DNA of 64,000 nt from a virus, in the IMG/VR virus record IMGVR_UViG_3300031787_010241, positions 101,623 through 165,622 of that record, one strand, 5' to 3'. Shown piece after piece: positions 1 through 64,000 of the stretch. The translations under genes were made by a program, and so were the position numbers. Each line of letters begins with the position of its first letter. The first letter of the stretch is position 1. The notes beneath the pieces are model-generated. The model was not told the origin of the DNA and did no database searches. It saw only the letters and a list, made by a program, of their open reading frames with translations.

Positions 1-443
1 CTAAACTCGGTTGAGTATTGTTCCTCATCCTCGGGAGTTTTTACATTCTCATGTTCAATCTCCATAAACATTGAGCCGGTACCATCATTTGTCGGAATCC
101 AATTGAATGTACTCTTCCCCCACTTCTTCTGAATCTCCTCCATGGCCGGGTCTTCATAAAACTCCCAACTATCACGGGTCATGTGAAGACGGTCAATTGC
201 CTCCTGAATTTCGGCAGCAACCTCTTTAGCATTAAGGATGTGAGTATTATCAGACAAGAAGAAATCTCGGGTATGTTCGAGTTTTTTGATTAATATTTCA
301 TTAATGAAGTGACTATCATAGTCCTCATCCTTCCAAATTGTGGGAAGCCATCGAAAAACGTTCTTAATTTTTCGAATAAATCGCTTAACAGCGTATTTTA
401 TGTCTTTAAAGCTTTCCCCAACCATTTTTATACTGTGTTTCAT
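1..443 (-). CDS. Hypothetical protein, C-terminus outside window
   Basis: An open frame of 147 codons runs from an ATG at 443 off the left edge of the window, so the C-terminal part is missing. The N-terminus is basic (MKHSIKMVGESFKDIKYAVK) and is followed by an amphipathic, charged helical stretch, then an acidic part. No domain is recognised. It starts inside the 31-codon reading frame that precedes it, in another frame, and would be co-transcribed with the two small genes upstream of it (498-737 and 406-501). Confidence 0.6.
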   Translation of the reverse strand, partial: MKHSIKMVGESFKDIKYAVKRFIRKIKNVFRWLPTIWKDEDYDSHFINEILIKKLEHTRDFFLSDNTHILNAKEVAAEIQEAIDRLHMTRDSWEFYEDPAMEEIQKKWGKSTFNWIPTNDGTGSMFMEIEHENVKTPEDEEQYSTEF

Positions 444-501
444 CGATACCATCTGATACTGTTTTAAAAAATTTAACTAATTTATTCCAAAATTTTCTCA
501 T
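406..501 (-). CDS. 31-aa basic amphipathic micropeptide
   Basis: The frame begins MRKFWNKLVKFFKTVSDG and its ATG overlaps the TGA of the upstream gene as ATGA, the usual sign of translational coupling. It ends 38 nt inside the next gene. The sequence is rich in Lys, Phe and Trp and could form an amphipathic helix. Function unknown. It is short enough to be fortuitous, but the ATGA junction supports it. Confidence 0.42.
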   Translation of the reverse strand: MRKFWNKLVKFFKTVSDGIDETQYKNGWGKL

Positions 502-737
502 CGTATTAAATTATGTGGATTTATGTCATGTTCTTCCATCAATTCACGAAGTTTTTCATAAACCGCATCAACTCCTTTGTGATATGAGTCATCTTCGTCA
601 TATCCGTTGGTTAAACCACGGTATGAATTGGTCATAATCTCCCAAAGAACTAATGCCATGTCGGTTGACTTAACACAACGCTCGTGAGCCATCTTATCAT
701 CGATGTCATCTAAATCAAATGTTAGTTTTGCTTTCAT
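498..737 (-). CDS. 79-aa acidic hypothetical protein
   Basis: I place the start at 737 (MKAKLTFDLDDIDDKM) because a Bacteroidetes -7 element, TATCTTTG, lies exactly 4 nt upstream on the same strand. A longer upstream extension would run back through the promoter and a terminator hairpin. The protein is acidic (DDIDD, GYDEDD) and ends NPHNLIR. The N-terminus resembles small phage proteins annotated only as hypothetical. No function assigned. Confidence 0.72.
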   Translation of the reverse strand: MKAKLTFDLDDIDDKMAHERCVKSTDMALVLWEIMTNSYRGLTNGYDEDDSYHKGVDAVYEKLRELMEEHDINPHNLIR

Positions 738-741
738 GTTA

Positions 742-749
742 CAAAGATA
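742..749 (-). promoter_or_regulatory. Host-type -7 element TAnnTTTG
   Basis: TATCTTTG on the minus strand, 4 nt before the ATG at 737. The spacing implies a nearly leaderless mRNA. Confidence 0.6.
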
Positions 750-767
750 AGGCAAGTTTTTTAATGA

Positions 768-802
768 AAAAAGGGACTTAACAAAAATTAAGTCCCTTTT
801 TC
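768..802. terminator. Bidirectional intrinsic terminator
   Basis: An 11-bp perfect stem (771-781 with 788-798, AAGGGACTTAA paired with its complement) and a 6-nt loop, flanked by A-runs on the left and T-runs on the right. It separates the gene at 894-1136 from the promoter of the gene at 498-737. Confidence 0.75.
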
Positions 803-893
803 TATATATAGGCTCTCTGATGAGAGTGATAGTTTTGATAAATATTGTAATTTTGAGAAAAATAGTCCTAAAACACTTAAAAATCAACTTTTT

Positions 894-1136
894 CTACAAA
901 AAATGTCCTATTGTTATCATTTTTTCTTGTTCAAATGTAAAACTATACTCCTTTAATTGGTTTTCAGTCATATGATTTCTCCATTTGTGAGTAAAAGCCT
1001 CAAAAAGCCTATTACTAATCACAATATGGTTAAAATTTTCACTAGATGACACGATTTTTACCACCCATTCGAAGTCTTTTTCAATTTTTTTACGTTTGTC
1101 AAGTTTTTTTAATAGAGTAATAGTGGATTCTATCAT
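894..1136 (-). CDS. 80-aa hypothetical protein
   Basis: Begins MIESTITLLKKLDKRKK. It has a basic N-terminal segment and a mixed charged C-terminal part and contains a single Trp-rich patch (FTHKWRNHM). No domain recognised. It is followed by the strong hairpin terminator at 768-802, so it seems to be a single-gene unit. Confidence 0.6.
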   Translation of the reverse strand: MIESTITLLKKLDKRKKIEKDFEWVVKIVSSSENFNHIVISNRLFEAFTHKWRNHMTENQLKEYSFTFEQEKMITIGHFL

Positions 1137-1185
1137 TATTTTTTGTTTAAGTTAGGTTTATTTACTATTATAATTATAAAAAAAG

Positions 1186-1476
1186 ATGAAAGGGTGCCTC
1201 ATTATACTTTTAAACTATCTTTACTACAAAGATATTGAGCTATTGTTTGGTAAAGACAGTATTGTTGATGTCTTATCCGTAAAATACTGTACAACCAAAA
1301 AATCTTATATGGTTGATTGTAAGTTGTATCTATCAGACATTAAATTATTTGAGGAATCTCAAATTACTTCATTAGATTATGTCATTGAAGAATGCTGGAA
1401 ATACACCGGATTTGACGGAGAACGACTGATTATTCAATCATCCTATGATTTACTCGAAAATTACTCTTCATCCTGA
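1186..1476 (+). CDS. 96-aa hypothetical protein
   Basis: Begins MKGCLIILLNYLYYKDIELL and ends in TGA at 1476, showing that TGA is a stop in this genome. No recognised domain. The gene is convergent with the 59-aa gene at 1461-1640 and their 3' ends overlap by 16 nt. The short hydrophobic N-terminus (ILLNYLYY) is not long enough for a clear signal peptide. Confidence 0.55.
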   Translation: MKGCLIILLNYLYYKDIELLFGKDSIVDVLSVKYCTTKKSYMVDCKLYLSDIKLFEESQITSLDYVIEECWKYTGFDGERLIIQSSYDLLENYSSS

Positions 1477-1640
1477 AGTAACCCCTCTTTTCTCATAGCT
1501 TGAAAAGCAAGTGGTACTGCGGTTGTAATAGGAGCACTATATTCTTTTTGAATTTGTCCTGCTCTTTCATGTAATTCGTTCATAAGACCGTGTCTGTAGG
1601 CAATATGAAACATTTCTTCCATTATTTTTTCGCTTGTCAT
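1461..1640 (-). CDS. 59-aa hypothetical protein
   Basis: A 59-codon frame starting MTSEKIMEEMFHIAYRHGLM and ending LLQDEE. It is acidic and helical in composition. A GGGGGA run lies just before the ATG, which is unusual here because most genes in the window have no Shine-Dalgarno-like sequence. A TATATTTG promoter element lies about 50 nt upstream. Convergent overlap with the plus-strand gene ending at 1476. Confidence 0.62.
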   Translation of the reverse strand: MTSEKIMEEMFHIAYRHGLMNELHERAGQIQKEYSAPITTAVPLAFQAMRKEGLLQDEE

Positions 1641-1691
1641 TCCCCCAAATGAATTAGAAAATTATTATATATTATAAATATGTTATTTTTA

Positions 1692-1699
1692 CAAATATA
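1692..1699 (-). promoter_or_regulatory. Host-type -7 element TATATTTG
   Basis: TATATTTG on the minus strand about 50 nt before the ATG at 1640. It gives that small gene a normal 5' leader, unlike most promoters in the window. Confidence 0.5.
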
Positions 1700-1797
1700 C
1701 TACGATTTAGTCATCACACAAGTTTTTTTTATTAAAAAATTTCAAATAAAAAGTTTGTTTAATATAAAAAATACCTTATTATTTAAAAAAATACAAT

Positions 1798-2223
1798 ATG
1801 AAAACAATACAAGATTCAGATTCAGTATCGGTTAACTACACCGGTCGATTGGAAGATGGTTCAGTTTTCGATACTTCACTTACTGAAGGTCGTGAGCCAT
1901 TGAAAGCTAAATTAGGTCAAGGACAACTAATCAAAGGTTTTGAAAGCGGTTTGATTGGTATGACAATTGGCGAAAAAAGAACCATTGAAATTCCTTGTGA
2001 GGATGCTTATGGTGATGTAAACGAAATGTTGGTTAGTGAAATTGCAAAAGAGCAGGTTCCGGAAAATGTTTCAGTTGGTGATATGCTGCAGGGAATGGGT
2101 CCAAATGGACCAATTAATGTTCGTATTGTTGAAATTAATGAATCTACCGTTAAAATTGATGCTAATCATCCTTTGGCGGGTAAAAAATTGATTTTTGATT
2201 TAGAAGTTGTTAGTATCGACTAA
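1798..2223 (+). CDS. slyD: SlyD-type FKBP peptidyl-prolyl isomerase
   Basis: A 141-aa FKBP-type prolyl cis-trans isomerase. The FKBP half shows VNYTGRLEDGSVFDTS near residues 13-28 and the GQLIKGFESGLIGM loop near 43-56. The insert-in-flap domain follows (about residues 70-120) and the SlyD signature DANHPLAGKKL is near 122-132. SlyD proteins combine prolyl isomerisation with chaperone activity in the cytoplasm. The His-rich metal-binding tail of E. coli SlyD is absent. Such a gene in a phage could help fold virion or secreted proteins; that role is inference. It is a monocistronic plus-strand gene in an AT-rich upstream region. Confidence 0.93.
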   Translation: MKTIQDSDSVSVNYTGRLEDGSVFDTSLTEGREPLKAKLGQGQLIKGFESGLIGMTIGEKRTIEIPCEDAYGDVNEMLVSEIAKEQVPENVSVGDMLQGMGPNGPINVRIVEINESTVKIDANHPLAGKKLIFDLEVVSID

Positions 2224-2227
2224 CATT

Positions 2228-2617
2228 CTATTCATACATCGTATCTTCAAAGTTCGGGAATTTTTTCTCGAACTTTTTTATTAATGAGCCGGATAGAGCG
2301 TTAGCTTCATTTTCATTCTTACCACCAATATCTTGACCTCTTTCCCTTTTCATAATATCCATCTGATATTCATGTACCCACTCGTGTGCCAATGTGCGAA
2401 GAATATCTCTATTGATTCTATTTTTGGTCAGAACTTTAATAACGTGATTTTCACTTCTGGAGCCGGTACTCATTTCACCTATACGATTTTTAAGGAAAAA
2501 TATCTTTAAGTCATGTTTTAGAGGATATTGTGAAAATAAAAACTTTATAAATCTATCGCACACCTCTTTATTTCTTGAGGCTCTGTCTTTATCCTGATGC
2601 ACTACCGTAACTTTCAT
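2228..2617 (-). CDS. HExxH zincin-like protein
   Basis: A 129-aa protein with HEWVHEY near residues 87-93, the HExxH zinc-binding and catalytic motif, preceded by a hydrophobic turn (ILRTLAHEW). A downstream Glu in ENEANALSG is a candidate third ligand, as in gluzincins and SprT-like families. The protein is too short for a secreted protease and lacks a signal peptide, so it would act in the cytoplasm or virion. It is divergent from the GH19 gene, sharing a palindromic promoter region. Peptidase activity is inferred from the motif only. Confidence 0.7.
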   Translation of the reverse strand: MKVTVVHQDKDRASRNKEVCDRFIKFLFSQYPLKHDLKIFFLKNRIGEMSTGSRSENHVIKVLTKNRINRDILRTLAHEWVHEYQMDIMKRERGQDIGGKNENEANALSGSLIKKFEKKFPNFEDTMYE

Positions 2618-2633
2618 TGTATCACTTTATCAC

Positions 2634-2649
2634 TATAAATATATTTATA
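2634..2649. promoter_or_regulatory. Divergent ATATTTAT promoter palindrome
   Basis: TATAAATATATTTATA is a perfect 16-bp palindrome between the divergent genes at 2617 and 2664. It presents the ATATTTAT motif, found before many genes in the window, to both strands. Confidence 0.5.
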
Positions 2650-2663
2650 ATAAAAAGGTTGTA

Positions 2664-3482
2664 ATGAGAAAATTATTAATTACCGAAGAAGAAAAAAGTC
2701 ATATAAAAAAACTACACAATATAAATGAGCAATCTTTTATTGAAAAGGCACTTGCTTTATCAATAAAGAAAATGTTTGAGAAACCCTCCAAAACCCCAAG
2801 CTCATCAGAAGAAAAACCATCGGAAACAGGCACCACTAAAAGTTCACCTGTAAACGGTGATGTGAAAATTGTTGGTAATTTTGATTCTGAACAACAAAAA
2901 AATATAAATTTTTTAATAGATAAAATGAATGAGGCGGGTATAACAAACCCCTATACTCAAGTAGGTATTTTATCAGTTATTAATAAGGAATGTAATTTCA
3001 AACCTAAAAGTGAGGTTTCATACGCAACCACGGCCAATAGTAGAATTAGAAAAATATTCGGTAAAAGAGTGGCCGGATATAGTGATAGTGAATTAAACGC
3101 ATTAAAAAGTGATATGAGAAAATTTTTCAATGTAGTTTACGCTAAAACAGTTGGTAATCAAGGTGGAGACGATGGTTTCACGTATAGAGGTAGAGGGTTC
3201 AACCAACTAACCGGTATTAAAAATTATGAAAAATATAGTAGAATGATTGGTATGGGTGATGAGTTAGTTAAAAATCCAGATTTAGTTAATGACCCTGAAA
3301 TCGCAGCAAAAATCGCAATCGCATTTTTTACTAAAGGTAAATCCGCATCAACTTTCCCAAACTTTACAGACAAAAAAGAGGCTGCGGAATATTTTGCCGA
3401 TATAAATGCGGGAGGAGGTACTAGCTCACATAGAGCTAACGCGGTTGCCAAAGTTGATAACTTTGAGATTAACGTCGCGTAA
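2664..3482 (+). CDS. GH19 lysozyme/chitinase with capsid-targeting-like leader
   Basis: A 272-aa protein of glycoside hydrolase family 19, which in phages cleaves peptidoglycan. The catalytic region begins near residue 85; candidate acid/base Glu109 (VINKECNF) and Glu117 are in the expected places, and YRGRGFNQLTGIKNY is the family substrate-cleft motif. A low-complexity Ser/Thr/Pro/Glu linker (about 40-65) separates this domain from the first 25 residues, MRKLLITEEE through NINEQ, which match the leader family in this window with ITE and INE cleavage-like sites. There is no signal peptide. It may be packaged in the virion rather than act only as the lysis endolysin; no holin or spanin is seen nearby. 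Confidence 0.88.
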   Translation: MRKLLITEEEKSHIKKLHNINEQSFIEKALALSIKKMFEKPSKTPSSSEEKPSETGTTKSSPVNGDVKIVGNFDSEQQKNINFLIDKMNEAGITNPYTQVGILSVINKECNFKPKSEVSYATTANSRIRKIFGKRVAGYSDSELNALKSDMRKFFNVVYAKTVGNQGGDDGFTYRGRGFNQLTGIKNYEKYSRMIGMGDELVKNPDLVNDPEIAAKIAIAFFTKGKSASTFPNFTDKKEAAEYFADINAGGGTSSHRANAVAKVDNFEINVA

Positions 3483-3545
3483 AAATATTAAATATTTTAG
3501 TTAAAATAATATTTGTTATGTGATAAAAATAGAATGGTATTTTTC

Positions 3546-4067
3546 TCATGATAAATAATATGTGATACCTTTACTCCAGTAATCACCATATTCTTTAAAT
3601 ACTTCCAAATCAATTTCACCATATCTAATTTTGGTGATTATTTCAATCCCATCGATAACTTCAGTAATTACCGGCTTTAATTTATCAGAATCGAATTCTT
3701 CATCAAGTTCAATCTCATAATTGAAGAATTGTCCTTTTGTGTAATCTTCTACAATAAGGTAATTTTCTTTTCCGATTATAAACTCGTACTCGTCTTCTTT
3801 GAATTCATGGTCATTTTCTGATGACCATACTTTAACCTCATTTTCGTTGAATACTTCGATTATAAAATTTTCGGGGTCATTGTAAGGACCGAGATAGATA
3901 TTATCGGTTTCGAAGATATCATTTTTATTTAATATTTCAATAATTTCTTCGTGTTCGCAATTGTCATTCTCGACATCACACTCAAACAATTTCGACTTTT
4001 GATTTTCGTCAATAGAATGGACGTAGCATTCTGCGCCACGTCCACTCACAATGATTTTATATTTCAT
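3546..4067 (-). CDS. 173-aa acidic hypothetical protein
   Basis: Begins MKYKIIVSGRGAECYVHSID. It is strongly acidic, with alternating hydrophobic and charged residues that suggest beta-rich structure. No domain recognised. Its start overlaps the stop of the upstream 77-aa gene by 4 nt (ATGA), so the two are translated together. Confidence 0.72.
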   Translation of the reverse strand: MKYKIIVSGRGAECYVHSIDENQKSKLFECDVENDNCEHEEIIEILNKNDIFETDNIYLGPYNDPENFIIEVFNENEVKVWSSENDHEFKEDEYEFIIGKENYLIVEDYTKGQFFNYEIELDEEFDSDKLKPVITEVIDGIEIITKIRYGEIDLEVFKEYGDYWSKGITYYLS

Positions 4068-4297
4068 TTCTCAATAACCATGTTTGTATTAACAATCGGT
4101 ACTCGTAATACGGGAATTGCTGAATACCCTGATGGTGCGGTTGAGCTATCAACTCTCTGCATTATTTCATAGTAACCGTCCAAAGGTTTTACGGTTGATA
4201 TGTTTTCGTAATGAAATACTACTTCATCCGGAATTGATGCTGAAAAAACTCGAGCGGTTTTGTCTGTTGTGTTAAATACTAGTTTCTGTAATGACAT
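4064..4297 (-). CDS. 77-aa hypothetical protein
   Basis: Begins MSLQKLVFNTTDKTARVFSA. It has a neutral, beta-strand-like composition with several Pro residues. No domain recognised. It is the first gene of a two-gene unit with the acidic protein at 3546-4067. Confidence 0.68.
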   Translation of the reverse strand: MSLQKLVFNTTDKTARVFSASIPDEVVFHYENISTVKPLDGYYEIMQRVDSSTAPSGYSAIPVLRVPIVNTNMVIEK

Positions 4298-4352
4298 ATA
4301 ATTATTAATTTGACATAAACATACTAAATCAAATATGAAAAATCAAATGTTT

Positions 4353-4925
4353 TTACCTAACAACTGTAACATGACCAAAAATTATTTCAGGTTCTCGGTC
4401 AATACCCTTCCAAGTAACCTTATATTCGTAGACATCATTTTGAACGTAATATTCTCCACCTCTAAAGTTACCAATCCATTGTCCTTTTGGGTCAACTGAC
4501 TTAAATACAAGTACCCCCCATCTGTCAAATACTAATACTTCTATACTTTCCCATCCTGTTCCTTGGGGAAACCAAGTATCGTTAAACCCATCATCGTTTG
4601 GAGTAAAAGCATTTGGAATATAGATTGAAGAACATTCCCCAATGAAAACTTTAAACTCCATCGGGTTTGACCTACATCCATCACTTTTTCCATAAACTTT
4701 AATTGTATGGACTCCAGGAGAATAAGTTTCCCAATTGACGGTCAGGGTTTGTCCAAAATGATAGATACCATCTACGTACCAATAAAATGTTGTATTTGGT
4801 GTATTAGACTCTATCGAATACGTATATTCTGTTTTAGATTCGTCTTCGCATATGTCTATCTTTTGGTCTTGTCCTGAAACAATCATGACCAACAAAAACA
4901 ACAAAAGTGTTTTTATTTGTTTCAT
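4353..4925 (-). CDS. Secreted protein with T9SS type B sorting domain
   Basis: A 190-aa protein with a signal peptide (MKQIKTLLLFLLVMIVSG), a short Ig/PKD-like segment (about 25-97) and a C-terminal gliding-motility-associated (CHU_C) domain at about 98-190. Diagnostic motifs are IPNAFTPNDDGFND, VFDRWGVLVF and the terminal GHVTVVR. In Bacteroidetes this domain sends proteins through the outer membrane by the type IX secretion system. The protein would therefore be exported by the host machinery to the cell surface. It is the last gene of a run (6691 to 4353) in which the two preceding genes have signal peptides but no sorting domain, as if one surface protein had been divided over three genes. 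Confidence 0.88.
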   Translation of the reverse strand: MKQIKTLLLFLLVMIVSGQDQKIDICEDESKTEYTYSIESNTPNTTFYWYVDGIYHFGQTLTVNWETYSPGVHTIKVYGKSDGCRSNPMEFKVFIGECSSIYIPNAFTPNDDGFNDTWFPQGTGWESIEVLVFDRWGVLVFKSVDPKGQWIGNFRGGEYYVQNDVYEYKVTWKGIDREPEIIFGHVTVVR

Positions 4926-4927
4926 TA

Positions 4928-5485
4928 TTAGTCATGAGAAATGTTGTCCAAGACAGGAATTGGATAGACGGTCATATCAGCTGTCGCAGTAAATGTGCAT
5001 CCCGCCTCAGTTATGGTGTAAGTCACCGTTTCAGTTCCCGCAGTTTGCGGACAATACTGACCGTTAACAATATTTGGTCCTGTGAATACTCCACCAGCTG
5101 GTGTTGCCACCAAATCTTCACAAGGGTCACCTTCACAAAAATCAAGTGGTAGAACAATTGGTAATATTTCCAAAATAAAAACATTCATTGTAATCGGAGG
5201 TCCGTCACAACCTGCCGGCGTTGTTGCATAAACACTAATCGCATCTACTATAGGACCGCCAGCAGGTGCTGCCGACCAATCAACGGTAATCTCGTTTGTT
5301 CCTTGACCTGCAGTTAAAACACCAGGTGCTGAAACAGTCCAATTGTAAGTATAGTTTGGAGTATTTGGAACCTGATAAGTTGCAAACGGAGAGTTAATAC
5401 AAACCGTATCAGGATTAATAGTTGTAAATTGAGCCAGTAATGTTACTGGAAGTAGAACCAAAAAAAATAGAATAAGTTTTTTCAT
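4928..5485 (-). CDS. Secreted PKD/Ig-like protein
   Basis: A 185-aa protein with a clear signal peptide (MKKLILFFLVLLPVTLLAQ) followed by two Ig/PKD-like repeats, as shown by YNWTVSAPG and TVDWSAAPAGG and paired cysteines. It ends abruptly in LDNISHD, almost the same tail as the neighbouring gene at 5534-6691 (PGIISHD). It lacks the CHU_C domain, which is present in the next gene 2 nt downstream. Exported to the periplasm at least; a surface role with its neighbours is inferred. Confidence 0.8.
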   Translation of the reverse strand: MKKLILFFLVLLPVTLLAQFTTINPDTVCINSPFATYQVPNTPNYTYNWTVSAPGVLTAGQGTNEITVDWSAAPAGGPIVDAISVYATTPAGCDGPPITMNVFILEILPIVLPLDFCEGDPCEDLVATPAGGVFTGPNIVNGQYCPQTAGTETVTYTITEAGCTFTATADMTVYPIPVLDNISHD

Positions 5486-5533
5486 AGTAAAGAATAGTTA
5501 GAGTTTATTCTACTATAAATATCTTGAAAAAGA

Positions 5534-6691
5534 CTAATCGTGACTAATAATTCCAGGAATTACAGGAATATCGAAGACCTCAACCTCGCAATTTACAATA
5601 TCCGTGCAGTTTGTATTTAATACATTTGCGGTCATTGTTACATTATAAACACCTGGTGACAAGTACTGGTGAGTTGGTGATATATCATCAGATATATTTC
5701 CGTCGTCAAAATCCCATAAAAATTTTACATTATATCCTTCTATGGTAGGAGTAAGATTAATAAAATTATTAGAATCAGGAAAACAAACATCCTCACAAAT
5801 AATATTTGCAAGAAGTGGAATTGGGTCCAAAATAATTTGGAGAGTTAATTCACATCCAGTAACAGTTGTAACATTTAAATTTAACGTATCATAAACTAAT
5901 GGGGGAATTGTTATAACCCTTGTTGTGTCACCAGTTTCAACCCACTCATATGTTGCAAAACCTTCAGGTCCCTCAATCAAAATAGAGTCACTTGCTTGAC
6001 AATAATAAATTTCTGTCTCAATTGGTCCACAAGATATTGCGTCAATATATGCGTAACCATAGTGAGCACCTAAATCACAATCACCTGTCTCAAATTCAAG
6101 TGTAACACTTTGTCCAACATAAGAAGATAAATCAATTGAAATAACCCTCCAATCACTATAAGCAACCTGTACTGGATTTCCAAAAATATCATTTTCCATA
6201 CAATAATTATAACCAGGAAGGTTAGGTCCCGCAGTTACAACATATTCTGTGCAAGGTATAATACTACCATTAGATAATCTAACCCTTGATTGGAATCTTG
6301 GTTGAGCTCCGTCATTATGTCCAGGGTCTTGTAAAACAACAGCATAAGCATACTGAACTAACGTTGTTGCGGGGCTTACGGTAAATGTATAATACAACCC
6401 TTCGGCTCTTGAATTGTTTTGGTCATTACCCAATCTTGCCGAAAAATTACCTTGATATACTCTGTTTAGTCCCCCACAAGAATGGGGGTCAAGTCCGGCA
6501 CTTACAATTGTTTGTCTACCTGCCAATATACCTACAAATGGTAGATTAATCGGACAACAAGTTCCTCTCTTACCAGTCCAGTTAGTAAAGGTACCAAATT
6601 CAAAATTTGCGTTAGGACATTGGGCGAGCGACACCAATCCACTTAATGTGAGAATTATTAACCAAATAATATTCTTATTCCTCTTCTTCAA
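5534..6691 (-). CDS. Secreted jelly-roll plus PKD-domain protein
   Basis: A 385-aa protein with signal peptide (about 1-23, cut before QCPNANFE), a large N-terminal Cys-containing jelly-roll-like domain (about 24-220) of the kind found in Bacteroidetes surface proteins, an Ig-like segment, and a C-terminal PKD domain (about 300-375) with FLWDFDDGNISDD and HQYLSPGVYNVT. It ends ISHD like the next gene. Its start overlaps the end of the gene at 6675-7007 by 17 nt. It has no T9SS sorting domain; the one in the third gene of the run may complete the set. A role in surface binding is inferred from the domains. Confidence 0.82.
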   Translation of the reverse strand: MKKRNKNIIWLIILTLSGLVSLAQCPNANFEFGTFTNWTGKRGTCCPINLPFVGILAGRQTIVSAGLDPHSCGGLNRVYQGNFSARLGNDQNNSRAEGLYYTFTVSPATTLVQYAYAVVLQDPGHNDGAQPRFQSRVRLSNGSIIPCTEYVVTAGPNLPGYNYCMENDIFGNPVQVAYSDWRVISIDLSSYVGQSVTLEFETGDCDLGAHYGYAYIDAISCGPIETEIYYCQASDSILIEGPEGFATYEWVETGDTTRVITIPPLVYDTLNLNVTTVTGCELTLQIILDPIPLLANIICEDVCFPDSNNFINLTPTIEGYNVKFLWDFDDGNISDDISPTHQYLSPGVYNVTMTANVLNTNCTDIVNCEVEVFDIPVIPGIISHD

Positions 6692-7007
6692 GTCCGTCCA
6701 TTAATGTTCCGTCCCACTCTGATATTTCATCGTCAGTATATTCAAACGCACCATCCGGTCCAATCTGAAAATCATCTGAAACATATGGTTCAATGTTTTC
6801 CTCGGCACATTCCTCTGCCATCTTCATCGCATAATCTTTCTTTCTCGCAAATGGTTTCTCGGGACATAGTTCTTCTTTTCCTCTATAAACCGCCCACCAC
6901 CATTGTTGCTCCTCCATCTTTTCAACTCGGAGCATCATATCACGATATTTGGCAACATAATCGTCCTCGTCAATTTGTTCCCATCTATGTTTGAGGTCTT
7001 CCATCAT
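6675..7007 (-). CDS. 110-aa acidic hypothetical protein
   Basis: Begins MMEDLKHRWEQIDEDDYVAK. It is highly acidic and Trp-rich (QQWWWAVYRGKEEL) and ends in a Glu run. No family recognised. It overlaps the upstream gene by 4 nt and the downstream secreted protein gene by 17 nt. Confidence 0.7.
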   Translation of the reverse strand: MMEDLKHRWEQIDEDDYVAKYRDMMLRVEKMEEQQWWWAVYRGKEELCPEKPFARKKDYAMKMAEECAEENIEPYVSDDFQIGPDGAFEYTDDEISEWDGTLMDGLEEEE

Positions 7008-7231
7008 TTGTTTTGAGCAATTACTTTGGTTTTTATTCTTGAGTCATTATCGCAGTGATATTCATACCAGGTCATCGCCTTATCTTTTTCATAATAGGTT
7101 GCTCCCCACTCTGAATGTTCTTCAAAATACTGAGTCCACCATAGACCTAGTATTTTTTTTTCAATAACCCAATATGGTCTTCCGTTATAAATTAACTTAT
7201 CTGTGATTTCTAATACTCTATAGCGTGCCAT
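7004..7231 (-). CDS. 75-aa hypothetical protein
   Basis: Begins MARYRVLEITDKLIYNGRPY and contains many aromatic residues (YWVIEKKILGLWWTQYF). No domain recognised. ATGA overlap with the gene at 6675-7007 indicates coupling. Confidence 0.7.
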   Translation of the reverse strand: MARYRVLEITDKLIYNGRPYWVIEKKILGLWWTQYFEEHSEWGATYYEKDKAMTWYEYHCDNDSRIKTKVIAQNK

Positions 7232-7242
7232 TGGTTTTATTT

Positions 7243-7428
7243 TTAGTAGTTATTTAATGATTGTTCCAAAAAACTTTTAAATAAATTATACACTTCTCCG
7301 GCATCTTCAATTAACTCTCCTTTATAACTAAATCCTTTTGAGTCAATAACAATGATTGTCTTTTCTTCTAGACTAAATGTAAAAGAAGGTGCGTCCACTG
7401 GTTCTGATTTTAATAATAGATTTTCCAT
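7243..7428 (-). CDS. 61-aa hypothetical protein
   Basis: Begins MENLLLKSEPVDAPSFTFSL. Small and acidic, without a recognised motif. It sits tightly between neighbours (3 nt and 11 nt gaps) in the minus-strand block. Confidence 0.62.
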   Translation of the reverse strand: MENLLLKSEPVDAPSFTFSLEEKTIIVIDSKGFSYKGELIEDAGEVYNLFKSFLEQSLNNY

Positions 7429-7431
7429 AAT

Positions 7432-7887
7432 TTATATTTTTTTCCATTTATTATCTGAATCAAGTTCAAACTCACCAATGAATTCTTGTTTCCATTCGGT
7501 TGGTTTTATTAAAGATAAGAAATATTCTCCACTATTTCTACGATAGAGAAAGTAATTTTGACCGATTATTGGTTGAAAATTATAAGTTGCGTTATAAACA
7601 ATATTGTTCCATTCAAACTCCTCAATGAGTTTTTGGTATTGTTCTTTTATCTCCTCGTATTTTCTATTGAAGTAATGGTTTGTCTTTAGTATCTTCTCGT
7701 TCTTCCAAGTTGATACATTGTCGGGTTTAATGACCGGAGCTCCGATGTTTGTCGCATATGGTAGTAGGTGAGCATAATATCCACGCTCTTCACTCCATAC
7801 AACATTGTCGGGATATTTCTTTTTTGGTTGTTCGTAACTCATTACACTTGGTAGGTCAGAATAATTACACCACAGGTCATCTTCCAT
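7432..7887 (-). CDS. 151-aa hypothetical protein
   Basis: Begins MEDDLWCNYSDLPSVMSYEQ and is rich in Tyr, Trp and Asn with no signal peptide. A domain was not recognised. It lies 3 nt after the secreted hydrolase-like gene and 3 nt before the 61-aa gene, so it belongs to the same transcript. Confidence 0.68.
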   Translation of the reverse strand: MEDDLWCNYSDLPSVMSYEQPKKKYPDNVVWSEERGYYAHLLPYATNIGAPVIKPDNVSTWKNEKILKTNHYFNRKYEEIKEQYQKLIEEFEWNNIVYNATYNFQPIIGQNYFLYRRNSGEYFLSLIKPTEWKQEFIGEFELDSDNKWKKI

Positions 7888-7890
7888 TTG

Positions 7891-8430
7891 TTATCGGTAA
7901 GTATTAAAAAAATAGTTCGGTATTTTAAGGTGAGACATATCAACCCTTACCGAGTTGACAGGTTTTAATTTGGTTGAAAAGTTTTTTAATCTTGAGCTAT
8001 TACCCCCATCCCATACCGATGGATTGTAAATCATAAAGACATTTGTAATACCAAATGGGGTATCATATTTTTGTGGTATAAGGGGGTCAATTAACCAAAC
8101 ATATTTAACTTTTCCTATTTCCATAAAGGCGTTATATCCACCCCTTGAAAATCCATAAACTTCAGTAACAACCCCATTTGGTGAAACCTTTTTTATAATT
8201 TCATCACACTTTTGTCTTGATAATTGGTAATCGGCGTAAATAACATTATTACAATTTAGGTGCAATGAGGCCTTATCAACCATGTATTCCGCACCATAAC
8301 TAGTGCTTGGTTTTCCACCCCAAACAATTACCCACTCATTAGATTTTGTGTTATTTTGTGAGACAATATATTTTTGAGAATGTGAAACCAAACTCAATAA
8401 TATAAAAAATATTATAATAATTTTATTCAT
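7891..8430 (-). CDS. Secreted alpha/beta-hydrolase-like protein
   Basis: A 179-aa protein with signal peptide (MNKIIIIFFILLSLVSHSQ). GFSRGGYNAF near residue 92 matches the nucleophile elbow G-x-S-x-G of alpha/beta hydrolases, followed by an Asp in WLIDPLIP and a late His in DMSHLKIP that could complete a Ser-Asp-His triad. This would be an exported esterase or lipase-like enzyme; the substrate is unknown. It starts at the thyA stop codon (TAATG). The family is shorter than usual, so a degenerate hydrolase is possible. Confidence 0.62.
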   Translation of the reverse strand: MNKIIIIFFILLSLVSHSQKYIVSQNNTKSNEWVIVWGGKPSTSYGAEYMVDKASLHLNCNNVIYADYQLSRQKCDEIIKKVSPNGVVTEVYGFSRGGYNAFMEIGKVKYVWLIDPLIPQKYDTPFGITNVFMIYNPSVWDGGNSSRLKNFSTKLKPVNSVRVDMSHLKIPNYFFNTYR

Positions 8431-9734
8431 TAGTTGGATAGTGGTGCCTTAATTGCTGGATGTGATTGATAGTTTTCTAACTTATAAACCAATTCAACCG
8501 GCTCTAAACTACTATGTTCTATTACTAAATTTGGTAATTCAAATGGTTCTCTACCAATCTGTTCTTTTGCTTGTTCAATATGGTTGAGGTATAAATGGGT
8601 ATCACCCAAATTTCCAATCAATTCATCAGGTACCATATTAACTTCTTTGGCAATTATTGTTAATAGTAATCCGTATGATGCTATATTGAATGGGAGCCCC
8701 AATAATGTGTCGACGGAACGTTGATTCCACATTAATGAGATTGCTCTGGTTGGAATCTTTTTACTTGCGTAATTATTGTCCCAATCTTTCTCTGCGTGAT
8801 GGGGGTCAAATTTAATTTCTTCAGAATTTGGTGGTAATGGAGACGCTGTACCTCCATAACTCATTGGGTCTGAATTATAAATGTTTCTTTTTTCATCATA
8901 ACTCAACTCTCTTGTATAAACTTGAAATCCATAATGACAAGGTGGAAGAACCATTTGGTCTAATTCACCTACATTCCAAGCTGAAACCATTAGTCGTCTT
9001 GAGTCTGGGTTTGTTTTGAGTTCGTTAATGAGGATTGCTATTTGGTCTATAACTGTTTGGTCTGCCTCATCATAAATGTTTTCATATGAACCATCTGTTG
9101 ATAGATACATTTTCTTTTTAGTCCATCTTCTCCATTGTTTCCCATAGATGGAACCCAATTCCCCATATTTTTTAGCAAACCCATCATCCGTTTTTATTTT
9201 GTTGATGAATTCTTCCATTGTGTCCGGCCAATCACCTTTGAATTCATTAGTTTTACTGATGTAGTTTTTGAAAGCGTCTCCGTCCCAGATATGACAATTA
9301 TTGTCAACAAGGTATTTGATGTTAGTATCACCTCTCAAGAACCATAACAACTCGGTTACCATTGTTTTAAACGCCATCTTCTTTGTTGTAAGAAGTGGGA
9401 ATCCGTTTTTCATATTATGACGGATGGTGTAACCAAAAATTGATTTGGTTCCAGTTCCAGTCCTGTCACTCTTCGTACAACCAAAATCCAAAATTGTTTG
9501 GAGTAGGTCTTGGTATTGTTTGTCTAATGTATTAGTCATAACTTGTTTTTTAATATAACCTCTATTTTCTTTATAGACATAAAGAATTTCATCATCTTGT
9601 ATTTCAGGAAACCCATGTTGATATGTTTCAACTATAATTGATTTCCAATTACCTTCCATTGGCACATAACTAACTTCTGTCGGATTATCTAAATTGATTA
9701 GAAATGTTGGTTGTGTTACTTGTATTTTACTCAT
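8430..9734 (-). CDS. thyA: Thymidylate synthase with N-terminal extension and insert
   Basis: A 434-aa folate-dependent thymidylate synthase that methylates dUMP to dTMP. Phosphate-binding DRTGTGT is at about 90-96, catalytic Cys266 is in LPPCHYGFQV, and SRRLMVSAWN is the conserved Arg loop. Two departures from the usual 264-316 aa: residues 1-66 form an extra N-terminal domain of unknown role, and about 60 residues (272-330, charged, His-Asp rich) are inserted after the catalytic Cys before the TRAISLMWNQRSVD block. A start at residue 66 (MTNTLDKQYQ) would give a conventional N-terminus. Phage thyA genes sustain dTTP supply during replication. Confidence 0.95.
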   Translation of the reverse strand: MSKIQVTQPTFLINLDNPTEVSYVPMEGNWKSIIVETYQHGFPEIQDDEILYVYKENRGYIKKQVMTNTLDKQYQDLLQTILDFGCTKSDRTGTGTKSIFGYTIRHNMKNGFPLLTTKKMAFKTMVTELLWFLRGDTNIKYLVDNNCHIWDGDAFKNYISKTNEFKGDWPDTMEEFINKIKTDDGFAKKYGELGSIYGKQWRRWTKKKMYLSTDGSYENIYDEADQTVIDQIAILINELKTNPDSRRLMVSAWNVGELDQMVLPPCHYGFQVYTRELSYDEKRNIYNSDPMSYGGTASPLPPNSEEIKFDPHHAEKDWDNNYASKKIPTRAISLMWNQRSVDTLLGLPFNIASYGLLLTIIAKEVNMVPDELIGNLGDTHLYLNHIEQAKEQIGREPFELPNLVIEHSSLEPVELVYKLENYQSHPAIKAPLSN

Positions 9735-10068
9735 AACTTTCTATTGTTTCGTTGAAATATATTAAATCTTTACCAATAGTTTTTTTGAAACATTTTTCTA
9801 TTTTAGGCACAGGATTTGATTTATCCATCACGCCATTTTTAGCCCATCCGTGGTCACAACTAAAATAATGAATATTTCCATTATTTTGATAAACCTCATA
9901 ATCATAATCTTGCCACGAAATAGTATGTATATCCTCAAGTTTATCAGGTGTACCTTCCCAAGAAAAAGCCTTTGGTATAATAACTTCTTTTCTAGTATAT
10001 TGTTTTCCCTTATACTCTATATAATGTGTGTATTCAATTTTTTTAATTAGCCTACGTATTTCATTCAT
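9727..10068 (-). CDS. 113-aa hypothetical protein
   Basis: Begins MNEIRRLIKKIEYTHYIEYK. Basic N-terminus, then aromatic-rich segments (ISWQDYDYEVYQNNGN) and CDHGWAKNG. No family recognised. It overlaps thyA by 8 nt, so it may be coupled to it. Confidence 0.68.
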   Translation of the reverse strand: MNEIRRLIKKIEYTHYIEYKGKQYTRKEVIIPKAFSWEGTPDKLEDIHTISWQDYDYEVYQNNGNIHYFSCDHGWAKNGVMDKSNPVPKIEKCFKKTIGKDLIYFNETIESYE

Positions 10069-10074
10069 AACTTT

Positions 10075-10362
10075 CTATTTTAATCTAATTTCAACAGCAT
10101 TATCATTATAAACCATTCCCATCCAAACCTTATCACCATCTACTTTGGTATAAATCTTCAACCCCCACTTTTCAGAGAACTCTGGGTCTGTTTTACATTT
10201 GTTGATGAACTCTTCTTTCATTAGTGTTGGTAACTTAATTGATGTAGGACCAATCCCATCATATTCTGAAGTTTCAATACTACTCCAATATCTCTCATAC
10301 ACCTCATCAATAATCTGTTGTTGTTCTTTATTCATGACTTTGATAGGTTGTTCCGTTTTCAT
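10075..10362 (-). CDS. 95-aa hypothetical protein
   Basis: Begins MKTEQPIKVMNKEQQQIIDE; an internal Met at residue 10 is a possible alternative start. It contains FINKCKTDPEFSEKWGLKIY, a segment also seen in part in thyA (FINKIKTDDGFAKKYG), which may be a shared small motif or coincidence. It overlaps the upstream gene by 35 nt. Confidence 0.66.
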   Translation of the reverse strand: MKTEQPIKVMNKEQQQIIDEVYERYWSSIETSEYDGIGPTSIKLPTLMKEEFINKCKTDPEFSEKWGLKIYTKVDGDKVWMGMVYNDNAVEIRLK

Positions 10363-10633
10363 ATTTTTTAATTGTATTTTCTAATTCGTGAAACATTTGT
10401 TTTATTCTCATCCCAAGTTCATATGGGTCAGCGTGTTTAACGCTTTCAAGTGTTATTTTATGATTCGCTCTGAACCATTGTGGTGTCTTTGATTGTTTCT
10501 CCTGACCCCACATCCCTTCATATTTTCTATATCCCACATCATGCATTGTAACCAAACAATCAAATCTGATTTCACATACTCTTGTGGTGTCGGCGGTGAT
10601 TTCAGGTACCGGTGTTATTTCTGTATTATTCAT
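10328..10633 (-). CDS. 101-aa hypothetical protein
   Basis: Begins MNNTEITPVPEITADTTRVC. Contains a WFRANHKITLESV segment and a charged C-terminal helix. No domain recognised. Its start overlaps the stop of the 57-aa gene (ATGA) and its end overlaps the following gene by 35 nt. Confidence 0.66.
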   Translation of the reverse strand: MNNTEITPVPEITADTTRVCEIRFDCLVTMHDVGYRKYEGMWGQEKQSKTPQWFRANHKITLESVKHADPYELGMRIKQMFHELENTIKKYENGTTYQSHE

Positions 10634-10803
10634 ATTAATTCTAATTCGTGTTCATAAAAATAAGGACAGCACCACTTTGGGGTATCACATTTCAGTTTAA
10701 CCATTGTTCCTTTATAACAACCAGTTTCAACTACCGTTGCCATACCTGAGTATCTTGTCTTAATTCTGTCCCCTGTTTTGAGGTCGCCAAATGTTATTTT
10801 CAT
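10630..10803 (-). CDS. 57-aa Cys-containing small protein
   Basis: A 57-codon frame, MKITFGDLKTGDRIKTRYSG to HELELI, with ATGA overlap onto the next gene. It carries four Cys residues (ETGCYKG, KLKCDTPKWCC) and reads like a small beta-barrel: GDLKTGDRIKTRYSGMATVV is typical of a Tudor/SH3-type strand pair. A zinc or structural role for the Cys cannot be decided. Confidence 0.65.
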   Translation of the reverse strand: MKITFGDLKTGDRIKTRYSGMATVVETGCYKGTMVKLKCDTPKWCCPYFYEHELELI

Positions 10804-10814
10804 ATTCGTAATTA

Positions 10815-11093
10815 TTAGTTATTAATCCTATAATCAATAATCCCGTTTCTCACAAGTTTCTCTCTTTTGGAAAAACAATTACCTTCACCTCTAATATATC
10901 GTAATGAATAACTGCCATTGAAAGTGTCAATGAAAAAATCTGCGTCTTCAGGTAATGAATGTGATTCGCGTATCCATTCACCATTTATTTTCTGCATACT
11001 TATATCAAAGTTTTTTTCATTGACTGATTCTCCACAACCAGATAAAATAAAAACCGTTAACAAGACATAAAAAAAATGCCGAGTTATATTCAT
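10815..11093 (-). CDS. Small lipoprotein
   Basis: I start it at 11093 (MNITRHFFYVLLTVFILSGC) because this ATG directly follows the stop of the upstream gene. The lipobox LSGC gives a lipid-modified Cys at about residue 20. The mature part (about 72 aa) contains ENGEWIRESHSLPED-like text, typical of short Bacteroidetes lipoproteins measuring residual function unknown. It would be anchored in the cell envelope. Confidence 0.72.
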   Translation of the reverse strand: MNITRHFFYVLLTVFILSGCGESVNEKNFDISMQKINGEWIRESHSLPEDADFFIDTFNGSYSLRYIRGEGNCFSKREKLVRNGIIDYRINN

Positions 11094-11094
11094 A

Positions 11095-11343
11095 TTAATT
11101 TTCATCTTTTTCTTCGTAGTTATCAATTTCGTCTTGTTTCAATTCATATTGAGTGTTCACATAGTTCTCAAGTTCCTCGGCAATTTGAATGTACTTCAAC
11201 CTGAGTTCGTGAAACTTCTCATCCTTAATTTCTTCAAATGATGAATAATGACGGAAACAATAATCAAATCCCTCATCTCTCATCTTTGCGTTAAGGTAAG
11301 TCAAATCATCAAGTTCTTGGTGAAGGTCGTTAATATCTTTCAT
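11095..11343 (-). CDS. 82-aa acidic coiled-coil-like protein
   Basis: Begins MKDINDLHQELDDLTYLNAK; heptad-like and strongly acidic. The start is fixed by a TAAATTTG element 4 nt upstream, which itself overlaps the 3' end of the repeat protein gene. Function unknown. Confidence 0.7.
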   Translation of the reverse strand: MKDINDLHQELDDLTYLNAKMRDEGFDYCFRHYSSFEEIKDEKFHELRLKYIQIAEELENYVNTQYELKQDEIDNYEEKDEN

Positions 11344-11347
11344 TTTA

Positions 11348-11355
11348 CAAATTTA
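11348..11355 (-). promoter_or_regulatory. Host-type -7 element TAAATTTG
   Basis: TAAATTTG, 4 nt before the ATG at 11343, inside the end of the upstream gene. Predicted leaderless start. Confidence 0.5.
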
Positions 11356-12441
11356 AGCCTTTTTTAGTATTCCGTCAATAAGTGGAGTGTGTGATTCAGC
11401 ATCATAATGTATTGAATTAACACCAACATCTAAAACATTCTGAACAAGGTGGTCACACATATAAACATCGTGACTATATGTTTTAACATAATCATCCTCT
11501 TTAATCTTGAGCTTGTCGGTCACCTTATCTGATTCATCAAGAATTTGACTGACGATAACATCTTGGAGGGGACTTTCACCTTTTAATTTTCTAATTGATT
11601 TTATTTCAATCGGATTATCATTGTAATCAAGTGCTCCTGTTACAGGACGAAGCCTATGCGTTTTTGAATATCCAATTGTTTCAATGTCAACTGATAATAC
11701 CTCATCTATTATTTTATCTTCATCAATCAGTGTCCCATGACTAGTTTTTTCAACCTCAAAAGTTATGACAGCATCCGCCTCTACGCAGAATTGAGAACCT
11801 ACTTTGTCGGTTGTTTTCGCCTCGTTATTTAGGACCTCACCCAACCCTTGCGATATTGCTATGTCAGACCCGGATGTTGTTTCCACCTCGTTATTTAATA
11901 CATCGTCCACCTTCCACTGCCTTGGGGTGAGATGCATTTCCGTTGTTTCTATCTCGTTATTTAATACCTCATCCACCACAAATCTTGGTTTCCATCCATA
12001 ACCATCAGTTGTTTCTACCTCGTTATTTAGGACCTCATCCACCTGATAACGACGGTCTAACCTTCGATGAAGAGTTGTTTCTACCTCGCTATTTAATACC
12101 TCGTCCACCTTATCCCCAAAATTCATAACACTTCCAACGGTCTTGAATATCTTGTTTGGATACTTTGATTCAAGTTTTTGTTTCTTGGTTAAAATCATAT
12201 TAACCAGTTCACCTAATAAATACTGTTCCTTTTCAGCCTCCATTGAAAACATTGTTAGAGCCGTGGTAAAATGAGACCATCTCCACCAAAGGTGTTTGTC
12301 CACTTTGTGATATTCAAAATACCAATACCGATTCTCTCTGTCAATAAACCATACACTGTCGCGATAATAGATTATCTCAACTTTATAGATTTCATCTAAA
12401 AGATATTCGAATATTATATTTTTAATTTTATCTGATAACAT
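11353..12441 (-). CDS. Protein with 22-residue repeats
   Basis: A 362-aa protein. The N-terminal 110 residues are aromatic-rich (YWYFEYHKVDKHLWWRW). From residue 112 a unit VDEVLNNEVETT recurs with a period of exactly 22 residues (112, 134, 156, 178, 200), then in degenerate form near 223 and 246. Between conserved 12-residue cores are variable 10-residue spacers (for example LHRRLDRRYQ, DGYGWKPRFV, EMHLTPRQWK). The C-terminal 100 residues are a mixed charged domain. No family recognised. It lies 1 nt from the small basic gene at 12443. Confidence 0.78.
   Translation of the reverse strand: MLSDKIKNIIFEYLLDEIYKVEIIYYRDSVWFIDRENRYWYFEYHKVDKHLWWRWSHFTTALTMFSMEAEKEQYLLGELVNMILTKKQKLESKYPNKIFKTVGSVMNFGDKVDEVLNSEVETTLHRRLDRRYQVDEVLNNEVETTDGYGWKPRFVVDEVLNNEIETTEMHLTPRQWKVDDVLNNEVETTSGSDIAISQGLGEVLNNEAKTTDKVGSQFCVEADAVITFEVEKTSHGTLIDEDKIIDEVLSVDIETIGYSKTHRLRPVTGALDYNDNPIEIKSIRKLKGESPLQDVIVSQILDESDKVTDKLKIKEDDYVKTYSHDVYMCDHLVQNVLDVGVNSIHYDAESHTPLIDGILKKA
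11674..12108 (-). repeat. 66-bp coding repeat array, five good and two weak copies
   Basis: The 66-bp unit consists of a conserved stretch of about 36 bp encoding VDEVLNNEVETT and a variable stretch of about 30 bp. The conserved parts are nearly identical in DNA (cctcgttatttaatacctc on the plus strand). The pattern looks like repeat-spacer DNA but is in frame and protein-coding. Confidence 0.8.
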
Positions 12442-12442
12442 T

Positions 12443-12625
12443 TTAATCTCCGATTTGGCGCTCGGGTACGCTTGTTGGTTGTTTGTAATCGTTAGGAGAT
12501 TCGATGTCGTCAGTGTCTATTGTTTTTATGTTAGACAAACTTTGGAAGACATGAACCTTTACTCCAAAAATTTGAGCAATTTTTTGGATGACCTTTGTCT
12601 TGAAGTTAAACCATTTATTTTCCAT
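12443..12625 (-). CDS. 60-aa hypothetical protein
   Basis: Begins MENKWFNFKTKVIQKIAQIF and ends PERQIGD. The N-terminal half could be an amphipathic helix. No domain recognised. It overlaps the upstream gene by 11 nt. Confidence 0.6.
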   Translation of the reverse strand: MENKWFNFKTKVIQKIAQIFGVKVHVFQSLSNIKTIDTDDIESPNDYKQPTSVPERQIGD

Positions 12626-12878
12626 TGATGTAAATTTTTTCTTTTAGAAACATTAGTAATTGTTTTGACTCACTGATTGTTCTATCCTCCTTTGTAAAAA
12701 GTTCCAACTCATCGTCGGTTGCCAATTCACAAATCTTATCAAGTTCATCATCATTAATCCGAAAAACTTTCATCATAACTCCATCCATGAGACCAAATAC
12801 CCCGCGACCTGCGTCCATACTGTCCTGTTCTTGAAAATTGCTTTTGCGTTCTAACCTTGTCATATAATTAAATTTCAA
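12615..12878 (-). CDS. 87-aa hypothetical protein
   Basis: Begins MKFNYMTRLERKSNFQEQDS. Acidic C-terminal half with ICELATDDELELFTKED. No family recognised. Overlaps both neighbours by 11 nt. Confidence 0.66.
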   Translation of the reverse strand: MKFNYMTRLERKSNFQEQDSMDAGRGVFGLMDGVMMKVFRINDDELDKICELATDDELELFTKEDRTISESKQLLMFLKEKIYINGK

Positions 12879-13143
12879 ATAGTTTCTTTAGACATTCCAA
12901 TTGAGCTTCCTCATAGTTATCATAAACATAACTAGAAAATACCAATCCTTTATTTTCACTAAAATCTTTTACAAAAAATTTATATGTGTGTTTAGTTATT
13001 TGTTCTACAAACCCAAATAAATTTTTGTTTTCTCTAAACCATCTAAATGCTTGTTGATACAAAACATCATCAACATCGGGTATATCAAACCCATATTCTA
13101 TGAGCCGAATTTTCAGCTCATCCGATATAAAATCTTTATCCAT
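12868..13143 (-). CDS. 91-aa hypothetical protein
   Basis: Begins MDKDFISDELKIRLIEYGFD. The protein alternates acidic and aromatic residues (YVYDNYEEAQLECLKKLFEI at the end). No domain recognised. It is the first gene after a TATCTTTG promoter element. Confidence 0.7.
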   Translation of the reverse strand: MDKDFISDELKIRLIEYGFDIPDVDDVLYQQAFRWFRENKNLFGFVEQITKHTYKFFVKDFSENKGLVFSSYVYDNYEEAQLECLKKLFEI

Positions 13144-13157
13144 TTCTAATAATTTTA

Positions 13158-13165
13158 CAAAGATA
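13158..13165 (-). promoter_or_regulatory. Host-type -7 element TATCTTTG
   Basis: TATCTTTG on the minus strand 14 nt before the ATG at 13143, in the gap between two genes. Confidence 0.5.
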
Positions 13166-13167
13166 TA

Positions 13168-13443
13168 TCAAACATCCTTTTCAAACAAATAAAAGTCAGG
13201 TAAATTACCTGTTCTGTTGTGAAATTCAACGATTGACTTAATATCATCATCTGATATTATAAAATCCGGAGTTAGTTCTGACGAGCTAGATGAAATCATT
13301 TTTTCATTCTCATCAACAACAATTATATGTTGTGGGTTCGAGATTTTAGTTCTGTGATAAACATCTTTGGAATAAAAAGATAATTTTTTACCCATGAAGC
13401 TAACTCTCGATGGTGTATCCGTTTCAACTAATCTAATCTTCAT
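13168..13443 (-). CDS. 91-aa hypothetical protein
   Basis: Begins MKIRLVETDTPSRVSFMGKK. Contains a Ser run (ISSSSSELTPDF) and ends FYLFEKDV. No domain recognised. ATGA overlap with the upstream gene at 13440-13652. Confidence 0.66.
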   Translation of the reverse strand: MKIRLVETDTPSRVSFMGKKLSFYSKDVYHRTKISNPQHIIVVDENEKMISSSSSELTPDFIISDDDIKSIVEFHNRTGNLPDFYLFEKDV

Positions 13444-13652
13444 ATCTCTTCAATTGTACAGTCAGTTTTTTGTGCGAATGTCTTAATACCGTTTCCGTAT
13501 TCTCTCACCACAAGGGGAAAATCAATCAGAGATAAAGTATCACTGCTGATATTATTTAAAATAATTTCCCCTTGTGGTATAATAATTTTTTCACCCAAAA
13601 CAATGTCGGTCAAATTATGTTTTAGTTTTATAACATATAATTTTTTATCCAT
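13440..13652 (-). CDS. 70-aa hypothetical protein
   Basis: Begins MDKKLYVIKLKHNLTDIVLG. Beta-strand-like pattern with GEKIIIPQGEIIL. No family recognised. Coupled to the next gene through ATGA. Confidence 0.66.
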   Translation of the reverse strand: MDKKLYVIKLKHNLTDIVLGEKIIIPQGEIILNNISSDTLSLIDFPLVVREYGNGIKTFAQKTDCTIEEI

Positions 13653-13658
13653 AATAAT

Positions 13659-14363
13659 TTACTCCGATACTTGATACAAATTTAATAAGAATTTTTCCAT
13701 TTTTGACAAATTCATCGAAATATCTTTTGGTACGTGTGGTGGTGAAAATATTTCTTTAACATCTTCTTTGGTTCTTTTGGCCAGTTGGTAAATTGACTTT
13801 TTTTCTGTACCAACATTATACAAACCACTAGCACCTCCTTCAATTAATTTAATAACTAAATCAGAAATTACTGGTGTATAATCGGCGTTTGTCATCACAT
13901 CAGTCCAAGCACTATGATAAGGAAATGGATATGGTTTATGTGACAATCTACAAATCAAATAATTTTTCGCATGTTCTTTCAAATATTCATCAGCCAATAA
14001 TTTAGTGAACATATACCAAGTATGGTCAAACAATGGTTCGTCTTCTTCGGTTGCTTCTGTTACCGAATTTTGATAAAGGTAATCGGTCGATATATGAACC
14101 AACTTCTTTCCGTAGTCATCACAATACTCCGCCAAGTAAGTTACTAACTCGTAATTGGCTTTCCAATGTTTGTCCTTGTCATCCGAATACGTATCGGTGT
14201 TTGCAATACAATTAACAACCACATCGTAATCGTCCATTTTATTTTTCCACTCATCGAAATTATCAATTGTAATTTCATGTTCAGCCCTACACAAGTAGTC
14301 CCATCCCGTTTGTTTAACAATTTCACTTCCCAACTTCCCTTTTCCTAACACAATCGCTTTCAT
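13659..14363 (-). CDS. RmlD-like NAD(P)-dependent sugar reductase
   Basis: A 234-aa extended short-chain dehydrogenase. The Rossmann motif is GKGKLG near residues 7-12; NCIANTDTYSDDKD and HISTDYLYQN match the dTDP-4-dehydrorhamnose reductase (RmlD) family, and YMFTK near residue 137 gives the catalytic Tyr-x-x-x-Lys. RmlD reduces a 4-keto deoxysugar nucleotide. The protein is shorter than bacterial RmlD (about 290 aa), mostly at the C-terminal side. Next to it are a glycosyltransferase-like gene and RNA ligase, so it may modify a glycan on virion, DNA or host surface; substrate unknown. Confidence 0.85.
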   Translation of the reverse strand: MKAIVLGKGKLGSEIVKQTGWDYLCRAEHEITIDNFDEWKNKMDDYDVVVNCIANTDTYSDDKDKHWKANYELVTYLAEYCDDYGKKLVHISTDYLYQNSVTEATEEDEPLFDHTWYMFTKLLADEYLKEHAKNYLICRLSHKPYPFPYHSAWTDVMTNADYTPVISDLVIKLIEGGASGLYNVGTEKKSIYQLAKRTKEDVKEIFSPPHVPKDISMNLSKMEKFLLNLYQVSE

Positions 14364-14380
14364 ATTAAAAAAAATTATTG

Positions 14381-15055
14381 TTAATTTGATGATAAATCCA
14401 AATAAAAATTATTCTCTCTTCTTTGCTGTAAAAGAGCCCAATCCTCATTTCCATGAGACCTATTTGTCATTTCAACTTCATCCCCTTGTATTAAACCATG
14501 ATTATGATGAAATGGGTCAATGCCGGGTACAAAAACATTTCTACCTAATAATTTAGAAACTTCGGTGTATTCGTCATCACAAAAAAGAGCCTTATAAGAC
14601 GGATGATATACATATCCAAATCTATCATAATATTTTTTACCCATCACACAATATATGTCCAAAGAATCGGACCATCTTGGGGTCTGAAAATGTATCATAC
14701 AATCCAGACCATACTCCGATTTTTCAAATTGGTTTGCAATCAAATCATCATACCCATGAATAATTGGTGTCAAATCATCCTGTATATAGATTAAAATATC
14801 AAATTTTTCATCGTCCAAATCTGTGTTTATCGCATCTACTTTACTTTTATTATTTCTAAAATTTATCTTCTTCTTGATGGGTAATGACATCATAAACTCA
14901 ATAATTTCAGAATTATTCATAGTTTTATCATCTATATCAAGAGAAAAAACAAATTTAACATCGTGTTTAGCTGATAATTTATCTATAAATTTTTGTGTTG
15001 TTTGTTTAAACAACTCGGGTCTTCCTCTCGAGGGGTATTTAATTAAAATGTTCAT
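14381..15055 (-). CDS. GT-A-like glycosyltransferase
   Basis: A 224-aa protein beginning MNILIKYPSRGRPELFKQTT, the start seen in family 2-like glycosyltransferases, followed by a nucleotide-binding-like strand pattern and IYIQDDLTP, a candidate metal-binding DxD-type motif. FCDDEYTEVSKLLGR near residue 165 fits a C-terminal catalytic/acceptor region. No membrane segment. It overlaps RNA ligase by 4 nt (ATGA). Sugar donor and acceptor are unknown. Confidence 0.68.
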   Translation of the reverse strand: MNILIKYPSRGRPELFKQTTQKFIDKLSAKHDVKFVFSLDIDDKTMNNSEIIEFMMSLPIKKKINFRNNKSKVDAINTDLDDEKFDILIYIQDDLTPIIHGYDDLIANQFEKSEYGLDCMIHFQTPRWSDSLDIYCVMGKKYYDRFGYVYHPSYKALFCDDEYTEVSKLLGRNVFVPGIDPFHHNHGLIQGDEVEMTNRSHGNEDWALLQQRRENNFYLDLSSN

Positions 15056-16131
15056 AATCTTTTAAATTCAGGTTTTATATATTTCCATATCATTTTATCA
15101 TAATTCTTATTGTCCCATATCGCAAAGCATAATGCTTTCACCTTCGGGTCAATATTATTCAATGTCAAAAATTCCGCAAATTCTTTTTTGGTCGGCTCGG
15201 GATATCTATCGTTAAATTTACCGTAACGGAATTTGTCATGCATTTTTCCCGCGTATTCACTATAAGATAAATAAGAATATCTCAAATCTAAAACATACAT
15301 CTTTATTCTTTTATAGAATTCATCAGGAACATCTTTCAGTATTTCCAAGACATCACGACCCTCACTTAACATTTCCCAAACCGCAGTTGTTGAGACATTT
15401 GTCATCAGTTTATGTAATCTTAAGTATTCTTCACCTTTGATTTTTATTCTTTCGCCGTTAGAAAATTTTATAACATACCCTTCTTTATTGTCGGGTATAA
15501 AATCTTTCAAGTGAGAAAAATTTTTAAGTTGGTCGTATTTTTTTACCAATTTAAACCCAAGATTATGTATCATATTCCTCAACCTGATATCATTTTCTCC
15601 ATCATGTAAATCAACTTCGTATCCGGTTTTGGTTTCTATCACACCAATAAGGATTAAGTCATCATAATCATACTGAACCACTATTCTGTTTTCCTTATAG
15701 ATTATCTCAAACAGGTAAGTGTAATTCTTGTGAAGTTTTTCATAATCATAATTCTTGAGAATCTCAAAACCTTTGATTGCTTGTTCAGATACAAATGACC
15801 CTCGGGTAGCCATAACCCATTCACCTTGATAATTAAATAGGATACCTAAAGAACCGTCCATTTTTTCATAAACATCAAATTCTTCTGTCGGAGTATGTCT
15901 TCCTTCAGTGTCATTGAAAAATTTACGAAATGGTCTTGCGATTATATTACCCTCGTCATCAGTTACAAGACCTCGAGTTTGTAAAGTTATATCATCCCAT
16001 AAATTATCATACTGAACCTTTTCAGAATAATTCCAAATAGTCAAAGGAAGGGTCGGATGTACTTGTTTATACACCAATCCTTCCTCATAATATCTATTCA
16101 AAACCTCATTCATACCGCGAATATACGGCAA
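15052..16131 (-). CDS. T4 Rnl1-like RNA ligase
   Basis: A 359-aa ATP-dependent RNA ligase of the T4 RNA ligase 1 type. Nucleotidyltransferase motif I is EKMDGSLG with Lys90 as the adenylated residue. Motif IIIa is YLFEIIY (Phe141-Glu142), motif IV EGYVIKF (217-223), motif V RIKIKG (229-233). The helical C-terminal domain is about 240-359. Rnl1 with a kinase repairs tRNAs cut by host anticodon nucleases. No polynucleotide kinase is seen in the window. A start at Met7 is possible. Given the unusual tRNA-like genes at 49.9-50.6 kb a role in tRNA processing or repair is an attractive inference. Confidence 0.93.
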   Translation of the reverse strand: MPYIRGMNEVLNRYYEEGLVYKQVHPTLPLTIWNYSEKVQYDNLWDDITLQTRGLVTDDEGNIIARPFRKFFNDTEGRHTPTEEFDVYEKMDGSLGILFNYQGEWVMATRGSFVSEQAIKGFEILKNYDYEKLHKNYTYLFEIIYKENRIVVQYDYDDLILIGVIETKTGYEVDLHDGENDIRLRNMIHNLGFKLVKKYDQLKNFSHLKDFIPDNKEGYVIKFSNGERIKIKGEEYLRLHKLMTNVSTTAVWEMLSEGRDVLEILKDVPDEFYKRIKMYVLDLRYSYLSYSEYAGKMHDKFRYGKFNDRYPEPTKKEFAEFLTLNNIDPKVKALCFAIWDNKNYDKMIWKYIKPEFKRL

Positions 16132-16132
16132 A

Positions 16133-16387
16133 TTATCTATTGTGAATCGGATTACTACAATTTCCTTTATGACTTCCCCAAGTCGAACTACCTCCGTAAA
16201 AAATTATATACTCACAACTATCAATTATATAAACGGAGTATTCTGTATCTAATGTATCAACATCATATACACTAATTTCTTTTTGTTTTTCTCTACTCGT
16301 ACATCCGACCAATAATGTCATTATACATAACAATATAATGAAAACAATGGACCAAAATAATCTTAACATAACTTTTCTATCGTACAT
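16133..16387 (-). CDS. 84-aa lipoprotein
   Basis: An N-terminal hydrophobic segment (LFWSIVFIILLCIMTLLVGC) ends in a lipobox LVGC, giving a lipidated Cys near residue 29. The mature part is about 55 aa with three further Cys. The start overlaps the stop of the 604-aa surface-protein gene by one base (TAATG), so both envelope proteins are expressed together. Confidence 0.72.
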   Translation of the reverse strand: MYDRKVMLRLFWSIVFIILLCIMTLLVGCTSREKQKEISVYDVDTLDTEYSVYIIDSCEYIIFYGGSSTWGSHKGNCSNPIHNR

Positions 16388-18201
16388 TACCTAATAAGTG
16401 TTACATAACCGGACTCTTGTTTATTCTGTCCGAATTTATCTTTATATTCAATTATCCAATTATAGATTCCATTGTCACAATAGTAACCACTTCCACTATC
16501 ACCAGTCCACCAAAGATTTGATGATTCATAAACTACCACACCCCACCTATTGAATACTCTCATCATTGGTCTATAAACTGACAATCCTCTGACTTCAAAA
16601 ATGTCGTTTGTTCCATCACCATTAGGCGTAAATGAGTTTGGTGCGAAAAATCTCTGACAGGATTCGGTTTTTACGGATATTAATTTTGGTTCACTTTCAC
16701 AACCAATCTCGTCGTAAGCAATCACCTTAACAATATAAGTTCGTGTAGTATCATACCATTCGATTGTCATATTATTTTCGTTCGATAATTGTTTAACTTC
16801 GTCGATAAACCATCCGTATGTTACACCAACTGTATCTTCAGCAATATATGTTTGAACTCCCGAATCAAAACAAAGGTCAATTAACTCGGCACTATAAATA
16901 ATATTTGGAGCTTCGTATTTTCTTTTAACAACAACCTCAACTTCTTCTTGGATGTCACATCCGTGAATATTAGTAAGGTAGGATGGATGATATGTTCCAG
17001 GTTTGGTTCCAACAAATGTGTTTCCATTCATAAACTCTGAAGACCAACTTCCACCTTGCGGAAACGGTATAATCTCATCCGACGAATTTAAGCACATTGA
17101 AAATGAGTTATGATTGAATATAATATCGGGTATGATAAGTTCAACTTCACAAGTTTTAATTACTCCGACACATCCTTCCTCCGTAGTTTCTTGTACCGTA
17201 ATTGTATATGTTCCAGGAATGTCCCCCCAAATAATTTCACAATCTTTTGTGAGGTCAGTAGTTACAAGTCCTCCACCTGAAACTTGCCAATCATATGTGG
17301 AAGTAATATTTCCTGTAACTGAATACATTACCTCTGAACCAGTACAAGTTGTGTCAGGACATGGGATAAAATTATGGGTTATGTCCCCCATACTGAAATA
17401 GTTACAAGTTCCGTCATCACATCCCGCAAGTGGATTGAAGTTACAGGCAATTGGGTCGGTACATCCACCATAAGTACAACTACCGTCATCACAGGGTGCG
17501 TTTAAATCAAAGTTACAGGCAAGTGGGTCGGTACAACCTGGTAAAATACAACTACCATCATCACAAGCCGCGTTGGCATCATAGTTACAAGCCGCAGCGT
17601 TTGTACATCCATATGTGTTACATCCAACCTCTCCAATAAAAATACTAACAGGTGGGTCTTGACCTACACAATCGGCATTACCCCAACTCCCCATAGTACC
17701 ATCAGAAAAGTTTTGTACCTCAATATTTAAAGGGTCACCACTATTACCCGATGAAGTAAGTTCGACACAGAAAGTCCAAACACAATCTCCATTCATACAA
17801 TAGTCACCCCAGTCATTACCGGGGTTACCATCTGTTGGGCCTGTCGGACCTTCAAAGAAATAACCAGGACCTGCCACCAAACCTGTGGCATCAGAAGTTA
17901 CAGTATTCATCCATAACCAAGTTCCGCTTGCATCTGCGTCAGCATCGTCAGGAGGAAGTGTTGGATTCACAACTACCCATCCCGCTCCCAATGTTAATCC
18001 GAAACCTTCCATCCAATTAGACCCTTGGGCATTACCATTCCATCCGGTCATTGTAACACAAAGTTCTATGGTTGTGTTGGGGGGGTATGTTCCGTCAGCG
18101 GCTGGTGGGGTACTTAAATCAAATGTAAGAGCTCCACCACATTGTGAAAATGAAGTTAGAGACGATAGTAAAATTGATAGTAATAAAATTAAATGTTTCA
18201 T
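16387..18201 (-). CDS. 604-aa secreted T9SS type B surface protein
   Basis: Signal peptide at 1-19 (MKHLILLLSILLSSLTSFS), a Gly/Trp-rich N-terminal domain (about 20-190), three 24-residue Cys repeats of the form GCTDPxACNF...CDDGSC at about 198-266, Ig/PKD-like domains (about 270-510), and a CHU_C gliding-motility-associated sorting domain at 515-604 (APNSFTPNGDGTND, VFNRWGVVVY, ending GYVTLIR). Such proteins cross the outer membrane through the host type IX system and are anchored on the surface. The gene shows the complete architecture that the three genes at 4353-6691 hold in pieces. A phage may use it to alter the host surface or block other phages; this is inference. Confidence 0.9.
   Translation of the reverse strand: MKHLILLLSILLSSLTSFSQCGGALTFDLSTPPAADGTYPPNTTIELCVTMTGWNGNAQGSNWMEGFGLTLGAGWVVVNPTLPPDDADADASGTWLWMNTVTSDATGLVAGPGYFFEGPTGPTDGNPGNDWGDYCMNGDCVWTFCVELTSSGNSGDPLNIEVQNFSDGTMGSWGNADCVGQDPPVSIFIGEVGCNTYGCTNAAACNYDANAACDDGSCILPGCTDPLACNFDLNAPCDDGSCTYGGCTDPIACNFNPLAGCDDGTCNYFSMGDITHNFIPCPDTTCTGSEVMYSVTGNITSTYDWQVSGGGLVTTDLTKDCEIIWGDIPGTYTITVQETTEEGCVGVIKTCEVELIIPDIIFNHNSFSMCLNSSDEIIPFPQGGSWSSEFMNGNTFVGTKPGTYHPSYLTNIHGCDIQEEVEVVVKRKYEAPNIIYSAELIDLCFDSGVQTYIAEDTVGVTYGWFIDEVKQLSNENNMTIEWYDTTRTYIVKVIAYDEIGCESEPKLISVKTESCQRFFAPNSFTPNGDGTNDIFEVRGLSVYRPMMRVFNRWGVVVYESSNLWWTGDSGSGYYCDNGIYNWIIEYKDKFGQNKQESGYVTLIR
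17401..17620 (-). repeat. Three 72-bp coding repeats (GCTDPxACNF)
   Basis: Tandem coding repeats of about 72 bp encode the GCTDPLACNF...CDDGSC unit. Four Cys per unit and the Asp-Asp-Gly turn suggest a small disulfide and calcium-binding module that is widespread in marine Bacteroidetes surface proteins. Confidence 0.7.
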
Positions 18202-18722
18202 TCGTAATTGTGTCTATAATGTCTAATTAATCCTTCTTTAGCGTCGTTTCTAAATATAACAAAATCTTTTATAATTCCAAGCCACCAAATAGCATTTATA
18301 CCGTGGAAAGGAGTGAATGGGTGAATCCCATCCTCATCGTAGGGAGCAACATATCCGTAAATAAGACTCCCGATAATTGCTAAAGTCATTAACCAAAATA
18401 TTGGTTTTCTTCTTAACCACCAAAAATAGTGAAACAAAAAGTAAAATGGATTACAAGTTTTCTTTTTCCATTTTCTATCCTCAAAATGTAACTCATGAAA
18501 CCCCAAATATGAAGCCGACCCTATTTGAGCGGTCCTCCATAAAAACTCATGAAACCAAAGTGGAATCATGGTTGAAAAAACAAATATCGGTAGAGTCCAT
18601 TCGGGAACATAATCTGAATATGTTGTAAAACAAGCAACAGGAATGTAGAATGACAAAAAACAAATTACACCTACTAACCACAAGAAATGTATGTTCTTAA
18701 AATTACTTAATATTTTACTCAT
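18198..18722 (-). CDS. Integral membrane protein
   Basis: A 174-aa protein with about four hydrophobic segments (near 14-32, 42-60, 110-128 and 145-158) and conserved-looking His/Trp patches (WFHEFLWRTAQIGSASYLGFHEL). Family not recognised. ATGA overlap with the T9SS surface-protein gene downstream and 1-nt overlap with the gene upstream place it in an envelope-related operon. Confidence 0.75.
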   Translation of the reverse strand: MSKILSNFKNIHFLWLVGVICFLSFYIPVACFTTYSDYVPEWTLPIFVFSTMIPLWFHEFLWRTAQIGSASYLGFHELHFEDRKWKKKTCNPFYFLFHYFWWLRRKPIFWLMTLAIIGSLIYGYVAPYDEDGIHPFTPFHGINAIWWLGIIKDFVIFRNDAKEGLIRHYRHNYE

Positions 18723-18940
18723 TACAGTTCTTGATTTTTATTGGTATTAATAATTTCCGCAGGTTTAACCATAGCCAATCCTACTTCCCATATAATAAAC
18801 TTAATAGATAAGACGATAGTCCAATCGTTTTTCCCCATTACTTTATCGTAATAATGTAATTGGGGTGAGGGTAACAAAACAATTTCTTTGTGAGATTCAC
18901 TCAACAATACTTGCGAGAAAGGGTTTAATTGTATTTTCAT
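18722..18940 (-). CDS. 72-aa hypothetical protein
   Basis: Start set at 18940 (MKIQLNPFSQVLLSESHKEI) because a TACATTTG element lies 5 nt upstream. No domain recognised. It heads the operon that runs to the membrane protein and the T9SS surface protein. Confidence 0.62.
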   Translation of the reverse strand: MKIQLNPFSQVLLSESHKEIVLLPSPQLHYYDKVMGKNDWTIVLSIKFIIWEVGLAMVKPAEIINTNKNQEL

Positions 18941-18945
18941 TTGAA

Positions 18946-18953
18946 CAAATGTA
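18946..18953 (-). promoter_or_regulatory. Host-type -7 element TACATTTG
   Basis: TACATTTG on the minus strand, 5 nt before the ATG at 18940; likely the promoter of the envelope operon. Confidence 0.55.
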
Positions 18954-19020
18954 AGTGAAAAAATATATGGTATCAAAAAATATTTTTTATTTTTTTTCTG
19001 TTTTCAATCGATTTGTTTCA

Positions 19021-19028
19021 TATATTTG
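19021..19028 (+). promoter_or_regulatory. Host-type -7 element TATATTTG
   Basis: TATATTTG 34 nt upstream of the ATG at 19063, with a TTTG (19012-19015 region) at a distance compatible with the Bacteroidetes -33 element. This unit has a real leader. Confidence 0.6.
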
Positions 19029-19062
19029 TACCATCAAACAAAATTAATAATTTTATATAAAC

Positions 19063-19293
19063 ATGGCAACAAAAGGTAATTCACGAGGTCGTTATATGAC
19101 CAAAGTAGGTCACTACGACATTTATGGTAAAGATTCATTCCGTCCAAAAAAAGATGGGTCATCCAAACACATGGGTCCCGAAGTAGCATCAACTGACTTT
19201 CAAATCTATCACGCCAAGAAATTGGTAGAAAAAGGATTTAAAACTCAAGAAATGGCAATCGAACGAGCTCACGTCTTGGAGAAGAAACGATAA
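19063..19293 (+). CDS. 76-aa basic hypothetical protein
   Basis: Begins MATKGNSRGRYMTKVGHYDI and ends HVLEKKR. Basic N-terminal half and a helical C-terminal half. No family recognised. It has its own promoter and a strong terminator, so it is a single-gene unit, which suggests separate high-level expression. Confidence 0.75.
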   Translation: MATKGNSRGRYMTKVGHYDIYGKDSFRPKKDGSSKHMGPEVASTDFQIYHAKKLVEKGFKTQEMAIERAHVLEKKR

Positions 19294-19315
19294 AATTAAA
19301 TTAACCAAATAATTA

Positions 19316-19343
19316 AAAACCCCTACTAAAAGGGGTTTTTTTA
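19316..19343 (+). terminator. Intrinsic terminator
   Basis: Nine-pair stem AAAACCCCT (19316-19324) with AGGGGTTTT (19331-19339), 6-nt loop, then T-run. Confidence 0.8.
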
Positions 19344-19362
19344 TATATTTATCTGAAAAACT

Positions 19363-19554
19363 ATGCTAATAACTATCTTAATCTTTATCTCACTAATTTT
19401 TATTGGTTTTCTAATTTCTTGGAAAAATTACAAAAAACTTCACAAGGATGATGAGGATGGTGTTGAATTAACTGAATTATCTATTAACGCCCCGACGCCA
19501 ACTCCAGTACCTGAAAAAAAGAAAAGGGGTAGAAAACCAAAAACTCAATCGTAA
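19363..19554 (+). CDS. Small membrane protein with AT-hook-like tail
   Basis: A 63-aa protein: one N-terminal membrane segment (LITILIFISLIFIGFLIS), an acidic middle, a Pro/Thr linker (NAPTPTPVPE) and a basic tail KKKRGRKPKTQS. RGRKPK resembles an AT-hook, the minor-groove-binding peptide. The arrangement would put a DNA-binding tail on the cytoplasmic face of the membrane. The AT-hook call is motif-level only. An ATATTTAT motif lies upstream. Confidence 0.62.
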   Translation: MLITILIFISLIFIGFLISWKNYKKLHKDDEDGVELTELSINAPTPTPVPEKKKRGRKPKTQS

Positions 19555-20246
19555 GGATTGTCCTCATCGGCTAATCCCATTACCACACCTTCGAAAAAAC
19601 TTACGATGTGGGGGACATTGTCTCCCGCGTCTTCTAATAAATCTTTTTGTGTATTTAAGTTTTCAAACTCAATTGATGTGAGTTCTTCATTCTCATCGGT
19701 AGTTACAAATCCGGTGTATTCATTTTCCATAAACACAACTTCACCCAAGTATTCATGACCATCTTCAGTTTCAATTGTTTCAAGTAATGTAAATGAAACA
19801 GTGGGTTCTTCTTGTGATTCAAATGTTACACCTGGTCTATCTCTGAATTTTGGTTTATCATATTCTAATGATTTACCCGAACTAAAATCTTGTAACTTTT
19901 TCTTTTGTGATGGAGACAATGATTCTTCCCCGTGTTTTGAAATTTGGTCAAGAATTCTATCAATAATGTCCTGTGACGTTGAATCAACTTCCGACAATAA
20001 TTTAACTATTCTACTTAATTGTTGCTCTGTAACAACAATAGTTTTTTGTTCTGTTTTTAATTTCTTTCTCAATTTGATTAATACTATGTTGATTCTTTCC
20101 TGTAGTTTTTTAAACTCGTCAGAACCTGATTTTATTTTTTTATCTTTGACAAATTGATTAACTTCTTTTACCGCGTCCTTTAACTCATCTAAATTTTCAG
20201 AATTGACGATTTTCTTTTGAAGTTTCAAGTAATCAAGATTTTCCAT
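19545..20246 (-). CDS. 233-aa protein with internal leader-like motif
   Basis: An N-terminal charged coiled-coil region (about 1-68) is followed by TIVVTEQQLSRIVKLLSE at about 69-86, which matches the N-terminal leaders of other proteins here (compare RLTESDLTRIVKR), but in an internal position. The remaining part is acidic and soluble. If the leader is a cleavage/targeting signal, residues 1-70 would be a prodomain. No known domain. Convergent with the small membrane protein gene (10-nt overlap). Confidence 0.74.
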   Translation of the reverse strand: MENLDYLKLQKKIVNSENLDELKDAVKEVNQFVKDKKIKSGSDEFKKLQERINIVLIKLRKKLKTEQKTIVVTEQQLSRIVKLLSEVDSTSQDIIDRILDQISKHGEESLSPSQKKKLQDFSSGKSLEYDKPKFRDRPGVTFESQEEPTVSFTLLETIETEDGHEYLGEVVFMENEYTGFVTTDENEELTSIEFENLNTQKDLLEDAGDNVPHIVSFFEGVVMGLADEDNPYD

Positions 20247-20262
20247 ACTAATAAATACAAAA

Positions 20263-20595
20263 TTATCTTTTTCTGTAAATAAGATATTGATTTGGTCTTG
20301 TCATATTAGTTCTTACAACATCTCCATTTGCGTTAAATAAAAATTTAACTGTTTCTCCAAAATCATTTACATGAAAAACATTTCTACCTTTTATTTCTGA
20401 AATTTTATATTCTAAAGTGTCGTTATCATAAAACTGATACAAGGTTGAGTCGGATACGGTCCAAACTCCTGAATGATTTTTTTCAAGTCTTTCCTTACCA
20501 TTGTAATCAATAACCAAATTATACTCGGCATTAAATTTTTGTCCAAAAGACATAATGGACATCATCAAAAAAACCAAAGTAATTATCTTTTTCAT
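20263..20595 (-). CDS. 110-aa exported protein
   Basis: Signal peptide MKKIITLVFLMMSIMSFG followed by QKFNAEYNLVIDYNGKERLE. The mature protein of about 90 residues has a beta-rich pattern similar to small Bacteroidetes periplasmic proteins. Family not recognised. Confidence 0.72.
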   Translation of the reverse strand: MKKIITLVFLMMSIMSFGQKFNAEYNLVIDYNGKERLEKNHSGVWTVSDSTLYQFYDNDTLEYKISEIKGRNVFHVNDFGETVKFLFNANGDVVRTNMTRPNQYLIYRKR

Positions 20596-20657
20596 TTTTT
20601 TTGTTTGTATATTATTGTATAAATATCAACAAGCGTGCCCATAGACTATTTATTAAT

Positions 20658-21425
20658 ATGGAAAAAAATAAATTAATTTCGGTTGTAAAAAAAATACATC
20701 AACCTAATTTCAGCAACATACAACCCACAGACATCTATACCTACTTTCATTCTACTTTCCCTTATAATAAATTAGCAGAGGGAATGACGGCTAAAGATAT
20801 TATAATTTCTTCTTTTCTTTTACCGCTCGTAGATACTCCCGAAGTTTTAGATAAAAAGTATGATGAAATAGTTAATAATTTATTTGCCTACTCATTAATT
20901 GAAATAGATTTGGATTATTCAGAGACCCAATGTCCTCAATGTGATGGTGATGGATATGAAAATTGTGATTACTGTGATGGTACTGGCCGCGAAGAATGTA
21001 GTGATTGTAGTGGTAGTGGACGAGATGAGGAAGATGATACTTGCGGGCTTTGTGATGGCGATGGTGATTTAGATTGTGATTACTGTGCAGGCGATGGACA
21101 AGTAAATTGTAATGAATGTGGTGGTAGTGGAACTTACGACGATTATGATAAAAGAGAGATTAGTCAGTGGTTTTATGCCTCATATGATACAGAGTTAATG
21201 AATGAATTTATGGAGTTAGATGAATGGGATGAAATGGCACCTGACTCAATATACCCAAACAATAAAACTATAAGTTTAATGAGAGTCCAAACACCTATTG
21301 TAGAGCCTATGAATCAAACATTAGAGAAAGACGATACGTATTTTTACGAAGCGATAGATGAACCAAAGTTTGGAAAAAGATTGAACGGTAGAATAAATGT
21401 GGATAACTTGGGAGAGTTGGATTAA
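20658..21425 (+). CDS. DnaJ-type zinc-finger protein
   Basis: Start placed at 20658 (MEKNKLISVVKKIHQPNFSN). The 255-aa protein carries a DnaJ-like Cys-rich region at about 92-160 with five to six CxxCxGxG-like units (CPQCDGDG, CDYCDGTG, CSDCSGSG, CGLCDGDG, CDYCAGDG, CNECGGSG), which would bind two or three zinc ions. J-domain and the DnaJ C-terminal beta domains are missing, so it is not a complete DnaJ. The acidic C-terminal 95 residues are unrecognised. It could recruit unfolded proteins or a host chaperone; that is inference. Confidence 0.83.
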   Translation: MEKNKLISVVKKIHQPNFSNIQPTDIYTYFHSTFPYNKLAEGMTAKDIIISSFLLPLVDTPEVLDKKYDEIVNNLFAYSLIEIDLDYSETQCPQCDGDGYENCDYCDGTGREECSDCSGSGRDEEDDTCGLCDGDGDLDCDYCAGDGQVNCNECGGSGTYDDYDKREISQWFYASYDTELMNEFMELDEWDEMAPDSIYPNNKTISLMRVQTPIVEPMNQTLEKDDTYFYEAIDEPKFGKRLNGRINVDNLGELD

Positions 21426-21907
21426 ATCTCTTTGAAACTTCTTTTATCTATTCTTATCTCATTAGTTTCTGAGTCGTTAATATCGGTATAACCTTGTCTT
21501 CCCTCCCAATAATCTAAATCTCCGTTATATTCCATGGCTCTCGCTATTCTATATGGATTTCCATATGATTCTATTCGATGTGTCCATGAACTTGTCTGAT
21601 AAACCGTCTCACTTACATCAATATCAAATTCATATTCCTTAATTTCTGGCCGTTCTAAATTTCCCACCAATCTATCATCAGATAATTTATTCATGTTCAT
21701 TTTCAATACTGTCCATAAGAATTCATCATCAATATATTTTGGATTATCAATTATTCCAAAAATTTTGAGAGTTTGGTCAATAACAGTGATAATTTCATCA
21801 CCAAATTCAGATTCTAACGAAATACTATTAGACTCACAATTTTCATCGATTTGTTTTATAATTTGAAACAATACTTTATCAGACAGTCTTTCTAATTCAG
21901 ATGCCAT
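21422..21907 (-). CDS. 161-aa hypothetical protein
   Basis: Begins MASELERLSDKVLFQIIKQI. Acidic, helical N-terminal half, then a segment with IDVSETVYQTSSWTHRIESY. No domain recognised. Overlaps the upstream gene by 11 nt and the DnaJ-type gene end by 4 nt. Confidence 0.7.
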   Translation of the reverse strand: MASELERLSDKVLFQIIKQIDENCESNSISLESEFGDEIITVIDQTLKIFGIIDNPKYIDDEFLWTVLKMNMNKLSDDRLVGNLERPEIKEYEFDIDVSETVYQTSSWTHRIESYGNPYRIARAMEYNGDLDYWEGRQGYTDINDSETNEIRIDKRSFKEI

Positions 21908-22229
21908 ATTCCGCTTCTTGTTGTGATACGTTTATATCGTTTTCACCAATATAATCGGTTAATCCTGAAGATAAATCATAAATCAAATCTTCATCAGCAT
22001 ATGAGTAAATTCTATTCATATGGAATATCAAATCAACGGACCATATACCTTCGGACCTTCTGATGTCAGCAATCTCTATTTTATCTATGTTATTTACAAA
22101 TGCTCCGGTAAAATATTCCAATTCACCGGCATCATCCAAATCCCTATATTCTTCTAGCTTACCATCGAAGAATGATTGTAGGACCGACAATAAAGCCTGT
22201 TTTTTCTTTTCAGTTATTGTAAAAACCAT
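21897..22229 (-). CDS. 110-aa hypothetical protein
   Basis: Begins MVFTITEKKKQALLSVLQSF. The first residues FTITEKK resemble the ITE-type leaders of this window, although less clearly than others. No domain recognised. Located between a lipoprotein gene and the 161-aa gene. Confidence 0.68.
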   Translation of the reverse strand: MVFTITEKKKQALLSVLQSFFDGKLEEYRDLDDAGELEYFTGAFVNNIDKIEIADIRRSEGIWSVDLIFHMNRIYSYADEDLIYDLSSGLTDYIGENDINVSQQEAEYGI

Positions 22230-22232
22230 TTT

Positions 22233-22442
22233 TTAGAAATTTTCTGTGGTGTCCTCAACTACATGGAATTCGTCAGATGGAAAATCTGTTGTTTCCTCAA
22301 CTTGAGGTTCTTTTTCAATTATTTGAATTTGCGCAGGCTTACTACATCCATTCTCACCACATTTACATCCATCTCCAATGGTCAATGTACAACCAGCAAA
22401 TAAAAATGAGAATAGTGATAACATAACTAATGACTTTTTCAT
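22233..22442 (-). CDS. 69-aa Cys-rich lipoprotein
   Basis: Lipobox at FAGC after a hydrophobic N-terminus (MKKSLVMLSLFSFLFAGC). Four additional Cys in GDGCKCGENGCSKPA could bind metal or form disulfides. The C-terminus is acidic. Envelope-anchored; function unknown. Confidence 0.75.
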   Translation of the reverse strand: MKKSLVMLSLFSFLFAGCTLTIGDGCKCGENGCSKPAQIQIIEKEPQVEETTDFPSDEFHVVEDTTENF

Positions 22443-22461
22443 ATCTTTGTTTTTTTATAAA

Positions 22462-22469
22462 TATCTTTG
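22462..22469 (+). promoter_or_regulatory. Host-type -7 element TATCTTTG
   Basis: TATCTTTG 4 nt before the ATG at 22474, with TTTG 16 nt further upstream as a -33 candidate. It decides the start of the next gene. Confidence 0.65.
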
Positions 22470-22473
22470 TACT

Positions 22474-22956
22474 ATGAATATTTTCTTTTTAGATTGGGAT
22501 GTAGAAAAATGTGCTAAAGACCATTGTGATAAACATGTGGTCAAAATGATTCTTGAGACGGCTCAACTACTTTGTTCGGCACATTACATGACCGACCAAC
22601 CGACCGACCAAGTACCGTATAAGTTATCCCACAAGAATCACCCCTGTTCTATATGGACCAGGTCCTCATTATCGAACTATCTTTATCTTTGCGAACTTGG
22701 ACTCGCCCTTTGTAAAGAATACACCAGTCGTTACGAAAAACGTCATAAATCACAGGATGTTATTGAGTGGTGTTTGTCAAATAAACCAACAATTAATGAT
22801 GTTGGATTTACTGAACCACCAAAGGCAATGCCTGATGAATATAAAGTATCCGATGTTGTGGAGTCATATAGGAATTATTACCGTGGTGCGAAATCAAGTT
22901 TCGCGGTATGGAAACATGGATTAGTACCTAAATGGTTTTCTGTTCCATCTTTTTAA
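22474..22956 (+). CDS. Conserved phage protein (DxDxxxCAxxHCDKHVVKM type)
   Basis: A 160-aa protein beginning MNIFFLDWDVEKCAKDHCDK, with KHVVKMILETAQLLCSAHYM next. This start is familiar from a conserved family in cyanophages and other large phages, for which I know no established function. Candidate active-site residues are Asp/Cys/His in the first 40 residues and the ENHP-like SHKNHPCSIW. The start at 22474 is fixed by the TATCTTTG element 4 nt upstream. A longer frame upstream would include the lipoprotein promoter region and is rejected. Confidence 0.82.
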   Translation: MNIFFLDWDVEKCAKDHCDKHVVKMILETAQLLCSAHYMTDQPTDQVPYKLSHKNHPCSIWTRSSLSNYLYLCELGLALCKEYTSRYEKRHKSQDVIEWCLSNKPTINDVGFTEPPKAMPDEYKVSDVVESYRNYYRGAKSSFAVWKHGLVPKWFSVPSF

Positions 22957-23347
22957 CACCTAACCCCAATTGATAAAATGGGAGTTTGTCTTCCGTATTA
23001 GGAAACATACTGTTCATCGTATTGAGATATAATTGAAAATTACTTTGATTTACATCTACCGAACCAGTATCTCTTTTTTGTATTAATTGATTACTCAAAT
23101 CAGTCATTTGTTTTCTTTTCTCGACATCATCGGTTAATCCACTGAAAGAAACATTTGATGGGTCTTGGGTTAAACTTTTTTGAACAACGTCATTTAGAAA
23201 ACCGAGTAAGGTAGTTTCTACTGTAGTTAAACCTGAAGTTACACCGCTAGTACTAGTTGTGCCTGTTGTTTGTTCGGAAATAACCACACCTCTTTTATAC
23301 AATGAAAGGTATCCAAACTTTCTTACTTCTTCATTTAAGTTAATCAC
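22928..23347 (-). CDS. 139-aa hypothetical protein, possible leader
   Basis: Begins MINLNEEVRKFGYLSLYKRG and continues VVISEQTTGTTSTSG. ISEQ followed by a Thr/Ser/Gly linker resembles the end of the leaders (INEQ, ITEQ) in this window, so it may be a packaged protein. The rest is helical and polar. Overlaps the end of the plus-strand gene by 29 nt. Confidence 0.68.
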   Translation of the reverse strand: MINLNEEVRKFGYLSLYKRGVVISEQTTGTTSTSGVTSGLTTVETTLLGFLNDVVQKSLTQDPSNVSFSGLTDDVEKRKQMTDLSNQLIQKRDTGSVDVNQSNFQLYLNTMNSMFPNTEDKLPFYQLGLGVKKMEQKTI

Positions 23348-23377
23348 AATATTATTTTATAATAAATATTGTTTTTT

Positions 23378-24049
23378 TTAAAATCTTGTTCTAATTACTT
23401 CGGCAACAGTATCGGCTAATTTGTCATAATCGGCGAATATTACTCTTTCGTCCGTATCATAACTAGTTTCACTCACAACTATTTTACCGGTACACATCCA
23501 AGGAAAACATCTGATTTGTTCAAAACATTTAAAATCTTCCGCATAATGTACGTTAACCATAACTTTGCTTTTAGCAATAATTCTGTCTCTATGCTCACCC
23601 CAACCATCCTGTCCATACATAACCCTCAATCCTCTACTTTGTAATTGGTACATCATATTGTATCTTCTTTCACTCATCCAACCAAAGAAAGATACATCAT
23701 AGTCATAAGTGTTGTCAGGATTGTATGAAAGAATTTCCGCCCTATACTCATCGGTAGGTTCTAATTTAATCAATCTCGCTTTAGTAATCCCCGCTTGATT
23801 CATTAGATGAATGTTGTATTCGCTAAATGTCCAAACTTCATGGACCGCATCCCTATGTAGTGGGCCTAATACCATAGGGTCTTTCACAATATCTTCGGTT
23901 AATTGTTCAATCATAAAAGTTATGTGTTTTTCATCCCCATGAGAATGTCTTACTTGTATTGGGTATTCGGAGACAGGACATCTATCACTCCTCAAAAAAT
24001 CATCAAGTTCTTTAACCACCGGTCCTCCTGGACTATGTACTATGTTCAT
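23378..24049 (-). CDS. Glycosyltransferase-like protein
   Basis: Start placed at 24049 (MNIVHSPGGPVVKELDDFLR). The 223-aa protein resembles the C-terminal half of GT-B enzymes: VWTFSEYNIHLM, a Rossmann-like segment YDVSFFGWMSERRYNM, and AKSKVMVNVHYAEDFKCFEQIRCF followed by GKIVVSE, where GT-B enzymes bind the nucleotide sugar. Substrates are unknown. It is divergent from the lipoprotein gene at 24127. Confidence 0.66.
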   Translation of the reverse strand: MNIVHSPGGPVVKELDDFLRSDRCPVSEYPIQVRHSHGDEKHITFMIEQLTEDIVKDPMVLGPLHRDAVHEVWTFSEYNIHLMNQAGITKARLIKLEPTDEYRAEILSYNPDNTYDYDVSFFGWMSERRYNMMYQLQSRGLRVMYGQDGWGEHRDRIIAKSKVMVNVHYAEDFKCFEQIRCFPWMCTGKIVVSETSYDTDERVIFADYDKLADTVAEVIRTRF

Positions 24050-24092
24050 AAGTTTTTTTATAAAAAATATTTGTAGATTTAAAAAAGTGAAG

Positions 24093-24100
24093 TATATTTG
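24093..24100 (+). promoter_or_regulatory. Host-type -7 element TATATTTG
   Basis: TATATTTG 26 nt before the ATG at 24127. Confidence 0.55.
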
Positions 24101-24126
24101 TACCACAATTTTAAACCCATACAATT

Positions 24127-24327
24127 ATGAAAAACCCATTCAAAGCATTTGTTCTGTTCGCAACAATCATTTTGTCAATCCTGTTTCTCGGTTCTTGTTC
24201 ATCACCTCAACGTGGTTACAATTATTCGGCACATGCAAAACGAGGACAAAAGCATTCAAAGAAAGTTCAGAAAATGAATAAAGGAAACGACTTGGTTCAT
24301 TTCAAAGCTCCGTGTAACCGTCATTAA
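24127..24327 (+). CDS. 66-aa basic lipoprotein
   Basis: Signal sequence and lipobox: MKNPFKAFVLFATIILSILF then LGSC. The mature peptide of about 42 residues is strongly basic (HAKRGQKHSKKVQKMNKG). Single-gene unit with own promoter and terminator. A role at the envelope is inferred; function unknown. Confidence 0.74.
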   Translation: MKNPFKAFVLFATIILSILFLGSCSSPQRGYNYSAHAKRGQKHSKKVQKMNKGNDLVHFKAPCNRH

Positions 24328-24352
24328 AAAAGGGGTCATAAGACCCCTTTTA
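24326..24352. terminator. Bidirectional intrinsic terminator
   Basis: Nine-pair stem AAAGGGGTC (24329-24337) with GACCCCTTT (24342-24350), ATAA loop. Serves the converging genes ending at 24327 and 24358. Confidence 0.8.
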
Positions 24353-24357
24353 TAGTT

Positions 24358-24771
24358 TTAAAATCCAAACCACCTTAATACTTTATCAATAATATCCGAA
24401 TGTTCATTTATACATTCCTCTAATATTTTAACGTCAGATTGTGGCATTTTATCTTTTGTATCGGGGCCCAATATCCCATCAGTAGGAAAAACTCCAATGT
24501 TACTTTGGTATTTTTCAACGGCTTTACTTGTATTATCACCGGCTAAACCATCAACTACTAAACCCGCATTCATTCTTTTATTTAAAAAACACTGAATAGA
24601 TTTTGTAATATTTGCTTCCTCAGTTTGTTCCCGCAACAATGGTTTAACATCACCAAGTTTGGTATTAACAAGTTTATCGAAATTTTCGATTACAAGTTTC
24701 TTACCGCCAGTGTGTTGCTCACGAATTCTATTTTTTTCCTCTTCGGATAAGTCATTCAATAAATGTTTCAT
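24358..24771 (-). CDS. Peptidoglycan-binding-domain protein with leader
   Basis: A 137-aa protein. The N-terminal 30 residues (MKHLLNDLSEEEKNRIREQH...KLVIEN) are a leader variant related to the family here. Residues about 58-110 form a PG_binding_1 domain: IQCFLNKRMNAGLVVDGLAG, ALEKYQS-like SKAVEKYQSNIGVFPTDGIL and GPDTKDKM. This domain binds cell wall and is common in phage lysozymes, but here it is without a catalytic domain. Packaging in the virion is inferred from the leader. An ATATTTAT motif lies about 20 nt upstream. Confidence 0.8.
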   Translation of the reverse strand: MKHLLNDLSEEEKNRIREQHTGGKKLVIENFDKLVNTKLGDVKPLLREQTEEANITKSIQCFLNKRMNAGLVVDGLAGDNTSKAVEKYQSNIGVFPTDGILGPDTKDKMPQSDVKILEECINEHSDIIDKVLRWFGF

Positions 24772-24799
24772 ATCTTTTGTTTTATAATAAATATAAGGT

Positions 24800-25129
24800 T
24801 TATATCGTTTTTGTTATTGTAACCAAACCTGTTTTGAAATCTCCTACCGGTTTCACACTCAATATCAAATTGAGATTACCAATTTTACCTTTAGCAGATA
24901 AAGCTCCCGTTCCGATATTATACCCATCTGTTTGAATATGGAATAAATTAAGTTGGATTGGTGAATTATTTAACTTCGATAAAAAATCGTCAGGAGTAAA
25001 TGTCTTATTATTAAGTTTAATCGTGTTAAATTTTCTGATATACTCTGAAAAATCCTCGGTCTCTTTAGGTTTAGTCAATTGCTCATCAATCAACTTTTCC
25101 ATTTGAGATTCTGTTAATACAATCTTCAT
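24800..25129 (-). CDS. Leader-bearing protein, 109 aa
   Basis: The start MKIVLTESQMEKLIDEQLTK is a clear member of the leader family, with LTE and IDE sites. The remainder, about 85 aa, is beta-rich (FHIQTDGYNIGTGALSAKGK, ILSVKPVGDF). An ATATTTAT motif stands 4 nt before the ATG. Function after delivery unknown. Confidence 0.78.
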   Translation of the reverse strand: MKIVLTESQMEKLIDEQLTKPKETEDFSEYIRKFNTIKLNNKTFTPDDFLSKLNNSPIQLNLFHIQTDGYNIGTGALSAKGKIGNLNLILSVKPVGDFKTGLVTITKTI

Positions 25130-25133
25130 GTAT

Positions 25134-25141
25134 ATAAATAT
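25134..25141 (-). promoter_or_regulatory. ATATTTAT promoter-like motif
   Basis: ATATTTAT on the minus strand, 4 nt before the ATG at 25129. Confidence 0.45.
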
Positions 25142-25152
25142 ACAATAGATGA

Positions 25153-25341
25153 TTACTGTGAGAGCAGTCTATTAATGTAATTCATAATTCGAATTTGTTG
25201 GGTTTCCAGTCTTCCGATTTGACTCAACTGATTTTGATTCAAATCAATACTTTGTCCTTTAATTTCGTTAATCTGATTACCCAATCTTGTGTGTTCGTTC
25301 AATAACTCTCCGTATTGTTGTGCTTTTTGTTCGTTTGTCAT
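25153..25341 (-). CDS. 62-aa coiled-coil protein
   Basis: Begins MTNEQKAQQYGELLNEHTRL and is Gln/Asn/Leu/Ile-rich with heptad repeats throughout, so it probably forms a short coiled coil. No other feature. Confidence 0.65.
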   Translation of the reverse strand: MTNEQKAQQYGELLNEHTRLGNQINEIKGQSIDLNQNQLSQIGRLETQQIRIMNYINRLLSQ

Positions 25342-25361
25342 AAAAATAATTATAGTTTATA

Positions 25362-25396
25362 TGAAAAAAAAGGGAAGATTACTCTTCCCTTTGTTC
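25362..25396 (-). terminator. Intrinsic terminator
   Basis: Ten-pair stem AAAGGGAAGA (25369-25378) with TCTTCCCTTT (25383-25392), 4-nt loop, and a run of A on the left that is a U-run on the minus strand. It ends the tiny unit at 25417-25452. Confidence 0.7.
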
Positions 25397-25416
25397 TGTT
25401 TAACGTGTTTGGGAAA

Positions 25417-25452
25417 TTATTTTCCACAACCACAACCACCACCGTTTTTCAT
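25417..25452 (-). CDS. Possible 11-aa Gly/Cys micropeptide
   Basis: A tiny frame reads MKNGGGCGCGK then stop, and is followed directly by a strong terminator. It lies in an otherwise empty gap between 25341 and 25506. It may be a real micropeptide, perhaps metal-binding, or the 5' part of a short untranslated RNA. Weak evidence. Confidence 0.25.
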   Translation of the reverse strand: MKNGGGCGCGK

Positions 25453-25505
25453 AGTACTATTTTTTTGTTAATGGTTTATTACTTATAAATAGTACTATAA
25501 TTCAA

Positions 25506-25844
25506 TTAATCGAAGTAACATTCTTGTTCTTCACCTGTAATCTTTTCTCTCATTACGTCGGATTGACTACATTCGTCATAAAGGGATTCGTACCATTCCT
25601 CATTCGTTGATTTCATGTCAGACCAATTCTCTTTAATGTAATCCTTAATTTGTTCCTCTGACATCCCGTTTAGTTCGGGATAATCCTCAACATTGATTTC
25701 AATTGGTTCGTGTACAACCATGGTATTATAATACTCTACCATTTTAACTGAAATTGTTTTCGGAGCGGTTACAATTGTTTTTTCGGCAACCTTTTTCTTT
25801 TTTTCTTTCTTTGGCGCGGCCATTTTTGCTTTTTCTTTTTTCAT
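25506..25844 (-). CDS. 112-aa protein with Lys-rich N-terminus
   Basis: The first 23 residues are Lys/Ala-rich (MKKEKAKMAAPKKEKKKKVA), like a disordered nucleic-acid-binding tail. The rest is acidic, about pI-opposite in character, ending EEQECYFD. No domain recognised. Two-gene unit with the gene at 25854-26054. Confidence 0.7.
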   Translation of the reverse strand: MKKEKAKMAAPKKEKKKKVAEKTIVTAPKTISVKMVEYYNTMVVHEPIEINVEDYPELNGMSEEQIKDYIKENWSDMKSTNEEWYESLYDECSQSDVMREKITGEEQECYFD

Positions 25845-25853
25845 AGTTATAAA

Positions 25854-26054
25854 TTATAAAGAATCATAAAAACTTTTTTCAATAGCATCAAGCTCTTCTT
25901 GTGTGAATTCATCGTCATCAGTTTCAATATCTTCCACTGAATCATAATCATCTCCTGAACGAACAACTATAGCAAATGTTCGTCCATCTTCCATTTCACC
26001 AAAATACTTGGTGAGTTTAAACATTAGTTGGGGGGTTTCAAAATTTATATTCAT
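25854..26054 (-). CDS. 66-aa acidic hypothetical protein
   Basis: Begins MNINFETPQLMFKLTKYFGE and continues into an acidic tail (DDYDSVEDIETDDDEF). Function unknown. It lies 9 nt upstream of the Lys-rich protein gene. Confidence 0.65.
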   Translation of the reverse strand: MNINFETPQLMFKLTKYFGEMEDGRTFAIVVRSGDDYDSVEDIETDDDEFTQEELDAIEKSFYDSL

Positions 26055-26109
26055 AAATTAATTATAGGAAAAAATTTTAAGAAAAAAAATTGGATATGAA
26101 AAAATTTAG

Positions 26110-26117
26110 TATATTTG
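26110..26117 (+). promoter_or_regulatory. Host-type -7 element TATATTTG
   Basis: TATATTTG 9 nt before the ATG at 26127. Confidence 0.6.
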
Positions 26118-26126
26118 TAGGAAATA

Positions 26127-26507
26127 ATGAAAAATATATTCACATATATCATAGTAATTCTACTAACATCATCTTGTGTAACAAGAAAGAATGTTCAGTT
26201 GTCTGACGGTTCTCGTATTAGTAAAAAAAAATACGAACGTATTATTGATAATTCATTTGAACAAAGTTTGTCAGAAGTAACTGAAGATGATGTAAAACTT
26301 CTTGAGAACACAAATGTTGATGTAGAATTTATTATCGTAGATAGTATTTTTATCGACACCTTACCCAAAAATCGTTTTTTGGTATTAGATTTGCGTAATA
26401 ATTTAACATACGAACAAACCATTCCTGTTGGGAGTGAATTTTGGGATTATAATACTGTAGGTGTTGTACAAATTTTAGATACTTTAGAATATCATATAAC
26501 AAAATGA
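26127..26507 (+). CDS. 126-aa lipoprotein
   Basis: Signal sequence MKNIFTYIIVILLTSSC with a lipobox TSSC. The mature part has Lys-rich then acidic segments and DSIFIDTLPKNRFLVLDLRN. Family not recognised. It overlaps the CAP-domain gene by 4 nt (ATGA), so the two exported proteins are expressed together. Confidence 0.75.
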   Translation: MKNIFTYIIVILLTSSCVTRKNVQLSDGSRISKKKYERIIDNSFEQSLSEVTEDDVKLLENTNVDVEFIIVDSIFIDTLPKNRFLVLDLRNNLTYEQTIPVGSEFWDYNTVGVVQILDTLEYHITK

Positions 26508-27097
26508 AACCACTATTAATTACCTCACTTTTTTTGTCCCTGAACATTTTTTCATACTGTCAATCCACAGAAAAAACTTTGGGCAATAAAGTAATGACAG
26601 TTGACGAATTAGAAAAAACTATGTTGGTTATTAAACCGAACGTAAAGACGTTCTCGATTGATTCATTCAATGTGTATTTTGAAAAAAATTACAATAAATA
26701 CCGTAAATCAAAAGGTTTAGAATTTGTTTCATACGATAAATCAATCGTAAAGGTTGCAACTGAACAATCTTCTTACTGTTTGAAGAATGGTTACTTGGAC
26801 CACAAACAACCTACATCTTCAAAAGAAGACGTTGATGAGAGATGCGATTTGTATGGTGTTAATTATGTTGACGTTCGTGAAAACCTAATGATGGGTCACA
26901 TGATTTATCCCGTCCTTATTGTTTATGAAGAAGGAATGAATTATTATGACTGTTTGAGTTTGGTAGTGTTAAAATGCTGGATATTAAGTCCTGGTCATAA
27001 TGACACATTATTGAGTGATGGTCAAACTTTTGCAGTGGGCATCTCATACAATAAAGAAAACGAAATGGTCGCTTGTTTTGTATTAGTTTCCTCCTGA
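26504..27097 (+). CDS. Secreted CAP/SCP-domain protein
   Basis: A 197-aa protein with signal peptide (MKPLLITSLFLSLNIFSYC) and a CAP (cysteine-rich secretory/pathogenesis-related 1) domain. Characteristic pieces are FNVYFEKNYNKYRKSKGLEF, VATEQSSYCLKNGYLDHKQP with the His-containing loop, ENLMMG near residue 127, and WILSPGHNDTLL with a second His. CAP domains are typically extracellular; in bacteria their activity is poorly defined. It is paired with the lipoprotein gene upstream. Domain identity is inferred by motif order. Confidence 0.8.
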   Translation: MKPLLITSLFLSLNIFSYCQSTEKTLGNKVMTVDELEKTMLVIKPNVKTFSIDSFNVYFEKNYNKYRKSKGLEFVSYDKSIVKVATEQSSYCLKNGYLDHKQPTSSKEDVDERCDLYGVNYVDVRENLMMGHMIYPVLIVYEEGMNYYDCLSLVVLKCWILSPGHNDTLLSDGQTFAVGISYNKENEMVACFVLVSS

Positions 27098-28294
27098 TTG
27101 ATAAGCGGCACATAATTTAGGATTTATACTCAAAAATCCTGCTAATTTATCCCTGAAATTAAATGAGGATGACTTACCTTTTGGTTTTGGTCTTTTAACC
27201 GGAGTTGGTGGTGGTATAATTTTACCGTCAATATCCAATGAGTAATTGAAAACTTCAACAGGTGACTGTGTGGTTTCCTCTGTCTCTATCGTGGCGGCTA
27301 AAACAATTTTCACTTTTAAATATTTGTATTGGTTATATTCTTCAGGTGTTGCGTGAGGTTCTCCAAATTGGTTTCTTGGTTCGGTAGATGTTGTATTCAT
27401 TTTAACATTACCTCCATTAACATAAGCATTTGGCTCAGGAGGATTAGGTCCTGTGGTACCATCACCATTACTTCCTAAATATTGTTGAGTTGGGGTTACG
27501 GTATCCGTCTCGGTGACACCATTTTCTTTTAATGAATTAATTATATAATCTTTGGCAGAATTGTTTCTATATCCTGATAGCTCTTGAAAAGTTAAATCGG
27601 ATGCCCGCCCGGTATTTCTATATCTTGATGCAGAAGTTTGAATATCCAATGACTTCAATGATATTATCGCATTTGGGAATTGTTCTTTCGCAATATTTAC
27701 TTTACTTAGAATATTTTGATTATAAGATTCAATGGCTTCTGGAGACAACTCCCACTCATTATTAACATATAACTGAATATTGGTATCAGGATTCCATTCA
27801 ATTGGGAATTCTACCGTACCACCGATAGATTCGCCAGGAACGGTTTCTGTTGTTTCTGTTATGGTTAATACCATATTTTTTTTCAAACTATCATTCCATT
27901 TTTCATAAACTTCATTAACAAGATTTTGAGCTAGCTCGAAGGCTGAAATTAATGAATCTCTTTCTGAAATAGTCGCACTTGAAGATAGAGGAGTGTTAAA
28001 CTTTTTCAATAATCCATTGAATTTACTTCTATCATCCGGAGTTTTAGTGATGCTTCTTATACCATCTGATAATAATAAATCAGGGTTATCGGGTATACGA
28101 TTTTTTACTATTTTCCTTAGAGTTGTAGAGTTGAATGGTTTTATATTTTCATTATACCATTTTACCCATTCGTCATATGAATATTCCAAAATATTGTCGG
28201 GTATGACAACATTAGAAACATTGGTCTGTTCAGTTATCAACCCATAGAGTCCCTTAATATATTTTTTTTCCTCTTCGGTAATTATAAATTTCAT
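27083..28294 (-). CDS. Leader-bearing protein, 403 aa
   Basis: The N-terminus MKFIITEEEKKYIKGLYGLI followed by TEQ is a leader with ITE and LITEQ sites. The body contains a helical region with VNEVYEKWNDSLKKN, then an OmpA/peptidoglycan-like stretch SLDIQTSASRYRNTGRASDL near residue 205, a Pro/Asn/Thr linker and a Pro/Lys-rich C-terminus (IPPPTPVKRPKPKGKS). LKSLDIQTSASRYRN recalls OmpA-like C-terminal domains, but the match is uncertain. No signal peptide. Probably packaged in the head if the leader works as supposed. Confidence 0.75.
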   Translation of the reverse strand: MKFIITEEEKKYIKGLYGLITEQTNVSNVVIPDNILEYSYDEWVKWYNENIKPFNSTTLRKIVKNRIPDNPDLLLSDGIRSITKTPDDRSKFNGLLKKFNTPLSSSATISERDSLISAFELAQNLVNEVYEKWNDSLKKNMVLTITETTETVPGESIGGTVEFPIEWNPDTNIQLYVNNEWELSPEAIESYNQNILSKVNIAKEQFPNAIISLKSLDIQTSASRYRNTGRASDLTFQELSGYRNNSAKDYIINSLKENGVTETDTVTPTQQYLGSNGDGTTGPNPPEPNAYVNGGNVKMNTTSTEPRNQFGEPHATPEEYNQYKYLKVKIVLAATIETEETTQSPVEVFNYSLDIDGKIIPPPTPVKRPKPKGKSSSFNFRDKLAGFLSINPKLCAAYQSGGN

Positions 28295-28308
28295 AATTGG
28301 TATCTTTT

Positions 28309-29202
28309 TTAACCTTCAGCTTCAGGAGCCGGTGTCTCAACTTTAGTCTCAGGCATCTTTTTTGACATAAGTATTTCCATGAGCTTGTTTATAGTAGCTT
28401 GGTCCATTTGACCTGTTTTTGTAACTCCACCAGCGAAGGCCGGGTCAATCTCCTTTAATTTGTTCTGAACATTTGTTACATGTTGAGCATGTTTGTAAGG
28501 TTGTGGAGCACCACTTGTCTTACCTCCCTTTTGTTCTGGATTGGCTTGTACTCTTGACGAATTTTTGAAAAATGCATCATCACATGTGTAGGTACTATAA
28601 CTTCCTTTACCATATTGGTTACCATCAATAAAATAAGTAAATTCACCTATTTTATAAGCAACAGTGCCTGAAACATTAGTATCGGTACGGGGATTGGCAA
28701 TTTTTTGGGCTCCGGGATAGTTTACAACACATGGGAATTTTTGTGACCAATCAGCCACTTGTTGCTCTTCTGTTTTTTGTGTCTCAGGTTGAGCTTGAAC
28801 GGTTGATTGGTAATTAATAACAACACTTTCGTTTCTATTTTGGTCGAATGTCATCGTAGCACCAAGTTTAGCCAAGTGACTCTGAAACGCCTTTAAGCTT
28901 GCTCTATCGGTTGCTTCTTGTGGGTTAAATTCATCGTTAATTTGACCTTGTAGACCAAGTTGACCATAACCACTCTTCAAAAGAGCATCAACATTTTTCA
29001 ATTGTTGTAAACTAGATATTGCTTGTATTGCGGTTAAAAAATCACTACCTGTACCAGGTCCATACGATGCTTTATATATTCTACCGGCAATATCTTTATC
29101 TGCCGATTGTTCGTTAATCAAATATTGATTCTTGGTTGCCGATTCATGTAGATTGAGAATTCTTTCTCTTTCTGAGTTGTCTAAAAAATATAAATTTTTC
29201 AT
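28309..29202 (-). CDS. Leader-bearing protein with peptidoglycan-binding-like end
   Basis: A 297-aa protein with long leader MKNLYFLDNSERERILNLHE...YLINEQ (about 1-33), ending in the INEQ site. The middle contains ALKAFQSHLAKLGATMTFDQ, like a peptidoglycan-binding helix. The C-terminal part HVTNVQNKLKEIDPAFAGGV...GQMDQATINKLMEIL resembles PG_binding_1. Gln/Pro linkers separate the parts. This suggests a cell-wall-associated role after injection. It follows the 403-aa gene in the same orientation. Confidence 0.74.
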   Translation of the reverse strand: MKNLYFLDNSERERILNLHESATKNQYLINEQSADKDIAGRIYKASYGPGTGSDFLTAIQAISSLQQLKNVDALLKSGYGQLGLQGQINDEFNPQEATDRASLKAFQSHLAKLGATMTFDQNRNESVVINYQSTVQAQPETQKTEEQQVADWSQKFPCVVNYPGAQKIANPRTDTNVSGTVAYKIGEFTYFIDGNQYGKGSYSTYTCDDAFFKNSSRVQANPEQKGGKTSGAPQPYKHAQHVTNVQNKLKEIDPAFAGGVTKTGQMDQATINKLMEILMSKKMPETKVETPAPEAEG

Positions 29203-29206
29203 AATG

Positions 29207-29455
29207 TTATCTTTTCATTTCATCAACATAAGAATCAAGTTCGTTTAATGTTAAAAGTAAAACTTGTACAATATGTGATGCAGTTTCATTATCTCCACTA
29301 TCTATGGAGGATTTCAATTGATGTAATCCATTTATCATTTTTCTTTTATTGAAGTCATACATCTCAATTGAATTGGTCATACCTCCCATTTCCATAATTG
29401 TTTTTTTAACAATTCTATTAAGGTCGGATTCGGTTAATCTAATAGGTTTTTTCAT
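29207..29455 (-). CDS. Leader-bearing protein, 82 aa
   Basis: I place the start at 29455: MKKPIRLTESDLNRIVKKTI then MEMGG. This is the canonical leader of the RLTESDL class. The remaining 60 residues are helical (QLKSSIDSGDNETASHIVQV) and similar in plan to the neighbour at 29762-30040. A longer frame upstream is rejected because it would place the leader internally. Confidence 0.75.
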   Translation of the reverse strand: MKKPIRLTESDLNRIVKKTIMEMGGMTNSIEMYDFNKRKMINGLHQLKSSIDSGDNETASHIVQVLLLTLNELDSYVDEMKR

Positions 29456-29466
29456 TTTCTTTAATT

Positions 29467-29721
29467 TTACATAAATAATTGATAACGGGAATACAAATCC
29501 TGAACTCTTTGACAATCTGGTAGATTTTCTTTTCTTTCACAATACCTTGTGGCCATATGACCTAGTAACGCCAAATCGTCTTTGGGTATGGATACTTCTC
29601 GTTTTCTTGCTTTATAATAATCAGAATCTGAGGAAACGTCCATCATTTCCAAGTCTTCCGAAATCATTTTCTTTATTAATTTGGTTAACTCAGATTCGGT
29701 CAATCGAATTTTTTTTCCCAT
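29467..29721 (-). CDS. Leader-bearing protein, 84 aa
   Basis: Leader MGKKIRLTESELTKLIKKMI then SEDLEMM. The body of about 60 residues has a Cys pair (YCERKENLPDCQRV). An ATATTTAT motif lies about 20 nt upstream. Small, soluble, function unknown. Confidence 0.75.
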   Translation of the reverse strand: MGKKIRLTESELTKLIKKMISEDLEMMDVSSDSDYYKARKREVSIPKDDLALLGHMATRYCERKENLPDCQRVQDLYSRYQLFM

Positions 29722-29761
29722 TATAATTGTTTTATTATAAATATAATGAAAAAACTATTTT

Positions 29762-30040
29762 TTATAATTTCATGTTAAGATAACTCATGGCTCTATTAAC
29801 CATTTCCCAATCCTCATTCTTTATGGCTTTTCTCAGCATATTCTTTACATAGTCAATCTTCTTAACAATCCCACCTGACAATTCGCCAGACTCGTCACTC
29901 AATTCAACATCCTCATCGTCTCCCAATTTAGAATATAGTTTACCTATTTCTTCATGACCATAAGCTCGGTCCGATTCGTTAATAGCACGTTTAACAATTC
30001 TTGTTAAATCTGATTCTGTAAGTCTAATTATCTTTTTCAT
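29762..30040 (-). CDS. Leader-bearing protein, 92 aa
   Basis: Leader MKKIIRLTESDLTRIVKRAI then NESDRAYG. The body is acidic then helical (VKNMLRKAIKNEDWEMVNRA), like the 82-aa neighbour, suggesting paralogy. ATG preceded by an A/T-rich gap of 13 nt from the next leader gene. Confidence 0.76.
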   Translation of the reverse strand: MKKIIRLTESDLTRIVKRAINESDRAYGHEEIGKLYSKLGDDEDVELSDESGELSGGIVKKIDYVKNMLRKAIKNEDWEMVNRAMSYLNMKL

Positions 30041-30053
30041 AATATTATATTAA

Positions 30054-30425
30054 TTAAGAATTTCTGTATTGTCCTTTATAATGATTAAGAAGGTTTGATT
30101 GGAGTTGGGAGAATGTATTGAAGAGGTTTAATGAGTCCTCCCTAGATAAAGATTCATCATCATACTTATGAAATATTTCACTTGTTTGATTTCTAACTTG
30201 CTTCAAGAATCTATTCCAATCAATATCACCTGATGATTTCAAATCGGATAAAAATCCATCCATTTTATTTTTGTAATCACCCATTTCTCTTTCAAGATTT
30301 TGTACGACATTAGAGACTGAAGATGTTTCAGATGATGTCATAAATTCATCAAAATGCTGTTCGTTAATAATACGTTTTACAACTTTGATTAGTTCGGATT
30401 CGGTAAGTCTAATTATCTTTTTCAT
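30054..30425 (-). CDS. Leader-bearing protein, 123 aa
   Basis: Leader MKKIIRLTESELIKVVKRII then NEQHFDEF. Helical, Ser/Asn/Gln-rich body (QVRNQTSEIFHKYDDESLSR). ATATTTAT lies 2 nt before the ATG. Function unknown. Confidence 0.76.
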   Translation of the reverse strand: MKKIIRLTESELIKVVKRIINEQHFDEFMTSSETSSVSNVVQNLEREMGDYKNKMDGFLSDLKSSGDIDWNRFLKQVRNQTSEIFHKYDDESLSREDSLNLFNTFSQLQSNLLNHYKGQYRNS

Positions 30426-30427
30426 AT

Positions 30428-30435
30428 ATATAAAT
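30428..30435 (-). promoter_or_regulatory. ATATTTAT promoter-like motif
   Basis: ATATTTAT on the minus strand, 2 nt before the ATG at 30425. Confidence 0.42.
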
Positions 30436-30444
30436 ATATCGGAA

Positions 30445-30488
30445 ATAAAAAAGTGGGTATGGGATTGCCGGCCCGAAGGAAAAAATTT
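30445..30488 (-). repeat. Intergenic cassette repeat, copy 1 (diverged)
   Basis: First copy of a repeat found between leader-bearing genes: A-run, G-rich block, ATT, CCCGAAGG, A-run. On the minus strand it contains CCTTCGGG and can fold as a terminator-like hairpin. Confidence 0.65.
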
Positions 30489-30495
30489 TAGAAAA

Positions 30496-31035
30496 TTAAT
30501 TTAATATACTAGTTTGATATTCTTCTCTATAAAGTTTTTCAAAATCATCAATAATTTTGTTTTGAGCCCTTTCACTTATTCTTCCGTTAATGGTCTTTTC
30601 CAATTTAGATAAGAATTCCTCTTCTCCGTCAGGGTTATTCATATAATCCCACTTAATGGTATTTTGGGGATACTTATTTCTTTTCCATTTACCATCTTCT
30701 GTTTTATAATTAAAACTCACTTTAGTATTCCAAAAAATATTAATTTCAACTTTGCCTGTAGATTTTTTTATATTATAAGCAATAACCAAAGCCGGTTCTC
30801 TCCTATTATATTTTGTAAGTTCAGAGGTTAATTTATCAGGATAAATAAAAAATACGGGATATTGCGTATAACCATAGTGTCCAAATCTACCTTGAAACTT
30901 GGAGTTTAAAAAATCTGTTACGTCATGTTCGATTGTAGAGACCACACTACTTTTCAAAAAACTCAAATCCTCTTCTTGTTTTTTAATTAGTTTCATCAGC
31001 CCAGCATACTGTGACTCCGTAAGAATGTATTTCAT
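30496..31035 (-). CDS. Leader-bearing protein, 179 aa
   Basis: Leader MKYILTESQYAGLMKLIKKQ then EEDL, of the LTESQ class. The body contains GHYGYTQYPVFFIYPDKLTS and ALVIAYNIKKSTGKVEINIF, an alternating beta pattern, and ends in a charged helix. ATATTTAT 4 nt before the ATG. Flanked on both sides by cassette repeats. Confidence 0.77.
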   Translation of the reverse strand: MKYILTESQYAGLMKLIKKQEEDLSFLKSSVVSTIEHDVTDFLNSKFQGRFGHYGYTQYPVFFIYPDKLTSELTKYNRREPALVIAYNIKKSTGKVEINIFWNTKVSFNYKTEDGKWKRNKYPQNTIKWDYMNNPDGEEEFLSKLEKTINGRISERAQNKIIDDFEKLYREEYQTSILN

Positions 31036-31039
31036 ATAG

Positions 31040-31047
31040 ATAAATAT
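31040..31047 (-). promoter_or_regulatory. ATATTTAT promoter-like motif
   Basis: ATATTTAT on the minus strand, 4 nt before the ATG at 31035. Confidence 0.45.
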
Positions 31048-31055
31048 ATCTCAAA

Positions 31056-31100
31056 CAAAAAAGGGGGTAGGGGGATTACAAACCCGAAGGGAAAAAATTA
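31056..31100 (-). repeat. Intergenic cassette repeat, copy 2
   Basis: Near-identical over about 44 bp to the copy at 32320-32364: AAAAAAGGGGGTAGGGGG, then ATT, a few variable bases, AACCCGAAGGGAAAAAATTA. Confidence 0.8.
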
Positions 31101-31436
31101 TTTTTTAACATTCATAAAGTTAACACCAATGGACTGTTTCTTTTCAGGGTCAACATATTCAATCATACTTTTAAAATCACTCCCAACAACGCTAATATCG
31201 GCTCCAACGGCATACTTCTTTTTTTCTTTTCTAACTTCAGGTCTATACCTAAAATCATGTGGCATATCAGGAATACTATAAACCTCGGCATAATACTTAT
31301 AATATTCATATGGGTCACCATATTTTACCTTAACCTCAAACTCAAACGGCTCGGTAATATAATTATCAACAAGATACTTGTTTCCAAGTTTGTTATACAC
31401 CTTCGTTAAAACATGTGATAATTCTGTGAGATTCAT
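31098..31436 (-). CDS. Leader-cluster protein, 112 aa
   Basis: Begins MNLTELSHVLTKVYNKLGNK, a divergent leader of the same length and helical character but without a perfect LxE site. The body is Tyr-rich (KYGDPYEYYKYYAEVYSIPD) and basic. It is flanked by cassette repeats like the leader genes next to it. Function unknown. Confidence 0.7.
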   Translation of the reverse strand: MNLTELSHVLTKVYNKLGNKYLVDNYITEPFEFEVKVKYGDPYEYYKYYAEVYSIPDMPHDFRYRPEVRKEKKKYAVGADISVVGSDFKSMIEYVDPEKKQSIGVNFMNVKK

Positions 31437-31442
31437 ATAACA

Positions 31443-31450
31443 ATAAATAC
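31443..31450 (-). promoter_or_regulatory. ATATTTAT-like motif, one mismatch
   Basis: GTATTTAT on the minus strand, 6 nt before the ATG at 31436. Confidence 0.35.
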
Positions 31451-31456
31451 ATCAAA

Positions 31457-31500
31457 ATAAAAAAGGGGGTAGGGGGAATCGGAACGGAAAAAAATTTTTT
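31457..31500 (-). repeat. Intergenic cassette repeat, copy 3
   Basis: The G-rich left half is identical to copies 2 and 5; the right half has diverged (ATCGGAACGG instead of CCCGAAGGG). Confidence 0.7.
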
Positions 31501-31807
31501 AACAATATTCCTTATTATCTTCCCAATAGGTAACAATCATTTCCTTAAAGTTTTCCTTAATATAATCAGTCATATAATCTTCCATTTTCATGAACCCTTC
31601 TTGACGTGGGTTATCAAAATAATTTAAAAGATAAGTAAATGCTGAGTTCCGACATAAAAATTCATAAAAATAATTAAAGGGGTCATAATCACACAAATAC
31701 ATTTCCATTCCCTCAACAACAATATCCTGAATCAAATCATGGTCTTGGTCAATTCTTCGTAGGACACGAATAATATTATTTTGTTCTTCCGTTATAATAT
31801 ATCTCAT
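31499..31807 (-). CDS. Leader-bearing protein, 102 aa
   Basis: Leader MRYIITEEQNNIIRVLRRID, ITEEQ class. Acidic, aromatic-rich body (YLCDYDPFNYFYEFLCRNSA) and acidic C-terminus. ATATTTAT 6 nt before the ATG. Flanked by cassette repeats. Confidence 0.75.
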   Translation of the reverse strand: MRYIITEEQNNIIRVLRRIDQDHDLIQDIVVEGMEMYLCDYDPFNYFYEFLCRNSAFTYLLNYFDNPRQEGFMKMEDYMTDYIKENFKEMIVTYWEDNKEYC

Positions 31808-31813
31808 ATAAGA

Positions 31814-31821
31814 ATAAATAT
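31814..31821 (-). promoter_or_regulatory. ATATTTAT promoter-like motif
   Basis: ATATTTAT on the minus strand, 6 nt before the ATG at 31807. Confidence 0.45.
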
Positions 31822-31828
31822 ATCAGAA

Positions 31829-31845
31829 TAAAAAAGGGGGTCGTG
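31829..31845 (-). repeat. Intergenic cassette repeat, partial copy 4
   Basis: Only the left AAAAAAGGGGGT block of the cassette repeat is present here, followed by a different terminator. Confidence 0.5.
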
Positions 31846-31851
31846 TTATAG

Positions 31852-31886
31852 AAAACAAAAAACCCCTACTCATTGAATAGGGGGTG
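31852..31886 (-). terminator. Intrinsic terminator
   Basis: CCCCTA (31863-31868) pairs with TAGGGG (31878-31883); the A-run on the left becomes a U-run on the minus strand. Ends the gene at 31911-32285. Confidence 0.65.
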
Positions 31887-31910
31887 TATTTTTAATGAAT
31901 CATATTTGAT

Positions 31911-32285
31911 TTATCCGAAAGAAGAATCAAACCATGTTTTCATTTGGTTAAATTTATAACTCCATGAAATTGGTTTGGGGTCAACTCCAAATGATACGGT
32001 TCCATATACCGTTTTAGTTTTTCCATCCCATGTAACACTATTAACATCTGTACCAGGAATAAGTGAACCACACGGACCATCACATATTGTAAACTTGTTA
32101 TCACCTCCTTCAAAGTCAATTGAAGCATAAGGGTCTTCCTTCCAACCCCATTTTGTCTTTACATATTCCTCAAATTTAGCATGGTCAGCGGAAATCTTTT
32201 CGGGTTCAGGAATAGATTGCTCATTTATAACTTGTTTTACTAAACGAACTAAATCCGATTCGGTTAATCTTATAACTTTTTTCAT
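31911..32285 (-). CDS. Leader-bearing protein, 124 aa
   Basis: Start placed at 32285: MKKVIRLTESDLVRLVKQVI then NEQSIPEPEK, a canonical leader with LTE and INE sites. The body has SADHAKFEEYVKTKWGWKED and a compact beta region with two Cys (FTICDGPCGSLIPGTD). A longer frame upstream is rejected because it would make the leader internal. Confidence 0.78.
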   Translation of the reverse strand: MKKVIRLTESDLVRLVKQVINEQSIPEPEKISADHAKFEEYVKTKWGWKEDPYASIDFEGGDNKFTICDGPCGSLIPGTDVNSVTWDGKTKTVYGTVSFGVDPKPISWSYKFNQMKTWFDSSFG

Positions 32286-32319
32286 ATTATTAATTTTATA
32301 TATAAATATATCATAAAAC

Positions 32320-32364
32320 AAAAAAGGGGGTAGGGGGATTGACAACCCGAAGGGAAAAAATTAT
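32320..32364 (-). repeat. Intergenic cassette repeat, copy 5
   Basis: Almost identical to copy 2. On the minus strand it reads TTTTTTCCCTTCGGGTT, then a C-rich block and a T-run, so it could terminate transcription just before the next promoter. Confidence 0.8.
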
Positions 32365-32592
32365 AGAAATAACCAAATAATATTAATCAATGTAAACTTG
32401 GGGTCAAACCCAAAAAGCAGTTGAAGGATGGTTATAGACAATGTTACCACAATAGGTTTCTTATATTTAATAAAGAAATTTTTCATAGAGTATAAGGATA
32501 ATACACAGTTCCCAATTTATCAAATTTTTTCCAGAAATTTTTTTTCAGTATATGGGACCTTTATAGAATGGGGGGTCAATATACGGGAAAAT

Positions 32593-32618
32593 AAAAAACC
32601 CCTCTTTGTGGGAGGGGT
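32593..32618 (-). terminator. Intrinsic terminator
   Basis: ACCCCTC (32598-32604) pairs perfectly with GAGGGGT (32612-32618); U-run on the minus strand. Ends the gene at 32655-33032. The rest of the gap 32365-32654 holds no convincing gene. Confidence 0.75.
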
Positions 32619-32654
32619 CGGTCCGACAATACTATCATCGGAGGGGTTAATATC

Positions 32655-33032
32655 TCACAATAAATTCTTAATACCACCAATCCCTGATGATAAAGGGGAG
32701 GTTGACTTTTTACCAAATCTCTTGAGAACAAAATTATTATTCTTATCTAAATAACAATATTCATTATCATCACTACCATTAAAGATTAATGGTTTGCCAA
32801 TATACATATTGAAACTGTCTTGCTTAAACCCACTATATCCAATGTCCCCTTTTTTAGGGACAAACGCAAACCCTGACATGTTATGATTTGGATTAAACTC
32901 CCAATTCATACTCTTTATTAAATCTATAAACTCGGCTCTAACATTAGATAAGTCCGTTCCCTCTTCTTCTTTTATAATTCTCTTAATCAAATTAACTAAA
33001 TCTGATTCTGTAAGTCTAACTGTTTTTTTCAT
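32655..33032 (-). CDS. Leader-bearing protein, 125 aa
   Basis: Leader MKKTVRLTESDLVNLIKRII then KEEEG. The body includes MSGFAFVPKKGDIGYSGFKQ and a Gly/Ile-rich end. It is the first gene of the minus-strand leader array, next to the non-coding zone. ATTTAT-like motif about 20 nt upstream. Confidence 0.76.
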   Translation of the reverse strand: MKKTVRLTESDLVNLIKRIIKEEEGTDLSNVRAEFIDLIKSMNWEFNPNHNMSGFAFVPKKGDIGYSGFKQDSFNMYIGKPLIFNGSDDNEYCYLDKNNNFVLKRFGKKSTSPLSSGIGGIKNLL

Positions 33033-33371
33033 ATTAGTGTTTTATAATAAATACCCAAAATTTTCCAAAAATTTTTCTGGAAGTTTTTTTATATACATAC
33101 TTTGATTAGGGGATTATCCCCCCTTTTTTGACCGTCAAAATGTCATATATGGGGGGAGGATACGGGGAGGGGAGGGGTATCCCCCGTGTATAGGGGGTAA
33201 ATGAGGGAGTCCCCCTACCGTTATGACAGTCTGACAGAATAGGTCCCCCCTGTCTGTAATGGTCTCTAATGATGTCATGTCAGAATGGGGACATATACAA
33301 GCATTGTTAATAACTTCTCGACCTGAGGAACGAAGTTTATATGTTAAATTGTTTGGTGGATAACCTTGGGG

Positions 33372-33436
33372 GCCGTAACTTAGCATGATGCTTTATTGTT
33401 TCCCCCACACAGAAAAGCATCAACCAAAGTTACGGC
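33372..33436. repeat. Two-tier perfect hairpin
   Basis: Outer stem of 10 bp (33372-33381 with 33427-33436), a 4 by 4 internal loop, then a 9-bp inner stem (33386-33394 with 33414-33422) closing a 19-nt loop. Perfect pairing on both tiers. Confidence 0.8.
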
Positions 33437-33521
33437 GGGAATGAATACCAACCAAGAGATTTAACATTTTTATTTGTTGATAACTACTTGACTATTCCAT
33501 TGTGGGAGAAGAGTTTCGCCG

Positions 33522-33529
33522 TATATTTG
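33522..33529 (+). promoter_or_regulatory. Host-type -7 element TATATTTG
   Basis: TATATTTG exactly 4 nt before the ATG at 33534. Confidence 0.65.
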
Positions 33530-33533
33530 TGTC

Positions 33534-33956
33534 ATGGATAACAAACAACTCACCAAGATTATTAAGAAGGGACTCGGTAAGCAGACCTTCCCCTTTGAGT
33601 ATGGAACTATGAAGGGAACCTTTCGCTTCGTTTCCATTAGGGAGCTAGCATATAACTATGGGGAAGGTTATAGTTGGGGTGTTGTCAATGTTGAAGTTGA
33701 TATCATTGAGGACTCCAAGATGTGTATCAACTATAAACAGTGGGGACGTAGTCAAGCTCTCATCACCCGTAGAAGGAACAACGATATCTATTGGTCATAT
33801 AACAATACCCTCCTTCATACCTTATTAAAGTTCTACAATATCCACTCATCGAAACTCGGAAAGATAACCTATAAAAAGAAAACCAATGTACAGCAACACA
33901 AAAACCTCAACCTTATCCAAGAAACAAGTAAAGAAAGTTCTTCGGTTCTGTGCTAA
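33534..33956 (+). CDS. 140-aa basic hypothetical protein
   Basis: Begins MDNKQLTKIIKKGLGKQTFP. Basic, with FEYGTMKGTFRFVSI and a Ser-rich C-terminus. It resembles in plan the 125-aa protein at 52311 (short Lys-rich helix, then KGKFTLVKV-like strand, then HxxL helix), which may be a distant paralogue. TATATTTG 4 nt upstream fixes the start. The 3' end overlaps the next gene by 71 nt. Confidence 0.72.
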   Translation: MDNKQLTKIIKKGLGKQTFPFEYGTMKGTFRFVSIRELAYNYGEGYSWGVVNVEVDIIEDSKMCINYKQWGRSQALITRRRNNDIYWSYNNTLLHTLLKFYNIHSSKLGKITYKKKTNVQQHKNLNLIQETSKESSSVLC

Positions 33957-34287
33957 ATGGTGTCATGAGAATATGGGGGTTAATAACAGAAAGCGTAGCG
34001 ACCTAACATATTCTTATGGTAATGATGGGGAAGGGTTCTATGGTTTCTATTGTCCATACGTTAATCACATTCGCATATGTGTGAATGAGTGTAAGACAGT
34101 TGGACGTTTGACCTCCACCTTCATTCATGAATATACTCACTACTTACAACCTGTCACCACCAAGTATGCTTCGGCCAACGCAGAGTTTGGTTATTGGAAC
34201 AACCCCTTTGAAGTGGAAGCTCGAAAGATGGAGAAGAAACTTAATCGTTATCTTCTGTCTGACCTTCGAGGTAAGATGTCAAAATAG
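33886..34287 (+). CDS. SprT-like HExxH protein
   Basis: A 133-aa protein with FIHEYTHYLQP near residue 83, an HExxH zinc site, preceded by a hydrophobic strand and followed by EVEARKMEKKL, where a downstream Glu could be the third ligand. Cys-containing N-terminal half (FCAKWCHENMG). SprT-like proteins and related zincins are often small DNA-associated proteases; activity is inferred from the motif. The start is uncertain: it overlaps the upstream gene by 71 nt in another frame. Confidence 0.7.
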   Translation: MYSNTKTSTLSKKQVKKVLRFCAKWCHENMGVNNRKRSDLTYSYGNDGEGFYGFYCPYVNHIRICVNECKTVGRLTSTFIHEYTHYLQPVTTKYASANAEFGYWNNPFEVEARKMEKKLNRYLLSDLRGKMSK

Positions 34288-34558
34288 ATAACGAGTGTTC
34301 CCTAATCTCTTTGGACAGGTTGTCATGGTCCCCCTCTTTGAGTGGGGACTTTTTATTTATGTTATCTATTATTCCCCCCATCTGACAGTGTGTTAATAAC
34401 ATCACATTCTGTCGTATAGGTTTGTTACTCCCCGTAAGGTCTAACTGTTTGTATATACAATGTCCATATGAGTCATCACCCTCATAATTAACGATGTAGT
34501 CATCCCCGTGTCTTGTAACATCGGTTCTAAAGTTATTAAGGTACATATAACTAAACAT
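34241..34558 (-). CDS. 105-aa hypothetical protein (uncertain)
   Basis: Begins MFSYMYLNNFRTDVTRHGDD and ends LEGQTEDND. The composition is protein-like, and it is convergent with the HExxH gene, overlapping it by 47 nt. No promoter element is evident. It is the only frame of any length in the left part of the otherwise non-coding zone, so it may be spurious. Confidence 0.42.
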   Translation of the reverse strand: MFSYMYLNNFRTDVTRHGDDYIVNYEGDDSYGHCIYKQLDLTGSNKPIRQNVMLLTHCQMGGIIDNINKKSPLKEGDHDNLSKEIREHSLSILTSYLEGQTEDND

Positions 34559-34711
34559 AATAACATGTAGTAAAAAGTCAATCAGGTTGGGGATGACATC
34601 ATGTCAGGTGTAATTTTTCTTTGTTAATTATGTTAAAAAACTTGATTTTGTCAAAATGTCAGTCTCACTTGACGATGGGGATAATCCCCTCTGACACTTT
34701 TCTCCCACCTT

Positions 34712-34741
34712 TTACCACCATGTCTTACCACAATTTACCAC
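34712..34741 (+). repeat. Three TTACCAC direct repeats
   Basis: TTACCAC occurs at 34712, 34725 and 34735, close to iteron spacing. Confidence 0.5.
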
Positions 34742-34998
34742 CACTATTGGTCATGTAGGGTATTAGAATGGGGATTTTTCCCCTCTGTAGGGGTCGTAAG
34801 GACCAGTTTTTTATATGTATATAAACCCCAGCAAAAAATGTAAGTTATAGTATGTGGAGCGGGGAAACACGTAGTGTGTTAGGATAGACCCTAAATAGAC
34901 CATTAATAATTCTTCAACGAGACCACTTTAGTGGGGTATTATATTCCCCTTCAACACTGACACCTTATATGGGGACAACTATATAACCCTGTTAAAAT

Positions 34999-35073
34999 CA
35001 CACTATAATATGGATTTACCATAGTTTGTTATCATAACATTACAATGTTACATATAAATCACAATATAGTGTG
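34999..35073. repeat. Inverted repeat CACACTATA / TATAGTGTG
   Basis: Nine-bp perfect arms at 34999-35007 and 35065-35073, each next to an AAATCACA word. Confidence 0.5.
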
Positions 35074-35163
35074 GGTTGTGGGTTACTCTATACCCGATAA
35101 GGTATAATACCACATGTATACCACAAATTAATACCCGATAGGGTATTCTTTTATACCTTTCAG

Positions 35164-35185
35164 TATTATACCATAAGGTATAATA
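35164..35185. repeat. AT-rich perfect palindrome
   Basis: ATTATACC ATAA GGTATAAT: nine pairs around an ATAA loop. ATAAGGTATAAT is also found at 35097-35108, and TACCCGATA at 35091 and 35132. Confidence 0.55.
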
Positions 35186-35222
35186 TATTGTCCCCTCATA
35201 TGTGTCCTTAATTAATGGGGGA

Positions 35223-35335
35223 GAAATTAGGAAATAAACAAATGAACGAATACATCAGTGGAGTGAAACGCTAGTGGAACGGAACGACCCACAAAGTGGG
35301 GGATGAATGAGTGAGTTTGTTTAGTTCGTAATTTC
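35223..35335. repeat. Long inverted repeat, 18 of 20 pairs
   Basis: Arms 35223-35242 and 35316-35335 match at 18 of 20 positions. The enclosed 73 nt contain the hairpin CCCAC-AAA-GTGGG (35288-35300). It ends just before the promoter-like motif of the next gene; it could be a structured RNA, terminator or origin element. Confidence 0.55.
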
Positions 35336-35338
35336 TTT

Positions 35339-35346
35339 ATATTTAT
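35339..35346 (+). promoter_or_regulatory. ATATTTAT promoter-like motif
   Basis: ATATTTAT, 6 nt before the ATG at 35353. Confidence 0.5.
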
Positions 35347-35352
35347 TATCAT

Positions 35353-35676
35353 ATGAAATACCTAATCACCGAATCTAAATTGGATAGTATTATCCTTCAG
35401 TATTTGGACAATCAGGACTTTATTCGGTTTAAAAATAGAGAAAGCATATACTTTGTCAATTCTGAATCAGATGAATATGCTCAAATAAGATTTGACAAAG
35501 ATGGTCGGTGTTACGTATCTTACGATTTATATAATGAAATTTCTATGTTCTTTTCTTTACAAGATTCTGACTTTGATAAAGTTATTGTTAAATGGGTTGA
35601 GAATATCATAAAAATGGAGGTCGAAAGCATCGGTGTTGCTCCGAGTTCAGGTTATGCGTTGGTAATACCTAACTAA
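35353..35676 (+). CDS. Leader-bearing paralogue, 107 aa
   Basis: Leader MKYLITESKLDSIILQYLDN continuing QDFIRF. This is the first of five plus-strand paralogues (35353, 35694, 36056, 36833, 37160) with the plan leader, QDF segment, NSE/DEYAQIR strand, YDLxxEVxxFFSLD helix and a short C-terminal KWVEN helix. The body evolves quickly while the leader and the framework residues stay. Function unknown; a delivered small globular protein is proposed. Confidence 0.8.
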   Translation: MKYLITESKLDSIILQYLDNQDFIRFKNRESIYFVNSESDEYAQIRFDKDGRCYVSYDLYNEISMFFSLQDSDFDKVIVKWVENIIKMEVESIGVAPSSGYALVIPN

Positions 35677-35679
35677 ATC

Positions 35680-35687
35680 ATATTTAT
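35680..35687 (+). promoter_or_regulatory. ATATTTAT promoter-like motif
   Basis: ATATTTAT, 6 nt before the ATG at 35694, in the 17-nt gap between paralogues. Confidence 0.5.
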
Positions 35688-35693
35688 TATCAT

Positions 35694-36059
35694 ATGAAAT
35701 ACTTAATCACAGAATCTAAATTGTATAATACAGTGTCTATGTATTTGGATAATCAGGATTTTATAGTATATGACAACAAGAAGAAATTTGACAACTACAT
35801 ATACTTCTTAAACAATGAGTCCGACCTTTACGCTCAGATTAGTGTTTATCACATAAACTCTTTTGGTTTTGTTAGGAATTGGGTATATGTAAATTATGAT
35901 TTAATTAAGGAATTATCTGATTTCTTCTCTATTGATGATTTGGATTGTTTAGAGATAATAAAAGTATGGGTTAGTGATACTTTGGGTATTAAGGTTGGTA
36001 AAATAGAAAACACTATCAACAGTGGGTCTTCTCACAGATTAATTGTTAAAACCGAATGA
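35694..36059 (+). CDS. Leader-bearing paralogue, 121 aa
   Basis: Leader MKYLITESKLYNTVSMYLDN then QDFIVYDNKK. Same plan as the gene at 35353, with an insertion in the strand region (YAQISVYHINSFGFVR) and the helix LIKELSDFFSIDDLD. Its TGA overlaps the ATG of the next paralogue (ATGA). Confidence 0.8.
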   Translation: MKYLITESKLYNTVSMYLDNQDFIVYDNKKKFDNYIYFLNNESDLYAQISVYHINSFGFVRNWVYVNYDLIKELSDFFSIDDLDCLEIIKVWVSDTLGIKVGKIENTINSGSSHRLIVKTE

Positions 36060-36373
36060 AATTCCTTATCACCGAATCTAAACTTACTAATCTTGTCTTT
36101 GACTACTTAAATAACCAGGACTTTTATAAAATGAAGTATCACTCTGGTTATGTCTTTTGGGACTCTAAGGAGAGTTGGGAAAGTGGTGGATATATATCAA
36201 TCAACACAAATCGTGTTAATAAAGAATGTTTTGTAAGTTCAGATTTAGTTGTTGAGGTCGCATCATTCTTTAGTTTGGACTTGGAGACCGCTTTGAATAT
36301 TATTGGTGAATGGATTAAAACCAAAATTGATTTTGATTTTGACTATATCTTCTCTGATTACGGAGCTGACTAA
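36056..36373 (+). CDS. Leader-bearing paralogue, 105 aa
   Basis: Leader MKFLITESKLTNLVFDYLNN then QDFYKMKYHS. Plan as in the two upstream genes: VSSDLVVEVASFFSLDLETA and IIGEWIKTKI. It is coupled to the upstream gene by ATGA and so has no motif of its own. Confidence 0.8.
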   Translation: MKFLITESKLTNLVFDYLNNQDFYKMKYHSGYVFWDSKESWESGGYISINTNRVNKECFVSSDLVVEVASFFSLDLETALNIIGEWIKTKIDFDFDYIFSDYGAD

Positions 36374-36374
36374 T

Positions 36375-36800
36375 TTAACAATTTCCTACCTGAACGTATA
36401 TATTATATCCTCTCACCTTTTCATTTCCAAACTTTTTTATTAAGTCAGATATATAATCTCTCGCCTCAAATGTTTTTTGTTTGTTTGGGTAATAATCATC
36501 GGAATGGTTGGGATAATATTTTGGTATTTCTACATATAGTTTAAATGAGTACATGGTCGGAACTATTTGATAGTTACATACATTACCCAAAACTTCAACA
36601 TCATGTTCCATTATGGCTTTAACAATGAAAATCATTTCTTCCTGTGAACCTTTTATATTAAGAATACTATTCATAATATCAACTCCACCTAACATTTTGG
36701 ACGTTATATAAAATCCATGTTTGGAAATCATGTCTTTTATATTGGTTTTAAGTAAAGTTTCTTCCCTTAATATTCTTCTTATGGATTCTTTAATACTCAT
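36375..36800 (-). CDS. Leader-bearing protein (REE class), 141 aa
   Basis: Leader MSIKESIRRILREETLLKTN, the KESIxxILREE class with IKE and LRE sites. The body is a mix of helices and strands (HGFYITSKMLGGVDIMNSIL, TMYSFKLYVEIPKYYPNHSD). Resembles the last module (residues 427 onward, DLVKEFGLIKTSDMVGLSI) of the 618-aa protein at 37888, suggesting a shared fold. ATATTTAT 6 nt before the ATG. Confidence 0.78.
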   Translation of the reverse strand: MSIKESIRRILREETLLKTNIKDMISKHGFYITSKMLGGVDIMNSILNIKGSQEEMIFIVKAIMEHDVEVLGNVCNYQIVPTMYSFKLYVEIPKYYPNHSDDYYPNKQKTFEARDYISDLIKKFGNEKVRGYNIYVQVGNC

Positions 36801-36806
36801 ATGATA

Positions 36807-36827
36807 ATAAATATTACATATATTTAT
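36807..36827. promoter_or_regulatory. Divergent pair of ATATTTAT motifs
   Basis: ATATTTAT on the minus strand at 36807-36814 (6 nt before the ATG at 36800) and on the plus strand at 36820-36827 (5 nt before the ATG at 36833), in a 32-nt intergenic gap. Confidence 0.5.
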
Positions 36828-36832
36828 CTTAT

Positions 36833-37144
36833 ATGAAATATCTTATCACCGAATCTAAATTTGATAGTATAGTTTTTAAGTATCTTGACAATCAGGACTT
36901 CGTTGTAATTAAAATGGGGAATAGATTATACTATGTCAACTCTGAAGATGATGAATATGCTCAAGTTAGATATCATCCGAAAGACCGCTGGTGTACAATA
37001 CACTACGACTTGGTCGACGAAGTTAGCAAATTCTTTTCTTTAGATTATGGGGACTCCATTAATGTAATTAATAAATGGATTGAAAATAAACTCGGAATAA
37101 AATCTATTAATGTGGAAGTTGCCAGTCCGATTGTTGGGTATTAA
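36833..37144 (+). CDS. Leader-bearing paralogue, 103 aa
   Basis: Leader MKYLITESKFDSIVFKYLDN then QDFVVIKMGN. The strand YYVNSEDDEYAQVRYHPKDR and helix YDLVDEVSKFFSLDYG are very close to the paralogue at 35353 (YFVNSESDEYAQIRFDKDGR), so this pair is the most recent duplication in the cluster. Confidence 0.82.
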   Translation: MKYLITESKFDSIVFKYLDNQDFVVIKMGNRLYYVNSEDDEYAQVRYHPKDRWCTIHYDLVDEVSKFFSLDYGDSINVINKWIENKLGIKSINVEVASPIVGY

Positions 37145-37146
37145 TT

Positions 37147-37154
37147 ATATTTAT
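37147..37154 (+). promoter_or_regulatory. ATATTTAT promoter-like motif
   Basis: ATATTTAT, 5 nt before the ATG at 37160, in a 15-nt gap. Confidence 0.5.
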
Positions 37155-37159
37155 CTTAT

Positions 37160-37495
37160 ATGAAATTCCTAATCACCGAATCTAAATTAAACAGTATTAT
37201 TTTTAATTATATTAATTCACTAAATCTTGAGGCGGTTTATTGGACAAGTTATATAAGTTTTGTTTATTCTTTAGACGATACACACGCCGTTATGAGGTAT
37301 AGAAGAAGGTCAGGTACTTTAATAATATCCGAAGATTTTATAAACAGTGTATGTGAATTCTTTTCTATTGATAAGGATGAGGCCGAATTAATTCTCACCC
37401 ATTTTGTTGAGGAAAACTCTAACTCCGGTAAGATTGAACCTTCGGATGTCAAAGTATACGGTGGTCTGATAGGTGACGCCGAACTATCAATGTAA
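37160..37495 (+). CDS. Leader-bearing paralogue, 111 aa
   Basis: Leader MKFLITESKLNSIIFNYINS. More divergent body but same framework: YISFVYSLDDTHAVMRYRRR, EDFINSVCEFFSIDKDEAEL, and a short C-terminal part. Function unknown. Confidence 0.78.
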   Translation: MKFLITESKLNSIIFNYINSLNLEAVYWTSYISFVYSLDDTHAVMRYRRRSGTLIISEDFINSVCEFFSIDKDEAELILTHFVEENSNSGKIEPSDVKVYGGLIGDAELSM

Positions 37496-37502
37496 TATTT
37501 AT
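37495..37502 (+). promoter_or_regulatory. ATATTTAT promoter-like motif
   Basis: ATATTTAT, 5 nt before the ATG at 37508, overlapping the stop region of the previous gene. Confidence 0.5.
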
Positions 37503-37507
37503 CTTAT

Positions 37508-37891
37508 ATGAAATACCTTATCACCGAATCACAACTTAATCTTATATCCGAACTTGAACGTCATTGGATGGATTTTGAGTATGAGGACCTATACAATAAG
37601 TTTAAACATATCATCGTTCCTTATATTGTTGATGAGATTGAATCATATAGTGAGGATAGTAATAGAATTGTCCTATACGATTCAGCCGGTAATCCTATGA
37701 TGATGTTTTCTATTTTTAGTGATGGTAAAACGGGTGATTTATACTACAGCCATAAGTATGATGGGTTTTTTGAGGAGATGTTACCTCACCCTGTTTGGAT
37801 GACCAATGGTAAATACTTTATCTCTGATGCTTTTGAATCTATGCTCCCCGACTATAAGGTCTTTGATGTAAGAAGCGGACGTATCGTCTAA
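37508..37891 (+). CDS. Leader-bearing protein, 127 aa
   Basis: Leader MKYLITESQLNLISELERHW. The body differs from the five upstream paralogues (GKTGDLYYSHKYDGFFEEML) and has an acidic helical first half. ITE site at residues 5-7. It overlaps the end of the large multi-module protein gene on the other strand by 4 nt. Confidence 0.78.
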   Translation: MKYLITESQLNLISELERHWMDFEYEDLYNKFKHIIVPYIVDEIESYSEDSNRIVLYDSAGNPMMMFSIFSDGKTGDLYYSHKYDGFFEEMLPHPVWMTNGKYFISDAFESMLPDYKVFDVRSGRIV

Positions 37892-39744
37892 CCTCTTTGT
37901 TTTATTTCGTAATCAACCAACTTATGCATTTTTGGTAATAACGTATTCATTACCATATTATACACTTCAGGTAAATAGAATTCCTCATACCAATTCAATA
38001 ACTCATCAACACTTTCAAAATTTGTTTGATGTTTAAGTTCTTTATAAAAATTTCCTTCACCTGATGTTTCATAAACAGTTACCCCATAATAATTAAGTAA
38101 TGTATACCATTCTATTTCAACAGGTGTATATTTGACTCCATCCCAAAATGGTGTTGCCGCAACTGTTATGTTTTCAATCATATCATCATGGAAATGTCCT
38201 GTTTTTACCATTGCTTCCCAATAAAACACGTCATTTGAACTTGCGTGAATATTAAAATCTTTGTATTTGGTTTTCAATTCATCGTTATTCATCATTTCGA
38301 CCAAAATTTGGTTGGCGGTATCTGAATCAATCGGTATATTAGTTACTTTAACAATTTGTGATATCGACAACCCAACCATATCTGAAGTTTTAATCAAACC
38401 AAACTCTTTAACCAAATCACTTATAGTTTCTTTTGCCTTTCTATCTTCCTTTAATACCGATTCATTAACCTCTCCCGACATAATCTCATTCCATCTTTCT
38501 TCCATTACATCCGAATAATGACTCAATAAGAATTCCCATACTTGGTTGTAAAAATCCCCAGCTCCAAAACATACGTCAGAGTATTTCATACATAAATCAA
38601 CAATAACATATGATACAATACCTGACTTAAACTTATCTAAGTTCATTGCGTGCCAATTATGTTGGTTCTGAATGTATCTTGTTGTCATTGTATCAAGACC
38701 TTCTCCGAATATTCCGTCCATCTTTTCGGGGTCAACCCTTCTGAATATTCTTCTCATCATTGAGCTCATTTCTTCCCTTAATATTGACTCATTAACAACA
38801 TTCCCCAAGTTATCATATTTTATAAGTTCAGTGTTTATAAACACATCAGCATTTTTCTTTCTCGAATCCCAATTAAATATCCAATCTGGACAAACAACAA
38901 TATTTCCTGAAGTCCATTCCTCAATATCTCTTGATATTTTTTCATCAAACCACGACTCAATGTTTGCTGCAGTATCATCAGAGTCAAAATAAATTATAAG
39001 TAAAGGTTTTCCGTTGAAAGTTGATTGTTTTATAAATGATATATTATCATATAAAGTATAGATTATATTTGTAACCAATTTTACTTTATATTCTTCGGTT
39101 TCTTCCCTTAATACGGACTCTCGTATATTCAATTTACTTTTCAGATAATCAACTAATGGTTCTTCCACTTCAATGTATGAATCCCAATAAGATTGTTCTG
39201 AATCATTGTTAAGTTTGAATTGTTTTGAAGCGATAAATTGTCTTACCGTATCGTATATCGCATCTGACTCATCGTAGCCAGAATCAATTAAACTTTTAAT
39301 ATCATGTATTAATTCGGCCAATGAGTCACCATTAATCCTCCTTTTAACTTGGAGTGGTATATTTGTTTCTTCTAATACTGATTCAAAAACATCCCCCCCA
39401 ACAATATCATCATATCTCTTTTTTATTCTATCACCATAATGTTTAAGGAGCGGGTTTCTCACTTCTTCGATATAAGCATCGTCATTACCATAATAATATG
39501 AATTTCCATCCATGTTTATTTGGTCCTCCATATACTCAACCATATCATCAATAACGAAATTTGCGAACGTTATAAAAGAAGCTTTGTGTAACATGGAACC
39601 TGGCTTGGTTTTCAACATTGTATTACCGTCCAATGCCGTTTGAAACGCATTTTCAATTAGTTTGGGTAAAATCCTCCTTCTAATTTTAAGTGGTATATCG
39701 GTTTCTTCCCTTAATATTCTTTTAATTGATTCTTTGAGATTCAT
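37888..39744 (-). CDS. 618-aa protein with five leader-motif-separated modules
   Basis: Start placed at 39744 (MNLKESIKRILREETDIPLK), the REE-class leader. The motif recurs inside the protein: ESVLEET at about 121-127, RESVLREET at 208-216, NESILREE at 318-325 and NESVLKED at 427-434, dividing it into five modules of roughly 90-190 residues. Modules 1 and 4 share a C-terminal pattern (LLKHYGDRIKKRYDDIVGGD and LLSHYSDVMEERWNEIMSGE). Every recurrence contains an LxE site. The simplest reading is a polyprotein made by fusion of leader-bearing genes and cut at each motif by the head protease. No other domain recognised. Confidence 0.82.
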   Translation of the reverse strand: MNLKESIKRILREETDIPLKIRRRILPKLIENAFQTALDGNTMLKTKPGSMLHKASFITFANFVIDDMVEYMEDQINMDGNSYYYGNDDAYIEEVRNPLLKHYGDRIKKRYDDIVGGDVFESVLEETNIPLQVKRRINGDSLAELIHDIKSLIDSGYDESDAIYDTVRQFIASKQFKLNNDSEQSYWDSYIEVEEPLVDYLKSKLNIRESVLREETEEYKVKLVTNIIYTLYDNISFIKQSTFNGKPLLIIYFDSDDTAANIESWFDEKISRDIEEWTSGNIVVCPDWIFNWDSRKKNADVFINTELIKYDNLGNVVNESILREEMSSMMRRIFRRVDPEKMDGIFGEGLDTMTTRYIQNQHNWHAMNLDKFKSGIVSYVIVDLCMKYSDVCFGAGDFYNQVWEFLLSHYSDVMEERWNEIMSGEVNESVLKEDRKAKETISDLVKEFGLIKTSDMVGLSISQIVKVTNIPIDSDTANQILVEMMNNDELKTKYKDFNIHASSNDVFYWEAMVKTGHFHDDMIENITVAATPFWDGVKYTPVEIEWYTLLNYYGVTVYETSGEGNFYKELKHQTNFESVDELLNWYEEFYLPEVYNMVMNTLLPKMHKLVDYEIKQRG

Positions 39745-39770
39745 ACTATAATAAATACCTAATATACAGA

Positions 39771-39797
39771 AAAAAGGGGACCCAAATTGAGTCCCCA
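39771..39797 (-). terminator. Intrinsic terminator
   Basis: GGGGAC (39776-39781) with GTCCCC (39791-39796); U-run on the minus strand. Ends the nitroreductase gene. Confidence 0.7.
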
Positions 39798-39820
39798 TTC
39801 TTATTAATGTTCTTGTTAAA

Positions 39821-40450
39821 TTACTTACGCAAAAACAAACTCTCGCTATCCCATCTTACTTTCTTCAGAGCCGATAGATAATCATTGTCCGAATCTCTGT
39901 AACCCAATGTAAGAATAACACATGACTTCAGACCCATTTCATTAAGACCCAATACCTCATCCACCTTTGTCGGAACAAATCCCTCCATTGGTGTTGAGTC
40001 AACTTCTTCCGTTGCCGCAGCAACCAAAGCAAATCCAAGTCCGATGTATGCCTGTTTTTGAGCCCATGTGATTTTCTGTTCTTCGGTCAAACTATTAACC
40101 GTACCTTTAACCATACCACTGAAATCTCCCAACATATCAACGCTGATGTTTCTCTGTGTAGCGATTTCATTCATGTACTTATCCACAGATGATTCCGTGA
40201 TTGTGTCCCATGTTGCAAATACCAATACCGCAGATGAGTCGGCCAGTTGTGTTTGACCATAGCAAGCCGGCACAAGTTGCTCCTTTAGTTCTTGATTCTC
40301 CACCACAATGATTTGGTATGGTGTTAGACCGTATGAACTTGGAGCAAGTCGTGTTGCTTCTAAAATTCGGTCTAACTTATCTTGGGGGATTTTCTCCCCA
40401 TTCATTTTCTTTGTGGCATATCTCCACTGTAATGACTTTAATAATTCCAT
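39821..40450 (-). CDS. NAD(P)H nitroreductase family protein
   Basis: A 209-aa flavoprotein of the nitroreductase family (NfsB-like): YATKKMNGEKIPQDKLDRIL at the N-terminus, RLAPSSYGLTPYQIIVV as the FMN phosphate-binding block, AQKQAYIGLGFALVAAATEE and the CVILTLGYRDSDNDYL end. It would transfer electrons from NAD(P)H to quinones or nitro compounds in the cytoplasm. Codon use and G+C look more host-like than those of neighbours, suggesting recent transfer from a Bacteroidetes host. An auxiliary metabolic role in phage infection is inference. Terminator follows. Confidence 0.92.
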   Translation of the reverse strand: MELLKSLQWRYATKKMNGEKIPQDKLDRILEATRLAPSSYGLTPYQIIVVENQELKEQLVPACYGQTQLADSSAVLVFATWDTITESSVDKYMNEIATQRNISVDMLGDFSGMVKGTVNSLTEEQKITWAQKQAYIGLGFALVAAATEEVDSTPMEGFVPTKVDEVLGLNEMGLKSCVILTLGYRDSDNDYLSALKKVRWDSESLFLRK

Positions 40451-40543
40451 TGTATTATTGTTTAACTTTTATTTTCTGTGGTAAGGATAGTTGAAAATGG
40501 TATTTAAGTAAAGGTGGGTATATTTATATATAAAAATTATGCT

Positions 40544-40849
40544 ATGAAAAAAGTTGTAAGATTAACTGAATCTGATTTGATTAAACTCGTTAAAAGAATT
40601 ATAAAAGAAAGTGAAGAAGAACAGGATAATGATTATCTCTACCATGACCCATCATCTATGGGTAGTGGAAAGTGGTATAAAAATTCTTTTATGAATCAGG
40701 GTGAACCCGAAGAATATTCAGATGATGAACTTGATATTGAGAACATCTCTACTAGGGATGTAGATGATGATGTTATCGACCCTATGTATAAAAAGTTCTA
40801 TTCCAAGAACTCCCCTACAATCAAACGAGCCAAATTAAGAAAACAATAA
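40544..40849 (+). CDS. Leader-bearing protein, 101 aa
   Basis: Start placed at 40544: MKKVVRLTESDLIKLVKRII then KESEEEQDN. Canonical RLTESDL leader. The body is highly acidic and Asp-rich, with a basic end (KNSPTIKRAKLRKQ), probably disordered. Own terminator. TATATTTAT lies about 25 nt upstream. Confidence 0.78.
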   Translation: MKKVVRLTESDLIKLVKRIIKESEEEQDNDYLYHDPSSMGSGKWYKNSFMNQGEPEEYSDDELDIENISTRDVDDDVIDPMYKKFYSKNSPTIKRAKLRKQ

Positions 40850-40853
40850 AATT

Positions 40854-40882
40854 AAACCCCACCTCATGAGTGGGGTTTTTTA
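40854..40882 (+). terminator. Intrinsic terminator
   Basis: AACCCCAC (40855-40862) pairs with GTGGGGTT (40870-40877), followed by a T-run. Confidence 0.8.
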
Positions 40883-40923
40883 TTTCCTTTTATTCCCATT
40901 TTTGTCATAAAACGGAAATGATT

Positions 40924-40931
40924 TATCTTTG
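40924..40931 (+). promoter_or_regulatory. Host-type -7 element TATCTTTG
   Basis: TATCTTTG 12 nt before the ATG at 40944; a TATTTATA word lies between it and the start. Confidence 0.45.
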
Positions 40932-40943
40932 TATTTATATTAT

Positions 40944-41342
40944 ATGAGATACTTTATTACACAAGGTCAATTACATTCAATCATCTACAATTATTTAGAT
41001 GAGAAGTTTTCAGAATCAGATGGTAAAAAAATTGTAAATGCCCACAATCCTGACGCATATAGAATTGAATTGTTCGCCAATACAGGTTCTGAAAAAATCG
41101 CATATTACTTCTTCGGGACTGGTGAATACGACGATTGGGGTCCAGGTGGTGAAGGGACAAAACATTACGGTCATGGACTGTTACAAGTACATCCTAATAT
41201 TATCGACACAATGCGTCAGATGATTTTGATTAGGGAAACAAAAGTAATAGATATAGTTGCCGATTGGGTTAGCGAAAAGTTTGGAGTTGATATTGATGAG
41301 GTATCAATTTATCCCAAACGAGACAAACCTCCTGTTTATTAA
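40944..41342 (+). CDS. Leader-bearing protein, 132 aa
   Basis: Start placed at 40944: MRYFITQGQLHSIIYNYLDE. The leader is of the ITExQL class with Gln in place of Glu at the expected cleavage position (ITQG), an informative variant. The body ends with IVADWVSEKFGVDIDEVSIY, the same C-terminal helix/strand as in the MKYLITESKL paralogues (WVENKLGIKSINVEV), so it is a distant paralogue. It overlaps the next minus-strand gene by 4 nt. Confidence 0.78.
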   Translation: MRYFITQGQLHSIIYNYLDEKFSESDGKKIVNAHNPDAYRIELFANTGSEKIAYYFFGTGEYDDWGPGGEGTKHYGHGLLQVHPNIIDTMRQMILIRETKVIDIVADWVSEKFGVDIDEVSIYPKRDKPPVY

Positions 41343-42154
41343 TTCTTCTTTGTTTTCTTTACGCAGTTTGGGTATCTTTTACCAAACATTGTCTTCATTC
41401 CTTTTTGTGTATAACCTGGCCAGCACTTTTCTGTTATTTCGCCTTCAGTAAACTCACCCTTCTGTTTATTAAAGAAACGATTTTTTAATTCTTTATAGTG
41501 TTCGACGGTAGTTGTTGATATATTAATACCATATCTAAATTCATCTGAAAAAAAATCTTTGATTAATTTTTTTACATCTAACCCCAATTCTTGTAAATCA
41601 TCCGAGTCTTGTACTTTGAATGGTTTTTTCATTAAAAATGTGATGGTACAACCTTCTCCGTATTTTCCACCAAATGTGTCGGCAACAACACCATAAAAGT
41701 TTTCAGGTAGTTCTTTACCTTTAAGATACGCATTAATAAATCTCATTACTGATTTTTCTAATTTGGTTTTTTCTCCAAAATCTTCGATTTGTTCCGTTAC
41801 TAGTGATTCATCTATCTCAACCCGTTCATTACACATATTATTGAAGTAATCTTTTAGATTTTTTCCGTGGCTATCTTTGATATAATCATATATAAAATCA
41901 ACTGATTTCTCCCATTCTTCTGACGTATCATCCATCATATAAAATGTATTGAAGTATAGGTTCTCGACCACAGCCTCAGTTACAACACGAACAAACATGT
42001 CCGCGTCCTCATACCTTCCACAAATTCTTTTATCATAATATACTATATCTAATAACCTTACGATTTCACTATCAATTAAGCTAGTTCTTCTCATTGCTTT
42101 ATAAGGTCTCATCTCTTCCCTTAATATTTTTTTTATTGTTTCTTTCAGATTCAT
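41339..42154 (-). CDS. Two-module leader-bearing protein, 271 aa
   Basis: Leader MNLKETIKKILREEMRPYKA (REE class), a first module like module 4 of the 618-aa protein (VVTEAVVENLYFNTFYM, YIKDSHGKNLKDYFNNMCNE), then the internal motif IDESLVTEQ near residue 117 and a second module with VMRFINAYLKGKELPENFYG. The C-terminus CWPGYTQKGMKTMFGKRYPN is Cys-containing and basic, resembling a tail found on many large-phage proteins. Probable two-part precursor. Confidence 0.78.
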   Translation of the reverse strand: MNLKETIKKILREEMRPYKAMRRTSLIDSEIVRLLDIVYYDKRICGRYEDADMFVRVVTEAVVENLYFNTFYMMDDTSEEWEKSVDFIYDYIKDSHGKNLKDYFNNMCNERVEIDESLVTEQIEDFGEKTKLEKSVMRFINAYLKGKELPENFYGVVADTFGGKYGEGCTITFLMKKPFKVQDSDDLQELGLDVKKLIKDFFSDEFRYGINISTTTVEHYKELKNRFFNKQKGEFTEGEITEKCWPGYTQKGMKTMFGKRYPNCVKKTKKN

Positions 42155-42158
42155 ATTA

Positions 42159-42494
42159 TTAAACTATACCAATTTCACCATAGATTGATTCCCCATTTGG
42201 GCCGAGCACTCTAATATATACTTGATTAAGTTCTCTTCTTGATACATTAACAAATTTAAGTAAATCTATCATATAAAAGTCAATTAAATAATGAGGGTCC
42301 AACCCTTTTTCAAACATATTGAACGTGGTCATATCCTCATCATTAACGTATATTTTTACAGCAATATCATAAAAAGGAAGTTCTTCATCCCCATCCCAAA
42401 GCACTCTGGTTTTAATATTGTCAACCATAGGATATACCTGTTTGATTAAATCACTATTTAATAACTTATCTAATAACTTATTTGTCAGTATCAT
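42159..42494 (-). CDS. 111-aa hypothetical protein
   Basis: Begins MILTNKLLDKLLNSDLIKQV, a Leu-rich amphipathic start that differs from the standard leaders. The body has YDIAVKIYVNDEDMTTFNMF. It lies between two leader-bearing genes and overlaps the upstream one by 17 nt, so it is probably expressed with them. Confidence 0.68.
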   Translation of the reverse strand: MILTNKLLDKLLNSDLIKQVYPMVDNIKTRVLWDGDEELPFYDIAVKIYVNDEDMTTFNMFEKGLDPHYLIDFYMIDLLKFVNVSRRELNQVYIRVLGPNGESIYGEIGIV

Positions 42495-42879
42495 CAGAGT
42501 ATTGTAACTTAATTTCTATATGGTTTAATGATGGTGTAAATGTTTCTTCACCCAACGTATAAGTAAGAACATCACTAATAGCATCTCTAACGTCATCCGC
42601 CTCTCCAACTGAAACAATTTCAGATAACAACGTAGGGTGTTCTATATCACCGAAAGATGGTTCTTTATCACGATTAAATCTTGGCCACTGTTTATCCGCC
42701 CATTCTGAATCAACCGTTAAAACCCCTTCCAATTTAACAAGCTTGGGTCTTAGGGTCATCATTCTTTTAAAGTCAACTACTTTGAGTCCTTTCCACCAAT
42801 CAAACTTTTTGGGCATTTCTTTGTTAAGCACAAACTCAACTATCTTTTCATTTTGTTGTTCGGTGATTAAAAATTTCAT
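42478..42879 (-). CDS. Leader-bearing protein, 133 aa
   Basis: Leader MKFLITEQQNEKIVEFVLNK, ITEQQ class. Body basic then acidic (MPKKFDWWKGLKVVDFKRMM) ending in LQYSDDTDK. ATGA overlap with the membrane protein gene upstream. Confidence 0.76.
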   Translation of the reverse strand: MKFLITEQQNEKIVEFVLNKEMPKKFDWWKGLKVVDFKRMMTLRPKLVKLEGVLTVDSEWADKQWPRFNRDKEPSFGDIEHPTLLSEIVSVGEADDVRDAISDVLTYTLGEETFTPSLNHIEIKLQYSDDTDK

Positions 42880-43268
42880 TTCTTCTTACACTTATATACT
42901 AACTCGAATGTCACTCCAAGAACAATGGGGAATACCACAAATGTCAATAACATCTGATGTATAAAGTTATCCGCAACGCCATAAGCAATCGCCAAATAAA
43001 AATACCTCAACATAGCAAATTGCCACCAATGCCATCTATCAGTTACGAAAACCATAACAGTTGAACTGAATGGAAACCTTTCTTGAAAGTTTGGTTTATA
43101 TAAACCAAAGTACCACCAATGATTTCCTGAAGGTACGAGTTGTCCGTCCTTTTGTTTATATTTGTTCTTCCAATCATCACCCTTTTGTCCTGTGTCAGCG
43201 ATATGGTCCAATCTACCTTTAGCATATCCCGCACCAATCAAACATAGAATTACATGTATTAGATTCAT
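42876..43268 (-). CDS. Small integral membrane protein, 130 aa
   Basis: Begins MNLIHVILCLIGAGYAKGRL with a short hydrophobic segment; an additional hydrophobic C-terminal region (MLRYFYLAIAYGVADNFIHQ, LLTFVVFPIVLGVTFELVYK) gives about two or three membrane spans. Trp-rich middle (DRWHWWQFAM). Family not recognised. ATGA overlaps on both sides tie it to the next membrane protein gene and to the leader gene. Confidence 0.7.
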   Translation of the reverse strand: MNLIHVILCLIGAGYAKGRLDHIADTGQKGDDWKNKYKQKDGQLVPSGNHWWYFGLYKPNFQERFPFSSTVMVFVTDRWHWWQFAMLRYFYLAIAYGVADNFIHQMLLTFVVFPIVLGVTFELVYKCKKK

Positions 43269-43534
43269 TTCTTTTCTCTGTTTTTATATCCGTTGGGATA
43301 GTATTTTTTTATGTCCAAGTAATGTTTATATGAATCTCTGACCATTAGAATGGCTGGTACCACAACGATAAGTGGAATAAGTAAACTTACAGGTCCATAA
43401 ACATACCAAAGACTGAACTCATCTTCCCAAACTCCACATTCATTAAAGATATACATTGTTAAAATAAACATACAACCTGAAAGATGATACTTCCAAGTTT
43501 TCCAAATACATGCCCACAATAAAGGAAAATCCAT
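43265..43534 (-). CDS. Small membrane protein, 89 aa
   Basis: Begins MDFPLLWACIWKTWKYHLSG with two predicted membrane segments (SGCMFILTMYIF and VSLLIPLIVVVPAILMV) and a basic tail. Coupled to the following membrane protein gene through ATGA. Function unknown. Confidence 0.68.
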   Translation of the reverse strand: MDFPLLWACIWKTWKYHLSGCMFILTMYIFNECGVWEDEFSLWYVYGPVSLLIPLIVVVPAILMVRDSYKHYLDIKKYYPNGYKNREKK

Positions 43535-43554
43535 TTTTTTGTTTTTTAAGTGGT

Positions 43555-43683
43555 TTATTTTTTGGTCACCATCTTCTCAACCAACATTTTCAACACTCTA
43601 TCGTTTTCTTCAATCCTTTTCAGATTTTTAACGATATTCACACGGTTACCTTTTTTCTTTGTTTCTTTTCTTGCTTTTGCCAT
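43555..43683 (-). CDS. 42-aa basic protein
   Basis: MAKARKETKKKGNRVNIVKN through MVTKK, very Lys/Arg-rich (about one third of residues). It may bind nucleic acid. Below the size usually called, but in frame with a good ATG, and it fills the gap at the head of the membrane-protein operon. Confidence 0.55.
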   Translation of the reverse strand: MAKARKETKKKGNRVNIVKNLKRIEENDRVLKMLVEKMVTKK

Positions 43684-43733
43684 TCTAAATACGTTTAATA
43701 TAAATATTGAAAAAACCTAAATAATACTTGGGG

Positions 43734-43741
43734 ATATTTAT
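43734..43741 (+). promoter_or_regulatory. ATATTTAT promoter-like motif
   Basis: ATATTTAT, 5 nt before the ATG at 43747. Confidence 0.5.
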
Positions 43742-43746
43742 ACGGT

Positions 43747-44262
43747 ATGAGCAGAGTTGCCGAAAACATAATATCAATGTTAGACAAGGGTCAAAGTGTT
43801 TTTGATGTTGCCAAATTCTTTGGTAGTGTTCATGAGTTATTGAATGTAACAAAAAAATATCCTTATTTATATGCGATGATACAGACCAAACTTGGTGGTT
43901 CTATGGATTGTTCCGCCGAGGGTGAGGACGGAGAAATGGTTATGTTTTCTTTGAATTTTATATTGACTGATTTAGAAGCAATAGATGTAGACGATTTTAA
44001 TCATTATAACGCCACGGTTGATGTTATAATACCTGAAATTCAAAAATCACCAGCACTCATGCAAATGTTATTAACTTGGTTGGATGATTACCTGTCAGAT
44101 ATGGGTGGTGAAGTTGCCGTAGGTTCATTCAATGATAATAAGTTAAACGATAAAATGGTTTGGATATATGCCGAATCAATAAATGGTAAAAGTTTTGAAT
44201 ACATTAAGGGTGGAGTTAGTGATGAAGAAGTTTTGAGAATAATACCTGATGAATATAAATAA
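43747..44262 (+). CDS. 171-aa acidic hypothetical protein
   Basis: Begins MSRVAENIISMLDKGQSVFD. Helical N-terminal half with VDVIIPEIQKSPALMQMLLT and acidic, and a C-terminal half with EYIKGGVSDEEVLRIIPDEY. ATATTTAT 5 nt before the start. No recognised family. First gene of the plus-strand run that leads to the methyltransferase operon. Confidence 0.74.
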   Translation: MSRVAENIISMLDKGQSVFDVAKFFGSVHELLNVTKKYPYLYAMIQTKLGGSMDCSAEGEDGEMVMFSLNFILTDLEAIDVDDFNHYNATVDVIIPEIQKSPALMQMLLTWLDDYLSDMGGEVAVGSFNDNKLNDKMVWIYAESINGKSFEYIKGGVSDEEVLRIIPDEYK

Positions 44263-44272
44263 GATTAAAGTT

Positions 44273-44605
44273 ATGACACAATTAGAAATTAACAGAGTAA
44301 AAAAAGTATTCAGTGAGGAATACTTTGATTTAGGAATCTTAAGATGGATGGAGAGAAATAAAAACGTAATAAAAACTTCATTTGGTATTAGTTTTATTGC
44401 GGTCTTATCTATAGCAATAATGGGTCAATCGTGGCCTTTGGCAATATGGGCATTCGCCTTCATAGGTTTAATCACTGCAGGTGGTGTGGACCACTTCATC
44501 GTTGGTTTAAGTTTAAAAAGAATCATCAAGAAGTTAGAGTCAGAAGATATCAACATTGGTTTGATTCAATTGTTAGAAACTTGTTCTGATATTATTCCAC
44601 AGTAA
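44273..44605 (+). CDS. 110-aa membrane protein
   Basis: Start placed at 44273 (MTQLEINRVKKVFSEEYFDL), outside the preceding gene. Two membrane segments near residues 34-48 (SFGISFIAVLSIAIMG) and 55-74 (AIWAFAFIGLITAGGVDHFI) form a hairpin; the ends are charged. Family not recognised. Confidence 0.65.
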   Translation: MTQLEINRVKKVFSEEYFDLGILRWMERNKNVIKTSFGISFIAVLSIAIMGQSWPLAIWAFAFIGLITAGGVDHFIVGLSLKRIIKKLESEDINIGLIQLLETCSDIIPQ

Positions 44606-44641
44606 TTTGACCATTCGGTTTTTTTTATTTAAGTTTGTTCG

Positions 44642-44746
44642 ATGACAACGAATGAAAATTTATATCTTGCTTTGGCAATTATATCTTTTTACGTATATTT
44701 GTTCCTAGTTTTAGTAATAACAATCAAAACCGAAAAAAATAAATAA
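44642..44746 (+). CDS. 34-aa single-span membrane miniprotein
   Basis: MTTNENLYLALAIISFYVYL continuing FLVLVITIKTEKNK: one membrane span of about 20 residues with a basic tail. It lies in an otherwise empty gap 2 nt before the next gene, in frame with it in no sense. Typical of phage mini-membrane proteins. Function unknown. Confidence 0.5.
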   Translation: MTTNENLYLALAIISFYVYLFLVLVITIKTEKNK

Positions 44747-44748
44747 TT

Positions 44749-45018
44749 ATGGCGTCCATTTACACCACAGTCGACATTGATGTTGACATAGAAATTGATG
44801 AATTTGTTGATTCTTGTAGTACAAGAGATATTGAAAATCTTTTGAAGTACCTTTCTAATCAGGGTTATTTGAGTAAATTTGGTGTTCCTGATGAAACTAA
44901 AATGACCTCACAGGAAGAAAAGTTTGTTGAGAAATTAACATCACTTTCTCAAAAATATCATCAAATGTCAGTTGATGACATTGATACTTTAGAAAATTTG
45001 TTTAACAAGTATATTTGA
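44749..45018 (+). CDS. 89-aa acidic hypothetical protein
   Basis: Begins MASIYTTVDIDVDIEIDEFV, with alternating Asp/Ile residues, then a helical half (VEKLTSLSQKYHQMSVDDID). Possibly DNA-mimic-like in charge, but no specific match. 3 nt before the next gene. Confidence 0.68.
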   Translation: MASIYTTVDIDVDIEIDEFVDSCSTRDIENLLKYLSNQGYLSKFGVPDETKMTSQEEKFVEKLTSLSQKYHQMSVDDIDTLENLFNKYI

Positions 45019-45021
45019 GGT

Positions 45022-45228
45022 ATGGAAAACATTACAGAAGAAAGACTACCATTGAGTAGCCATTGGGAAAGAAACCTTAAAGAGTTTAATCTTTCTAATG
45101 AAATAATTGATAGAATCGAAAATCTTCGTTATAACGATTCTATTATGATGAAGAAGTATATGGATGAAGCAAATGAGTGGAGAGTAAAATACTTTACACT
45201 TCAGCGTCATTTGAGGGATTTACTTTAG
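45022..45228 (+). CDS. 68-aa hypothetical protein
   Basis: Begins MENITEERLPLSSHWERNLK and ends HLRDLL with TAG at 45228. Helical, charged. No domain recognised. It lies just upstream of the helicase operon promoter. Confidence 0.64.
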   Translation: MENITEERLPLSSHWERNLKEFNLSNEIIDRIENLRYNDSIMMKKYMDEANEWRVKYFTLQRHLRDLL

Positions 45229-45244
45229 TTAACTTTTTTACCAT

Positions 45245-45252
45245 TACATTTG
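45245..45252 (+). promoter_or_regulatory. Host-type -7 element TACATTTG
   Basis: TACATTTG exactly 4 nt before the ATG at 45257; likely promoter of the helicase/methyltransferase operon. Confidence 0.65.
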
Positions 45253-45256
45253 TATC

Positions 45257-47467
45257 ATGAATACAATCTACATTTATACCACTGAATACAACAGGTCACT
45301 TGGTCGATACAAAATTGGTGAGTCTAGAAAACAAACCGCCAAAAAAAGAATTGGTCAACAAAAAACCGGCTCATCTGAAGAATTTATAACAATTTTTGAA
45401 TGTGAAACTACATTATCAGACCATGAAGTAAGACAATCATTGCGTCTTTTAGGTTATCATAAAGTAACCCGTGAATGGGTTGGTGGATTCAAATCTGACG
45501 ATGAAGTCGTGGCATCTGTTAGTAAAATAATATCTGAATCAGGTTCAGATACTCGTGTAGAATTTAAAACTCGTTTTTTTCAATCTTTTGTAAGTGATTT
45601 GTTTCTAAACAAATACAACTCAGAAATTCAATCGGGATATAAAAAAATTGATTTTGCTTTAGAGTTAGCACCAAGATTCGGTAAAACATTATGGTCTTTA
45701 AATCTGATTAAAAATTTATATCTTGAAAAAGGTATTAAGGTTTGTATTATTCCTAGCTACGTTCTGACCGCAATCTCGTCATTTGAAGTTGATTTTTATA
45801 AATTTAAAGGGTTTTCGGACTCAATGGTATTCGTTGACGATATTACTGATTTAGAAGAATCAATCAATGATTACTACGGTGATAAGATGATTGTGGTCGC
45901 CGCCTCTCTTCACATGACCGAACATCAGTCTAAGCTAGAAACATTAAGAAATATTCCGTCAAATGAAAAGATGTCAATTATAGATGAAGCCGACTTCGGA
46001 GCTCACAGGATTAATAGTTTAGATAAGATTGAGTACTTGGATTGCCACTTGAATATTTACATGTCAGGTACCGGTCTTGAGAAAGTATCAGCCCCTCTTA
46101 CAAATCTTCGTGATAACATAATCCATTGGTCGTATACCGACATGCTTATGGTTAAGAATGGGTTACATCCGTCACAAGCCAATTTGTCTAATAAAACTGA
46201 ATCCATATCATCGGTAAGTGGTATCGTAACTCCTCAGTTTTTAAAGTTATCAATTGGTGGTATTATTGATAGATTTAATTCTATACCTGAAGAGTACCGT
46301 ACAGATTGGAATAAACTTTTAATGGATGTTTCAAAATCTAAAGGTATTCTTACTGATTTGATTAAATCATTATTTGGTGCATATAATGGTAGAATGACTT
46401 ATTTGGTTGATTTAAATACCGATGAGTTATCTCCTAAAGACGTTACAATGATTTTCGCCAGTACTCCTAATCGTAAGGAACAGAATAAGTTTTATAAACT
46501 AGTTCAAGATACATTAGGACCTCAATATATGGTTAAATTGTTTAATAGCGATGAAACCTCTAACCGCGAATCGGAGAAGGAGGCGAAGGAGATTGTGGCA
46601 ATTGCTAAACGACAAGGAAAGAAAGTTGTTTTCATAAGTAAGGACATGGCTTCAAGAAGTTTCTCTATACCTGAAATCGATACGGTAATGTTAATGTTTG
46701 ATAGAGGCTCATATTCGTCAGTTGCCCAAAAAGTTTCAAGGGTATTAACACCAGGTTTAACTTATAATGGTGAACCTAAAACCATTGGTAACGTTATATC
46801 ATTGTCACTTGACCCTAATAGAGAAGAGATTAGTCCGATTGATGAATATTTGGTATATGAAGGTGAACGAGTTCAGGTTCAAGAATTAACCGATGGCATT
46901 TTACGAGTCCTTCGTTCTGTAAATATATTTGTTAATGATAATGGTGTTATGTCTCCGATTGTTCTAGATGAATATGCCGACAAATTAGTTAACTCTACTT
47001 CACTTATTCGTATCGGTTCAGAATCAGTTAATGTCGATTCCGTTATAAATGATTCAGAAATGGTAAAAGTATTGACAGGTGTTGAGATTAGTGATAACTC
47101 ATCAAAAGATAAAATTGAAGGTATTGATTCATCTAAAGTTAAAAGGTCAGTAGATGAAGAGACTGAAAACAATTCTTCTCAAAATACTGTTGTAATTGAT
47201 AACCTCAGAATTAAACTGAAAGAAGTATTATCAAATATAGTTAAAAACATTGTTGAGATATCTGAAATTAACAACTGTGAATCAAACAACATTATTGAAG
47301 TACTTGATATGATTGAGGATAAGAAGTTAGGTGAGGAGCTTATTTATGAAGTTGGTGTTAACTCTTATACGGTTAAAAAACTCATCCTCGGTGGAGCCTT
47401 GTCTGAGAAACTATTGAACACTATTATTACGTCCTACAACAAACAAGAAAACACTTTATCTTTGTAA
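45257..47467 (+). CDS. T5orf172/GIY-YIG nuclease fused to SF2 helicase
   Basis: A 736-aa protein. Residues 1-78 look like a T5orf172-type GIY-YIG nuclease domain: YIYTTEYNRSLGRYKIGESR, then KKRIGQQKTGSSE and a late VTREWVGGF. Residues about 105-500 form a superfamily 2 helicase with Walker A LAPRFGKT (Lys143), DEAD box (DEAD at 243-246) and motif VI-like QKVSRVL (491-497). The C-terminal 230 residues are helical and Ser/Asn-rich. The fused nuclease plus DEAD motor next to a methyltransferase gene points to a restriction-like complex. A catalytic Glu for GIY-YIG cannot be confirmed by eye. Confidence 0.83.
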   Translation: MNTIYIYTTEYNRSLGRYKIGESRKQTAKKRIGQQKTGSSEEFITIFECETTLSDHEVRQSLRLLGYHKVTREWVGGFKSDDEVVASVSKIISESGSDTRVEFKTRFFQSFVSDLFLNKYNSEIQSGYKKIDFALELAPRFGKTLWSLNLIKNLYLEKGIKVCIIPSYVLTAISSFEVDFYKFKGFSDSMVFVDDITDLEESINDYYGDKMIVVAASLHMTEHQSKLETLRNIPSNEKMSIIDEADFGAHRINSLDKIEYLDCHLNIYMSGTGLEKVSAPLTNLRDNIIHWSYTDMLMVKNGLHPSQANLSNKTESISSVSGIVTPQFLKLSIGGIIDRFNSIPEEYRTDWNKLLMDVSKSKGILTDLIKSLFGAYNGRMTYLVDLNTDELSPKDVTMIFASTPNRKEQNKFYKLVQDTLGPQYMVKLFNSDETSNRESEKEAKEIVAIAKRQGKKVVFISKDMASRSFSIPEIDTVMLMFDRGSYSSVAQKVSRVLTPGLTYNGEPKTIGNVISLSLDPNREEISPIDEYLVYEGERVQVQELTDGILRVLRSVNIFVNDNGVMSPIVLDEYADKLVNSTSLIRIGSESVNVDSVINDSEMVKVLTGVEISDNSSKDKIEGIDSSKVKRSVDEETENNSSQNTVVIDNLRIKLKEVLSNIVKNIVEISEINNCESNNIIEVLDMIEDKKLGEELIYEVGVNSYTVKKLILGGALSEKLLNTIITSYNKQENTLSL

Positions 47468-47468
47468 G

Positions 47469-48656
47469 ATGGACAACTTAAAAAAATGGAAGCCAGACCC
47501 TTCTAAAGGTGAAGTATTTACCCCTATCGAATTGGTTAATCTTATTTTAGATGAGATTCCTTCAGATGTATGGTTAAATTCAAAATCAAACTTTTTAGAC
47601 CCTTGCATGGGCACAGGGACATTCCTTTCTGAGATTGTGAGACGTTTGGTTGATATTTATGGATATAGTGAGTTGGACGCTAAATCTAGAGTTTACGGTT
47701 ATGAAATCCGTATAAAATACATTAACAAACTCAAAAGAAGAGGTTATGTTAATATCCATCATAAAGATTTTTTAAGTGATAAAATTAAAATGAAATTTGA
47801 TGTTGTGATTGGTAACCCTCCATATCAAGAAGTTGATAATAACGGTAAAAGTAAGGGTGGTGGTAAAGGCGGTGCTAATAACCTTTGGTCCAAATTTATT
47901 ATAAAATCTATGGAAATTTCCGATAATGTTTTTTTTATAACTCCACCAAGTTTTTTATCACCAAATCACTTAGTTTTGAAAAAAATGTATGAAAGTGGAG
48001 GTTTAAAATTACTAAAAATATTCGATGAATCCCCTTTTATTGGTGTGGGTACTCAAGCTTGTTATTATTATTGGTCTAAAAATTATGATGGATTGTGTAA
48101 AATTGGTGGAGAATCCATAAGTCTTAAAGATAAAATATTACCTAACTCATCTAACCCGATTGATTTTTCAATTTTTAATAAATTTTTTTCCAAAAAAGAA
48201 AAGTATACCTTTGAAAGTAATAGTCAATTACATAAAACTAACAAAAAACATTTGTTATCGGTTACTAAAGATGATGTTTTTAAATATAAAACATATCACG
48301 CCAGCAAAATAATCTACTCAAGCTTTATGACTGAAAATTATCCCAAATTAAAAGTAGTAATTAGTGACAGTGGATATCTAAATCCTATAATAGATACTAA
48401 TTGTAATACAACTCAACACAGTTTTTTTCACATATTTGACTCCAAAGCGGATGCGGAATTTTTGATTAAATTGCTAAATACAAAACTATATAAACATTGT
48501 TTAAATTTGAGTAAGTTTTCAGGATTTTTTCACGGTGAAGTACTCAAAAATATACCAAAAATATCAAGTGACACAAATTATAGTGATTATGATTTATACA
48601 AAAAATTTGAATTAACTGACTTAGAAATTCAATATATTGAAAATAATGTTAAATGA
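47469..48656 (+). CDS. N6-adenine DNA methyltransferase
   Basis: A 395-aa N6-adenine methyltransferase. S-adenosylmethionine motif I is FLDPCMGTGTFL at about 42-53, preceded by GEVFTPIELVNLILDEI; motif IV NPPY is at 116-119. The Gly/Lys loop after NPPY (KSKGGGKGGANN) and the C-terminal 250 residues, ending in an Eco57I-like target-recognition region, give specificity. It starts 2 nt after the helicase stop. It could protect phage DNA from the associated nuclease or from host restriction. Confidence 0.9.
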   Translation: MDNLKKWKPDPSKGEVFTPIELVNLILDEIPSDVWLNSKSNFLDPCMGTGTFLSEIVRRLVDIYGYSELDAKSRVYGYEIRIKYINKLKRRGYVNIHHKDFLSDKIKMKFDVVIGNPPYQEVDNNGKSKGGGKGGANNLWSKFIIKSMEISDNVFFITPPSFLSPNHLVLKKMYESGGLKLLKIFDESPFIGVGTQACYYYWSKNYDGLCKIGGESISLKDKILPNSSNPIDFSIFNKFFSKKEKYTFESNSQLHKTNKKHLLSVTKDDVFKYKTYHASKIIYSSFMTENYPKLKVVISDSGYLNPIIDTNCNTTQHSFFHIFDSKADAEFLIKLLNTKLYKHCLNLSKFSGFFHGEVLKNIPKISSDTNYSDYDLYKKFELTDLEIQYIENNVK

Positions 48657-49065
48657 TTATATTAATCACATTAGAAACCGAACTTATATGTCCGGTGTTG
48701 ATAGGGACAAACTTAGGATTAAGCAAACTGCCGAGGTTTTTACTCCCAATCATTTAGTTATTGAAATGATTGATAAGTTAGAAGAACAAGAGCCGTCATT
48801 ATTCACTGACCCAACCAAAACATTCATTGATAACAGCTGCGGTGATGGTGAGTTTTTGGGTGAGATTGTTATACGAAAGATGGAAAGAAGTGGATGTTCA
48901 TTAGAAGAAGCATTATCCACCACATATGGTGTTGACCTAATGGAAGATAATGTAGAAGAATGTAAAAAAAGATTAATGGGTCCTTATCCTACCGATAAAT
49001 TGAGGGATATCGTTGATAAGAATATTGTATGCCATGATGGCCTAACATTCGACTACAAATTTTAA
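48646..49065 (+). CDS. Half methyltransferase lacking the catalytic motif
   Basis: A 139-aa protein (alternative starts at 48637 and 48688). Residues TAEVFTPNHLVIEMIDKLEE and FIDNSCGDGEFLGEIVIRKM form the N6-methyltransferase N-terminal and SAM motif I. The chain ends at GLTFDYKF, just where an intact enzyme would continue to NPPY. So it keeps a SAM-binding half and loses catalysis. It overlaps the complete methyltransferase gene by 11 nt. It may act as a regulatory or specificity partner, or be the remnant of a decayed gene. Confidence 0.74.
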   Translation: MLNDYINHIRNRTYMSGVDRDKLRIKQTAEVFTPNHLVIEMIDKLEEQEPSLFTDPTKTFIDNSCGDGEFLGEIVIRKMERSGCSLEEALSTTYGVDLMEDNVEECKKRLMGPYPTDKLRDIVDKNIVCHDGLTFDYKF

Positions 49066-49108
49066 TTAATTTGTCAATAACTTAATGTTACCGTAACCTA
49101 TTTTGTTG

Positions 49109-49116
49109 TATATTTG
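49109..49116 (+). promoter_or_regulatory. Host-type -7 element TATATTTG
   Basis: TATATTTG 20 nt before the ATG at 49137, preceded by TTTG at 49102-49105. Confidence 0.55.
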
Positions 49117-49136
49117 CCTACTTAAAAATAAAAACT

Positions 49137-49277
49137 ATGGAGTACGTTGGCGTTTACAAAAAAAGCAAAATGATTGGTATGATTGACCTTGATGAAATCA
49201 CTGTTGAGCTTCTTGATAGAATGTTTCACGAAGGTTACGAGTTTAGTAAAATCACAAAAAAAGATTTGGTCATCTAA
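49137..49277 (+). CDS. 46-aa hypothetical protein
   Basis: MEYVGVYKKSKMIGMIDLDE to KKDLVI. Small basic protein with its own TATATTTG promoter. No recognised domain. Confidence 0.58.
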   Translation: MEYVGVYKKSKMIGMIDLDEITVELLDRMFHEGYEFSKITKKDLVI

Positions 49278-49288
49278 AAAAGTCACCA

Positions 49289-49296
49289 TATATTTG
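49289..49296 (+). promoter_or_regulatory. Host-type -7 element TATATTTG
   Basis: TATATTTG exactly 4 nt before the ATG at 49301. Confidence 0.65.
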
Positions 49297-49300
49297 TCAA

Positions 49301-49609
49301 ATGAAAGAAAAAGAATTTAACGCAATTGGTAAAGTTATGGACTACTTTGACTTTGGTCGAGTTCATAAGGTAATGGTAGCTCTCGATTGGAAATGGATAA
49401 GTATTGATGACGGTATGAGGGTTCCCGATGAATGTGAAATTCGCACGGAGGCAAGAAGATTATTGACACAAGCCGTTAAGGAAAAGATGTCAATTGCAAT
49501 AGGCGGATTTTACGCCACATACAATAACAAAGATGATGTTGAGTGGATTAGTTTGAAGTTTGTGGTTGAGGATTGGGATGAAGTAATTGAAAAAGATTTG
49601 GTAGAATAA
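49301..49609 (+). CDS. 102-aa hypothetical protein
   Basis: Begins MKEKEFNAIGKVMDYFDFGR and continues VHKVMVALDWKWISIDDGMR. The pattern of aromatics and a charged helical middle suggests a small alpha/beta protein. No family recognised. Leaderless start fixed by TATATTTG 4 nt upstream. It is the last protein gene before the RNA island. Confidence 0.72.
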   Translation: MKEKEFNAIGKVMDYFDFGRVHKVMVALDWKWISIDDGMRVPDECEIRTEARRLLTQAVKEKMSIAIGGFYATYNNKDDVEWISLKFVVEDWDEVIEKDLVE

Positions 49610-49620
49610 AAGATTCTCCT

Positions 49621-49628
49621 TATATTTG
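49621..49628 (+). promoter_or_regulatory. RNA-island promoter element TATATTTG
   Basis: TATATTTG followed by TAGAAGTTCTTTGAGATA. A nearly identical block (TATATTTGTAGAAGTTATT) precedes the second tRNA-like gene, so both RNA units share a promoter cassette. Confidence 0.6.
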
Positions 49629-49654
49629 TAGAAGTTCTTTGAGATACTAAAAGG

Positions 49655-49926
49655 TTGATTGGGATTTTGGGGCTAGCACAATAGCGAGAAACGCCAATCG
49701 TAAAAGTAGATGTCCACTCCCCCATCTTCTACTTATCCTATACTTGTGTGTTGTTCCCTTGAGAAAGGAAAGGAGTAGAGCTTAGTGACACTAGAGTCAT
49801 CACTACAACACAGAGGGATTCTCATCCTCAAAATTCACAGAGTGGCGCAGGTTGATACTACTTCGCAAGTAGATTGATACAGAGTAAAAAGAGGTGGGGG
49901 AAACCACTCATTAACCCACCCAAATT
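49655..49926 (+). ncRNA. Structured RNA region upstream of the tRNA-like genes
   Basis: A 270-nt non-coding stretch folds into several perfect hairpins. Examples: GATTGG (49657-49662) with CCAATC (49694-49699); AAGTAGATG with its partner at 49723-49734; an 8-bp closing stem TGTGTTGT (49747-49754) with ACAACACA (49805-49812) that encloses CCTT-GAGA-AAGG (49757-49768, GNRA loop) and AGTGA/TCACT; CTACTT-CGC-AAGTAG (49858-49872); GGTGGG/CCCACC (49893-49898 with 49915-49920). I do not recognise the family. It lies directly downstream of the TATATTTG promoter and just before tRNA-like gene A. Confidence 0.6.
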
Positions 49927-50047
49927 GGTCAGGTAATGCGTAATGTGGAAACGGCTATCACATCCCAAAGACACCACGGTCCATAACCATTTGGACACGA
50001 GAAGTAATAGGGTTGCATCGTTGTGAGTTCGAGTCTCACCCTGGCCA
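49927..50047 (+). tRNA. tRNA-like gene A, 121 nt, enlarged
   Basis: Acceptor stem GGTCAGG (49927-49933) pairs with CCTGGCC (50040-50046) with one G-T pair, followed by discriminator A. The T arm is perfect: GTGAG, TTCGAGT, CTCAC (50023-50039). A canonical-looking D loop (AAACGGCTA) is present, but there is an excess of about 45 nt between acceptor and T arm, and no standard anticodon arm can be placed. Either an inserted/intron-bearing tRNA or a tRNA-like RNA. Confidence 0.55.
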
Positions 50048-50091
50048 CAAAAATTTAACAAATTAGATTTGGTGGGATAGAAAATCCACCA

Positions 50092-50099
50092 TATATTTG
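50092..50099 (+). promoter_or_regulatory. RNA-island promoter element TATATTTG
   Basis: TATATTTG plus TAGAAGTTATTTGAAATA, the second copy of the promoter cassette at 49621. It lies 25 nt before tRNA-like gene B. Confidence 0.6.
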
Positions 50100-50123
50100 T
50101 AGAAGTTATTTGAAATAAGATAT

Positions 50124-50221
50124 AGTCAGGTGGCGTGTTGGCATACGCACCAAGTCCGAGACACTTATGGTGGAGTAGGCATCCAAATGGGCGATATCAG
50201 GTTCGATTCCTGTCCTGACTA
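50124..50221 (+). tRNA. tRNA-like gene B, 98 nt, enlarged
   Basis: Acceptor AGTCAGG (50124-50130) with CCTGACT (50214-50220), discriminator A. D stem GCGT/ACGC with a loop containing GG. T arm CAGG-TTCGATT-CCTG. The middle is 47 nt, 25 more than normal. A hairpin TGGA-GTAGGCA-TCCA has a 7-nt loop but no clear canonical placement. Anticodon not assigned. Confidence 0.55.
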
Positions 50222-50237
50222 CAAAAAATAAAATGTT

Positions 50238-50336
50238 ATGAAAGAAAGAATGTATGTAGTAAAAATTGCAGGTCAGTATGTAGTGTTGGCCGAAGGTGAA
50301 TATGAAAGGTATTTAATTTACGGCAGAGCGAAGTAA
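50238..50336 (+). CDS. 32-aa basic peptide inside the RNA island
   Basis: MKERMYVVKIAGQYVVLAEG to LIYGRAK, between tRNA-like genes B and C. Good ATG with an A-rich upstream stretch. Small, basic, beta-like. The frame may be fortuitous. Confidence 0.42.
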   Translation: MKERMYVVKIAGQYVVLAEGEYERYLIYGRAK

Positions 50337-50343
50337 AAAATAT

Positions 50344-50438
50344 AGTCAGGTGGCGGAATTGGTAGACGCTATACGTAGATAACAATCGTTAATATAAAAG
50401 GGCGTGTTATCATACAGGTTCGATTCCTGTCCTGACTA
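50344..50438 (+). tRNA. tRNA-like gene C, Leu-type D arm, 95 nt
   Basis: Acceptor AGTCAGG (50344-50350) with CCTGACT (50431-50437). The D arm GGCGGAATTGGTAGACGC is classical for tRNA-Leu. T arm ACAGG-TTCGATT-CCTGT is perfect. A candidate anticodon stem ATACG/CGTGT encloses 27 nt rather than 7, as though 20 nt were inserted in the loop. Variable loop then is 6 nt, not the long arm of a Leu tRNA. Confidence 0.55.
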
Positions 50439-50493
50439 CTCGTAGGTTTATTTGAGAGTAAAGACCTATTCAAAAATCTTAATAACTCTCGTT

Positions 50494-50611
50494 AGTCAGG
50501 TAGCTCTAATGGTTAAGAGCAGGTGGTGAGGGAAATGTATTGATACCCAATCCATCGGACACAGCTAATACAAGTAAAGTGTAAATACAGGTTCGAATCC
50601 TGTTCTGACTA
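50494..50611 (+). tRNA. tRNA-like gene D, 118 nt, enlarged
   Basis: Acceptor AGTCAGG (50494-50500) with TCTGACT (50604-50610). D arm GCTC-TAATGGTTAA-GAGC perfect, T arm ACAGG-TTCGAAT-CCTGT perfect. Between them GGTGG/CCATC encloses 25 nt (with an inner GGG/CCC helix separated by 3 by 3 nt), and a second stem ACAC/GTGT lies where the variable arm would be. 43 nt longer than a standard class I tRNA. Anticodon not assigned. Confidence 0.55.
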
Positions 50612-50830
50612 CACGTTCCGACTAATCATCGGATAGTATGTCCCATACGATGAGAAATGGTGTGATAGCCATAGGGAAGAGTTGAAGGTTTGTATATATA
50701 TTACCTTCTAGTTGACTACTAAGGTCGGTAAGACCCATCACGAAGGGGAGCAAGACAGTTTATTCCTAACTCAAGTAATTGAGGACAGCCACAACACCTG
50801 TTAGTTGGATAAAGGAGGGTGTTAACATAT
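50612..50830 (+). ncRNA. Structured RNA region between tRNA-like D and tRNA-Glu
   Basis: About 220 nt with no coding frame and several perfect hairpins: CCGA/TCGG (50618-50632), GTATG-TCC-CATAC (50636-50648), GAAGGT/ACCTTC (50684-50708), GGTC-GGTAA-GACC (50723-50735), CTCAA-GTAA-TTGAG (50770-50783, GNRA loop) and AACACC/GGTGTT (50793-50823). Unrecognised family. Confidence 0.55.
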
Positions 50831-50902
50831 GGTCGGTTCATCTAAGGGTTAGGATACAAGATTTTCATTCTTGTCATAGGGGTTCGAATCCCCTACCGAC
50901 TA
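50831..50902 (+). tRNA. tRNA-Glu(TTC)
   Basis: A standard 72-nt cloverleaf: acceptor GGTCGGT with ACCGACT (one G-T pair), D stem ATCT/AGGAT-type with GG in the loop, anticodon arm CAAGA-TTTTCAT-TCTTG with anticodon TTC, T arm AGGGG-TTCGAAT-CCCCT. It is the only ordinary tRNA of the island. Its normal form shows that the neighbours are not enlarged because of a reading mistake in acceptor or T arm. Confidence 0.9.
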
Positions 50903-50969
50903 CAACTAAAAAATTATAGTCTATCTTAACTCGCGTTTTGTTTAAGATATTTACTATAAAACCTAATAA

Positions 50970-51470
50970 ATGAAACACGTATTTTTATTACTATTCACCA
51001 TAGTAACGCTTAACGCATTCTCACAAACTTACAAAGACCCGGTGTCTTTTAAATCAGATTTGTGGGTAGTTCAAACATTTGAAGAAGGAACATTTATTCC
51101 TCCTGACACCATTTCAATAAATTGGGAACAGAAGAAGGTAAAGGCTGGGAAACATGCGATTTATGTTGATATTTCTAACAAGGGAACCTTGATTGGTATC
51201 AAATATCCATCTAAACTTACACTTAGTTCAGAGGGATTACCTAACAATGGATTTATTGTTGAGAAATGGTTTAGCCGTTACTCAATGTATATCCAAAGTA
51301 TGGTAAAGGATGAAGAGGGATATATTTGGACAGTTGCCGTTGGTAAAGATGCGGTTTCTGATGATAATACAGGGTTAGAAACAGGTAGAATCTATGTGGT
51401 TATAGAAGACCCAAAACACATAAAACCAAGTTGGTATTTTACAATCAAAACTTTTGGTGGAAAGAAATAA
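50970..51470 (+). CDS. Exported protein, 166 aa
   Basis: Signal peptide MKHVFLLLFTIVTLNAFSQ; the mature part of about 147 residues has a beta-rich pattern (YKDPVSFKSDLWVVQTFEEG). No lipobox, no T9SS domain. Family not recognised. It ends 3 nt before the 39-aa frame at 51474. Confidence 0.74.
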   Translation: MKHVFLLLFTIVTLNAFSQTYKDPVSFKSDLWVVQTFEEGTFIPPDTISINWEQKKVKAGKHAIYVDISNKGTLIGIKYPSKLTLSSEGLPNNGFIVEKWFSRYSMYIQSMVKDEEGYIWTVAVGKDAVSDDNTGLETGRIYVVIEDPKHIKPSWYFTIKTFGGKK

Positions 51471-51473
51471 GGT

Positions 51474-51593
51474 ATGAAAGATATTTTATCAGGATTGACT
51501 GAACAAGAATTACAAAAAATTATGAATCAAACTGATTTGACAATGAATGATGTCATCAGGGAAAGATTGGGTAGGGTTGAAGGAAAAGGTTAG
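51474..51593 (+). CDS. 39-aa small protein
   Basis: MKDILSGLTEQELQKIMNQT to VEGKG. Its start follows the preceding gene by 3 nt and it overlaps the convergent gene at 51590 by 4 nt. SGLTEQELQKIM resembles the LTEQxL part of the leaders. Function unknown. Confidence 0.5.
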   Translation: MKDILSGLTEQELQKIMNQTDLTMNDVIRERLGRVEGKG

Positions 51594-52264
51594 TAATTTA
51601 CGTTATCTACGTGGGTATACCAACTCATCCAATCAAAATCTATGAATGTCTTTCTATTGGCCAATTTATATTGAATACAAGACCAGATATTGTTTTCGAA
51701 AAATTCTATATCCTCTCTCAATGTTTCAAAAATGTAATCATAGTCCGATTTACTAACTTCTTTTTTGAATACTCCGGATTCATCAACAATTTCAATTCTA
51801 TGAGGTTTAAAATCAACTTGCCATATAATTCTATCGTCTTCAGTATCAAATGTGTTATACCGTTTGAATTCACCAATAACTCTGATACTTTCAGGATTTC
51901 TCCAAGCCACTTTATTGAAATTTTTAGATTCTAAACAATTATCAATTTCTTCCTTAATTTGTTTTGGTATGTATATATCCTTAACCGAATTGTCAAATTC
52001 AACGAAGTACGTTATTGGTCCTCCGGCTAAAATATTCACAAATCTTTGAAACCCTAAATACTCTTCCGCCAGCCATGTGGTCAAAGATTCCTTGGTATAT
52101 GGTAAATCATTAGGATTTTCTATCGTATATACCGGAACTTCAACTTCATATCTTCGTGAGTATGGGGTGGTGATAAACTCACCAGTATGTTTAATAATAA
52201 TACCTTCTACATTAATATCTTTAATAAAGTCAGGTAATAATTTAAAAAATTTCTGAAGTTTCAT
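51590..52264 (-). CDS. 224-aa hypothetical protein
   Basis: Begins MKLQKFFKLLPDFIKDINVE. A mixed alpha/beta protein with Trp/Tyr-rich C-terminal part (FDWMSWYTHVDNVNY) and no signal peptide. No recognised family. ATATTTAT 5 nt before the ATG. Confidence 0.74.
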   Translation of the reverse strand: MKLQKFFKLLPDFIKDINVEGIIIKHTGEFITTPYSRRYEVEVPVYTIENPNDLPYTKESLTTWLAEEYLGFQRFVNILAGGPITYFVEFDNSVKDIYIPKQIKEEIDNCLESKNFNKVAWRNPESIRVIGEFKRYNTFDTEDDRIIWQVDFKPHRIEIVDESGVFKKEVSKSDYDYIFETLREDIEFFENNIWSCIQYKLANRKTFIDFDWMSWYTHVDNVNY

Positions 52265-52269
52265 TGTCT

Positions 52270-52277
52270 ATAAATAT
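52270..52277 (-). promoter_or_regulatory. ATATTTAT promoter-like motif
   Basis: ATATTTAT on the minus strand, 5 nt before the ATG at 52264. Confidence 0.45.
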
Positions 52278-52298
52278 AAAGTATAAAATATTTTTTCA

Positions 52299-52306
52299 TA
52301 TCTTTG
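52299..52306 (+). promoter_or_regulatory. Host-type -7 element TATCTTTG
   Basis: TATCTTTG exactly 4 nt before the ATG at 52311. Confidence 0.6.
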
Positions 52307-52310
52307 CCTC

Positions 52311-52688
52311 ATGAGTAACATTAGCAATTTCAAAAAATATATCTTGGGTCAAGAATTTGTTTTTAGAACTCAAATATTCAAAGGAAAATTTACTTTGGTT
52401 AAAGTCAAAGAAAAAAAACTTAAGTATGTAGTTGAGGATTATTATAGTCGATATGACACCAAATACGACATTACCGTTAATTTAAACGAATGTCAGTGGT
52501 GGTCCATATCTAACGTTTGGCATTCACCCCCTAAAGGATTTAGAAGGGGTAAAATAGTGGCCAATAAACAACTCAGGGTTATTATTGAAAAGGAGGTAAA
52601 ATCTATGATGTCATTTATAAATGATAAGAACGGTATTGGTGATATCACCATTAAATGGTTACACGAAAATCAGGGTTTGAATATGTAA
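52311..52688 (+). CDS. 125-aa hypothetical protein
   Basis: Begins MSNISNFKKYILGQEFVFRT. Strand-rich with KGKFTLVKVKEKKLKYVVED and Trp-rich middle (CQWWSISNVWHSPPKGFRRG). It resembles in plan the 140-aa protein at 33534 (FKGKFTLVK and MKGTFRFVSI; both have TATNTTTG 4 nt before ATG), so the two may be paralogues under the same promoter type. Function unknown. Confidence 0.72.
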   Translation: MSNISNFKKYILGQEFVFRTQIFKGKFTLVKVKEKKLKYVVEDYYSRYDTKYDITVNLNECQWWSISNVWHSPPKGFRRGKIVANKQLRVIIEKEVKSMMSFINDKNGIGDITIKWLHENQGLNM

Positions 52689-53119
52689 TAATCAACTCCG
52701 AGTTCTGATTGACTTTTCCCGAAGCTAGTTTCCCAAGTTTTCTTATATCCATCAGGTAAGAAATCATAAGCTTGATTTAGAGCTTTACGAATGTCTTTAC
52801 CCAACTTATGTGATATTTCCGATTTTGTTTCAAATTCTTCAGAACCATACTCACCCCATTCAAATGGTACCAGTGTTGCGGGGGATTTTACTTCTTCACC
52901 CCTTTCTACTCTATTCATAAAATACCGTGAGGGTTCCCAAGTAAAAATTTCTGATAGTTTTTCAAAATCCATTATTAACTCAATATATAATGTTGTATTA
53001 TACTGATACCAAGTATCACTCAATTCCCAACCAAGAATAAAGGGATATACTTTTTTGAGGGCCTTTACAGATAAATCAACTCCTTTTCTAATATTTTCGG
53101 GTAATTCGGGATTTTCCAT
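52670..53119 (-). CDS. 149-aa hypothetical protein
   Basis: Begins MENPELPENIRKGVDLSVKA. Acidic, Tyr/Trp-rich, with no recognised domain. Convergent with the gene at 52311 (19-nt overlap). ATATTTAT about 8 nt before the ATG (53128-53135). Confidence 0.7.
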   Translation of the reverse strand: MENPELPENIRKGVDLSVKALKKVYPFILGWELSDTWYQYNTTLYIELIMDFEKLSEIFTWEPSRYFMNRVERGEEVKSPATLVPFEWGEYGSEEFETKSEISHKLGKDIRKALNQAYDFLPDGYKKTWETSFGKSQSELGVDYYIFKP

Positions 53120-53149
53120 TGTATAATATAAATATTAAGGTTTGATTTT

Positions 53150-53932
53150 ATGTTCAGATTTGATTATATTTTGCGTATGATAAAGAACCACACACCATAC
53201 GTAGGAAATATAAAGCTAAAATTTGAAAAATACCCACATTACATAGGTGGTAGTGGTGGTTTATTGAATAAAATACATCTCAATCTTGGTTTTACCAAAT
53301 TAGTTAGCCGTATGATACCTTATCGTAATGAGGAAGGATGGATTGTTAATAGTGAATGTATTAAGTTAATTACCAAATATACTGGTGGTAAGATTGGAAC
53401 TTATACTTCCCGAGATGGGGAAAATCAACTTCCAAATTCATTTATGTCAAGTAATGGGGTGTATATCGGTGATATTAAAACAGGTTGGTGGTATTACAAC
53501 AACAAGTTTTATGTTTGTCAGGAATACCCTTCCGGTGTTGCTTTGAAATTGAAAACATATACCCCAAACATTAGATTAAAAAATTATATACTTGATGAGT
53601 ATGAGCATTTTGTGACCGAGCAAATTGAAAACGATAATGTTGAGGGTTATTTTGGTTATACCCACCGTAGTGGTGCGTTGTTCAAAATAGGTGACAGAGT
53701 TTTCGATAACTATTATTTACCAAACAGAAGTGATTACACTCAACAAGAATGGGATAAATTCTATTACGATTATCAGAATTCATTGGATAAGGCAGACCCA
53801 TTTGATAAGAAGTGGATGATTTCTGATGGTATCAAATCTGTTATCCCGTTTAATAAACGTGGTAAAAAGGTTATTAAAGATTGGAAGGATGCTAGAGAAG
53901 CTGCGATTTGTCTTTCAAGACATTTAAGTTAA
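53150..53932 (+). CDS. 260-aa hypothetical protein
   Basis: Begins MFRFDYILRMIKNHTPYVGN. Rich in Tyr, Asn and Lys, with GGSGGLLNKIHLNLGF, a glycine-rich stretch, near residue 30. Soluble; no domain recognised. Overlaps the convergent exported-protein gene by 4 nt. Confidence 0.72.
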   Translation: MFRFDYILRMIKNHTPYVGNIKLKFEKYPHYIGGSGGLLNKIHLNLGFTKLVSRMIPYRNEEGWIVNSECIKLITKYTGGKIGTYTSRDGENQLPNSFMSSNGVYIGDIKTGWWYYNNKFYVCQEYPSGVALKLKTYTPNIRLKNYILDEYEHFVTEQIENDNVEGYFGYTHRSGALFKIGDRVFDNYYLPNRSDYTQQEWDKFYYDYQNSLDKADPFDKKWMISDGIKSVIPFNKRGKKVIKDWKDAREAAICLSRHLS

Positions 53933-54312
53933 TCAGTAGATACCACAACGTAAGTCCAAGCGTAATCGTTAAACTCTATGGTAAGACCCAATTCATTTGA
54001 CTCACCATATTTTCCCATATATACATAACAACGGACACCATCTTTATTAACTGCGGTCCATCGTGCCATATTTTCTTCTCTCACATCAATTTGAATGATG
54101 TGGTACGTTTGCGGTATTTCGCTGTAAATGTTTATTTCAGCAGGTTCTATCTGTACTAGTACATCACACTTGGTTGGGTATTGATTCCATACTACTTCGG
54201 TACCATCATTGTAACCAGTGTAATACATATAAGCTCTACCAAATCTTGTATCTTGTGAAAAAGAAATTAGTGTGAGAAGTGAAAACAGGATTGTGATTAT
54301 AAAATTCTTCAT
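53929..54312 (-). CDS. Exported protein, 127 aa
   Basis: Signal peptide MKNFIITILFSLLTLISFS, mature protein of about 108 residues with several aromatic strands and one Cys pair (TKCDVLV, VRCYVYM). Family not recognised. A TATATTTG element is about 15 nt upstream. Confidence 0.73.
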   Translation of the reverse strand: MKNFIITILFSLLTLISFSQDTRFGRAYMYYTGYNDGTEVVWNQYPTKCDVLVQIEPAEINIYSEIPQTYHIIQIDVREENMARWTAVNKDGVRCYVYMGKYGESNELGLTIEFNDYAWTYVVVSTD

Positions 54313-54327
54313 TTTTGATTTTTTTTA

Positions 54328-54335
54328 CAAATATA
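54328..54335 (-). promoter_or_regulatory. Host-type -7 element TATATTTG
   Basis: TATATTTG on the minus strand, 15 nt before the ATG at 54312. Confidence 0.5.
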
Positions 54336-54342
54336 TACAAAT

Positions 54343-54741
54343 TTATCTAATTCTGTTTATTTTCAAATCAAATTTGTGAGTAAACCAAACTTTGAATCCT
54401 TCTTCCCAAACTTTCTGTTCGCTGAACATTCCATTCAATGAATCTTCTAAATCATTATCCGCTATTGTTAATAATGGCGATTCACTTCTTCTCTTGTCGG
54501 CAGTTGAGTTTGTACCAGTCCAATAATCTTTGAAGTATAATCTGAATAATAAATCGTCTTCATAGTAATCACCTATATAATATTCAATTACATTGGGGTT
54601 TTCGCCCTCAACCTCATCTCCCCACTCATCTCTATATTGGTCGTATGGATTATGGTAATGAATCTCATCACTCTTAAAATAGTCTTCCAAGAAATCGAAA
54701 ACTAAATTATTGATTCTATTTTCTTCAATTTTGTATTCCAT
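54343..54741 (-). CDS. Possible leader-bearing protein, 132 aa
   Basis: Begins MEYKIEENRINNLVFDFLED, similar in length and helical pattern to MKFLITESKLTNLVFDYLNN at 36056 (NNLVFDFLED versus TNLVFDYLNN) but acidic and without LITE. The C-terminal helix FKVWFTHKFDLKINRI matches the end of those paralogues (IGEWIKTKIDFDFD). So it is a divergent relative of the MKYLITESKL group. Its start overlaps the stop of the upstream gene by one base. Confidence 0.7.
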   Translation of the reverse strand: MEYKIEENRINNLVFDFLEDYFKSDEIHYHNPYDQYRDEWGDEVEGENPNVIEYYIGDYYEDDLLFRLYFKDYWTGTNSTADKRRSESPLLTIADNDLEDSLNGMFSEQKVWEEGFKVWFTHKFDLKINRIR

Positions 54742-55862
54742 TAAAAATAACTTTCAACACTATTATTCATACACTTCTCAAACTCTCTATTGTCAGGCCA
54801 TTCAGCTAAATGTGGTACTCTCAACCAATTCATGGGTCCGTAATCCATAGAATCTTTAAGTAGATTAGTGTAGGTAGCAAAATATTCAATTGTATTATCG
54901 CTGTATCCATCTCTACCTTTATTCCTATCCAACCAACCCTTAACAACATCATAAACACATTTGGTTACCTTAAATCTTTTACCGTAAGCCGTGATGGTTT
55001 CTCTTGTATTATTTTTAGACCAACCATATTTTTTATAAGTGTAAACCTCCCCTTCTTTATTATCAACAACAACACCTTCTAATTCATACCATAAACTTTT
55101 ATACCACGAATCAACCAAACCATCTCCATAACAACTTGAAAATATCATATTCAAATTACTTCTCACCTCATCCAATTCTTTATTAATCAAATATTCAAGA
55201 CACTCGTCATCTGACATCAAACGGGTGATTATTTCATCGGTCAATTTTATTTCATTTTCACTACCTTGTTCCTCGGCAATTTCTTTTAATGATTCAGGTG
55301 TTCTTTTATATATAGAAAATTTCAGAACTCCCATAGCTTTGAGTTCATTTACAATAAACTCATCAACCACACTTTTCGCGTAGTGGTCCAAATTATCATA
55401 CACGTCTCTATATTCATCATCCGAATCATAACCTCCATGTTGATAGATATCATATTCACCGCTCAAAATATCTTCAATTGTTTTTTCACCGATGTCTCTA
55501 TTACCTCTTTGAAACATGCTTGCGAGTTCGGAATAATCAGCGTCATAATAATATTCTTCTCCGACTTTTGTAATATCAGATAAGTAATGTTCTATAATTT
55601 CATATATAAAGTCAGGGTCATTTTTATAGAAAGAATATAATAACGAATTTTGAATATATTGAGCCCCTTCAGCAAAAGGGTCTAATAAATCTAACCAACC
55701 TTTCTTTTGTAAAAGTGATATGAAGTTTTCCAAACCACCCATGAAATTATCCAAAAATTCTAAATCAAGTTCGTTATTATTGAAGTCATCAATTAAACTT
55801 AACAATGCTTCATCTTTTGATGATTTCTTTGGTTCTTCTTGTTCGTACATTTTCAAACTCAT
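54741..55862 (-). CDS. 373-aa hypothetical protein
   Basis: Start placed at 55862 (MSLKMYEQEEPKKSSKDEAL) because ATATTTAT lies 4 nt upstream on the same strand. MSLKMYEQE may be a very short variant of the REE leader. The body is acidic, Tyr-rich and helical with no domain recognised. Divergent from the DoxX-like gene. Confidence 0.72.
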   Translation of the reverse strand: MSLKMYEQEEPKKSSKDEALLSLIDDFNNNELDLEFLDNFMGGLENFISLLQKKGWLDLLDPFAEGAQYIQNSLLYSFYKNDPDFIYEIIEHYLSDITKVGEEYYYDADYSELASMFQRGNRDIGEKTIEDILSGEYDIYQHGGYDSDDEYRDVYDNLDHYAKSVVDEFIVNELKAMGVLKFSIYKRTPESLKEIAEEQGSENEIKLTDEIITRLMSDDECLEYLINKELDEVRSNLNMIFSSCYGDGLVDSWYKSLWYELEGVVVDNKEGEVYTYKKYGWSKNNTRETITAYGKRFKVTKCVYDVVKGWLDRNKGRDGYSDNTIEYFATYTNLLKDSMDYGPMNWLRVPHLAEWPDNREFEKCMNNSVESYF

Positions 55863-55866
55863 ATTC

Positions 55867-55874
55867 ATAAATAT
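55867..55874 (-). promoter_or_regulatory. ATATTTAT promoter-like motif
   Basis: ATATTTAT on the minus strand, 4 nt before the ATG at 55862. Confidence 0.48.
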
Positions 55875-55896
55875 TGACATAATAACATTTGTTGTG

Positions 55897-55904
55897 TATA
55901 TTTG
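55897..55904 (+). promoter_or_regulatory. Host-type -7 element TATATTTG
   Basis: TATATTTG exactly 4 nt before the ATG at 55909. Confidence 0.65.
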
Positions 55905-55908
55905 CCGT

Positions 55909-56268
55909 ATGAAAAAATATCTAACACTTAAAAATTTAGGATGGCTTATCACCGCAGTTGTGGTGTTTATGCTTGGGATGAGCGGTTTTGGTAAAATTGC
56001 TCACACAGAGGAAATGACAATGAATCTAACTTTATTTTGGTTGGTTCCTCACATGACATGGATTGGTGCTTTTGAATTGACATCATTAGCTCTCTTGGTT
56101 TATCCAAGAACGTCCATCTTTGGAGCAATTGGAATTACCGCAATGATGTCAGGAGCGGTAGCTCTACACCTTTCTTATCTGAAAGGTTACGGTGTCTTCA
56201 TGCCGATTTTAATCGGTCTGTTGGCTTGGTCAGCACATTGTTTGAGGACTTATAAAATTAAGGCCTAA
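55909..56268 (+). CDS. DoxX-like membrane protein
   Basis: Start at 55909 (MKKYLTLKNLGWLITAVVVF). A 119-aa protein with four membrane segments and a DoxX-like plan: first span followed by SGFGKIA, then a span with WLVPHMTWIGAFELTSLALL, and two more. DoxX-like proteins are small bacterial membrane proteins, some tied to redox processes. A role in the infected cell is inference. It is divergent from the 373-aa gene and has its own terminator. Confidence 0.75.
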   Translation: MKKYLTLKNLGWLITAVVVFMLGMSGFGKIAHTEEMTMNLTLFWLVPHMTWIGAFELTSLALLVYPRTSIFGAIGITAMMSGAVALHLSYLKGYGVFMPILIGLLAWSAHCLRTYKIKA

Positions 56269-56286
56269 ACTGATAGACTAAAAAAA

Positions 56287-56318
56287 TTAACCCCTCCGAA
56301 ACGAGGGGTTTTTTTATT
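56287..56318. terminator. Bidirectional intrinsic terminator
   Basis: ACCCCTC (56291-56297) with GAGGGGT (56304-56310), 6-nt loop, T-run on the right and A-run on the left. Confidence 0.8.
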
Positions 56319-56709
56319 TTTGAGTATCATAATCAACATCTACACAGATTGGATACATTTTTAATCTTTCTTCTATTGAATATTGGAAATCTTCCTCCAC
56401 CCAACTTGGTAAGTCGTGTATATGTGCGGTTTCCCAATCCTCAGTTCCTTCAAAACCAACTGAAACGTTGTCGACCGATATATAAACGGTGCCTTCAAAA
56501 GCACAACTAAATTGTGGGGTCAATGTTTTCCAAAGTTTAACTTTGGTGACATGATAAGTGATAATAAAATCAACCATGTCATCATTAGAATCAGAGTAAG
56601 GTAAACTATAACGACCTTTATATTCTTTGTTACCTTTTAAGTCATCTTTAATTAACTCAATTAACCTTTCAGCTGCCGTTTCTAATATTATTTGTCTGAT
56701 TTTTCTCAT
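56314..56709 (-). CDS. Possible leader-bearing protein, 131 aa
   Basis: Begins MRKIRQIILETAAERLIELI. IILETA resembles the ILREE leader class with a LETA site but is not a clean match. The body is beta-rich with FIITYHVTKVKLWKTLTPQF. ATTTAT-containing AT-rich upstream. No recognised domain. Confidence 0.7.
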   Translation of the reverse strand: MRKIRQIILETAAERLIELIKDDLKGNKEYKGRYSLPYSDSNDDMVDFIITYHVTKVKLWKTLTPQFSCAFEGTVYISVDNVSVGFEGTEDWETAHIHDLPSWVEEDFQYSIEERLKMYPICVDVDYDTQK

Positions 56710-56764
56710 TCACTTTATATTTTAATAAATATTTATCGTTAAATAAAACAAAAAAATAATTATT

Positions 56765-57373
56765 ATGTGCTACACAAGAGAACAAATTGAAAGAGCGGTA
56801 AAATCAAAGAATTACAAATGGTTTGAAGACGCAGATAATCAAGGTTATGATGTTAACATTGTTGGTGTTAGAAATAGTCATCCATCAATTAAAAACAAAG
56901 TTACAAATGTATTTGATGATTGTCTTACAATCTCATACAAAGATGAATCAGGAAACTGGCAGTTTTACTGTTGGAACGCAACGACTGACCCAGGTAAGAA
57001 AGGGGTTCAACAATTCCACAATAAAAAAGGTGTTGCTAGATTGGTTCCTAACCAATACAGAGGTGTTTGGAAAATAGACAAACATCAGGGAAAATATGAG
57101 GCTCTTTGCCAAAGATTAGGTGAAGTTACCGTTTGGAGAGACGCTAACAAAGATTTAATTTTTGAAGAAAAAGTTACCGATACTGGTGTATTCGGTATTA
57201 ATATTCACAAAGCAGGTCAAGACTCTCAGTGGGTTGAAAACTGGTCTGAAGGTTGTCAAGTATTCAAAAGAGTAAAGGATTTTGATGCGTTTATGTCAAT
57301 TTGTAGAAAAGCCGCTAAAATTCACGGTAACAAATTCTCATACACTTTGTTGGAATCGACTGATATTTCTTAA
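56765..57373 (+). CDS. 202-aa protein with possible L,D-transpeptidase-like motif
   Basis: Begins MCYTREQIERAVKSKNYKWF. The middle has TGVFGINIHKAGQDSQ followed by ENWSEGCQVFKRVKDF, which resembles the H-x(n)-SxGC active site of L,D-transpeptidase-like (YkuD) proteins, with His near residue 152 and Cys near 168. This pair is also reported in phage cell-wall hydrolases. No signal peptide or leader. Catalytic role is tentative; a conserved phage protein of unknown function is the alternative. Confidence 0.62.
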   Translation: MCYTREQIERAVKSKNYKWFEDADNQGYDVNIVGVRNSHPSIKNKVTNVFDDCLTISYKDESGNWQFYCWNATTDPGKKGVQQFHNKKGVARLVPNQYRGVWKIDKHQGKYEALCQRLGEVTVWRDANKDLIFEEKVTDTGVFGINIHKAGQDSQWVENWSEGCQVFKRVKDFDAFMSICRKAAKIHGNKFSYTLLESTDIS

Positions 57374-57921
57374 TCGATAATTAATTTTTCAACTCCTATC
57401 TCATAGCCGGTTGTTTCTGTGATTTTTTGATGTAATAATTCATAGATACAATCGGCTATTTCTCCTTCTATCTCCCATCCATACTCTTCGTTATTCAAAG
57501 CATCTTTTAATGATTGACTCTCACCTCCTACCATGATTAATATTACAGTGCCGTTTTCAATGTCAGGTTTGGCAGTTACATAAATTTCACCCGTATCTTC
57601 CTCAACCGTATAATCAATAACACTAAAATCAAAGTTATAACCACCACAATAATTAACGGTGAAGTTTTTTTCTTTCAACATTTCAATCGCCTTTAATTTC
57701 GCATTTTTACCTCCATACCAATTTATTAACATTCTATAGATATTACCCCTCCTCAAGACATTTCCACCTATTTCTAAACCAAAATTGGTAAAACCAAACA
57801 ACTTAAAAAACATATCGTCAACTTTGGGTCCATTCTTATCCCAATACTTAAAAAACATTTTTTGAGCTTTGTCGTAAGCACTTAATCTATCTTGTTGTTC
57901 TTCAGTGATTATAAACTTCAT
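57370..57921 (-). CDS. Leader-bearing protein, 183 aa
   Basis: Leader MKFIITEEQQDRLSAYDKAQ, ITEEQ class. The body contains LFGFTNFGLEIGGNVLRRGN, a mixed alpha/beta fold, and EGEIADCIYELLHQKITETT. Two nt from the next leader-bearing gene; the pair may be one operon. Function unknown. Confidence 0.78.
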   Translation of the reverse strand: MKFIITEEQQDRLSAYDKAQKMFFKYWDKNGPKVDDMFFKLFGFTNFGLEIGGNVLRRGNIYRMLINWYGGKNAKLKAIEMLKEKNFTVNYCGGYNFDFSVIDYTVEEDTGEIYVTAKPDIENGTVILIMVGGESQSLKDALNNEEYGWEIEGEIADCIYELLHQKITETTGYEIGVEKLIID

Positions 57922-57923
57922 AA

Positions 57924-58463
57924 TTATGTTTTTTTAATTTCAATTTTTTTCTTTTCTTCATCATTTAAACTGTTTAAAAAACTCTGTAATTGTGTTGTAT
58001 CTTTTATGTTTTCGACAAAAGCATTAAATTTGGTCGTTCCGAAATTTTGTTGTCCCCACCTAAAAAATTGCTCTACCCCTTCATTTTTTAAAACAGGTAG
58101 TCCACTTTTATATATCATTTCTAACATTTTCATAAATTCATTTTGTTCCATTCCGTATAATTTGGCAAACCTCAAATATTTTCCTAATGCCAAAGGGCTG
58201 GTTATTAATTGTACCATACCCATAAAATTATCTCCTTTTTTTATGGATTCAATACCTTCATAAGTACCTTTGGCCGCCACCAAATACGGACCGATATATG
58301 GAACAAACCATAAGGATAAATCTCTTAAAAAATTTGTTAAAGTAGGATATTGCTTTTCAAATTCTTTTTGACTAGTTTTCATAACTTCAGGATAACCTCC
58401 TGAAGAATATCCTAACTGTTCATTTATGATTTTATATTGGCGTTCGTTAATAATAAACTTCAT
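57924..58463 (-). CDS. Leader-bearing protein, 179 aa
   Basis: Start at 58463: MKFIINERQYKIINEQLGYS, with INE sites at two positions. ATATTTAT 4 nt before the ATG. The body is helical and hydrophobic in places (DLSLWFVPYIGPYLVAAKGT, LITSPLALGKYLRFAKLYGM), so it may interact with membrane. It begins with Gly/Ser after the leader (YSSGGYPE). A packaged effector is proposed. Confidence 0.78.
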   Translation of the reverse strand: MKFIINERQYKIINEQLGYSSGGYPEVMKTSQKEFEKQYPTLTNFLRDLSLWFVPYIGPYLVAAKGTYEGIESIKKGDNFMGMVQLITSPLALGKYLRFAKLYGMEQNEFMKMLEMIYKSGLPVLKNEGVEQFFRWGQQNFGTTKFNAFVENIKDTTQLQSFLNSLNDEEKKKIEIKKT

Positions 58464-58467
58464 ATTG

Positions 58468-58475
58468 ATAAATAT
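58468..58475 (-). promoter_or_regulatory. ATATTTAT promoter-like motif
   Basis: ATATTTAT on the minus strand, 4 nt before the ATG at 58463. Confidence 0.48.
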
Positions 58476-58498
58476 AATCGTAATTACTATTTTTAGGT

Positions 58499-58849
58499 AT
58501 GGCTCACCCATTACAACACGCAAAATCTTCAGTCAAAAAGTTTGGTGGTAAGGTAGAAGATTACATAGATATTCACAATTGGTTCGATGAAACCAAAGCA
58601 TGGATTGGTAGTTCATATCATAGAATAATGAGACACCACTCTGAAGGAATATTTGAGTGTGAAAAGAAGTTTGGTATGTCATTCGTAAATAGTGACGGTA
58701 AAACTGTATATACTCGTTACGTTGGGGAGCAACACGTTAAGGAGGATTGTTATAATCATATACCATCGGCTCGTGAATGGATACAAGCCATAGAATCCAA
58801 AGAAAAACCAATGTGGATGTTACGAACATTGGACTTAAATTTAGATTAG
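58499..58849 (+). CDS. 116-aa protein of the MAHPLQHA family (DUF6915-like)
   Basis: MAHPLQHAKSSVKKFGGKVE, then DYIDIHNWFDETKAW, HRIMRHHSEGIFECEKKFG, VYTRYVGEQHVKEDCYNHIP and SAREWIQAI. These conserved His, Trp and Glu residues match a small, widely distributed family that I believe is catalogued as DUF6915, of unknown function. Its conserved HxxxxHH and GEQHV suggests a metal site. Found in both bacteria and phages. Confidence 0.78.
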   Translation: MAHPLQHAKSSVKKFGGKVEDYIDIHNWFDETKAWIGSSYHRIMRHHSEGIFECEKKFGMSFVNSDGKTVYTRYVGEQHVKEDCYNHIPSAREWIQAIESKEKPMWMLRTLDLNLD

Positions 58850-58850
58850 A

Positions 58851-58858
58851 ATATTTAT
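58851..58858 (+). promoter_or_regulatory. ATATTTAT promoter-like motif
   Basis: ATATTTAT, 4 nt before the ATG at 58863. Confidence 0.5.
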
Positions 58859-58862
58859 TGGT

Positions 58863-59537
58863 ATGGTAAAAAATTTGAACTTAAGTCCTGAACAATTAAA
58901 AACACTTAAATTGTTCTCATATTATTGTGGTAGTCACGGAGCTAAAACCGCCTTCGGGTATGTTTATCTAGCCGAATATGGTACTATAGACTACGTAGAT
59001 AACTATTGGTATTCAGATAGTGGCACAAGAATCGACACTTACGATAAGATTAGTGATTTGATAGAATATATTATTCGTGGCACAGAAATGTTAGATTATT
59101 ACGATTATGAAGGAAATGGAACATTAATATTCGAAATAGATGTAAATGAACGTAAATTGAAGATTGATGGATATCACAAAGAATATTCTACTAACGACTC
59201 TAAATATGAATGGTCCGATGAGGAAGGTGATTTCGAGGGTGTTATGGATGATGTATTTAATGAATTGGGTGGTGATACCGCAAAATTAGAATTCAACGGT
59301 GGTGGTGATTCAGGTTATATTGGCGACCACATGGAAGTTTTCGGTGTTGGTAATAAACCAGTTCCCGCCTCTTTAGAAGATTGGTGTTACGACAAATTAC
59401 CAGGTGGTTGGGAAATTAATGAGGGTTCTCAAGGTAAATTCATTATAAATTCTAAAGAAAGAACAATCGAATTGGACTATGAAGAAAACGTTGAGGATGA
59501 ATTAAGTGATGGAACAGTTGGTTACGTTGAGTTTTAA
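58863..59537 (+). CDS. 224-aa acidic hypothetical protein
   Basis: Begins MVKNLNLSPEQLKTLKLFSY. Acidic, Gly/Asp/Tyr-rich beta protein with a Gly loop (GGDTAKLEFNGGGDSGYIGD) and DWCYDKLPGGWEINEGSQGK. The arrangement recalls small uncharacterised Bacteroidetes proteins. ATATTTAT 4 nt before the ATG. Overlaps the next minus-strand gene by 4 nt. Confidence 0.73.
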   Translation: MVKNLNLSPEQLKTLKLFSYYCGSHGAKTAFGYVYLAEYGTIDYVDNYWYSDSGTRIDTYDKISDLIEYIIRGTEMLDYYDYEGNGTLIFEIDVNERKLKIDGYHKEYSTNDSKYEWSDEEGDFEGVMDDVFNELGGDTAKLEFNGGGDSGYIGDHMEVFGVGNKPVPASLEDWCYDKLPGGWEINEGSQGKFIINSKERTIELDYEENVEDELSDGTVGYVEF

Positions 59538-60079
59538 GATTTTTTTGGGTTGTGAACCAAAATTGTTCTGAAAGTATCTAAATTAATTCTTTCTTTTATT
59601 TTTTTCGAAAGTTTGTCTTTTGTTTCAATATCCATCTTACCATTGAAATAAAATTTCAAAATAGGTACAGCATAATCTTGGTCCCAAACAATCTCAATAT
59701 CCATTTGTGGTTCAACTTCCTTAGCAATTTTTTCTATTTCCTTTTCATATTCATCTAAATACTCGTAATTCTTTGGAAAGAAAGCCGTTTCATACTTTAT
59801 TTCATCTCCAAAAAACTTTTTTGCTTCATTCACCATACGATTTAAAAATACTCTTGAGGAAACCAATCCTGGTATTCGGTGAGCCATTCTAAGGTCAGTC
59901 CCTAAAATTTTTCGACGATAATTCGTATCAAAACTAGGATTATTGTAGTCAATTTTTGGGACATCAACGTATAGAATCAAAAACTTCTGCCCATCATGTT
60001 CTTCGATTTTCAAATCGCAATCAGAAACGTCTGAAACGGTAGAAATGTATGATAGTACTGAATTATCTAATCTGTTCAT
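59534..60079 (-). CDS. 181-aa hypothetical protein
   Basis: Begins MNRLDNSVLSYISTVSDVSD. Mixed alpha/beta with HRIPGLVSSRVFLNRMVNEA and a helical C-terminal half. No domain recognised. ATATTTAT is 6 nt before the ATG (60086-60093). Confidence 0.72.
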   Translation of the reverse strand: MNRLDNSVLSYISTVSDVSDCDLKIEEHDGQKFLILYVDVPKIDYNNPSFDTNYRRKILGTDLRMAHRIPGLVSSRVFLNRMVNEAKKFFGDEIKYETAFFPKNYEYLDEYEKEIEKIAKEVEPQMDIEIVWDQDYAVPILKFYFNGKMDIETKDKLSKKIKERINLDTFRTILVHNPKKS

Positions 60080-60085
60080 TTGTTT

Positions 60086-60093
60086 ATAAATAT
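60086..60093 (-). promoter_or_regulatory. ATATTTAT promoter-like motif
   Basis: ATATTTAT on the minus strand, 6 nt before the ATG at 60079. Confidence 0.42.
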
Positions 60094-60100
60094 CATTAAA

Positions 60101-60130
60101 AAATAAACCCCCACTGTTAAGTGAGGGTCA
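60101..60130 (-). terminator. Intrinsic terminator
   Basis: CCCCCACT (60108-60115) with AGTGAGGG (60120-60127); A/T-rich left flank gives a U-rich end on the minus strand. Ends the gene at 60149. Confidence 0.65.
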
Positions 60131-60148
60131 AAGATAAGAATAATTGTT

Positions 60149-60604
60149 TTACTTCAAAAACTTAAGTTTGTATAATGTCGAATAGATTAACTCCTGAACG
60201 GTATCTATTTGATTTTGTAGGTATGATTCTTTAACTGATTTACGTGATTTCTCAATAATCGAATCAACCTTCTCAAGATAAGATATAACTTGTTTTACGT
60301 TCTCATAATCTTGTGTCTTATCGATACTATATCCTTTGATAATTCCGTGTTTTCCTTGGTAACTTTCAACTAAACCGTCAATCAAGTCACCTATACCATC
60401 GTAGTATCCACCTAACGCCATATGTTCAGCAAATGATGATTGTGAGTCCGTTTGAAGATGAAAAATATGTACTTGAGTTCTGGAGTGTAATGCCGCCGAT
60501 ATAATGTCTTTCATTCCTCCTGATGGTTTTTCTTCCTGTTCTAACAATCCTCTCTTCTTAACTTCTTCGAGGAGGGCTTGTTTTAATTTAGATTCGTCTT
60601 TCAT
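60149..60604 (-). CDS. Possible leader-bearing protein, 151 aa
   Basis: Begins MKDESKLKQALLEEVKKRGL then LEQEEKPSGG. LLEE and LEQE followed by a Pro/Ser/Gly linker look like a leader of the REE class. The body contains AALHSRTQVHIFHLQTDSQS, similar to LFHIQTDGYNIG in the packaged-protein candidate at 24800. This shared LQTD segment is intriguing. Function unknown. Confidence 0.72.
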   Translation of the reverse strand: MKDESKLKQALLEEVKKRGLLEQEEKPSGGMKDIISAALHSRTQVHIFHLQTDSQSSFAEHMALGGYYDGIGDLIDGLVESYQGKHGIIKGYSIDKTQDYENVKQVISYLEKVDSIIEKSRKSVKESYLQNQIDTVQELIYSTLYKLKFLK

Positions 60605-60625
60605 TTGAATATTTTACTATAAATA

Positions 60626-60901
60626 TTACCTTTTGTCTAATTTCAGGGCAACATCACCTTCGATTGAGAAAAATCTTACGTGGCTCTTGAAAAACTTATA
60701 AACGTAGTAATTTATGATTTTGTCTGTGAGGTAACCGAGAGATGGTTTATCGTAATAAAACCCTTTGAATTTATGGTAAGTTGGTAAGATTGTGTCAGTG
60801 TTATCTTTTTCGTAATAATCCAAAAAAACCTCTATTGTTTCACCTTTTGGTAAAGGTATAACGATTGGGTTTTTACTGTGTATTTTTAGAATCATCTCCA
60901 T
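60626..60901 (-). CDS. 91-aa hypothetical protein
   Basis: Begins MEMILKIHSKNPIVIPLPKG. Beta-rich with aromatic residues (YHKFKGFYYDKPSLGYLTDK). No domain recognised. It overlaps the end of the upstream gene by 29 nt. Confidence 0.65.
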   Translation of the reverse strand: MEMILKIHSKNPIVIPLPKGETIEVFLDYYEKDNTDTILPTYHKFKGFYYDKPSLGYLTDKIINYYVYKFFKSHVRFFSIEGDVALKLDKR

Positions 60902-61322
60902 CTGTTATCGCCAAGTATCTTTTTTCGAATTCATTGATGTTATCAAGACCAACTTCATTGATATGGTCTAACACATCATCTAAAAAAATATTACTTTTAA
61001 CGAAACTATCAATATCTTCAAATAACTTTTTTCCGATTAATTCGGGATATTTGAAATATACATCAGAAATATCATAGATATCAAAGATTAACTCCAATCT
61101 ATTAAGCATTTTTTCTACTTTCTTTTTGTTTTCTTCATCCACCAGTAGAATATCATGAACAACGTCATAATCATCTATAATGCTTTCATTTGGCACTTTT
61201 TCAGACAACTCTCTTGTCCATTTCTTTTCTTCCTCCGTCATCTTTTGATACAATAGTTTGTCTAACGCCTCTATTCCAAGCGCATACTGTATCTTTATCA
61301 ACTTCAAACTTTTAGTGTCCAT
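60873..61322 (-). CDS. 149-aa helical hypothetical protein
   Basis: Begins MDTKSLKLIKIQYALGIEAL. Acidic, helical with YQKMTEEEKKWTRELSEKVP. No recognised motif. Between a leader-bearing gene and the 91-aa gene. Confidence 0.68.
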   Translation of the reverse strand: MDTKSLKLIKIQYALGIEALDKLLYQKMTEEEKKWTRELSEKVPNESIIDDYDVVHDILLVDEENKKKVEKMLNRLELIFDIYDISDVYFKYPELIGKKLFEDIDSFVKSNIFLDDVLDHINEVGLDNINEFEKRYLAITDGDDSKNTQ

Positions 61323-61329
61323 AAGGTTA

Positions 61330-61635
61330 TCATTTACCTATCACCAACTCATCATAATTAAGTTTATCCATCCCTGTTGTTTGATTGTCATCAACAAATT
61401 CATCATACATATAATTCTTCACCACAGCAATGATACTCTGCTCACATTGAGCAATCTTACTTTCTTCCCAGTCTTCCAACTGTTCATTATCATCCATCGA
61501 TTCCCACATTTTATAAGCCAACGTGGCAATTGTGAATAATTGTTTTTTAGTTATAGAATCTTCACCTTCGTGATTTTCCTTCACGATATTAACTAACTTA
61601 TTTAATTGTTCTTGGGTAATCAGGATATTTTTCAT
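61330..61635 (-). CDS. Leader-bearing protein, 101 aa
   Basis: Leader MKNILITQEQLNKLVNIVKE then NHEGEDS. ITQ takes the place of ITE, as in the gene at 40944. Acidic, helical body (WESMDDNEQLEDWEESKIAQ). Coupled closely to the gene downstream. Confidence 0.74.
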   Translation of the reverse strand: MKNILITQEQLNKLVNIVKENHEGEDSITKKQLFTIATLAYKMWESMDDNEQLEDWEESKIAQCEQSIIAVVKNYMYDEFVDDNQTTGMDKLNYDELVIGK

Positions 61636-61657
61636 TGTGTTCTTTTATTATAAATAT

Positions 61658-61690
61658 AAAAAAAAGGAGATTTCTCTCCTTTTTTTGAGC
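61658..61690. terminator. Bidirectional intrinsic terminator
   Basis: AAAAAAAGGAGA pairs with TCTCCTTTTTTT around a short TTTC-type loop; A- and T-runs both sides. Confidence 0.65.
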
Positions 61691-61738
61691 CCGTTCCTTT
61701 GGGTCCACCACTTAATTTTAGGACAAATCAAGAAACCA

Positions 61739-62011
61739 TTATTTATGTTTAACCTGTACGTCTTTAATGTGGATAGTTTTATTCAAAGTATCCAATTCTG
61801 CCTTAATTTCTATTTCATCCTTTGGTTTTTCTTTTGGTTCACCCAGTACAACCGCATCATACATTGTTTTAATTTGTACAACAAACAATACAAACATAGT
61901 AGCACCTGCGAATATCAAAAGTTTGATAAGACGTTTCCAATGTTTAGTTATGATGAAGACAGCAATCCCCGTTGCCAATAACCATCCAAATGTATTTGAA
62001 TCTAATATCAT
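61739..62011 (-). CDS. 90-aa membrane protein
   Basis: Two membrane segments: TFGWLLATGIAVFIITKHW and LIKLLIFAGATMFVLFVVQI, followed by an acidic/basic tail of about 40 residues (PKEKPKDEIEIKAELDTLNK). The plan fits a small phage membrane protein such as a holin or spanin-like protein, but no family match is possible by eye. ATGA overlap with the gene upstream. Confidence 0.65.
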   Translation of the reverse strand: MILDSNTFGWLLATGIAVFIITKHWKRLIKLLIFAGATMFVLFVVQIKTMYDAVVLGEPKEKPKDEIEIKAELDTLNKTIHIKDVQVKHK

Positions 62012-62283
62012 CGTGTTACGAGTGCTTCAATTTTACTTTTTACAATATCTGACACTCCAAGAGTTTCAATTGAAGTTGTAATAATAGAATCAACTAAAAT
62101 TCTGTGAGGAATATGTACCAAAAACTCAACTCCATTAAAGAATGACAAATCATTCTTGAGCTCAATACAACCTTGTATCATCTTTAAGAATAACTTGAAT
62201 TGTATTGGGTCAACAAAATTCTCGTTGAGGATTGTGCCAAACTTTTCGTTCTGAATTTTTACGGTGTGGGTTATTGTTGTCAT
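62008..62283 (-). CDS. 91-aa hypothetical protein
   Basis: Begins MTTITHTVKIQNEKFGTILN. Mixed composition with an Ile/Leu-rich C-terminal half. No domain recognised. TATCTTTG element about 15 nt upstream; overlaps the membrane protein gene by 4 nt (ATGA). Confidence 0.68.
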   Translation of the reverse strand: MTTITHTVKIQNEKFGTILNENFVDPIQFKLFLKMIQGCIELKNDLSFFNGVEFLVHIPHRILVDSIITTSIETLGVSDIVKSKIEALVTR

Positions 62284-62298
62284 CAGTGATAATTTTTA

Positions 62299-62306
62299 CA
62301 AAGATA
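62299..62306 (-). promoter_or_regulatory. Host-type -7 element TATCTTTG
   Basis: TATCTTTG on the minus strand, 15 nt before the ATG at 62283. Confidence 0.5.
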
Positions 62307-62316
62307 GTCAAAAAAC

Positions 62317-62733
62317 TTAATCCTCCAACTTTTTTTCTCTTTCTAAATCTTTTTCTTTTAGTTTTTGTTTCTTTTCGTAACTTTTGTTTCTACGTCCCAA
62401 AACTATCGTACATTTAATACTACCTCTATCATTAGTAAAGAAACTGAAAGGTACCATTGTCAAACCTTTTGTTAATTCTTTTTCCAATTTTGTTAATTCA
62501 TGTTTTTTTAACAAAAGTTTTTTGTCTCTGTTAGGTTCTTCGGCGTTATTTATTATGACATTTTTAACAAAAAGTTCTCCGTCTTTGAAATAACAATATC
62601 CATCAATAAACGAAAAATGCCTTTTCTTTATTTCCTTCACCTCAATTCCTTTAAGTACTATTCCCGCATCATAGGTCTCGATGAAGTCATATTCAAACTT
62701 AACTTTCTGTAATTTTACTTCGAAATTTTTCAT
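62317..62733 (-). CDS. smpB: SmpB, tmRNA-binding protein
   Basis: Start at 62733 (MKNFEVKLQKVKFEYDFIET). The 138-aa protein shows the SmpB signatures: ETYDAGIVLKGIEVKEIKKR, FKDGELFVKNVIINNAEEP, RDKKLLLKKHELTKLEKELT, TMVPFSFFTNDRGSIKCTIV, GRRNKSYEKKQKLKEKDLER and a charged C-terminal tail. SmpB brings tmRNA to stalled ribosomes for trans-translation. No tmRNA is found in the window, so the phage may use that of the host or one elsewhere. A TATCTTTG promoter element lies 7 nt upstream and a terminator-like hairpin further upstream. Confidence 0.93.
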   Translation of the reverse strand: MKNFEVKLQKVKFEYDFIETYDAGIVLKGIEVKEIKKRHFSFIDGYCYFKDGELFVKNVIINNAEEPNRDKKLLLKKHELTKLEKELTKGLTMVPFSFFTNDRGSIKCTIVLGRRNKSYEKKQKLKEKDLEREKKLED

Positions 62734-62740
62734 AATGTGA

Positions 62741-62748
62741 CAAAGATA
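62741..62748 (-). promoter_or_regulatory. Host-type -7 element TATCTTTG
   Basis: TATCTTTG on the minus strand, 7 nt before the smpB ATG at 62733. Confidence 0.6.
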
Positions 62749-62761
62749 ATCAAAAAAGAAA

Positions 62762-62799
62762 AACCCTAACAGTTTTTCTTTCAAAAAAATGTTAGGGTT
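62762..62799. terminator. Hairpin, terminator-like
   Basis: AACCCTAAC (62762-62770) with GTTAGGGTT (62791-62799), 20-nt T/A-rich loop. Between the Nudix gene and the smpB promoter. Confidence 0.5.
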
Positions 62800-62871
62800 C
62801 AATATTACCAACTATAAAGAAAGGGTTGTTGGGCGTTTGTGAAAGATAAATATATTGTAATTTTGAAAAAT

Positions 62872-63297
62872 TCACGATTTTTTCAAAATATTTTTGATTA
62901 ACGACATCAATTTATCATTTTCATCGTGTTCGGGTAAATTATCTATACCAAAATACCCACATTCAGTATGTTCGTCTCCGTCAATAGCGTTTTCCAAATC
63001 AGGTTTTACTTTCTTATTTACCTCCCATAAAAACACATACATCAACCCTTTTACTTTTTTACCGTCACGAGTTGTTCTATTAATAAACCCACAAAGCTCA
63101 ATCTTATCTTTTACTTTAACATTTGTCTCTTCATGAAATTCTCTTTTAGCCCCCAAAGTAGGGTTTTCATCATCTTCTAATCTTCCGGCAGGTATGGACC
63201 AAACACCAGGTAAATCATTATCAGCGTTTCTTTTACACAATAAAACTTCATCTTTGTGCTTAACAATTATCCCAGCGTACCTTTTTATGTTCTCCAT
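62872..63297 (-). CDS. Nudix hydrolase
   Basis: A 141-aa Nudix protein. The Nudix box GRLEDDENPTLGAKREFHEE then T spans about residues 38-58 and fits G-x5-E-x7-REUxEE. NADNDLPGVWSIPAGR precedes it as in MutT-like enzymes. Such enzymes hydrolyse nucleoside diphosphates linked to another group, for example oxidised dNTPs or NAD derivatives. The substrate cannot be read from the sequence. Divergent from the DUF192 gene. Confidence 0.93.
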   Translation of the reverse strand: MENIKRYAGIIVKHKDEVLLCKRNADNDLPGVWSIPAGRLEDDENPTLGAKREFHEETNVKVKDKIELCGFINRTTRDGKKVKGLMYVFLWEVNKKVKPDLENAIDGDEHTECGYFGIDNLPEHDENDKLMSLIKNILKKS

Positions 63298-63309
63298 TCA
63301 GTTTTCGTT

Positions 63310-63317
63310 ATATTTAT
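63310..63317 (+). promoter_or_regulatory. ATATTTAT promoter-like motif
   Basis: ATATTTAT, 4 nt before the ATG at 63322. Confidence 0.5.
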
Positions 63318-63321
63318 GTTT

Positions 63322-63663
63322 ATGATTATAAGTATAAATAATCGAAAATTCAAAGTCAAAACTGTTTTCACTCCTGAACACACTCAAAAGGGAATGATGG
63401 GTAGAAAATTCGGTCCTGATTTTAACGGAATGTTATTTTTAATGGATAATTCTGAAAATTGTTTTTGGATGAAAAACTGTGTAATCGATTTAGATATAGT
63501 ATTCATTAAAGATAACCAAATCACAAAAATATTTCACAGTTGTCCCCCATGTAAAGGTGATGACTGTAAAAACTACTGTAGCGAGGGCGATACTATTTTA
63601 GAATTGAGGGGCGGTAGTTGTAAAAGGATGAATATATCTGAAGGTGACTTCGTTGAGTTTTAA
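63322..63663 (+). CDS. DUF192-family protein with Cys insertion
   Basis: Start at 63322 (MIISINNRKFKVKTVFTPEH), fixed by the ATATTTAT motif 4 nt upstream. GMMGRKFGPDFNGMLFLMDN and FWMKNCVIDLDIVFIKDNQI match DUF192, as does EGDTILELRGGSCKRM near the end. Members are small beta-barrel-like proteins, often exported, of unknown function. An insertion with CPPCKGDDCKNYC adds four or five Cys absent from typical family members, perhaps a metal-binding or redox loop. No signal peptide is present. Confidence 0.88.
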   Translation: MIISINNRKFKVKTVFTPEHTQKGMMGRKFGPDFNGMLFLMDNSENCFWMKNCVIDLDIVFIKDNQITKIFHSCPPCKGDDCKNYCSEGDTILELRGGSCKRMNISEGDFVEF

Positions 63664-63983
63664 GAATTTGTTATCTTTTCTTTTAACAGTCTAACAAACT
63701 CATTCTGTATCATTTTTGTAAATTTAACATATGGACTATCATCCTTATCAGGGTCATACTTGTACTTACCTTTTGGTGGTCTATTACTTCTACCCAAATA
63801 ATTAAGACCTGATATGTTAGTTATACATTTATGACCCCCTGAACTCGCGTCAATTAAATCCCAAGCGTTTACAGTTACCTTATCTAACATCTCTCTATGT
63901 TCTTCAGGTAATTCACTAAAAGGTACTTCCATCATCTCACCAATGTGGACCAATTCTTCTCTACCGTTTTCTTTGGTCCACAT
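63660..63983 (-). CDS. 107-aa hypothetical protein starting in an inverted repeat
   Basis: Begins MWTKENGREELVHIGEMMEV and continues PFSELPEEHREML. Contains GLNYLGRSNRPPKGKYKYDP. The first 20 codons lie in a 28-bp inverted repeat (63927-64000), so the true N-terminus is not certain, and the frame may continue past the window edge. ATGA overlap with the DUF192 gene end. No known family. Confidence 0.55.
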   Translation of the reverse strand: MWTKENGREELVHIGEMMEVPFSELPEEHREMLDKVTVNAWDLIDASSGGHKCITNISGLNYLGRSNRPPKGKYKYDPDKDDSPYVKFTKMIQNEFVRLLKEKITNS

Positions 63984-64000
63984 TGGTGAGATGATGGAAG
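63927..64000. repeat. 28-bp perfect inverted repeat at the window edge
   Basis: Arms 63927-63954 and 63973-64000 are perfectly complementary around an 18-nt loop. The repeat reaches the last base of the window, so it may be longer outside. Either a real hairpin or an assembly fold-back. Confidence 0.75.

Follow-up and report, generated by a model that had tools for sequence, protein, structure and literature searches.

Candidate cleavable capsid-targeting leaders on numerous dissimilar proteins of a large T4-like phage

The internal proteins of the T-even phages are described as diverse, with the capsid-targeting sequence (CTS) alone being conserved (PMC3012670; see also PMC9026906), and T4 Alt, a protein of the head, is reported to be ejected into the host (PMC9026906). 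For giant phages of the SPN3US and phiKZ type, a prohead protease (gp245) with the motif A-x-E and head ejection proteins are reported, and the account of SPN3US includes many head proteins, two of which have a short propeptide at the N-terminus (20 and 24 residues) that is cut after a Glu (PMC10052503). We have analysed here a stretch of 64,000 nucleotides (the window) from virus record IMGVR_UViG_3300031787_010241, corresponding to positions 101,623 to 165,622 of that 165,622-base record, in which short N-terminal leaders recur on proteins with different bodies. We consider it probable that these leaders are capsid-targeting propeptides of the T4 internal-protein kind, with sequence classes of their own, and that the cargo they mark is cut by the protease and delivered to the host. 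Identity with the capsid cleavage site, promoter-like motifs of a late type, the exchange of leaders between bodies and the junctions of cargo polyproteins all support cleavable capsid-targeting leaders. The original prediction, that this phage packages and injects a very large set of such proteins, is thereby supported in part, the cleavable leaders by the sequence itself; presence of the bodies in the virion and their injection we infer by analogy with T4.

The original prediction described three leader classes on about 30 unrelated proteins, and all 26 of the positions it gave (if the range from 35353 to 37508 is taken as six genes) are ATG starts followed by the leader described. The (L/I)-x-E sites that it placed in the leaders are concentrated there, being present within residues 1-26 in 25 of the 26 proteins versus three of 26 for residues 57-82. 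When each class is written as a degenerate DNA pattern, the window contains six matches for class 1, nine for class 2 and three for class 3, and none occurs in any of 100 dinucleotide-preserving shuffles. The bodies are nearly as unrelated as proposed, although at BLASTP E <= 1e-3 they group into 22 families and not 26, because five MK(Y/F)LITESK proteins at 35353-37495 are paralogues.

Class 1 leaders begin six genes on the minus strand, at 29207..29455 (82 aa, with cuts predicted after E9 and E22), 29467..29721 (84 aa), 29762..30040 (92 aa, leader end AINE↓S), 30054..30425 (123 aa, IINE↓Q), 31911..32285 (124 aa, VINE↓Q) and 32655..33032 (125 aa, IIKE↓E), and one on the plus strand at 40544..40849 (101 aa, IIKE↓S), where the arrow denotes the predicted cut. 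Among 92 distinct class 1 leaders the information content is 3.1 bits at E22 (Glu in 84/92) and falls to 0.1-0.3 bits from residue 25 onward. Class 2 leaders are found on the minus strand at 24800..25129 (109 aa), 27083..28294 (403 aa, with a second site, LITE↓Q, at residue 22), 30496..31035 (179 aa), 31499..31807 (102 aa), 42478..42879 (133 aa, sites E7 and E15), 57370..57921 (183 aa) and 57924..58463 (179 aa, sites E7 and E15), and on the plus strand at 37508..37891 (127 aa, sites E7 and E15) and in the five paralogues (35353..35676, 35694..36059, 36056..36373, 36833..37144 and 37160..37495), which belong to the largest cargo family. In the predicted structure of the first of these paralogues, residues 1-6 are coil and the mean pLDDT is 66 over residues 1-10 and at least 90 elsewhere. 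A class 2-like leader with sites at E8 and E22 (the latter INE↓Q) precedes a body resembling GH19 chitinases and lysozymes at 2664..3482 (plus strand). The ITQ variants lie at 40944..41342 (plus strand, 132 aa), where the only L-x-E is at residue 20, and at 61330..61635 (minus strand, 101 aa), the sole leader among the 26 without (L/I)-x-E in residues 1-26, having V-x-E at residue 20 instead. Class 3 comprises three minus-strand genes, at 36375..36800 (141 aa), 37888..39744 (618 aa) and 41339..42154 (271 aa).

A whole-record scan with models of the leaders, as the original prediction had proposed, extended class 1 and left classes 2 and 3 as they were. The class 1 model, trained on window leaders, recovered three leaders that had been held out, each at a start codon in another part of the record (40550, 67807-68196 and 90148-90582 in coordinates of the record), with scores of 22.8-25.8 bits versus 11.9 for the best reversed protein; outside the window the best new class 2 and class 3 matches scored 6.4 and 7.3 bits against reversed maxima of 7.2 and 5.3, none standing clearly above. 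Further leader types were picked by eye in seven genes outside the window and in two minus-strand genes within it, at 24358..24771 (MKHLLNDLSEEEKNRI.., with a peptidoglycan-binding body) and 28309..29202 (MKNLYFLDNSERERILNLHES..YLINE↓Q, 297 aa). Of 35 leader genes (26 model-found and nine picked by eye), 27 have the late-promoter-like motif TATTTAT upstream, versus 48 of 201 other genes (p 2.5e-9); the 27 comprise 19 of the 26 and eight of the nine. That nine genes were picked by eye, and that eight of the 35 are without a TATTTAT of their own, those at 27083..28294 and 28309..29202 among them, counts against our reading. These 35 genes, with three more from the original prediction, bring the leader genes in one record to about 38. 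The motif TANNTTTG is upstream of none of the 35 versus 36 of the 201 others (p 0.004); it is promoter-like, and we take it as pointing to Bacteroidota. Since the capsid protein also has relatives in Flavobacterium phages, and leader genes are found in Bacteroidales genomes, a Bacteroidota host is suggested.

The prohead protease, on whose presence in the genome the original prediction had been staked, is encoded in the record (53343-54068 in its coordinates, minus strand) and is of the T4 gp21-type (S77). It matches the Peptidase_S77 profile (E 7.6e-26, 87 bits versus a curated cut-off of 27), the PHROG head maturation protease (E 2.8e-43) and T4 gp21 (PDB 5jbl, E 1.5e-15), to which it aligns over residues 54-196, SRGxGSL included, reading NHP where the 5jbl chain has NAP. 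The capsid protein is of the gp23-type (Gp23 profile, E 2e-73), and its predicted propeptide ends L-I-N-E↓A, with a Glu that all 31 of the 31 homologues share. The alignment with mature T4 gp23 starts at residue 65, a few residues past LINE↓A; that mature-gp23 homology begins only after a conserved (L/I)-x-E points to a cleavable propeptide. The residue following the cut is mostly Q, E, S or N in the leaders versus A or S in the capsid protein, and this counts against our reading, as does the finding that none of the leaders resembles the T4 leader MKTYQEFIAE. A T4-type pattern matches two of 306 start codons of the record outside the window and three of 876 in a near-identical 322-kb record, and none of these is a leader gene.

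Across the loci collected, leaders are present on at least 639 proteins in at least 347 body families, a count in which near-identical proteins are tallied as distinct proteins yet grouped in one family. Homologous bodies carry more than one leader class in 19 of the 90 multi-member families, and a single body is found with leaders of class 1, of class 2 and of a class 3-like kind. Three homologues differ in sequence before LNE↓ or LRE↓ and align from the cut point onward. We rely on these and on the polyprotein modules below, as a boundary count by local alignment over 21 best cross-class pairs is uninformative, weak alignments arising even between the leaders. Exchange also reaches beyond these classes, in that the body with several leader classes, encoded at 90148-90582 of the record, is found in Kyanoviridae phage C48C1 behind the T4-type leader MKKFKQYIDE. 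Named functions are few among the matches listed from Pfam, PHROGs and NCBIfam searches with 100 of the 347 family representatives, taken from among the longest: Nudix, GNAT, lysozyme, peptidoglycan binding and alpha/beta hydrolase. The largest family (88 members) has a confident model (pLDDT 92.7) without a fold match (best E 0.41), and record protein 42817-43548 has no match in named phages at E <= 1e-5. One family of relatives, 137 aa long and absent from the window, resembles KptA/Tpt1 in its predicted fold (Foldseek E 1.2e-5 at probability 1.00, with a TM-score by query length of 0.52; the model, built from 8 sequences, has pLDDT 73.6), and a PDB sequence search with it found nothing at E <= 10. 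We regard it as having a predicted ADP-ribosyltransferase-like fold, with putative activity.

Several of the bodies are peptidoglycan hydrolases or binders, which counts against our reading since a role in lysis or as part of the tail would also suit such proteins. More generally, the leaders might be head-maturation propeptides on proteins that remain structural or core components of the virion (scaffold, head wall or tail) and are not injected effectors. The lysozyme-like domains among the bodies would suit this explanation, as would the gene order, with one leader gene lying between the protease gene and a scaffold-like gene, and leader genes adjoining the protease gene in loci L284 and L291. 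The former arrangement is patchy, however, being found in two of the 20 stretches of head genes, of which one belongs to the near-identical record, and such patchiness, the number of body families and the ADP-ribosyltransferase-like body all fit accessory cargo better, such that we consider retention as structural parts unlikely.

Capsid-targeting propeptides receive further support from two window genes that encode cargo polyproteins. In the 618-aa protein, five modules occupy residues 15-126 (39367..39702, after ILREE), 127-215 (39100..39366, after ESVLEE), 216-325 (38770..39099, after ESVLREE, the junction being ESVLREE↓T), 326-434 (38443..38769, after ESILREE) and 435-618 (37891..38442, after ESVLKED), and in the 271-aa protein two modules occupy residues 15-121 (41792..42112) and 122-271 (41342..41791) with the junction ESLVTE↓Q, all on the minus strand. 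These coordinates derive from a module-homology search that excluded matches in the window and in loci L029, L237, L238 and L243 of near-identical records. For four modules there are standalone homologues whose leaders end exactly at the module junction, and modules 1, 2 and 5 start where the class 3 leader ends in standalone homologues; for module 3 of the 618-aa protein no homologue was found at E <= 1e-3 beyond the window and the four near-identical-record loci. The junctions retain only the cleavage half of the leader, an arrangement at odds with the proposal that the leader is a localisation tag for some other phage compartment or membrane site, in which (L/I)-x-E is incidental. The strong amphipathicity of the leaders (hydrophobic moment 0.79 versus 0.29 in body windows) would suit many docking roles, and the leader pattern occurs in four bacterial contigs, three of them Bacteroidales MAGs with one leader gene each and without S77, the fourth being short and from another MAG. 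An S77 protease is nonetheless present in all 11 of the leader-bearing virus records of at least 250 kb that were tested, and the misses in broader sets (present in 20/32 and 12/23 records) are these three MAGs and virus records below 250 kb, in which true absence and fragmentation are indistinguishable. As the leader end motif is also identical to that of the capsid propeptide, we think a localisation tag improbable.

Codons in the leaders are chosen broadly as in the bodies, S10, V16 and R18 being the positions that deviate, and selection is thus mainly on the peptide. This codon usage and the leader-like copies found within open reading frames far from any start codon disfavour a nucleotide-level or promoter-only element linked to mRNA starts, and simple gene-family descent is rejected, the five true paralogues excepted, by the number of families and the exchange of leader classes on homologous bodies, so that, for all the linkage of TATTTAT to leaders and the few deviating codons, either origin of the repeated N-termini is extremely improbable.

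A 23-aa consensus leader, an insensitive query, matched no named phage at E <= 1, and the leaders need not be absent from such phages. No class 1-3 leaders were found in the culturable Flavobacterium phage vB_FspM_immuto_2-6A (immuto; host Flavobacterium sp. LMO8), in which genes immuto26A_41 and immuto26A_188 carry a related leader with a predicted cut at IITE↓. Among 11 named phage records with the body encoded at 90148-90582, a recognisable leader precedes it only in C48C1; Pelagibacter phage HTVC008M has the body without a recognised leader, and most of the others are 18-54 kb with a match that covers part of the body only. With the class 1-3 models, no match exceeded the threshold in the stretches examined of Mel-JY01, of RM378 or of HTVC008M, and C48C1 gave a single marginal match, of class 2. 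These sparse matches in named phages count against our reading. No leader letters or description of such leaders appear among the matches listed in literature other than subscription papers and preprints, and literature searches found no description of cargo polyproteins cut inside a head.

The capsid-targeting reading suggests the following course. Late in infection, dozens of unrelated cargo proteins would be made, and their amphipathic leaders may dock them to the prohead core. The S77 protease would be expected to cut the major capsid protein at LINE↓A by way of the (L/I)-x-E↓ motif and, as the identity of the motif suggests, would remove the leaders and split the polyproteins into single modules, with the freed bodies remaining in the head with the DNA and then reaching the next host cell. 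A broader proposal, which in our judgement could fall either way, is that of a general cargo-loading code in widespread large T4-like phages, probably of Bacteroidota, with interchangeable leaders, dozens of effectors per phage, polyproteins separated in the head, and ADP-ribosyltransferase-fold proteins and many unknown folds forming an arsenal against host defences. Within this proposal, and at the same even level of confidence, the leader has a targeting half and a cleavage half; because the junctions keep only the latter, one targeting leader would import several effectors. If true, a phage may bring a large protein arsenal into its next host, and the leaders would be a label, searchable by sequence alone, for virion-borne, first-acting proteins among hundreds of unknown phage proteins. 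Large phages, probably those of Bacteroidota, would then become a place to look for counter-defence proteins, the leaders would serve as new address tags by which proteins could be loaded into phage heads, and polyproteins cut within the head would join the known forms of cargo.

The principle is already known from T4, and it is the sequences, scale, interchangeability and polyproteins that appear to be new. As with T4 IPI, IPII and IPIII, a short N-terminal leader with an (L/I)-x-E end is present on divergent proteins, here putatively late ones, and an S77 protease and a gp23-type capsid protein are encoded in one genome. However, the T4 CTS is unlike the leaders here, and whereas T4 has three small internal proteins, a lesson that would here extend to some 38 leader genes, this record has at least three interchangeable leader classes plus further types, as well as cargo polyproteins with internal sites. 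T4 Alt, described as an injected ADP-ribosyltransferase, is comparable by description to the cargo family of relatives with a predicted fold of that type, although the latter is small, KptA-like and found outside the window. Phages of the SPN3US and phiKZ type differ in their protease motif, and no leader common to unrelated proteins is seen in the part of the account available to us (PMC10052503). Kyanoviridae phage C48C1 shares the principle, with five T4-type leader genes (MLSFKQFVSE, MITFKKYLEE, MKKFKQYIDE and others) among 10 pattern matches at 575 start codons in 150 kb, all five annotated as hypothetical proteins, but its leaders are of the T4 type and those described here are of their own.

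The short N-terminal leaders that the original prediction placed on proteins with different bodies (class 1, MKKxIRLTESDLxxLVKRII-NE; class 2, MKYLITESxL or MKFIITEEQ; class 3, M(N/S)xKESIKRILREE) are real in that 26 of 26 begin at an ATG, and the (L/I)-x-E sites it described lie within residues 1-26 of 25 of the 26 window proteins, compared with 3 of 26 at residues 57-82. DNA patterns for the three classes match the window 6, 9 and 3 times respectively, with no match in 100 shuffles each. In the rest of the record the window-trained class-1 model recovered three held-out leaders at start codons; those of classes 2 and 3 gave nothing there that clearly exceeded reversed controls. The record has about 38 leader genes in total: 35 that form the set for promoter comparisons (26 found by models and nine added by eye), and those at window 2664, 40944 and 61635, which were missed in that set and remained in the control pool.

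The window comprises bases 101,623-165,622 of a 165,622-base virus record. IMGVR_UViG_3300031951_000001 (322,372 bases) has the same genes in reversed order and is identical over 60 bases at 12 of 12 test points, which makes a phage genome of about twice the record's length probable. As judged by its genes the phage is T4-like, the record encoding a Gp23-type capsid protein (E 2e-73), a T4 portal (2.1e-77), a T4-type terminase (6.1e-14) and an S77 protease. The capsid protein's closest named isolates are Microcystis phage Mel-JY01 and the Flavobacterium phages immuto (about 40% identity, 57-66% query coverage). We also note a single tRNA-Glu gene (window 50831-50903) and a product at 1798-2223 that is FKBP-type prolyl isomerase-like by eye. 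At 45257-49065 lie a gene for a 736-aa protein and, after it, two genes whose N-termini resemble DNA methylases by eye; together they may form a restriction-modification-like set.

The S77 enzyme is the gp21-like prohead protease anticipated for this genome, and aligns with T4 gp21 (PDB 5jbl, E 1.5e-15). The capsid protein has a predicted propeptide ending SHLINE/ATSDG (the slash marks the predicted cleavage point), and its alignment to mature T4 gp23 starts at residue 65. The Glu at this site is invariant in 31 aligned capsid proteins (our own, 28 from leader-bearing records and two named phages), the next residue being A (28) or S (3); the leader ends IINE, VINE, IITE and ILRE resemble it. 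S77 is present in 20 of 32 class-1 leader records sampled from the longer contigs of the 80 listed loci and in 12 of 23 additional records (20 virus records and three bacterial MAGs), including 11 of 11 virus records of at least 250 kb; in these 32 plus 23 records it was not found in some shorter virus records and in 3 of 3 bacterial MAGs. Gp23 occurs in 30 of 30 records tested, 20 of them preselected for having S77.

The leaders are widespread. The class-1 DNA pattern, which left leader positions 13-22 free, matched at least 120 IMG/VR stretches, and the 80 loci listed hold 96 matches and 92 distinct leaders, from which the consensus MKKIIRLTESDLTRIVKRVINEQ was read by eye. Among these listed leaders information is about 1-3 bits through to E22 (present in 84 of 92) and 0.1-0.5 bits from residue 24 onward, [LIVM]-x-E occurs at residues 15-32 in 92 of 92 versus 17 of 89 in an equal-length control stretch, and 89 bodies form 74 clusters. 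The three classes together comprise at least 639 distinct leader proteins (60 aa or longer, own record and immuto loci included) in at least 347 body families, 257 of the 347 being singletons among matches listed. For class 2, with the largest family excluded, a second site peaks at E15 (28 of 121 family representatives), and [LIVMF]-x-E lies at residues 8-27 in 77 of 121 and at residues 31-50 in 39 of 121.

Comparison of homologous bodies indicates that leaders are exchangeable between bodies, and of the 90 multi-member body families among listed matches, 19 contain more than one class. Record gene 90148-90582 has a class-1 leader, and relatives' bodies (77-85% identical) instead carry MKFIITESQ, MNYVITESQ, MEIIISESQ, MNIESIIRRVLVEE or MNINEIIKKVLREE. 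In Kyanoviridae phage C48C1 the homologous protein (65% identity, 61% of query) begins MKKFKQYIDE, which looks like a T4 leader; five C48C1 genes at 57-68 kb of OQ984149, all annotated as hypothetical proteins, have such T4-type leaders (MKFKTYLNE, MLDFKNFITE, MLSFKQFVSE, MITFKKYLEE and MKKFKQYIDE), a possible internal-protein cluster in Kyanoviridae. Counting against exchange, however, the Pelagibacter phage HTVC008M homologue of this body has no recognisable leader, and the remaining nine (of 11 named records) come mostly from small phages with a partial body match. In a second exchange family (record 42817-43548, L287 and L300) the N-termini MLSEIIKKVLRE, MIEDIIKKVLNE and MNQQEKFFLLNE each end at the predicted cleavage point, from which the proteins align onward at 61-78% identity. 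The protein of 42817-43548 (L004:4817-5548) also has a leader-like helix, ESLEKLVKKIIREIVQD, at its C-terminus. Two proteins of phage immuto 2-6A (L008 25061-25456; L010 13675-14139) have the common N-terminus MKKQILSEQF(K/R)RMQ(F/K)LAGIITES, by its sequence another leader type, in a cultured Flavobacterium phage and testable at the bench.

In several relatives leader copies lie inside ORFs, distant from the start codon. Window gene 37888-39744 encodes a predicted cargo polyprotein of 618 aa, an N-terminal leader plus five modules, with junctions ESVLEE/T, ESVLREE/T, ESILREE/M and ESVLKED/R. Standalone homologues of modules 1 (L236, L235), 2 (L192, L080, L187) and 5 (L236) have a class-3 leader that stops exactly where the module begins; homologues of module 4 show a small boundary offset, and for module 3 there was no homologue beyond near-identical records. 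The product of gene 41339-42154 consists of two modules that meet at ESLVTE/Q. The second is standalone in L236, where MLKQRILME stops exactly at the boundary, and in L249, where MNLQEHIKKVLREE precedes it and the boundary is shifted by about four residues; in L245 it is internal. ES[IVL][LV]xE, a motif defined post hoc from these junctions, is present at five sites among 52,226 residues of called genes, each of them one of these polyprotein junctions. Further polyproteins of two or three modules with internal class-3 leader copies are found in L235 (ORFs L235(-)3917 and L235(-)3016), L240(-)5971, L247(+)3140 and L234(+)1474. The first half of the leader is missing from the junctions; by T4 precedent that half would be the targeting half. 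Such junctions are difficult to account for without cleavage at these sites. We consider it very likely that S77 cuts the leaders.

Within 60 bases upstream, the late-promoter-like motif TATTTAT precedes 27 of the 35 leader genes in the comparison set (19 of 26 model-found, 8 of 9 by-eye) versus 48 of 201 others (p 2.5e-9), as it would if the leader genes were expressed late. Among the 48 are the genes for the protease, the scaffold-like protein and the terminase, as well as leader genes 2664, 40944 and 61635. The TANNTTTG motif, which we take to be a Bacteroidota promoter type, precedes 0 of 35 leader genes versus 36 of 201 others (p 0.004). Among listed IMG/VR matches, TATTTAT accompanies 69 of 92 class-1, 99 of 213 class-2 and 8 of 14 class-3 leader genes.

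Named functions are scarce among the bodies, most having none. The record offers a GH19 body (2664-3482), a peptidoglycan binding body (24358-24771) and DUF5856 (60149-60604, not clearly a leader gene), and relatives offer Nudix, GNAT, lysozymes and an alpha/beta hydrolase. The largest cargo family (88 members among matches listed, five in the window) has a high-confidence predicted structure, residues 1-10 excepted (mean pLDDT 66); that structure has no PDB match. In another family, present in relatives only, the predicted leader is low-confidence (residues 4-7 and 9-18 pLDDT below 50, helix 3-14), and the predicted body resembles KptA/Tpt1 ADP-ribosyltransferases (E 1.2e-5; model pLDDT 73.6). 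Bacteroidales MAG contigs L324, L326 and L327 have one class-1 leader gene each, in MAGs without detected S77, and the neighbours in L324 and L327 look like ordinary chromosomal genes; the L327 body is ADP-ribosyltransferase-like by eye. Loose ends are the lysozyme-like bodies, these single MAG genes, the short records without S77, and the scanned sequences of named phages, in which class 1-3 leaders were not found apart from one marginal class-2 match in C48C1.

By analogy with T4, the leader proteins are probably packaged in the head, and may well be delivered into the host. A review (PMC3012670) describes T-even internal proteins as varied defence proteins in which the capsid-targeting sequence alone is conserved, and another (PMC9026906) indicates that ten residues are enough for T4 capsid targeting, with residues 4 and 7 chiefly for targeting and 8 and 10 for processing. 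The latter also describes T4 Alt as an injected ADP-ribosyltransferase head protein, an activity that the KptA/Tpt1-like cargo may share, judging by its predicted fold. The overall picture agrees with the T4 internal-protein system, so that the window phage apparently relies on this known principle with its own leaders, on a larger scale, and with the addition of leader exchange and polyproteins.
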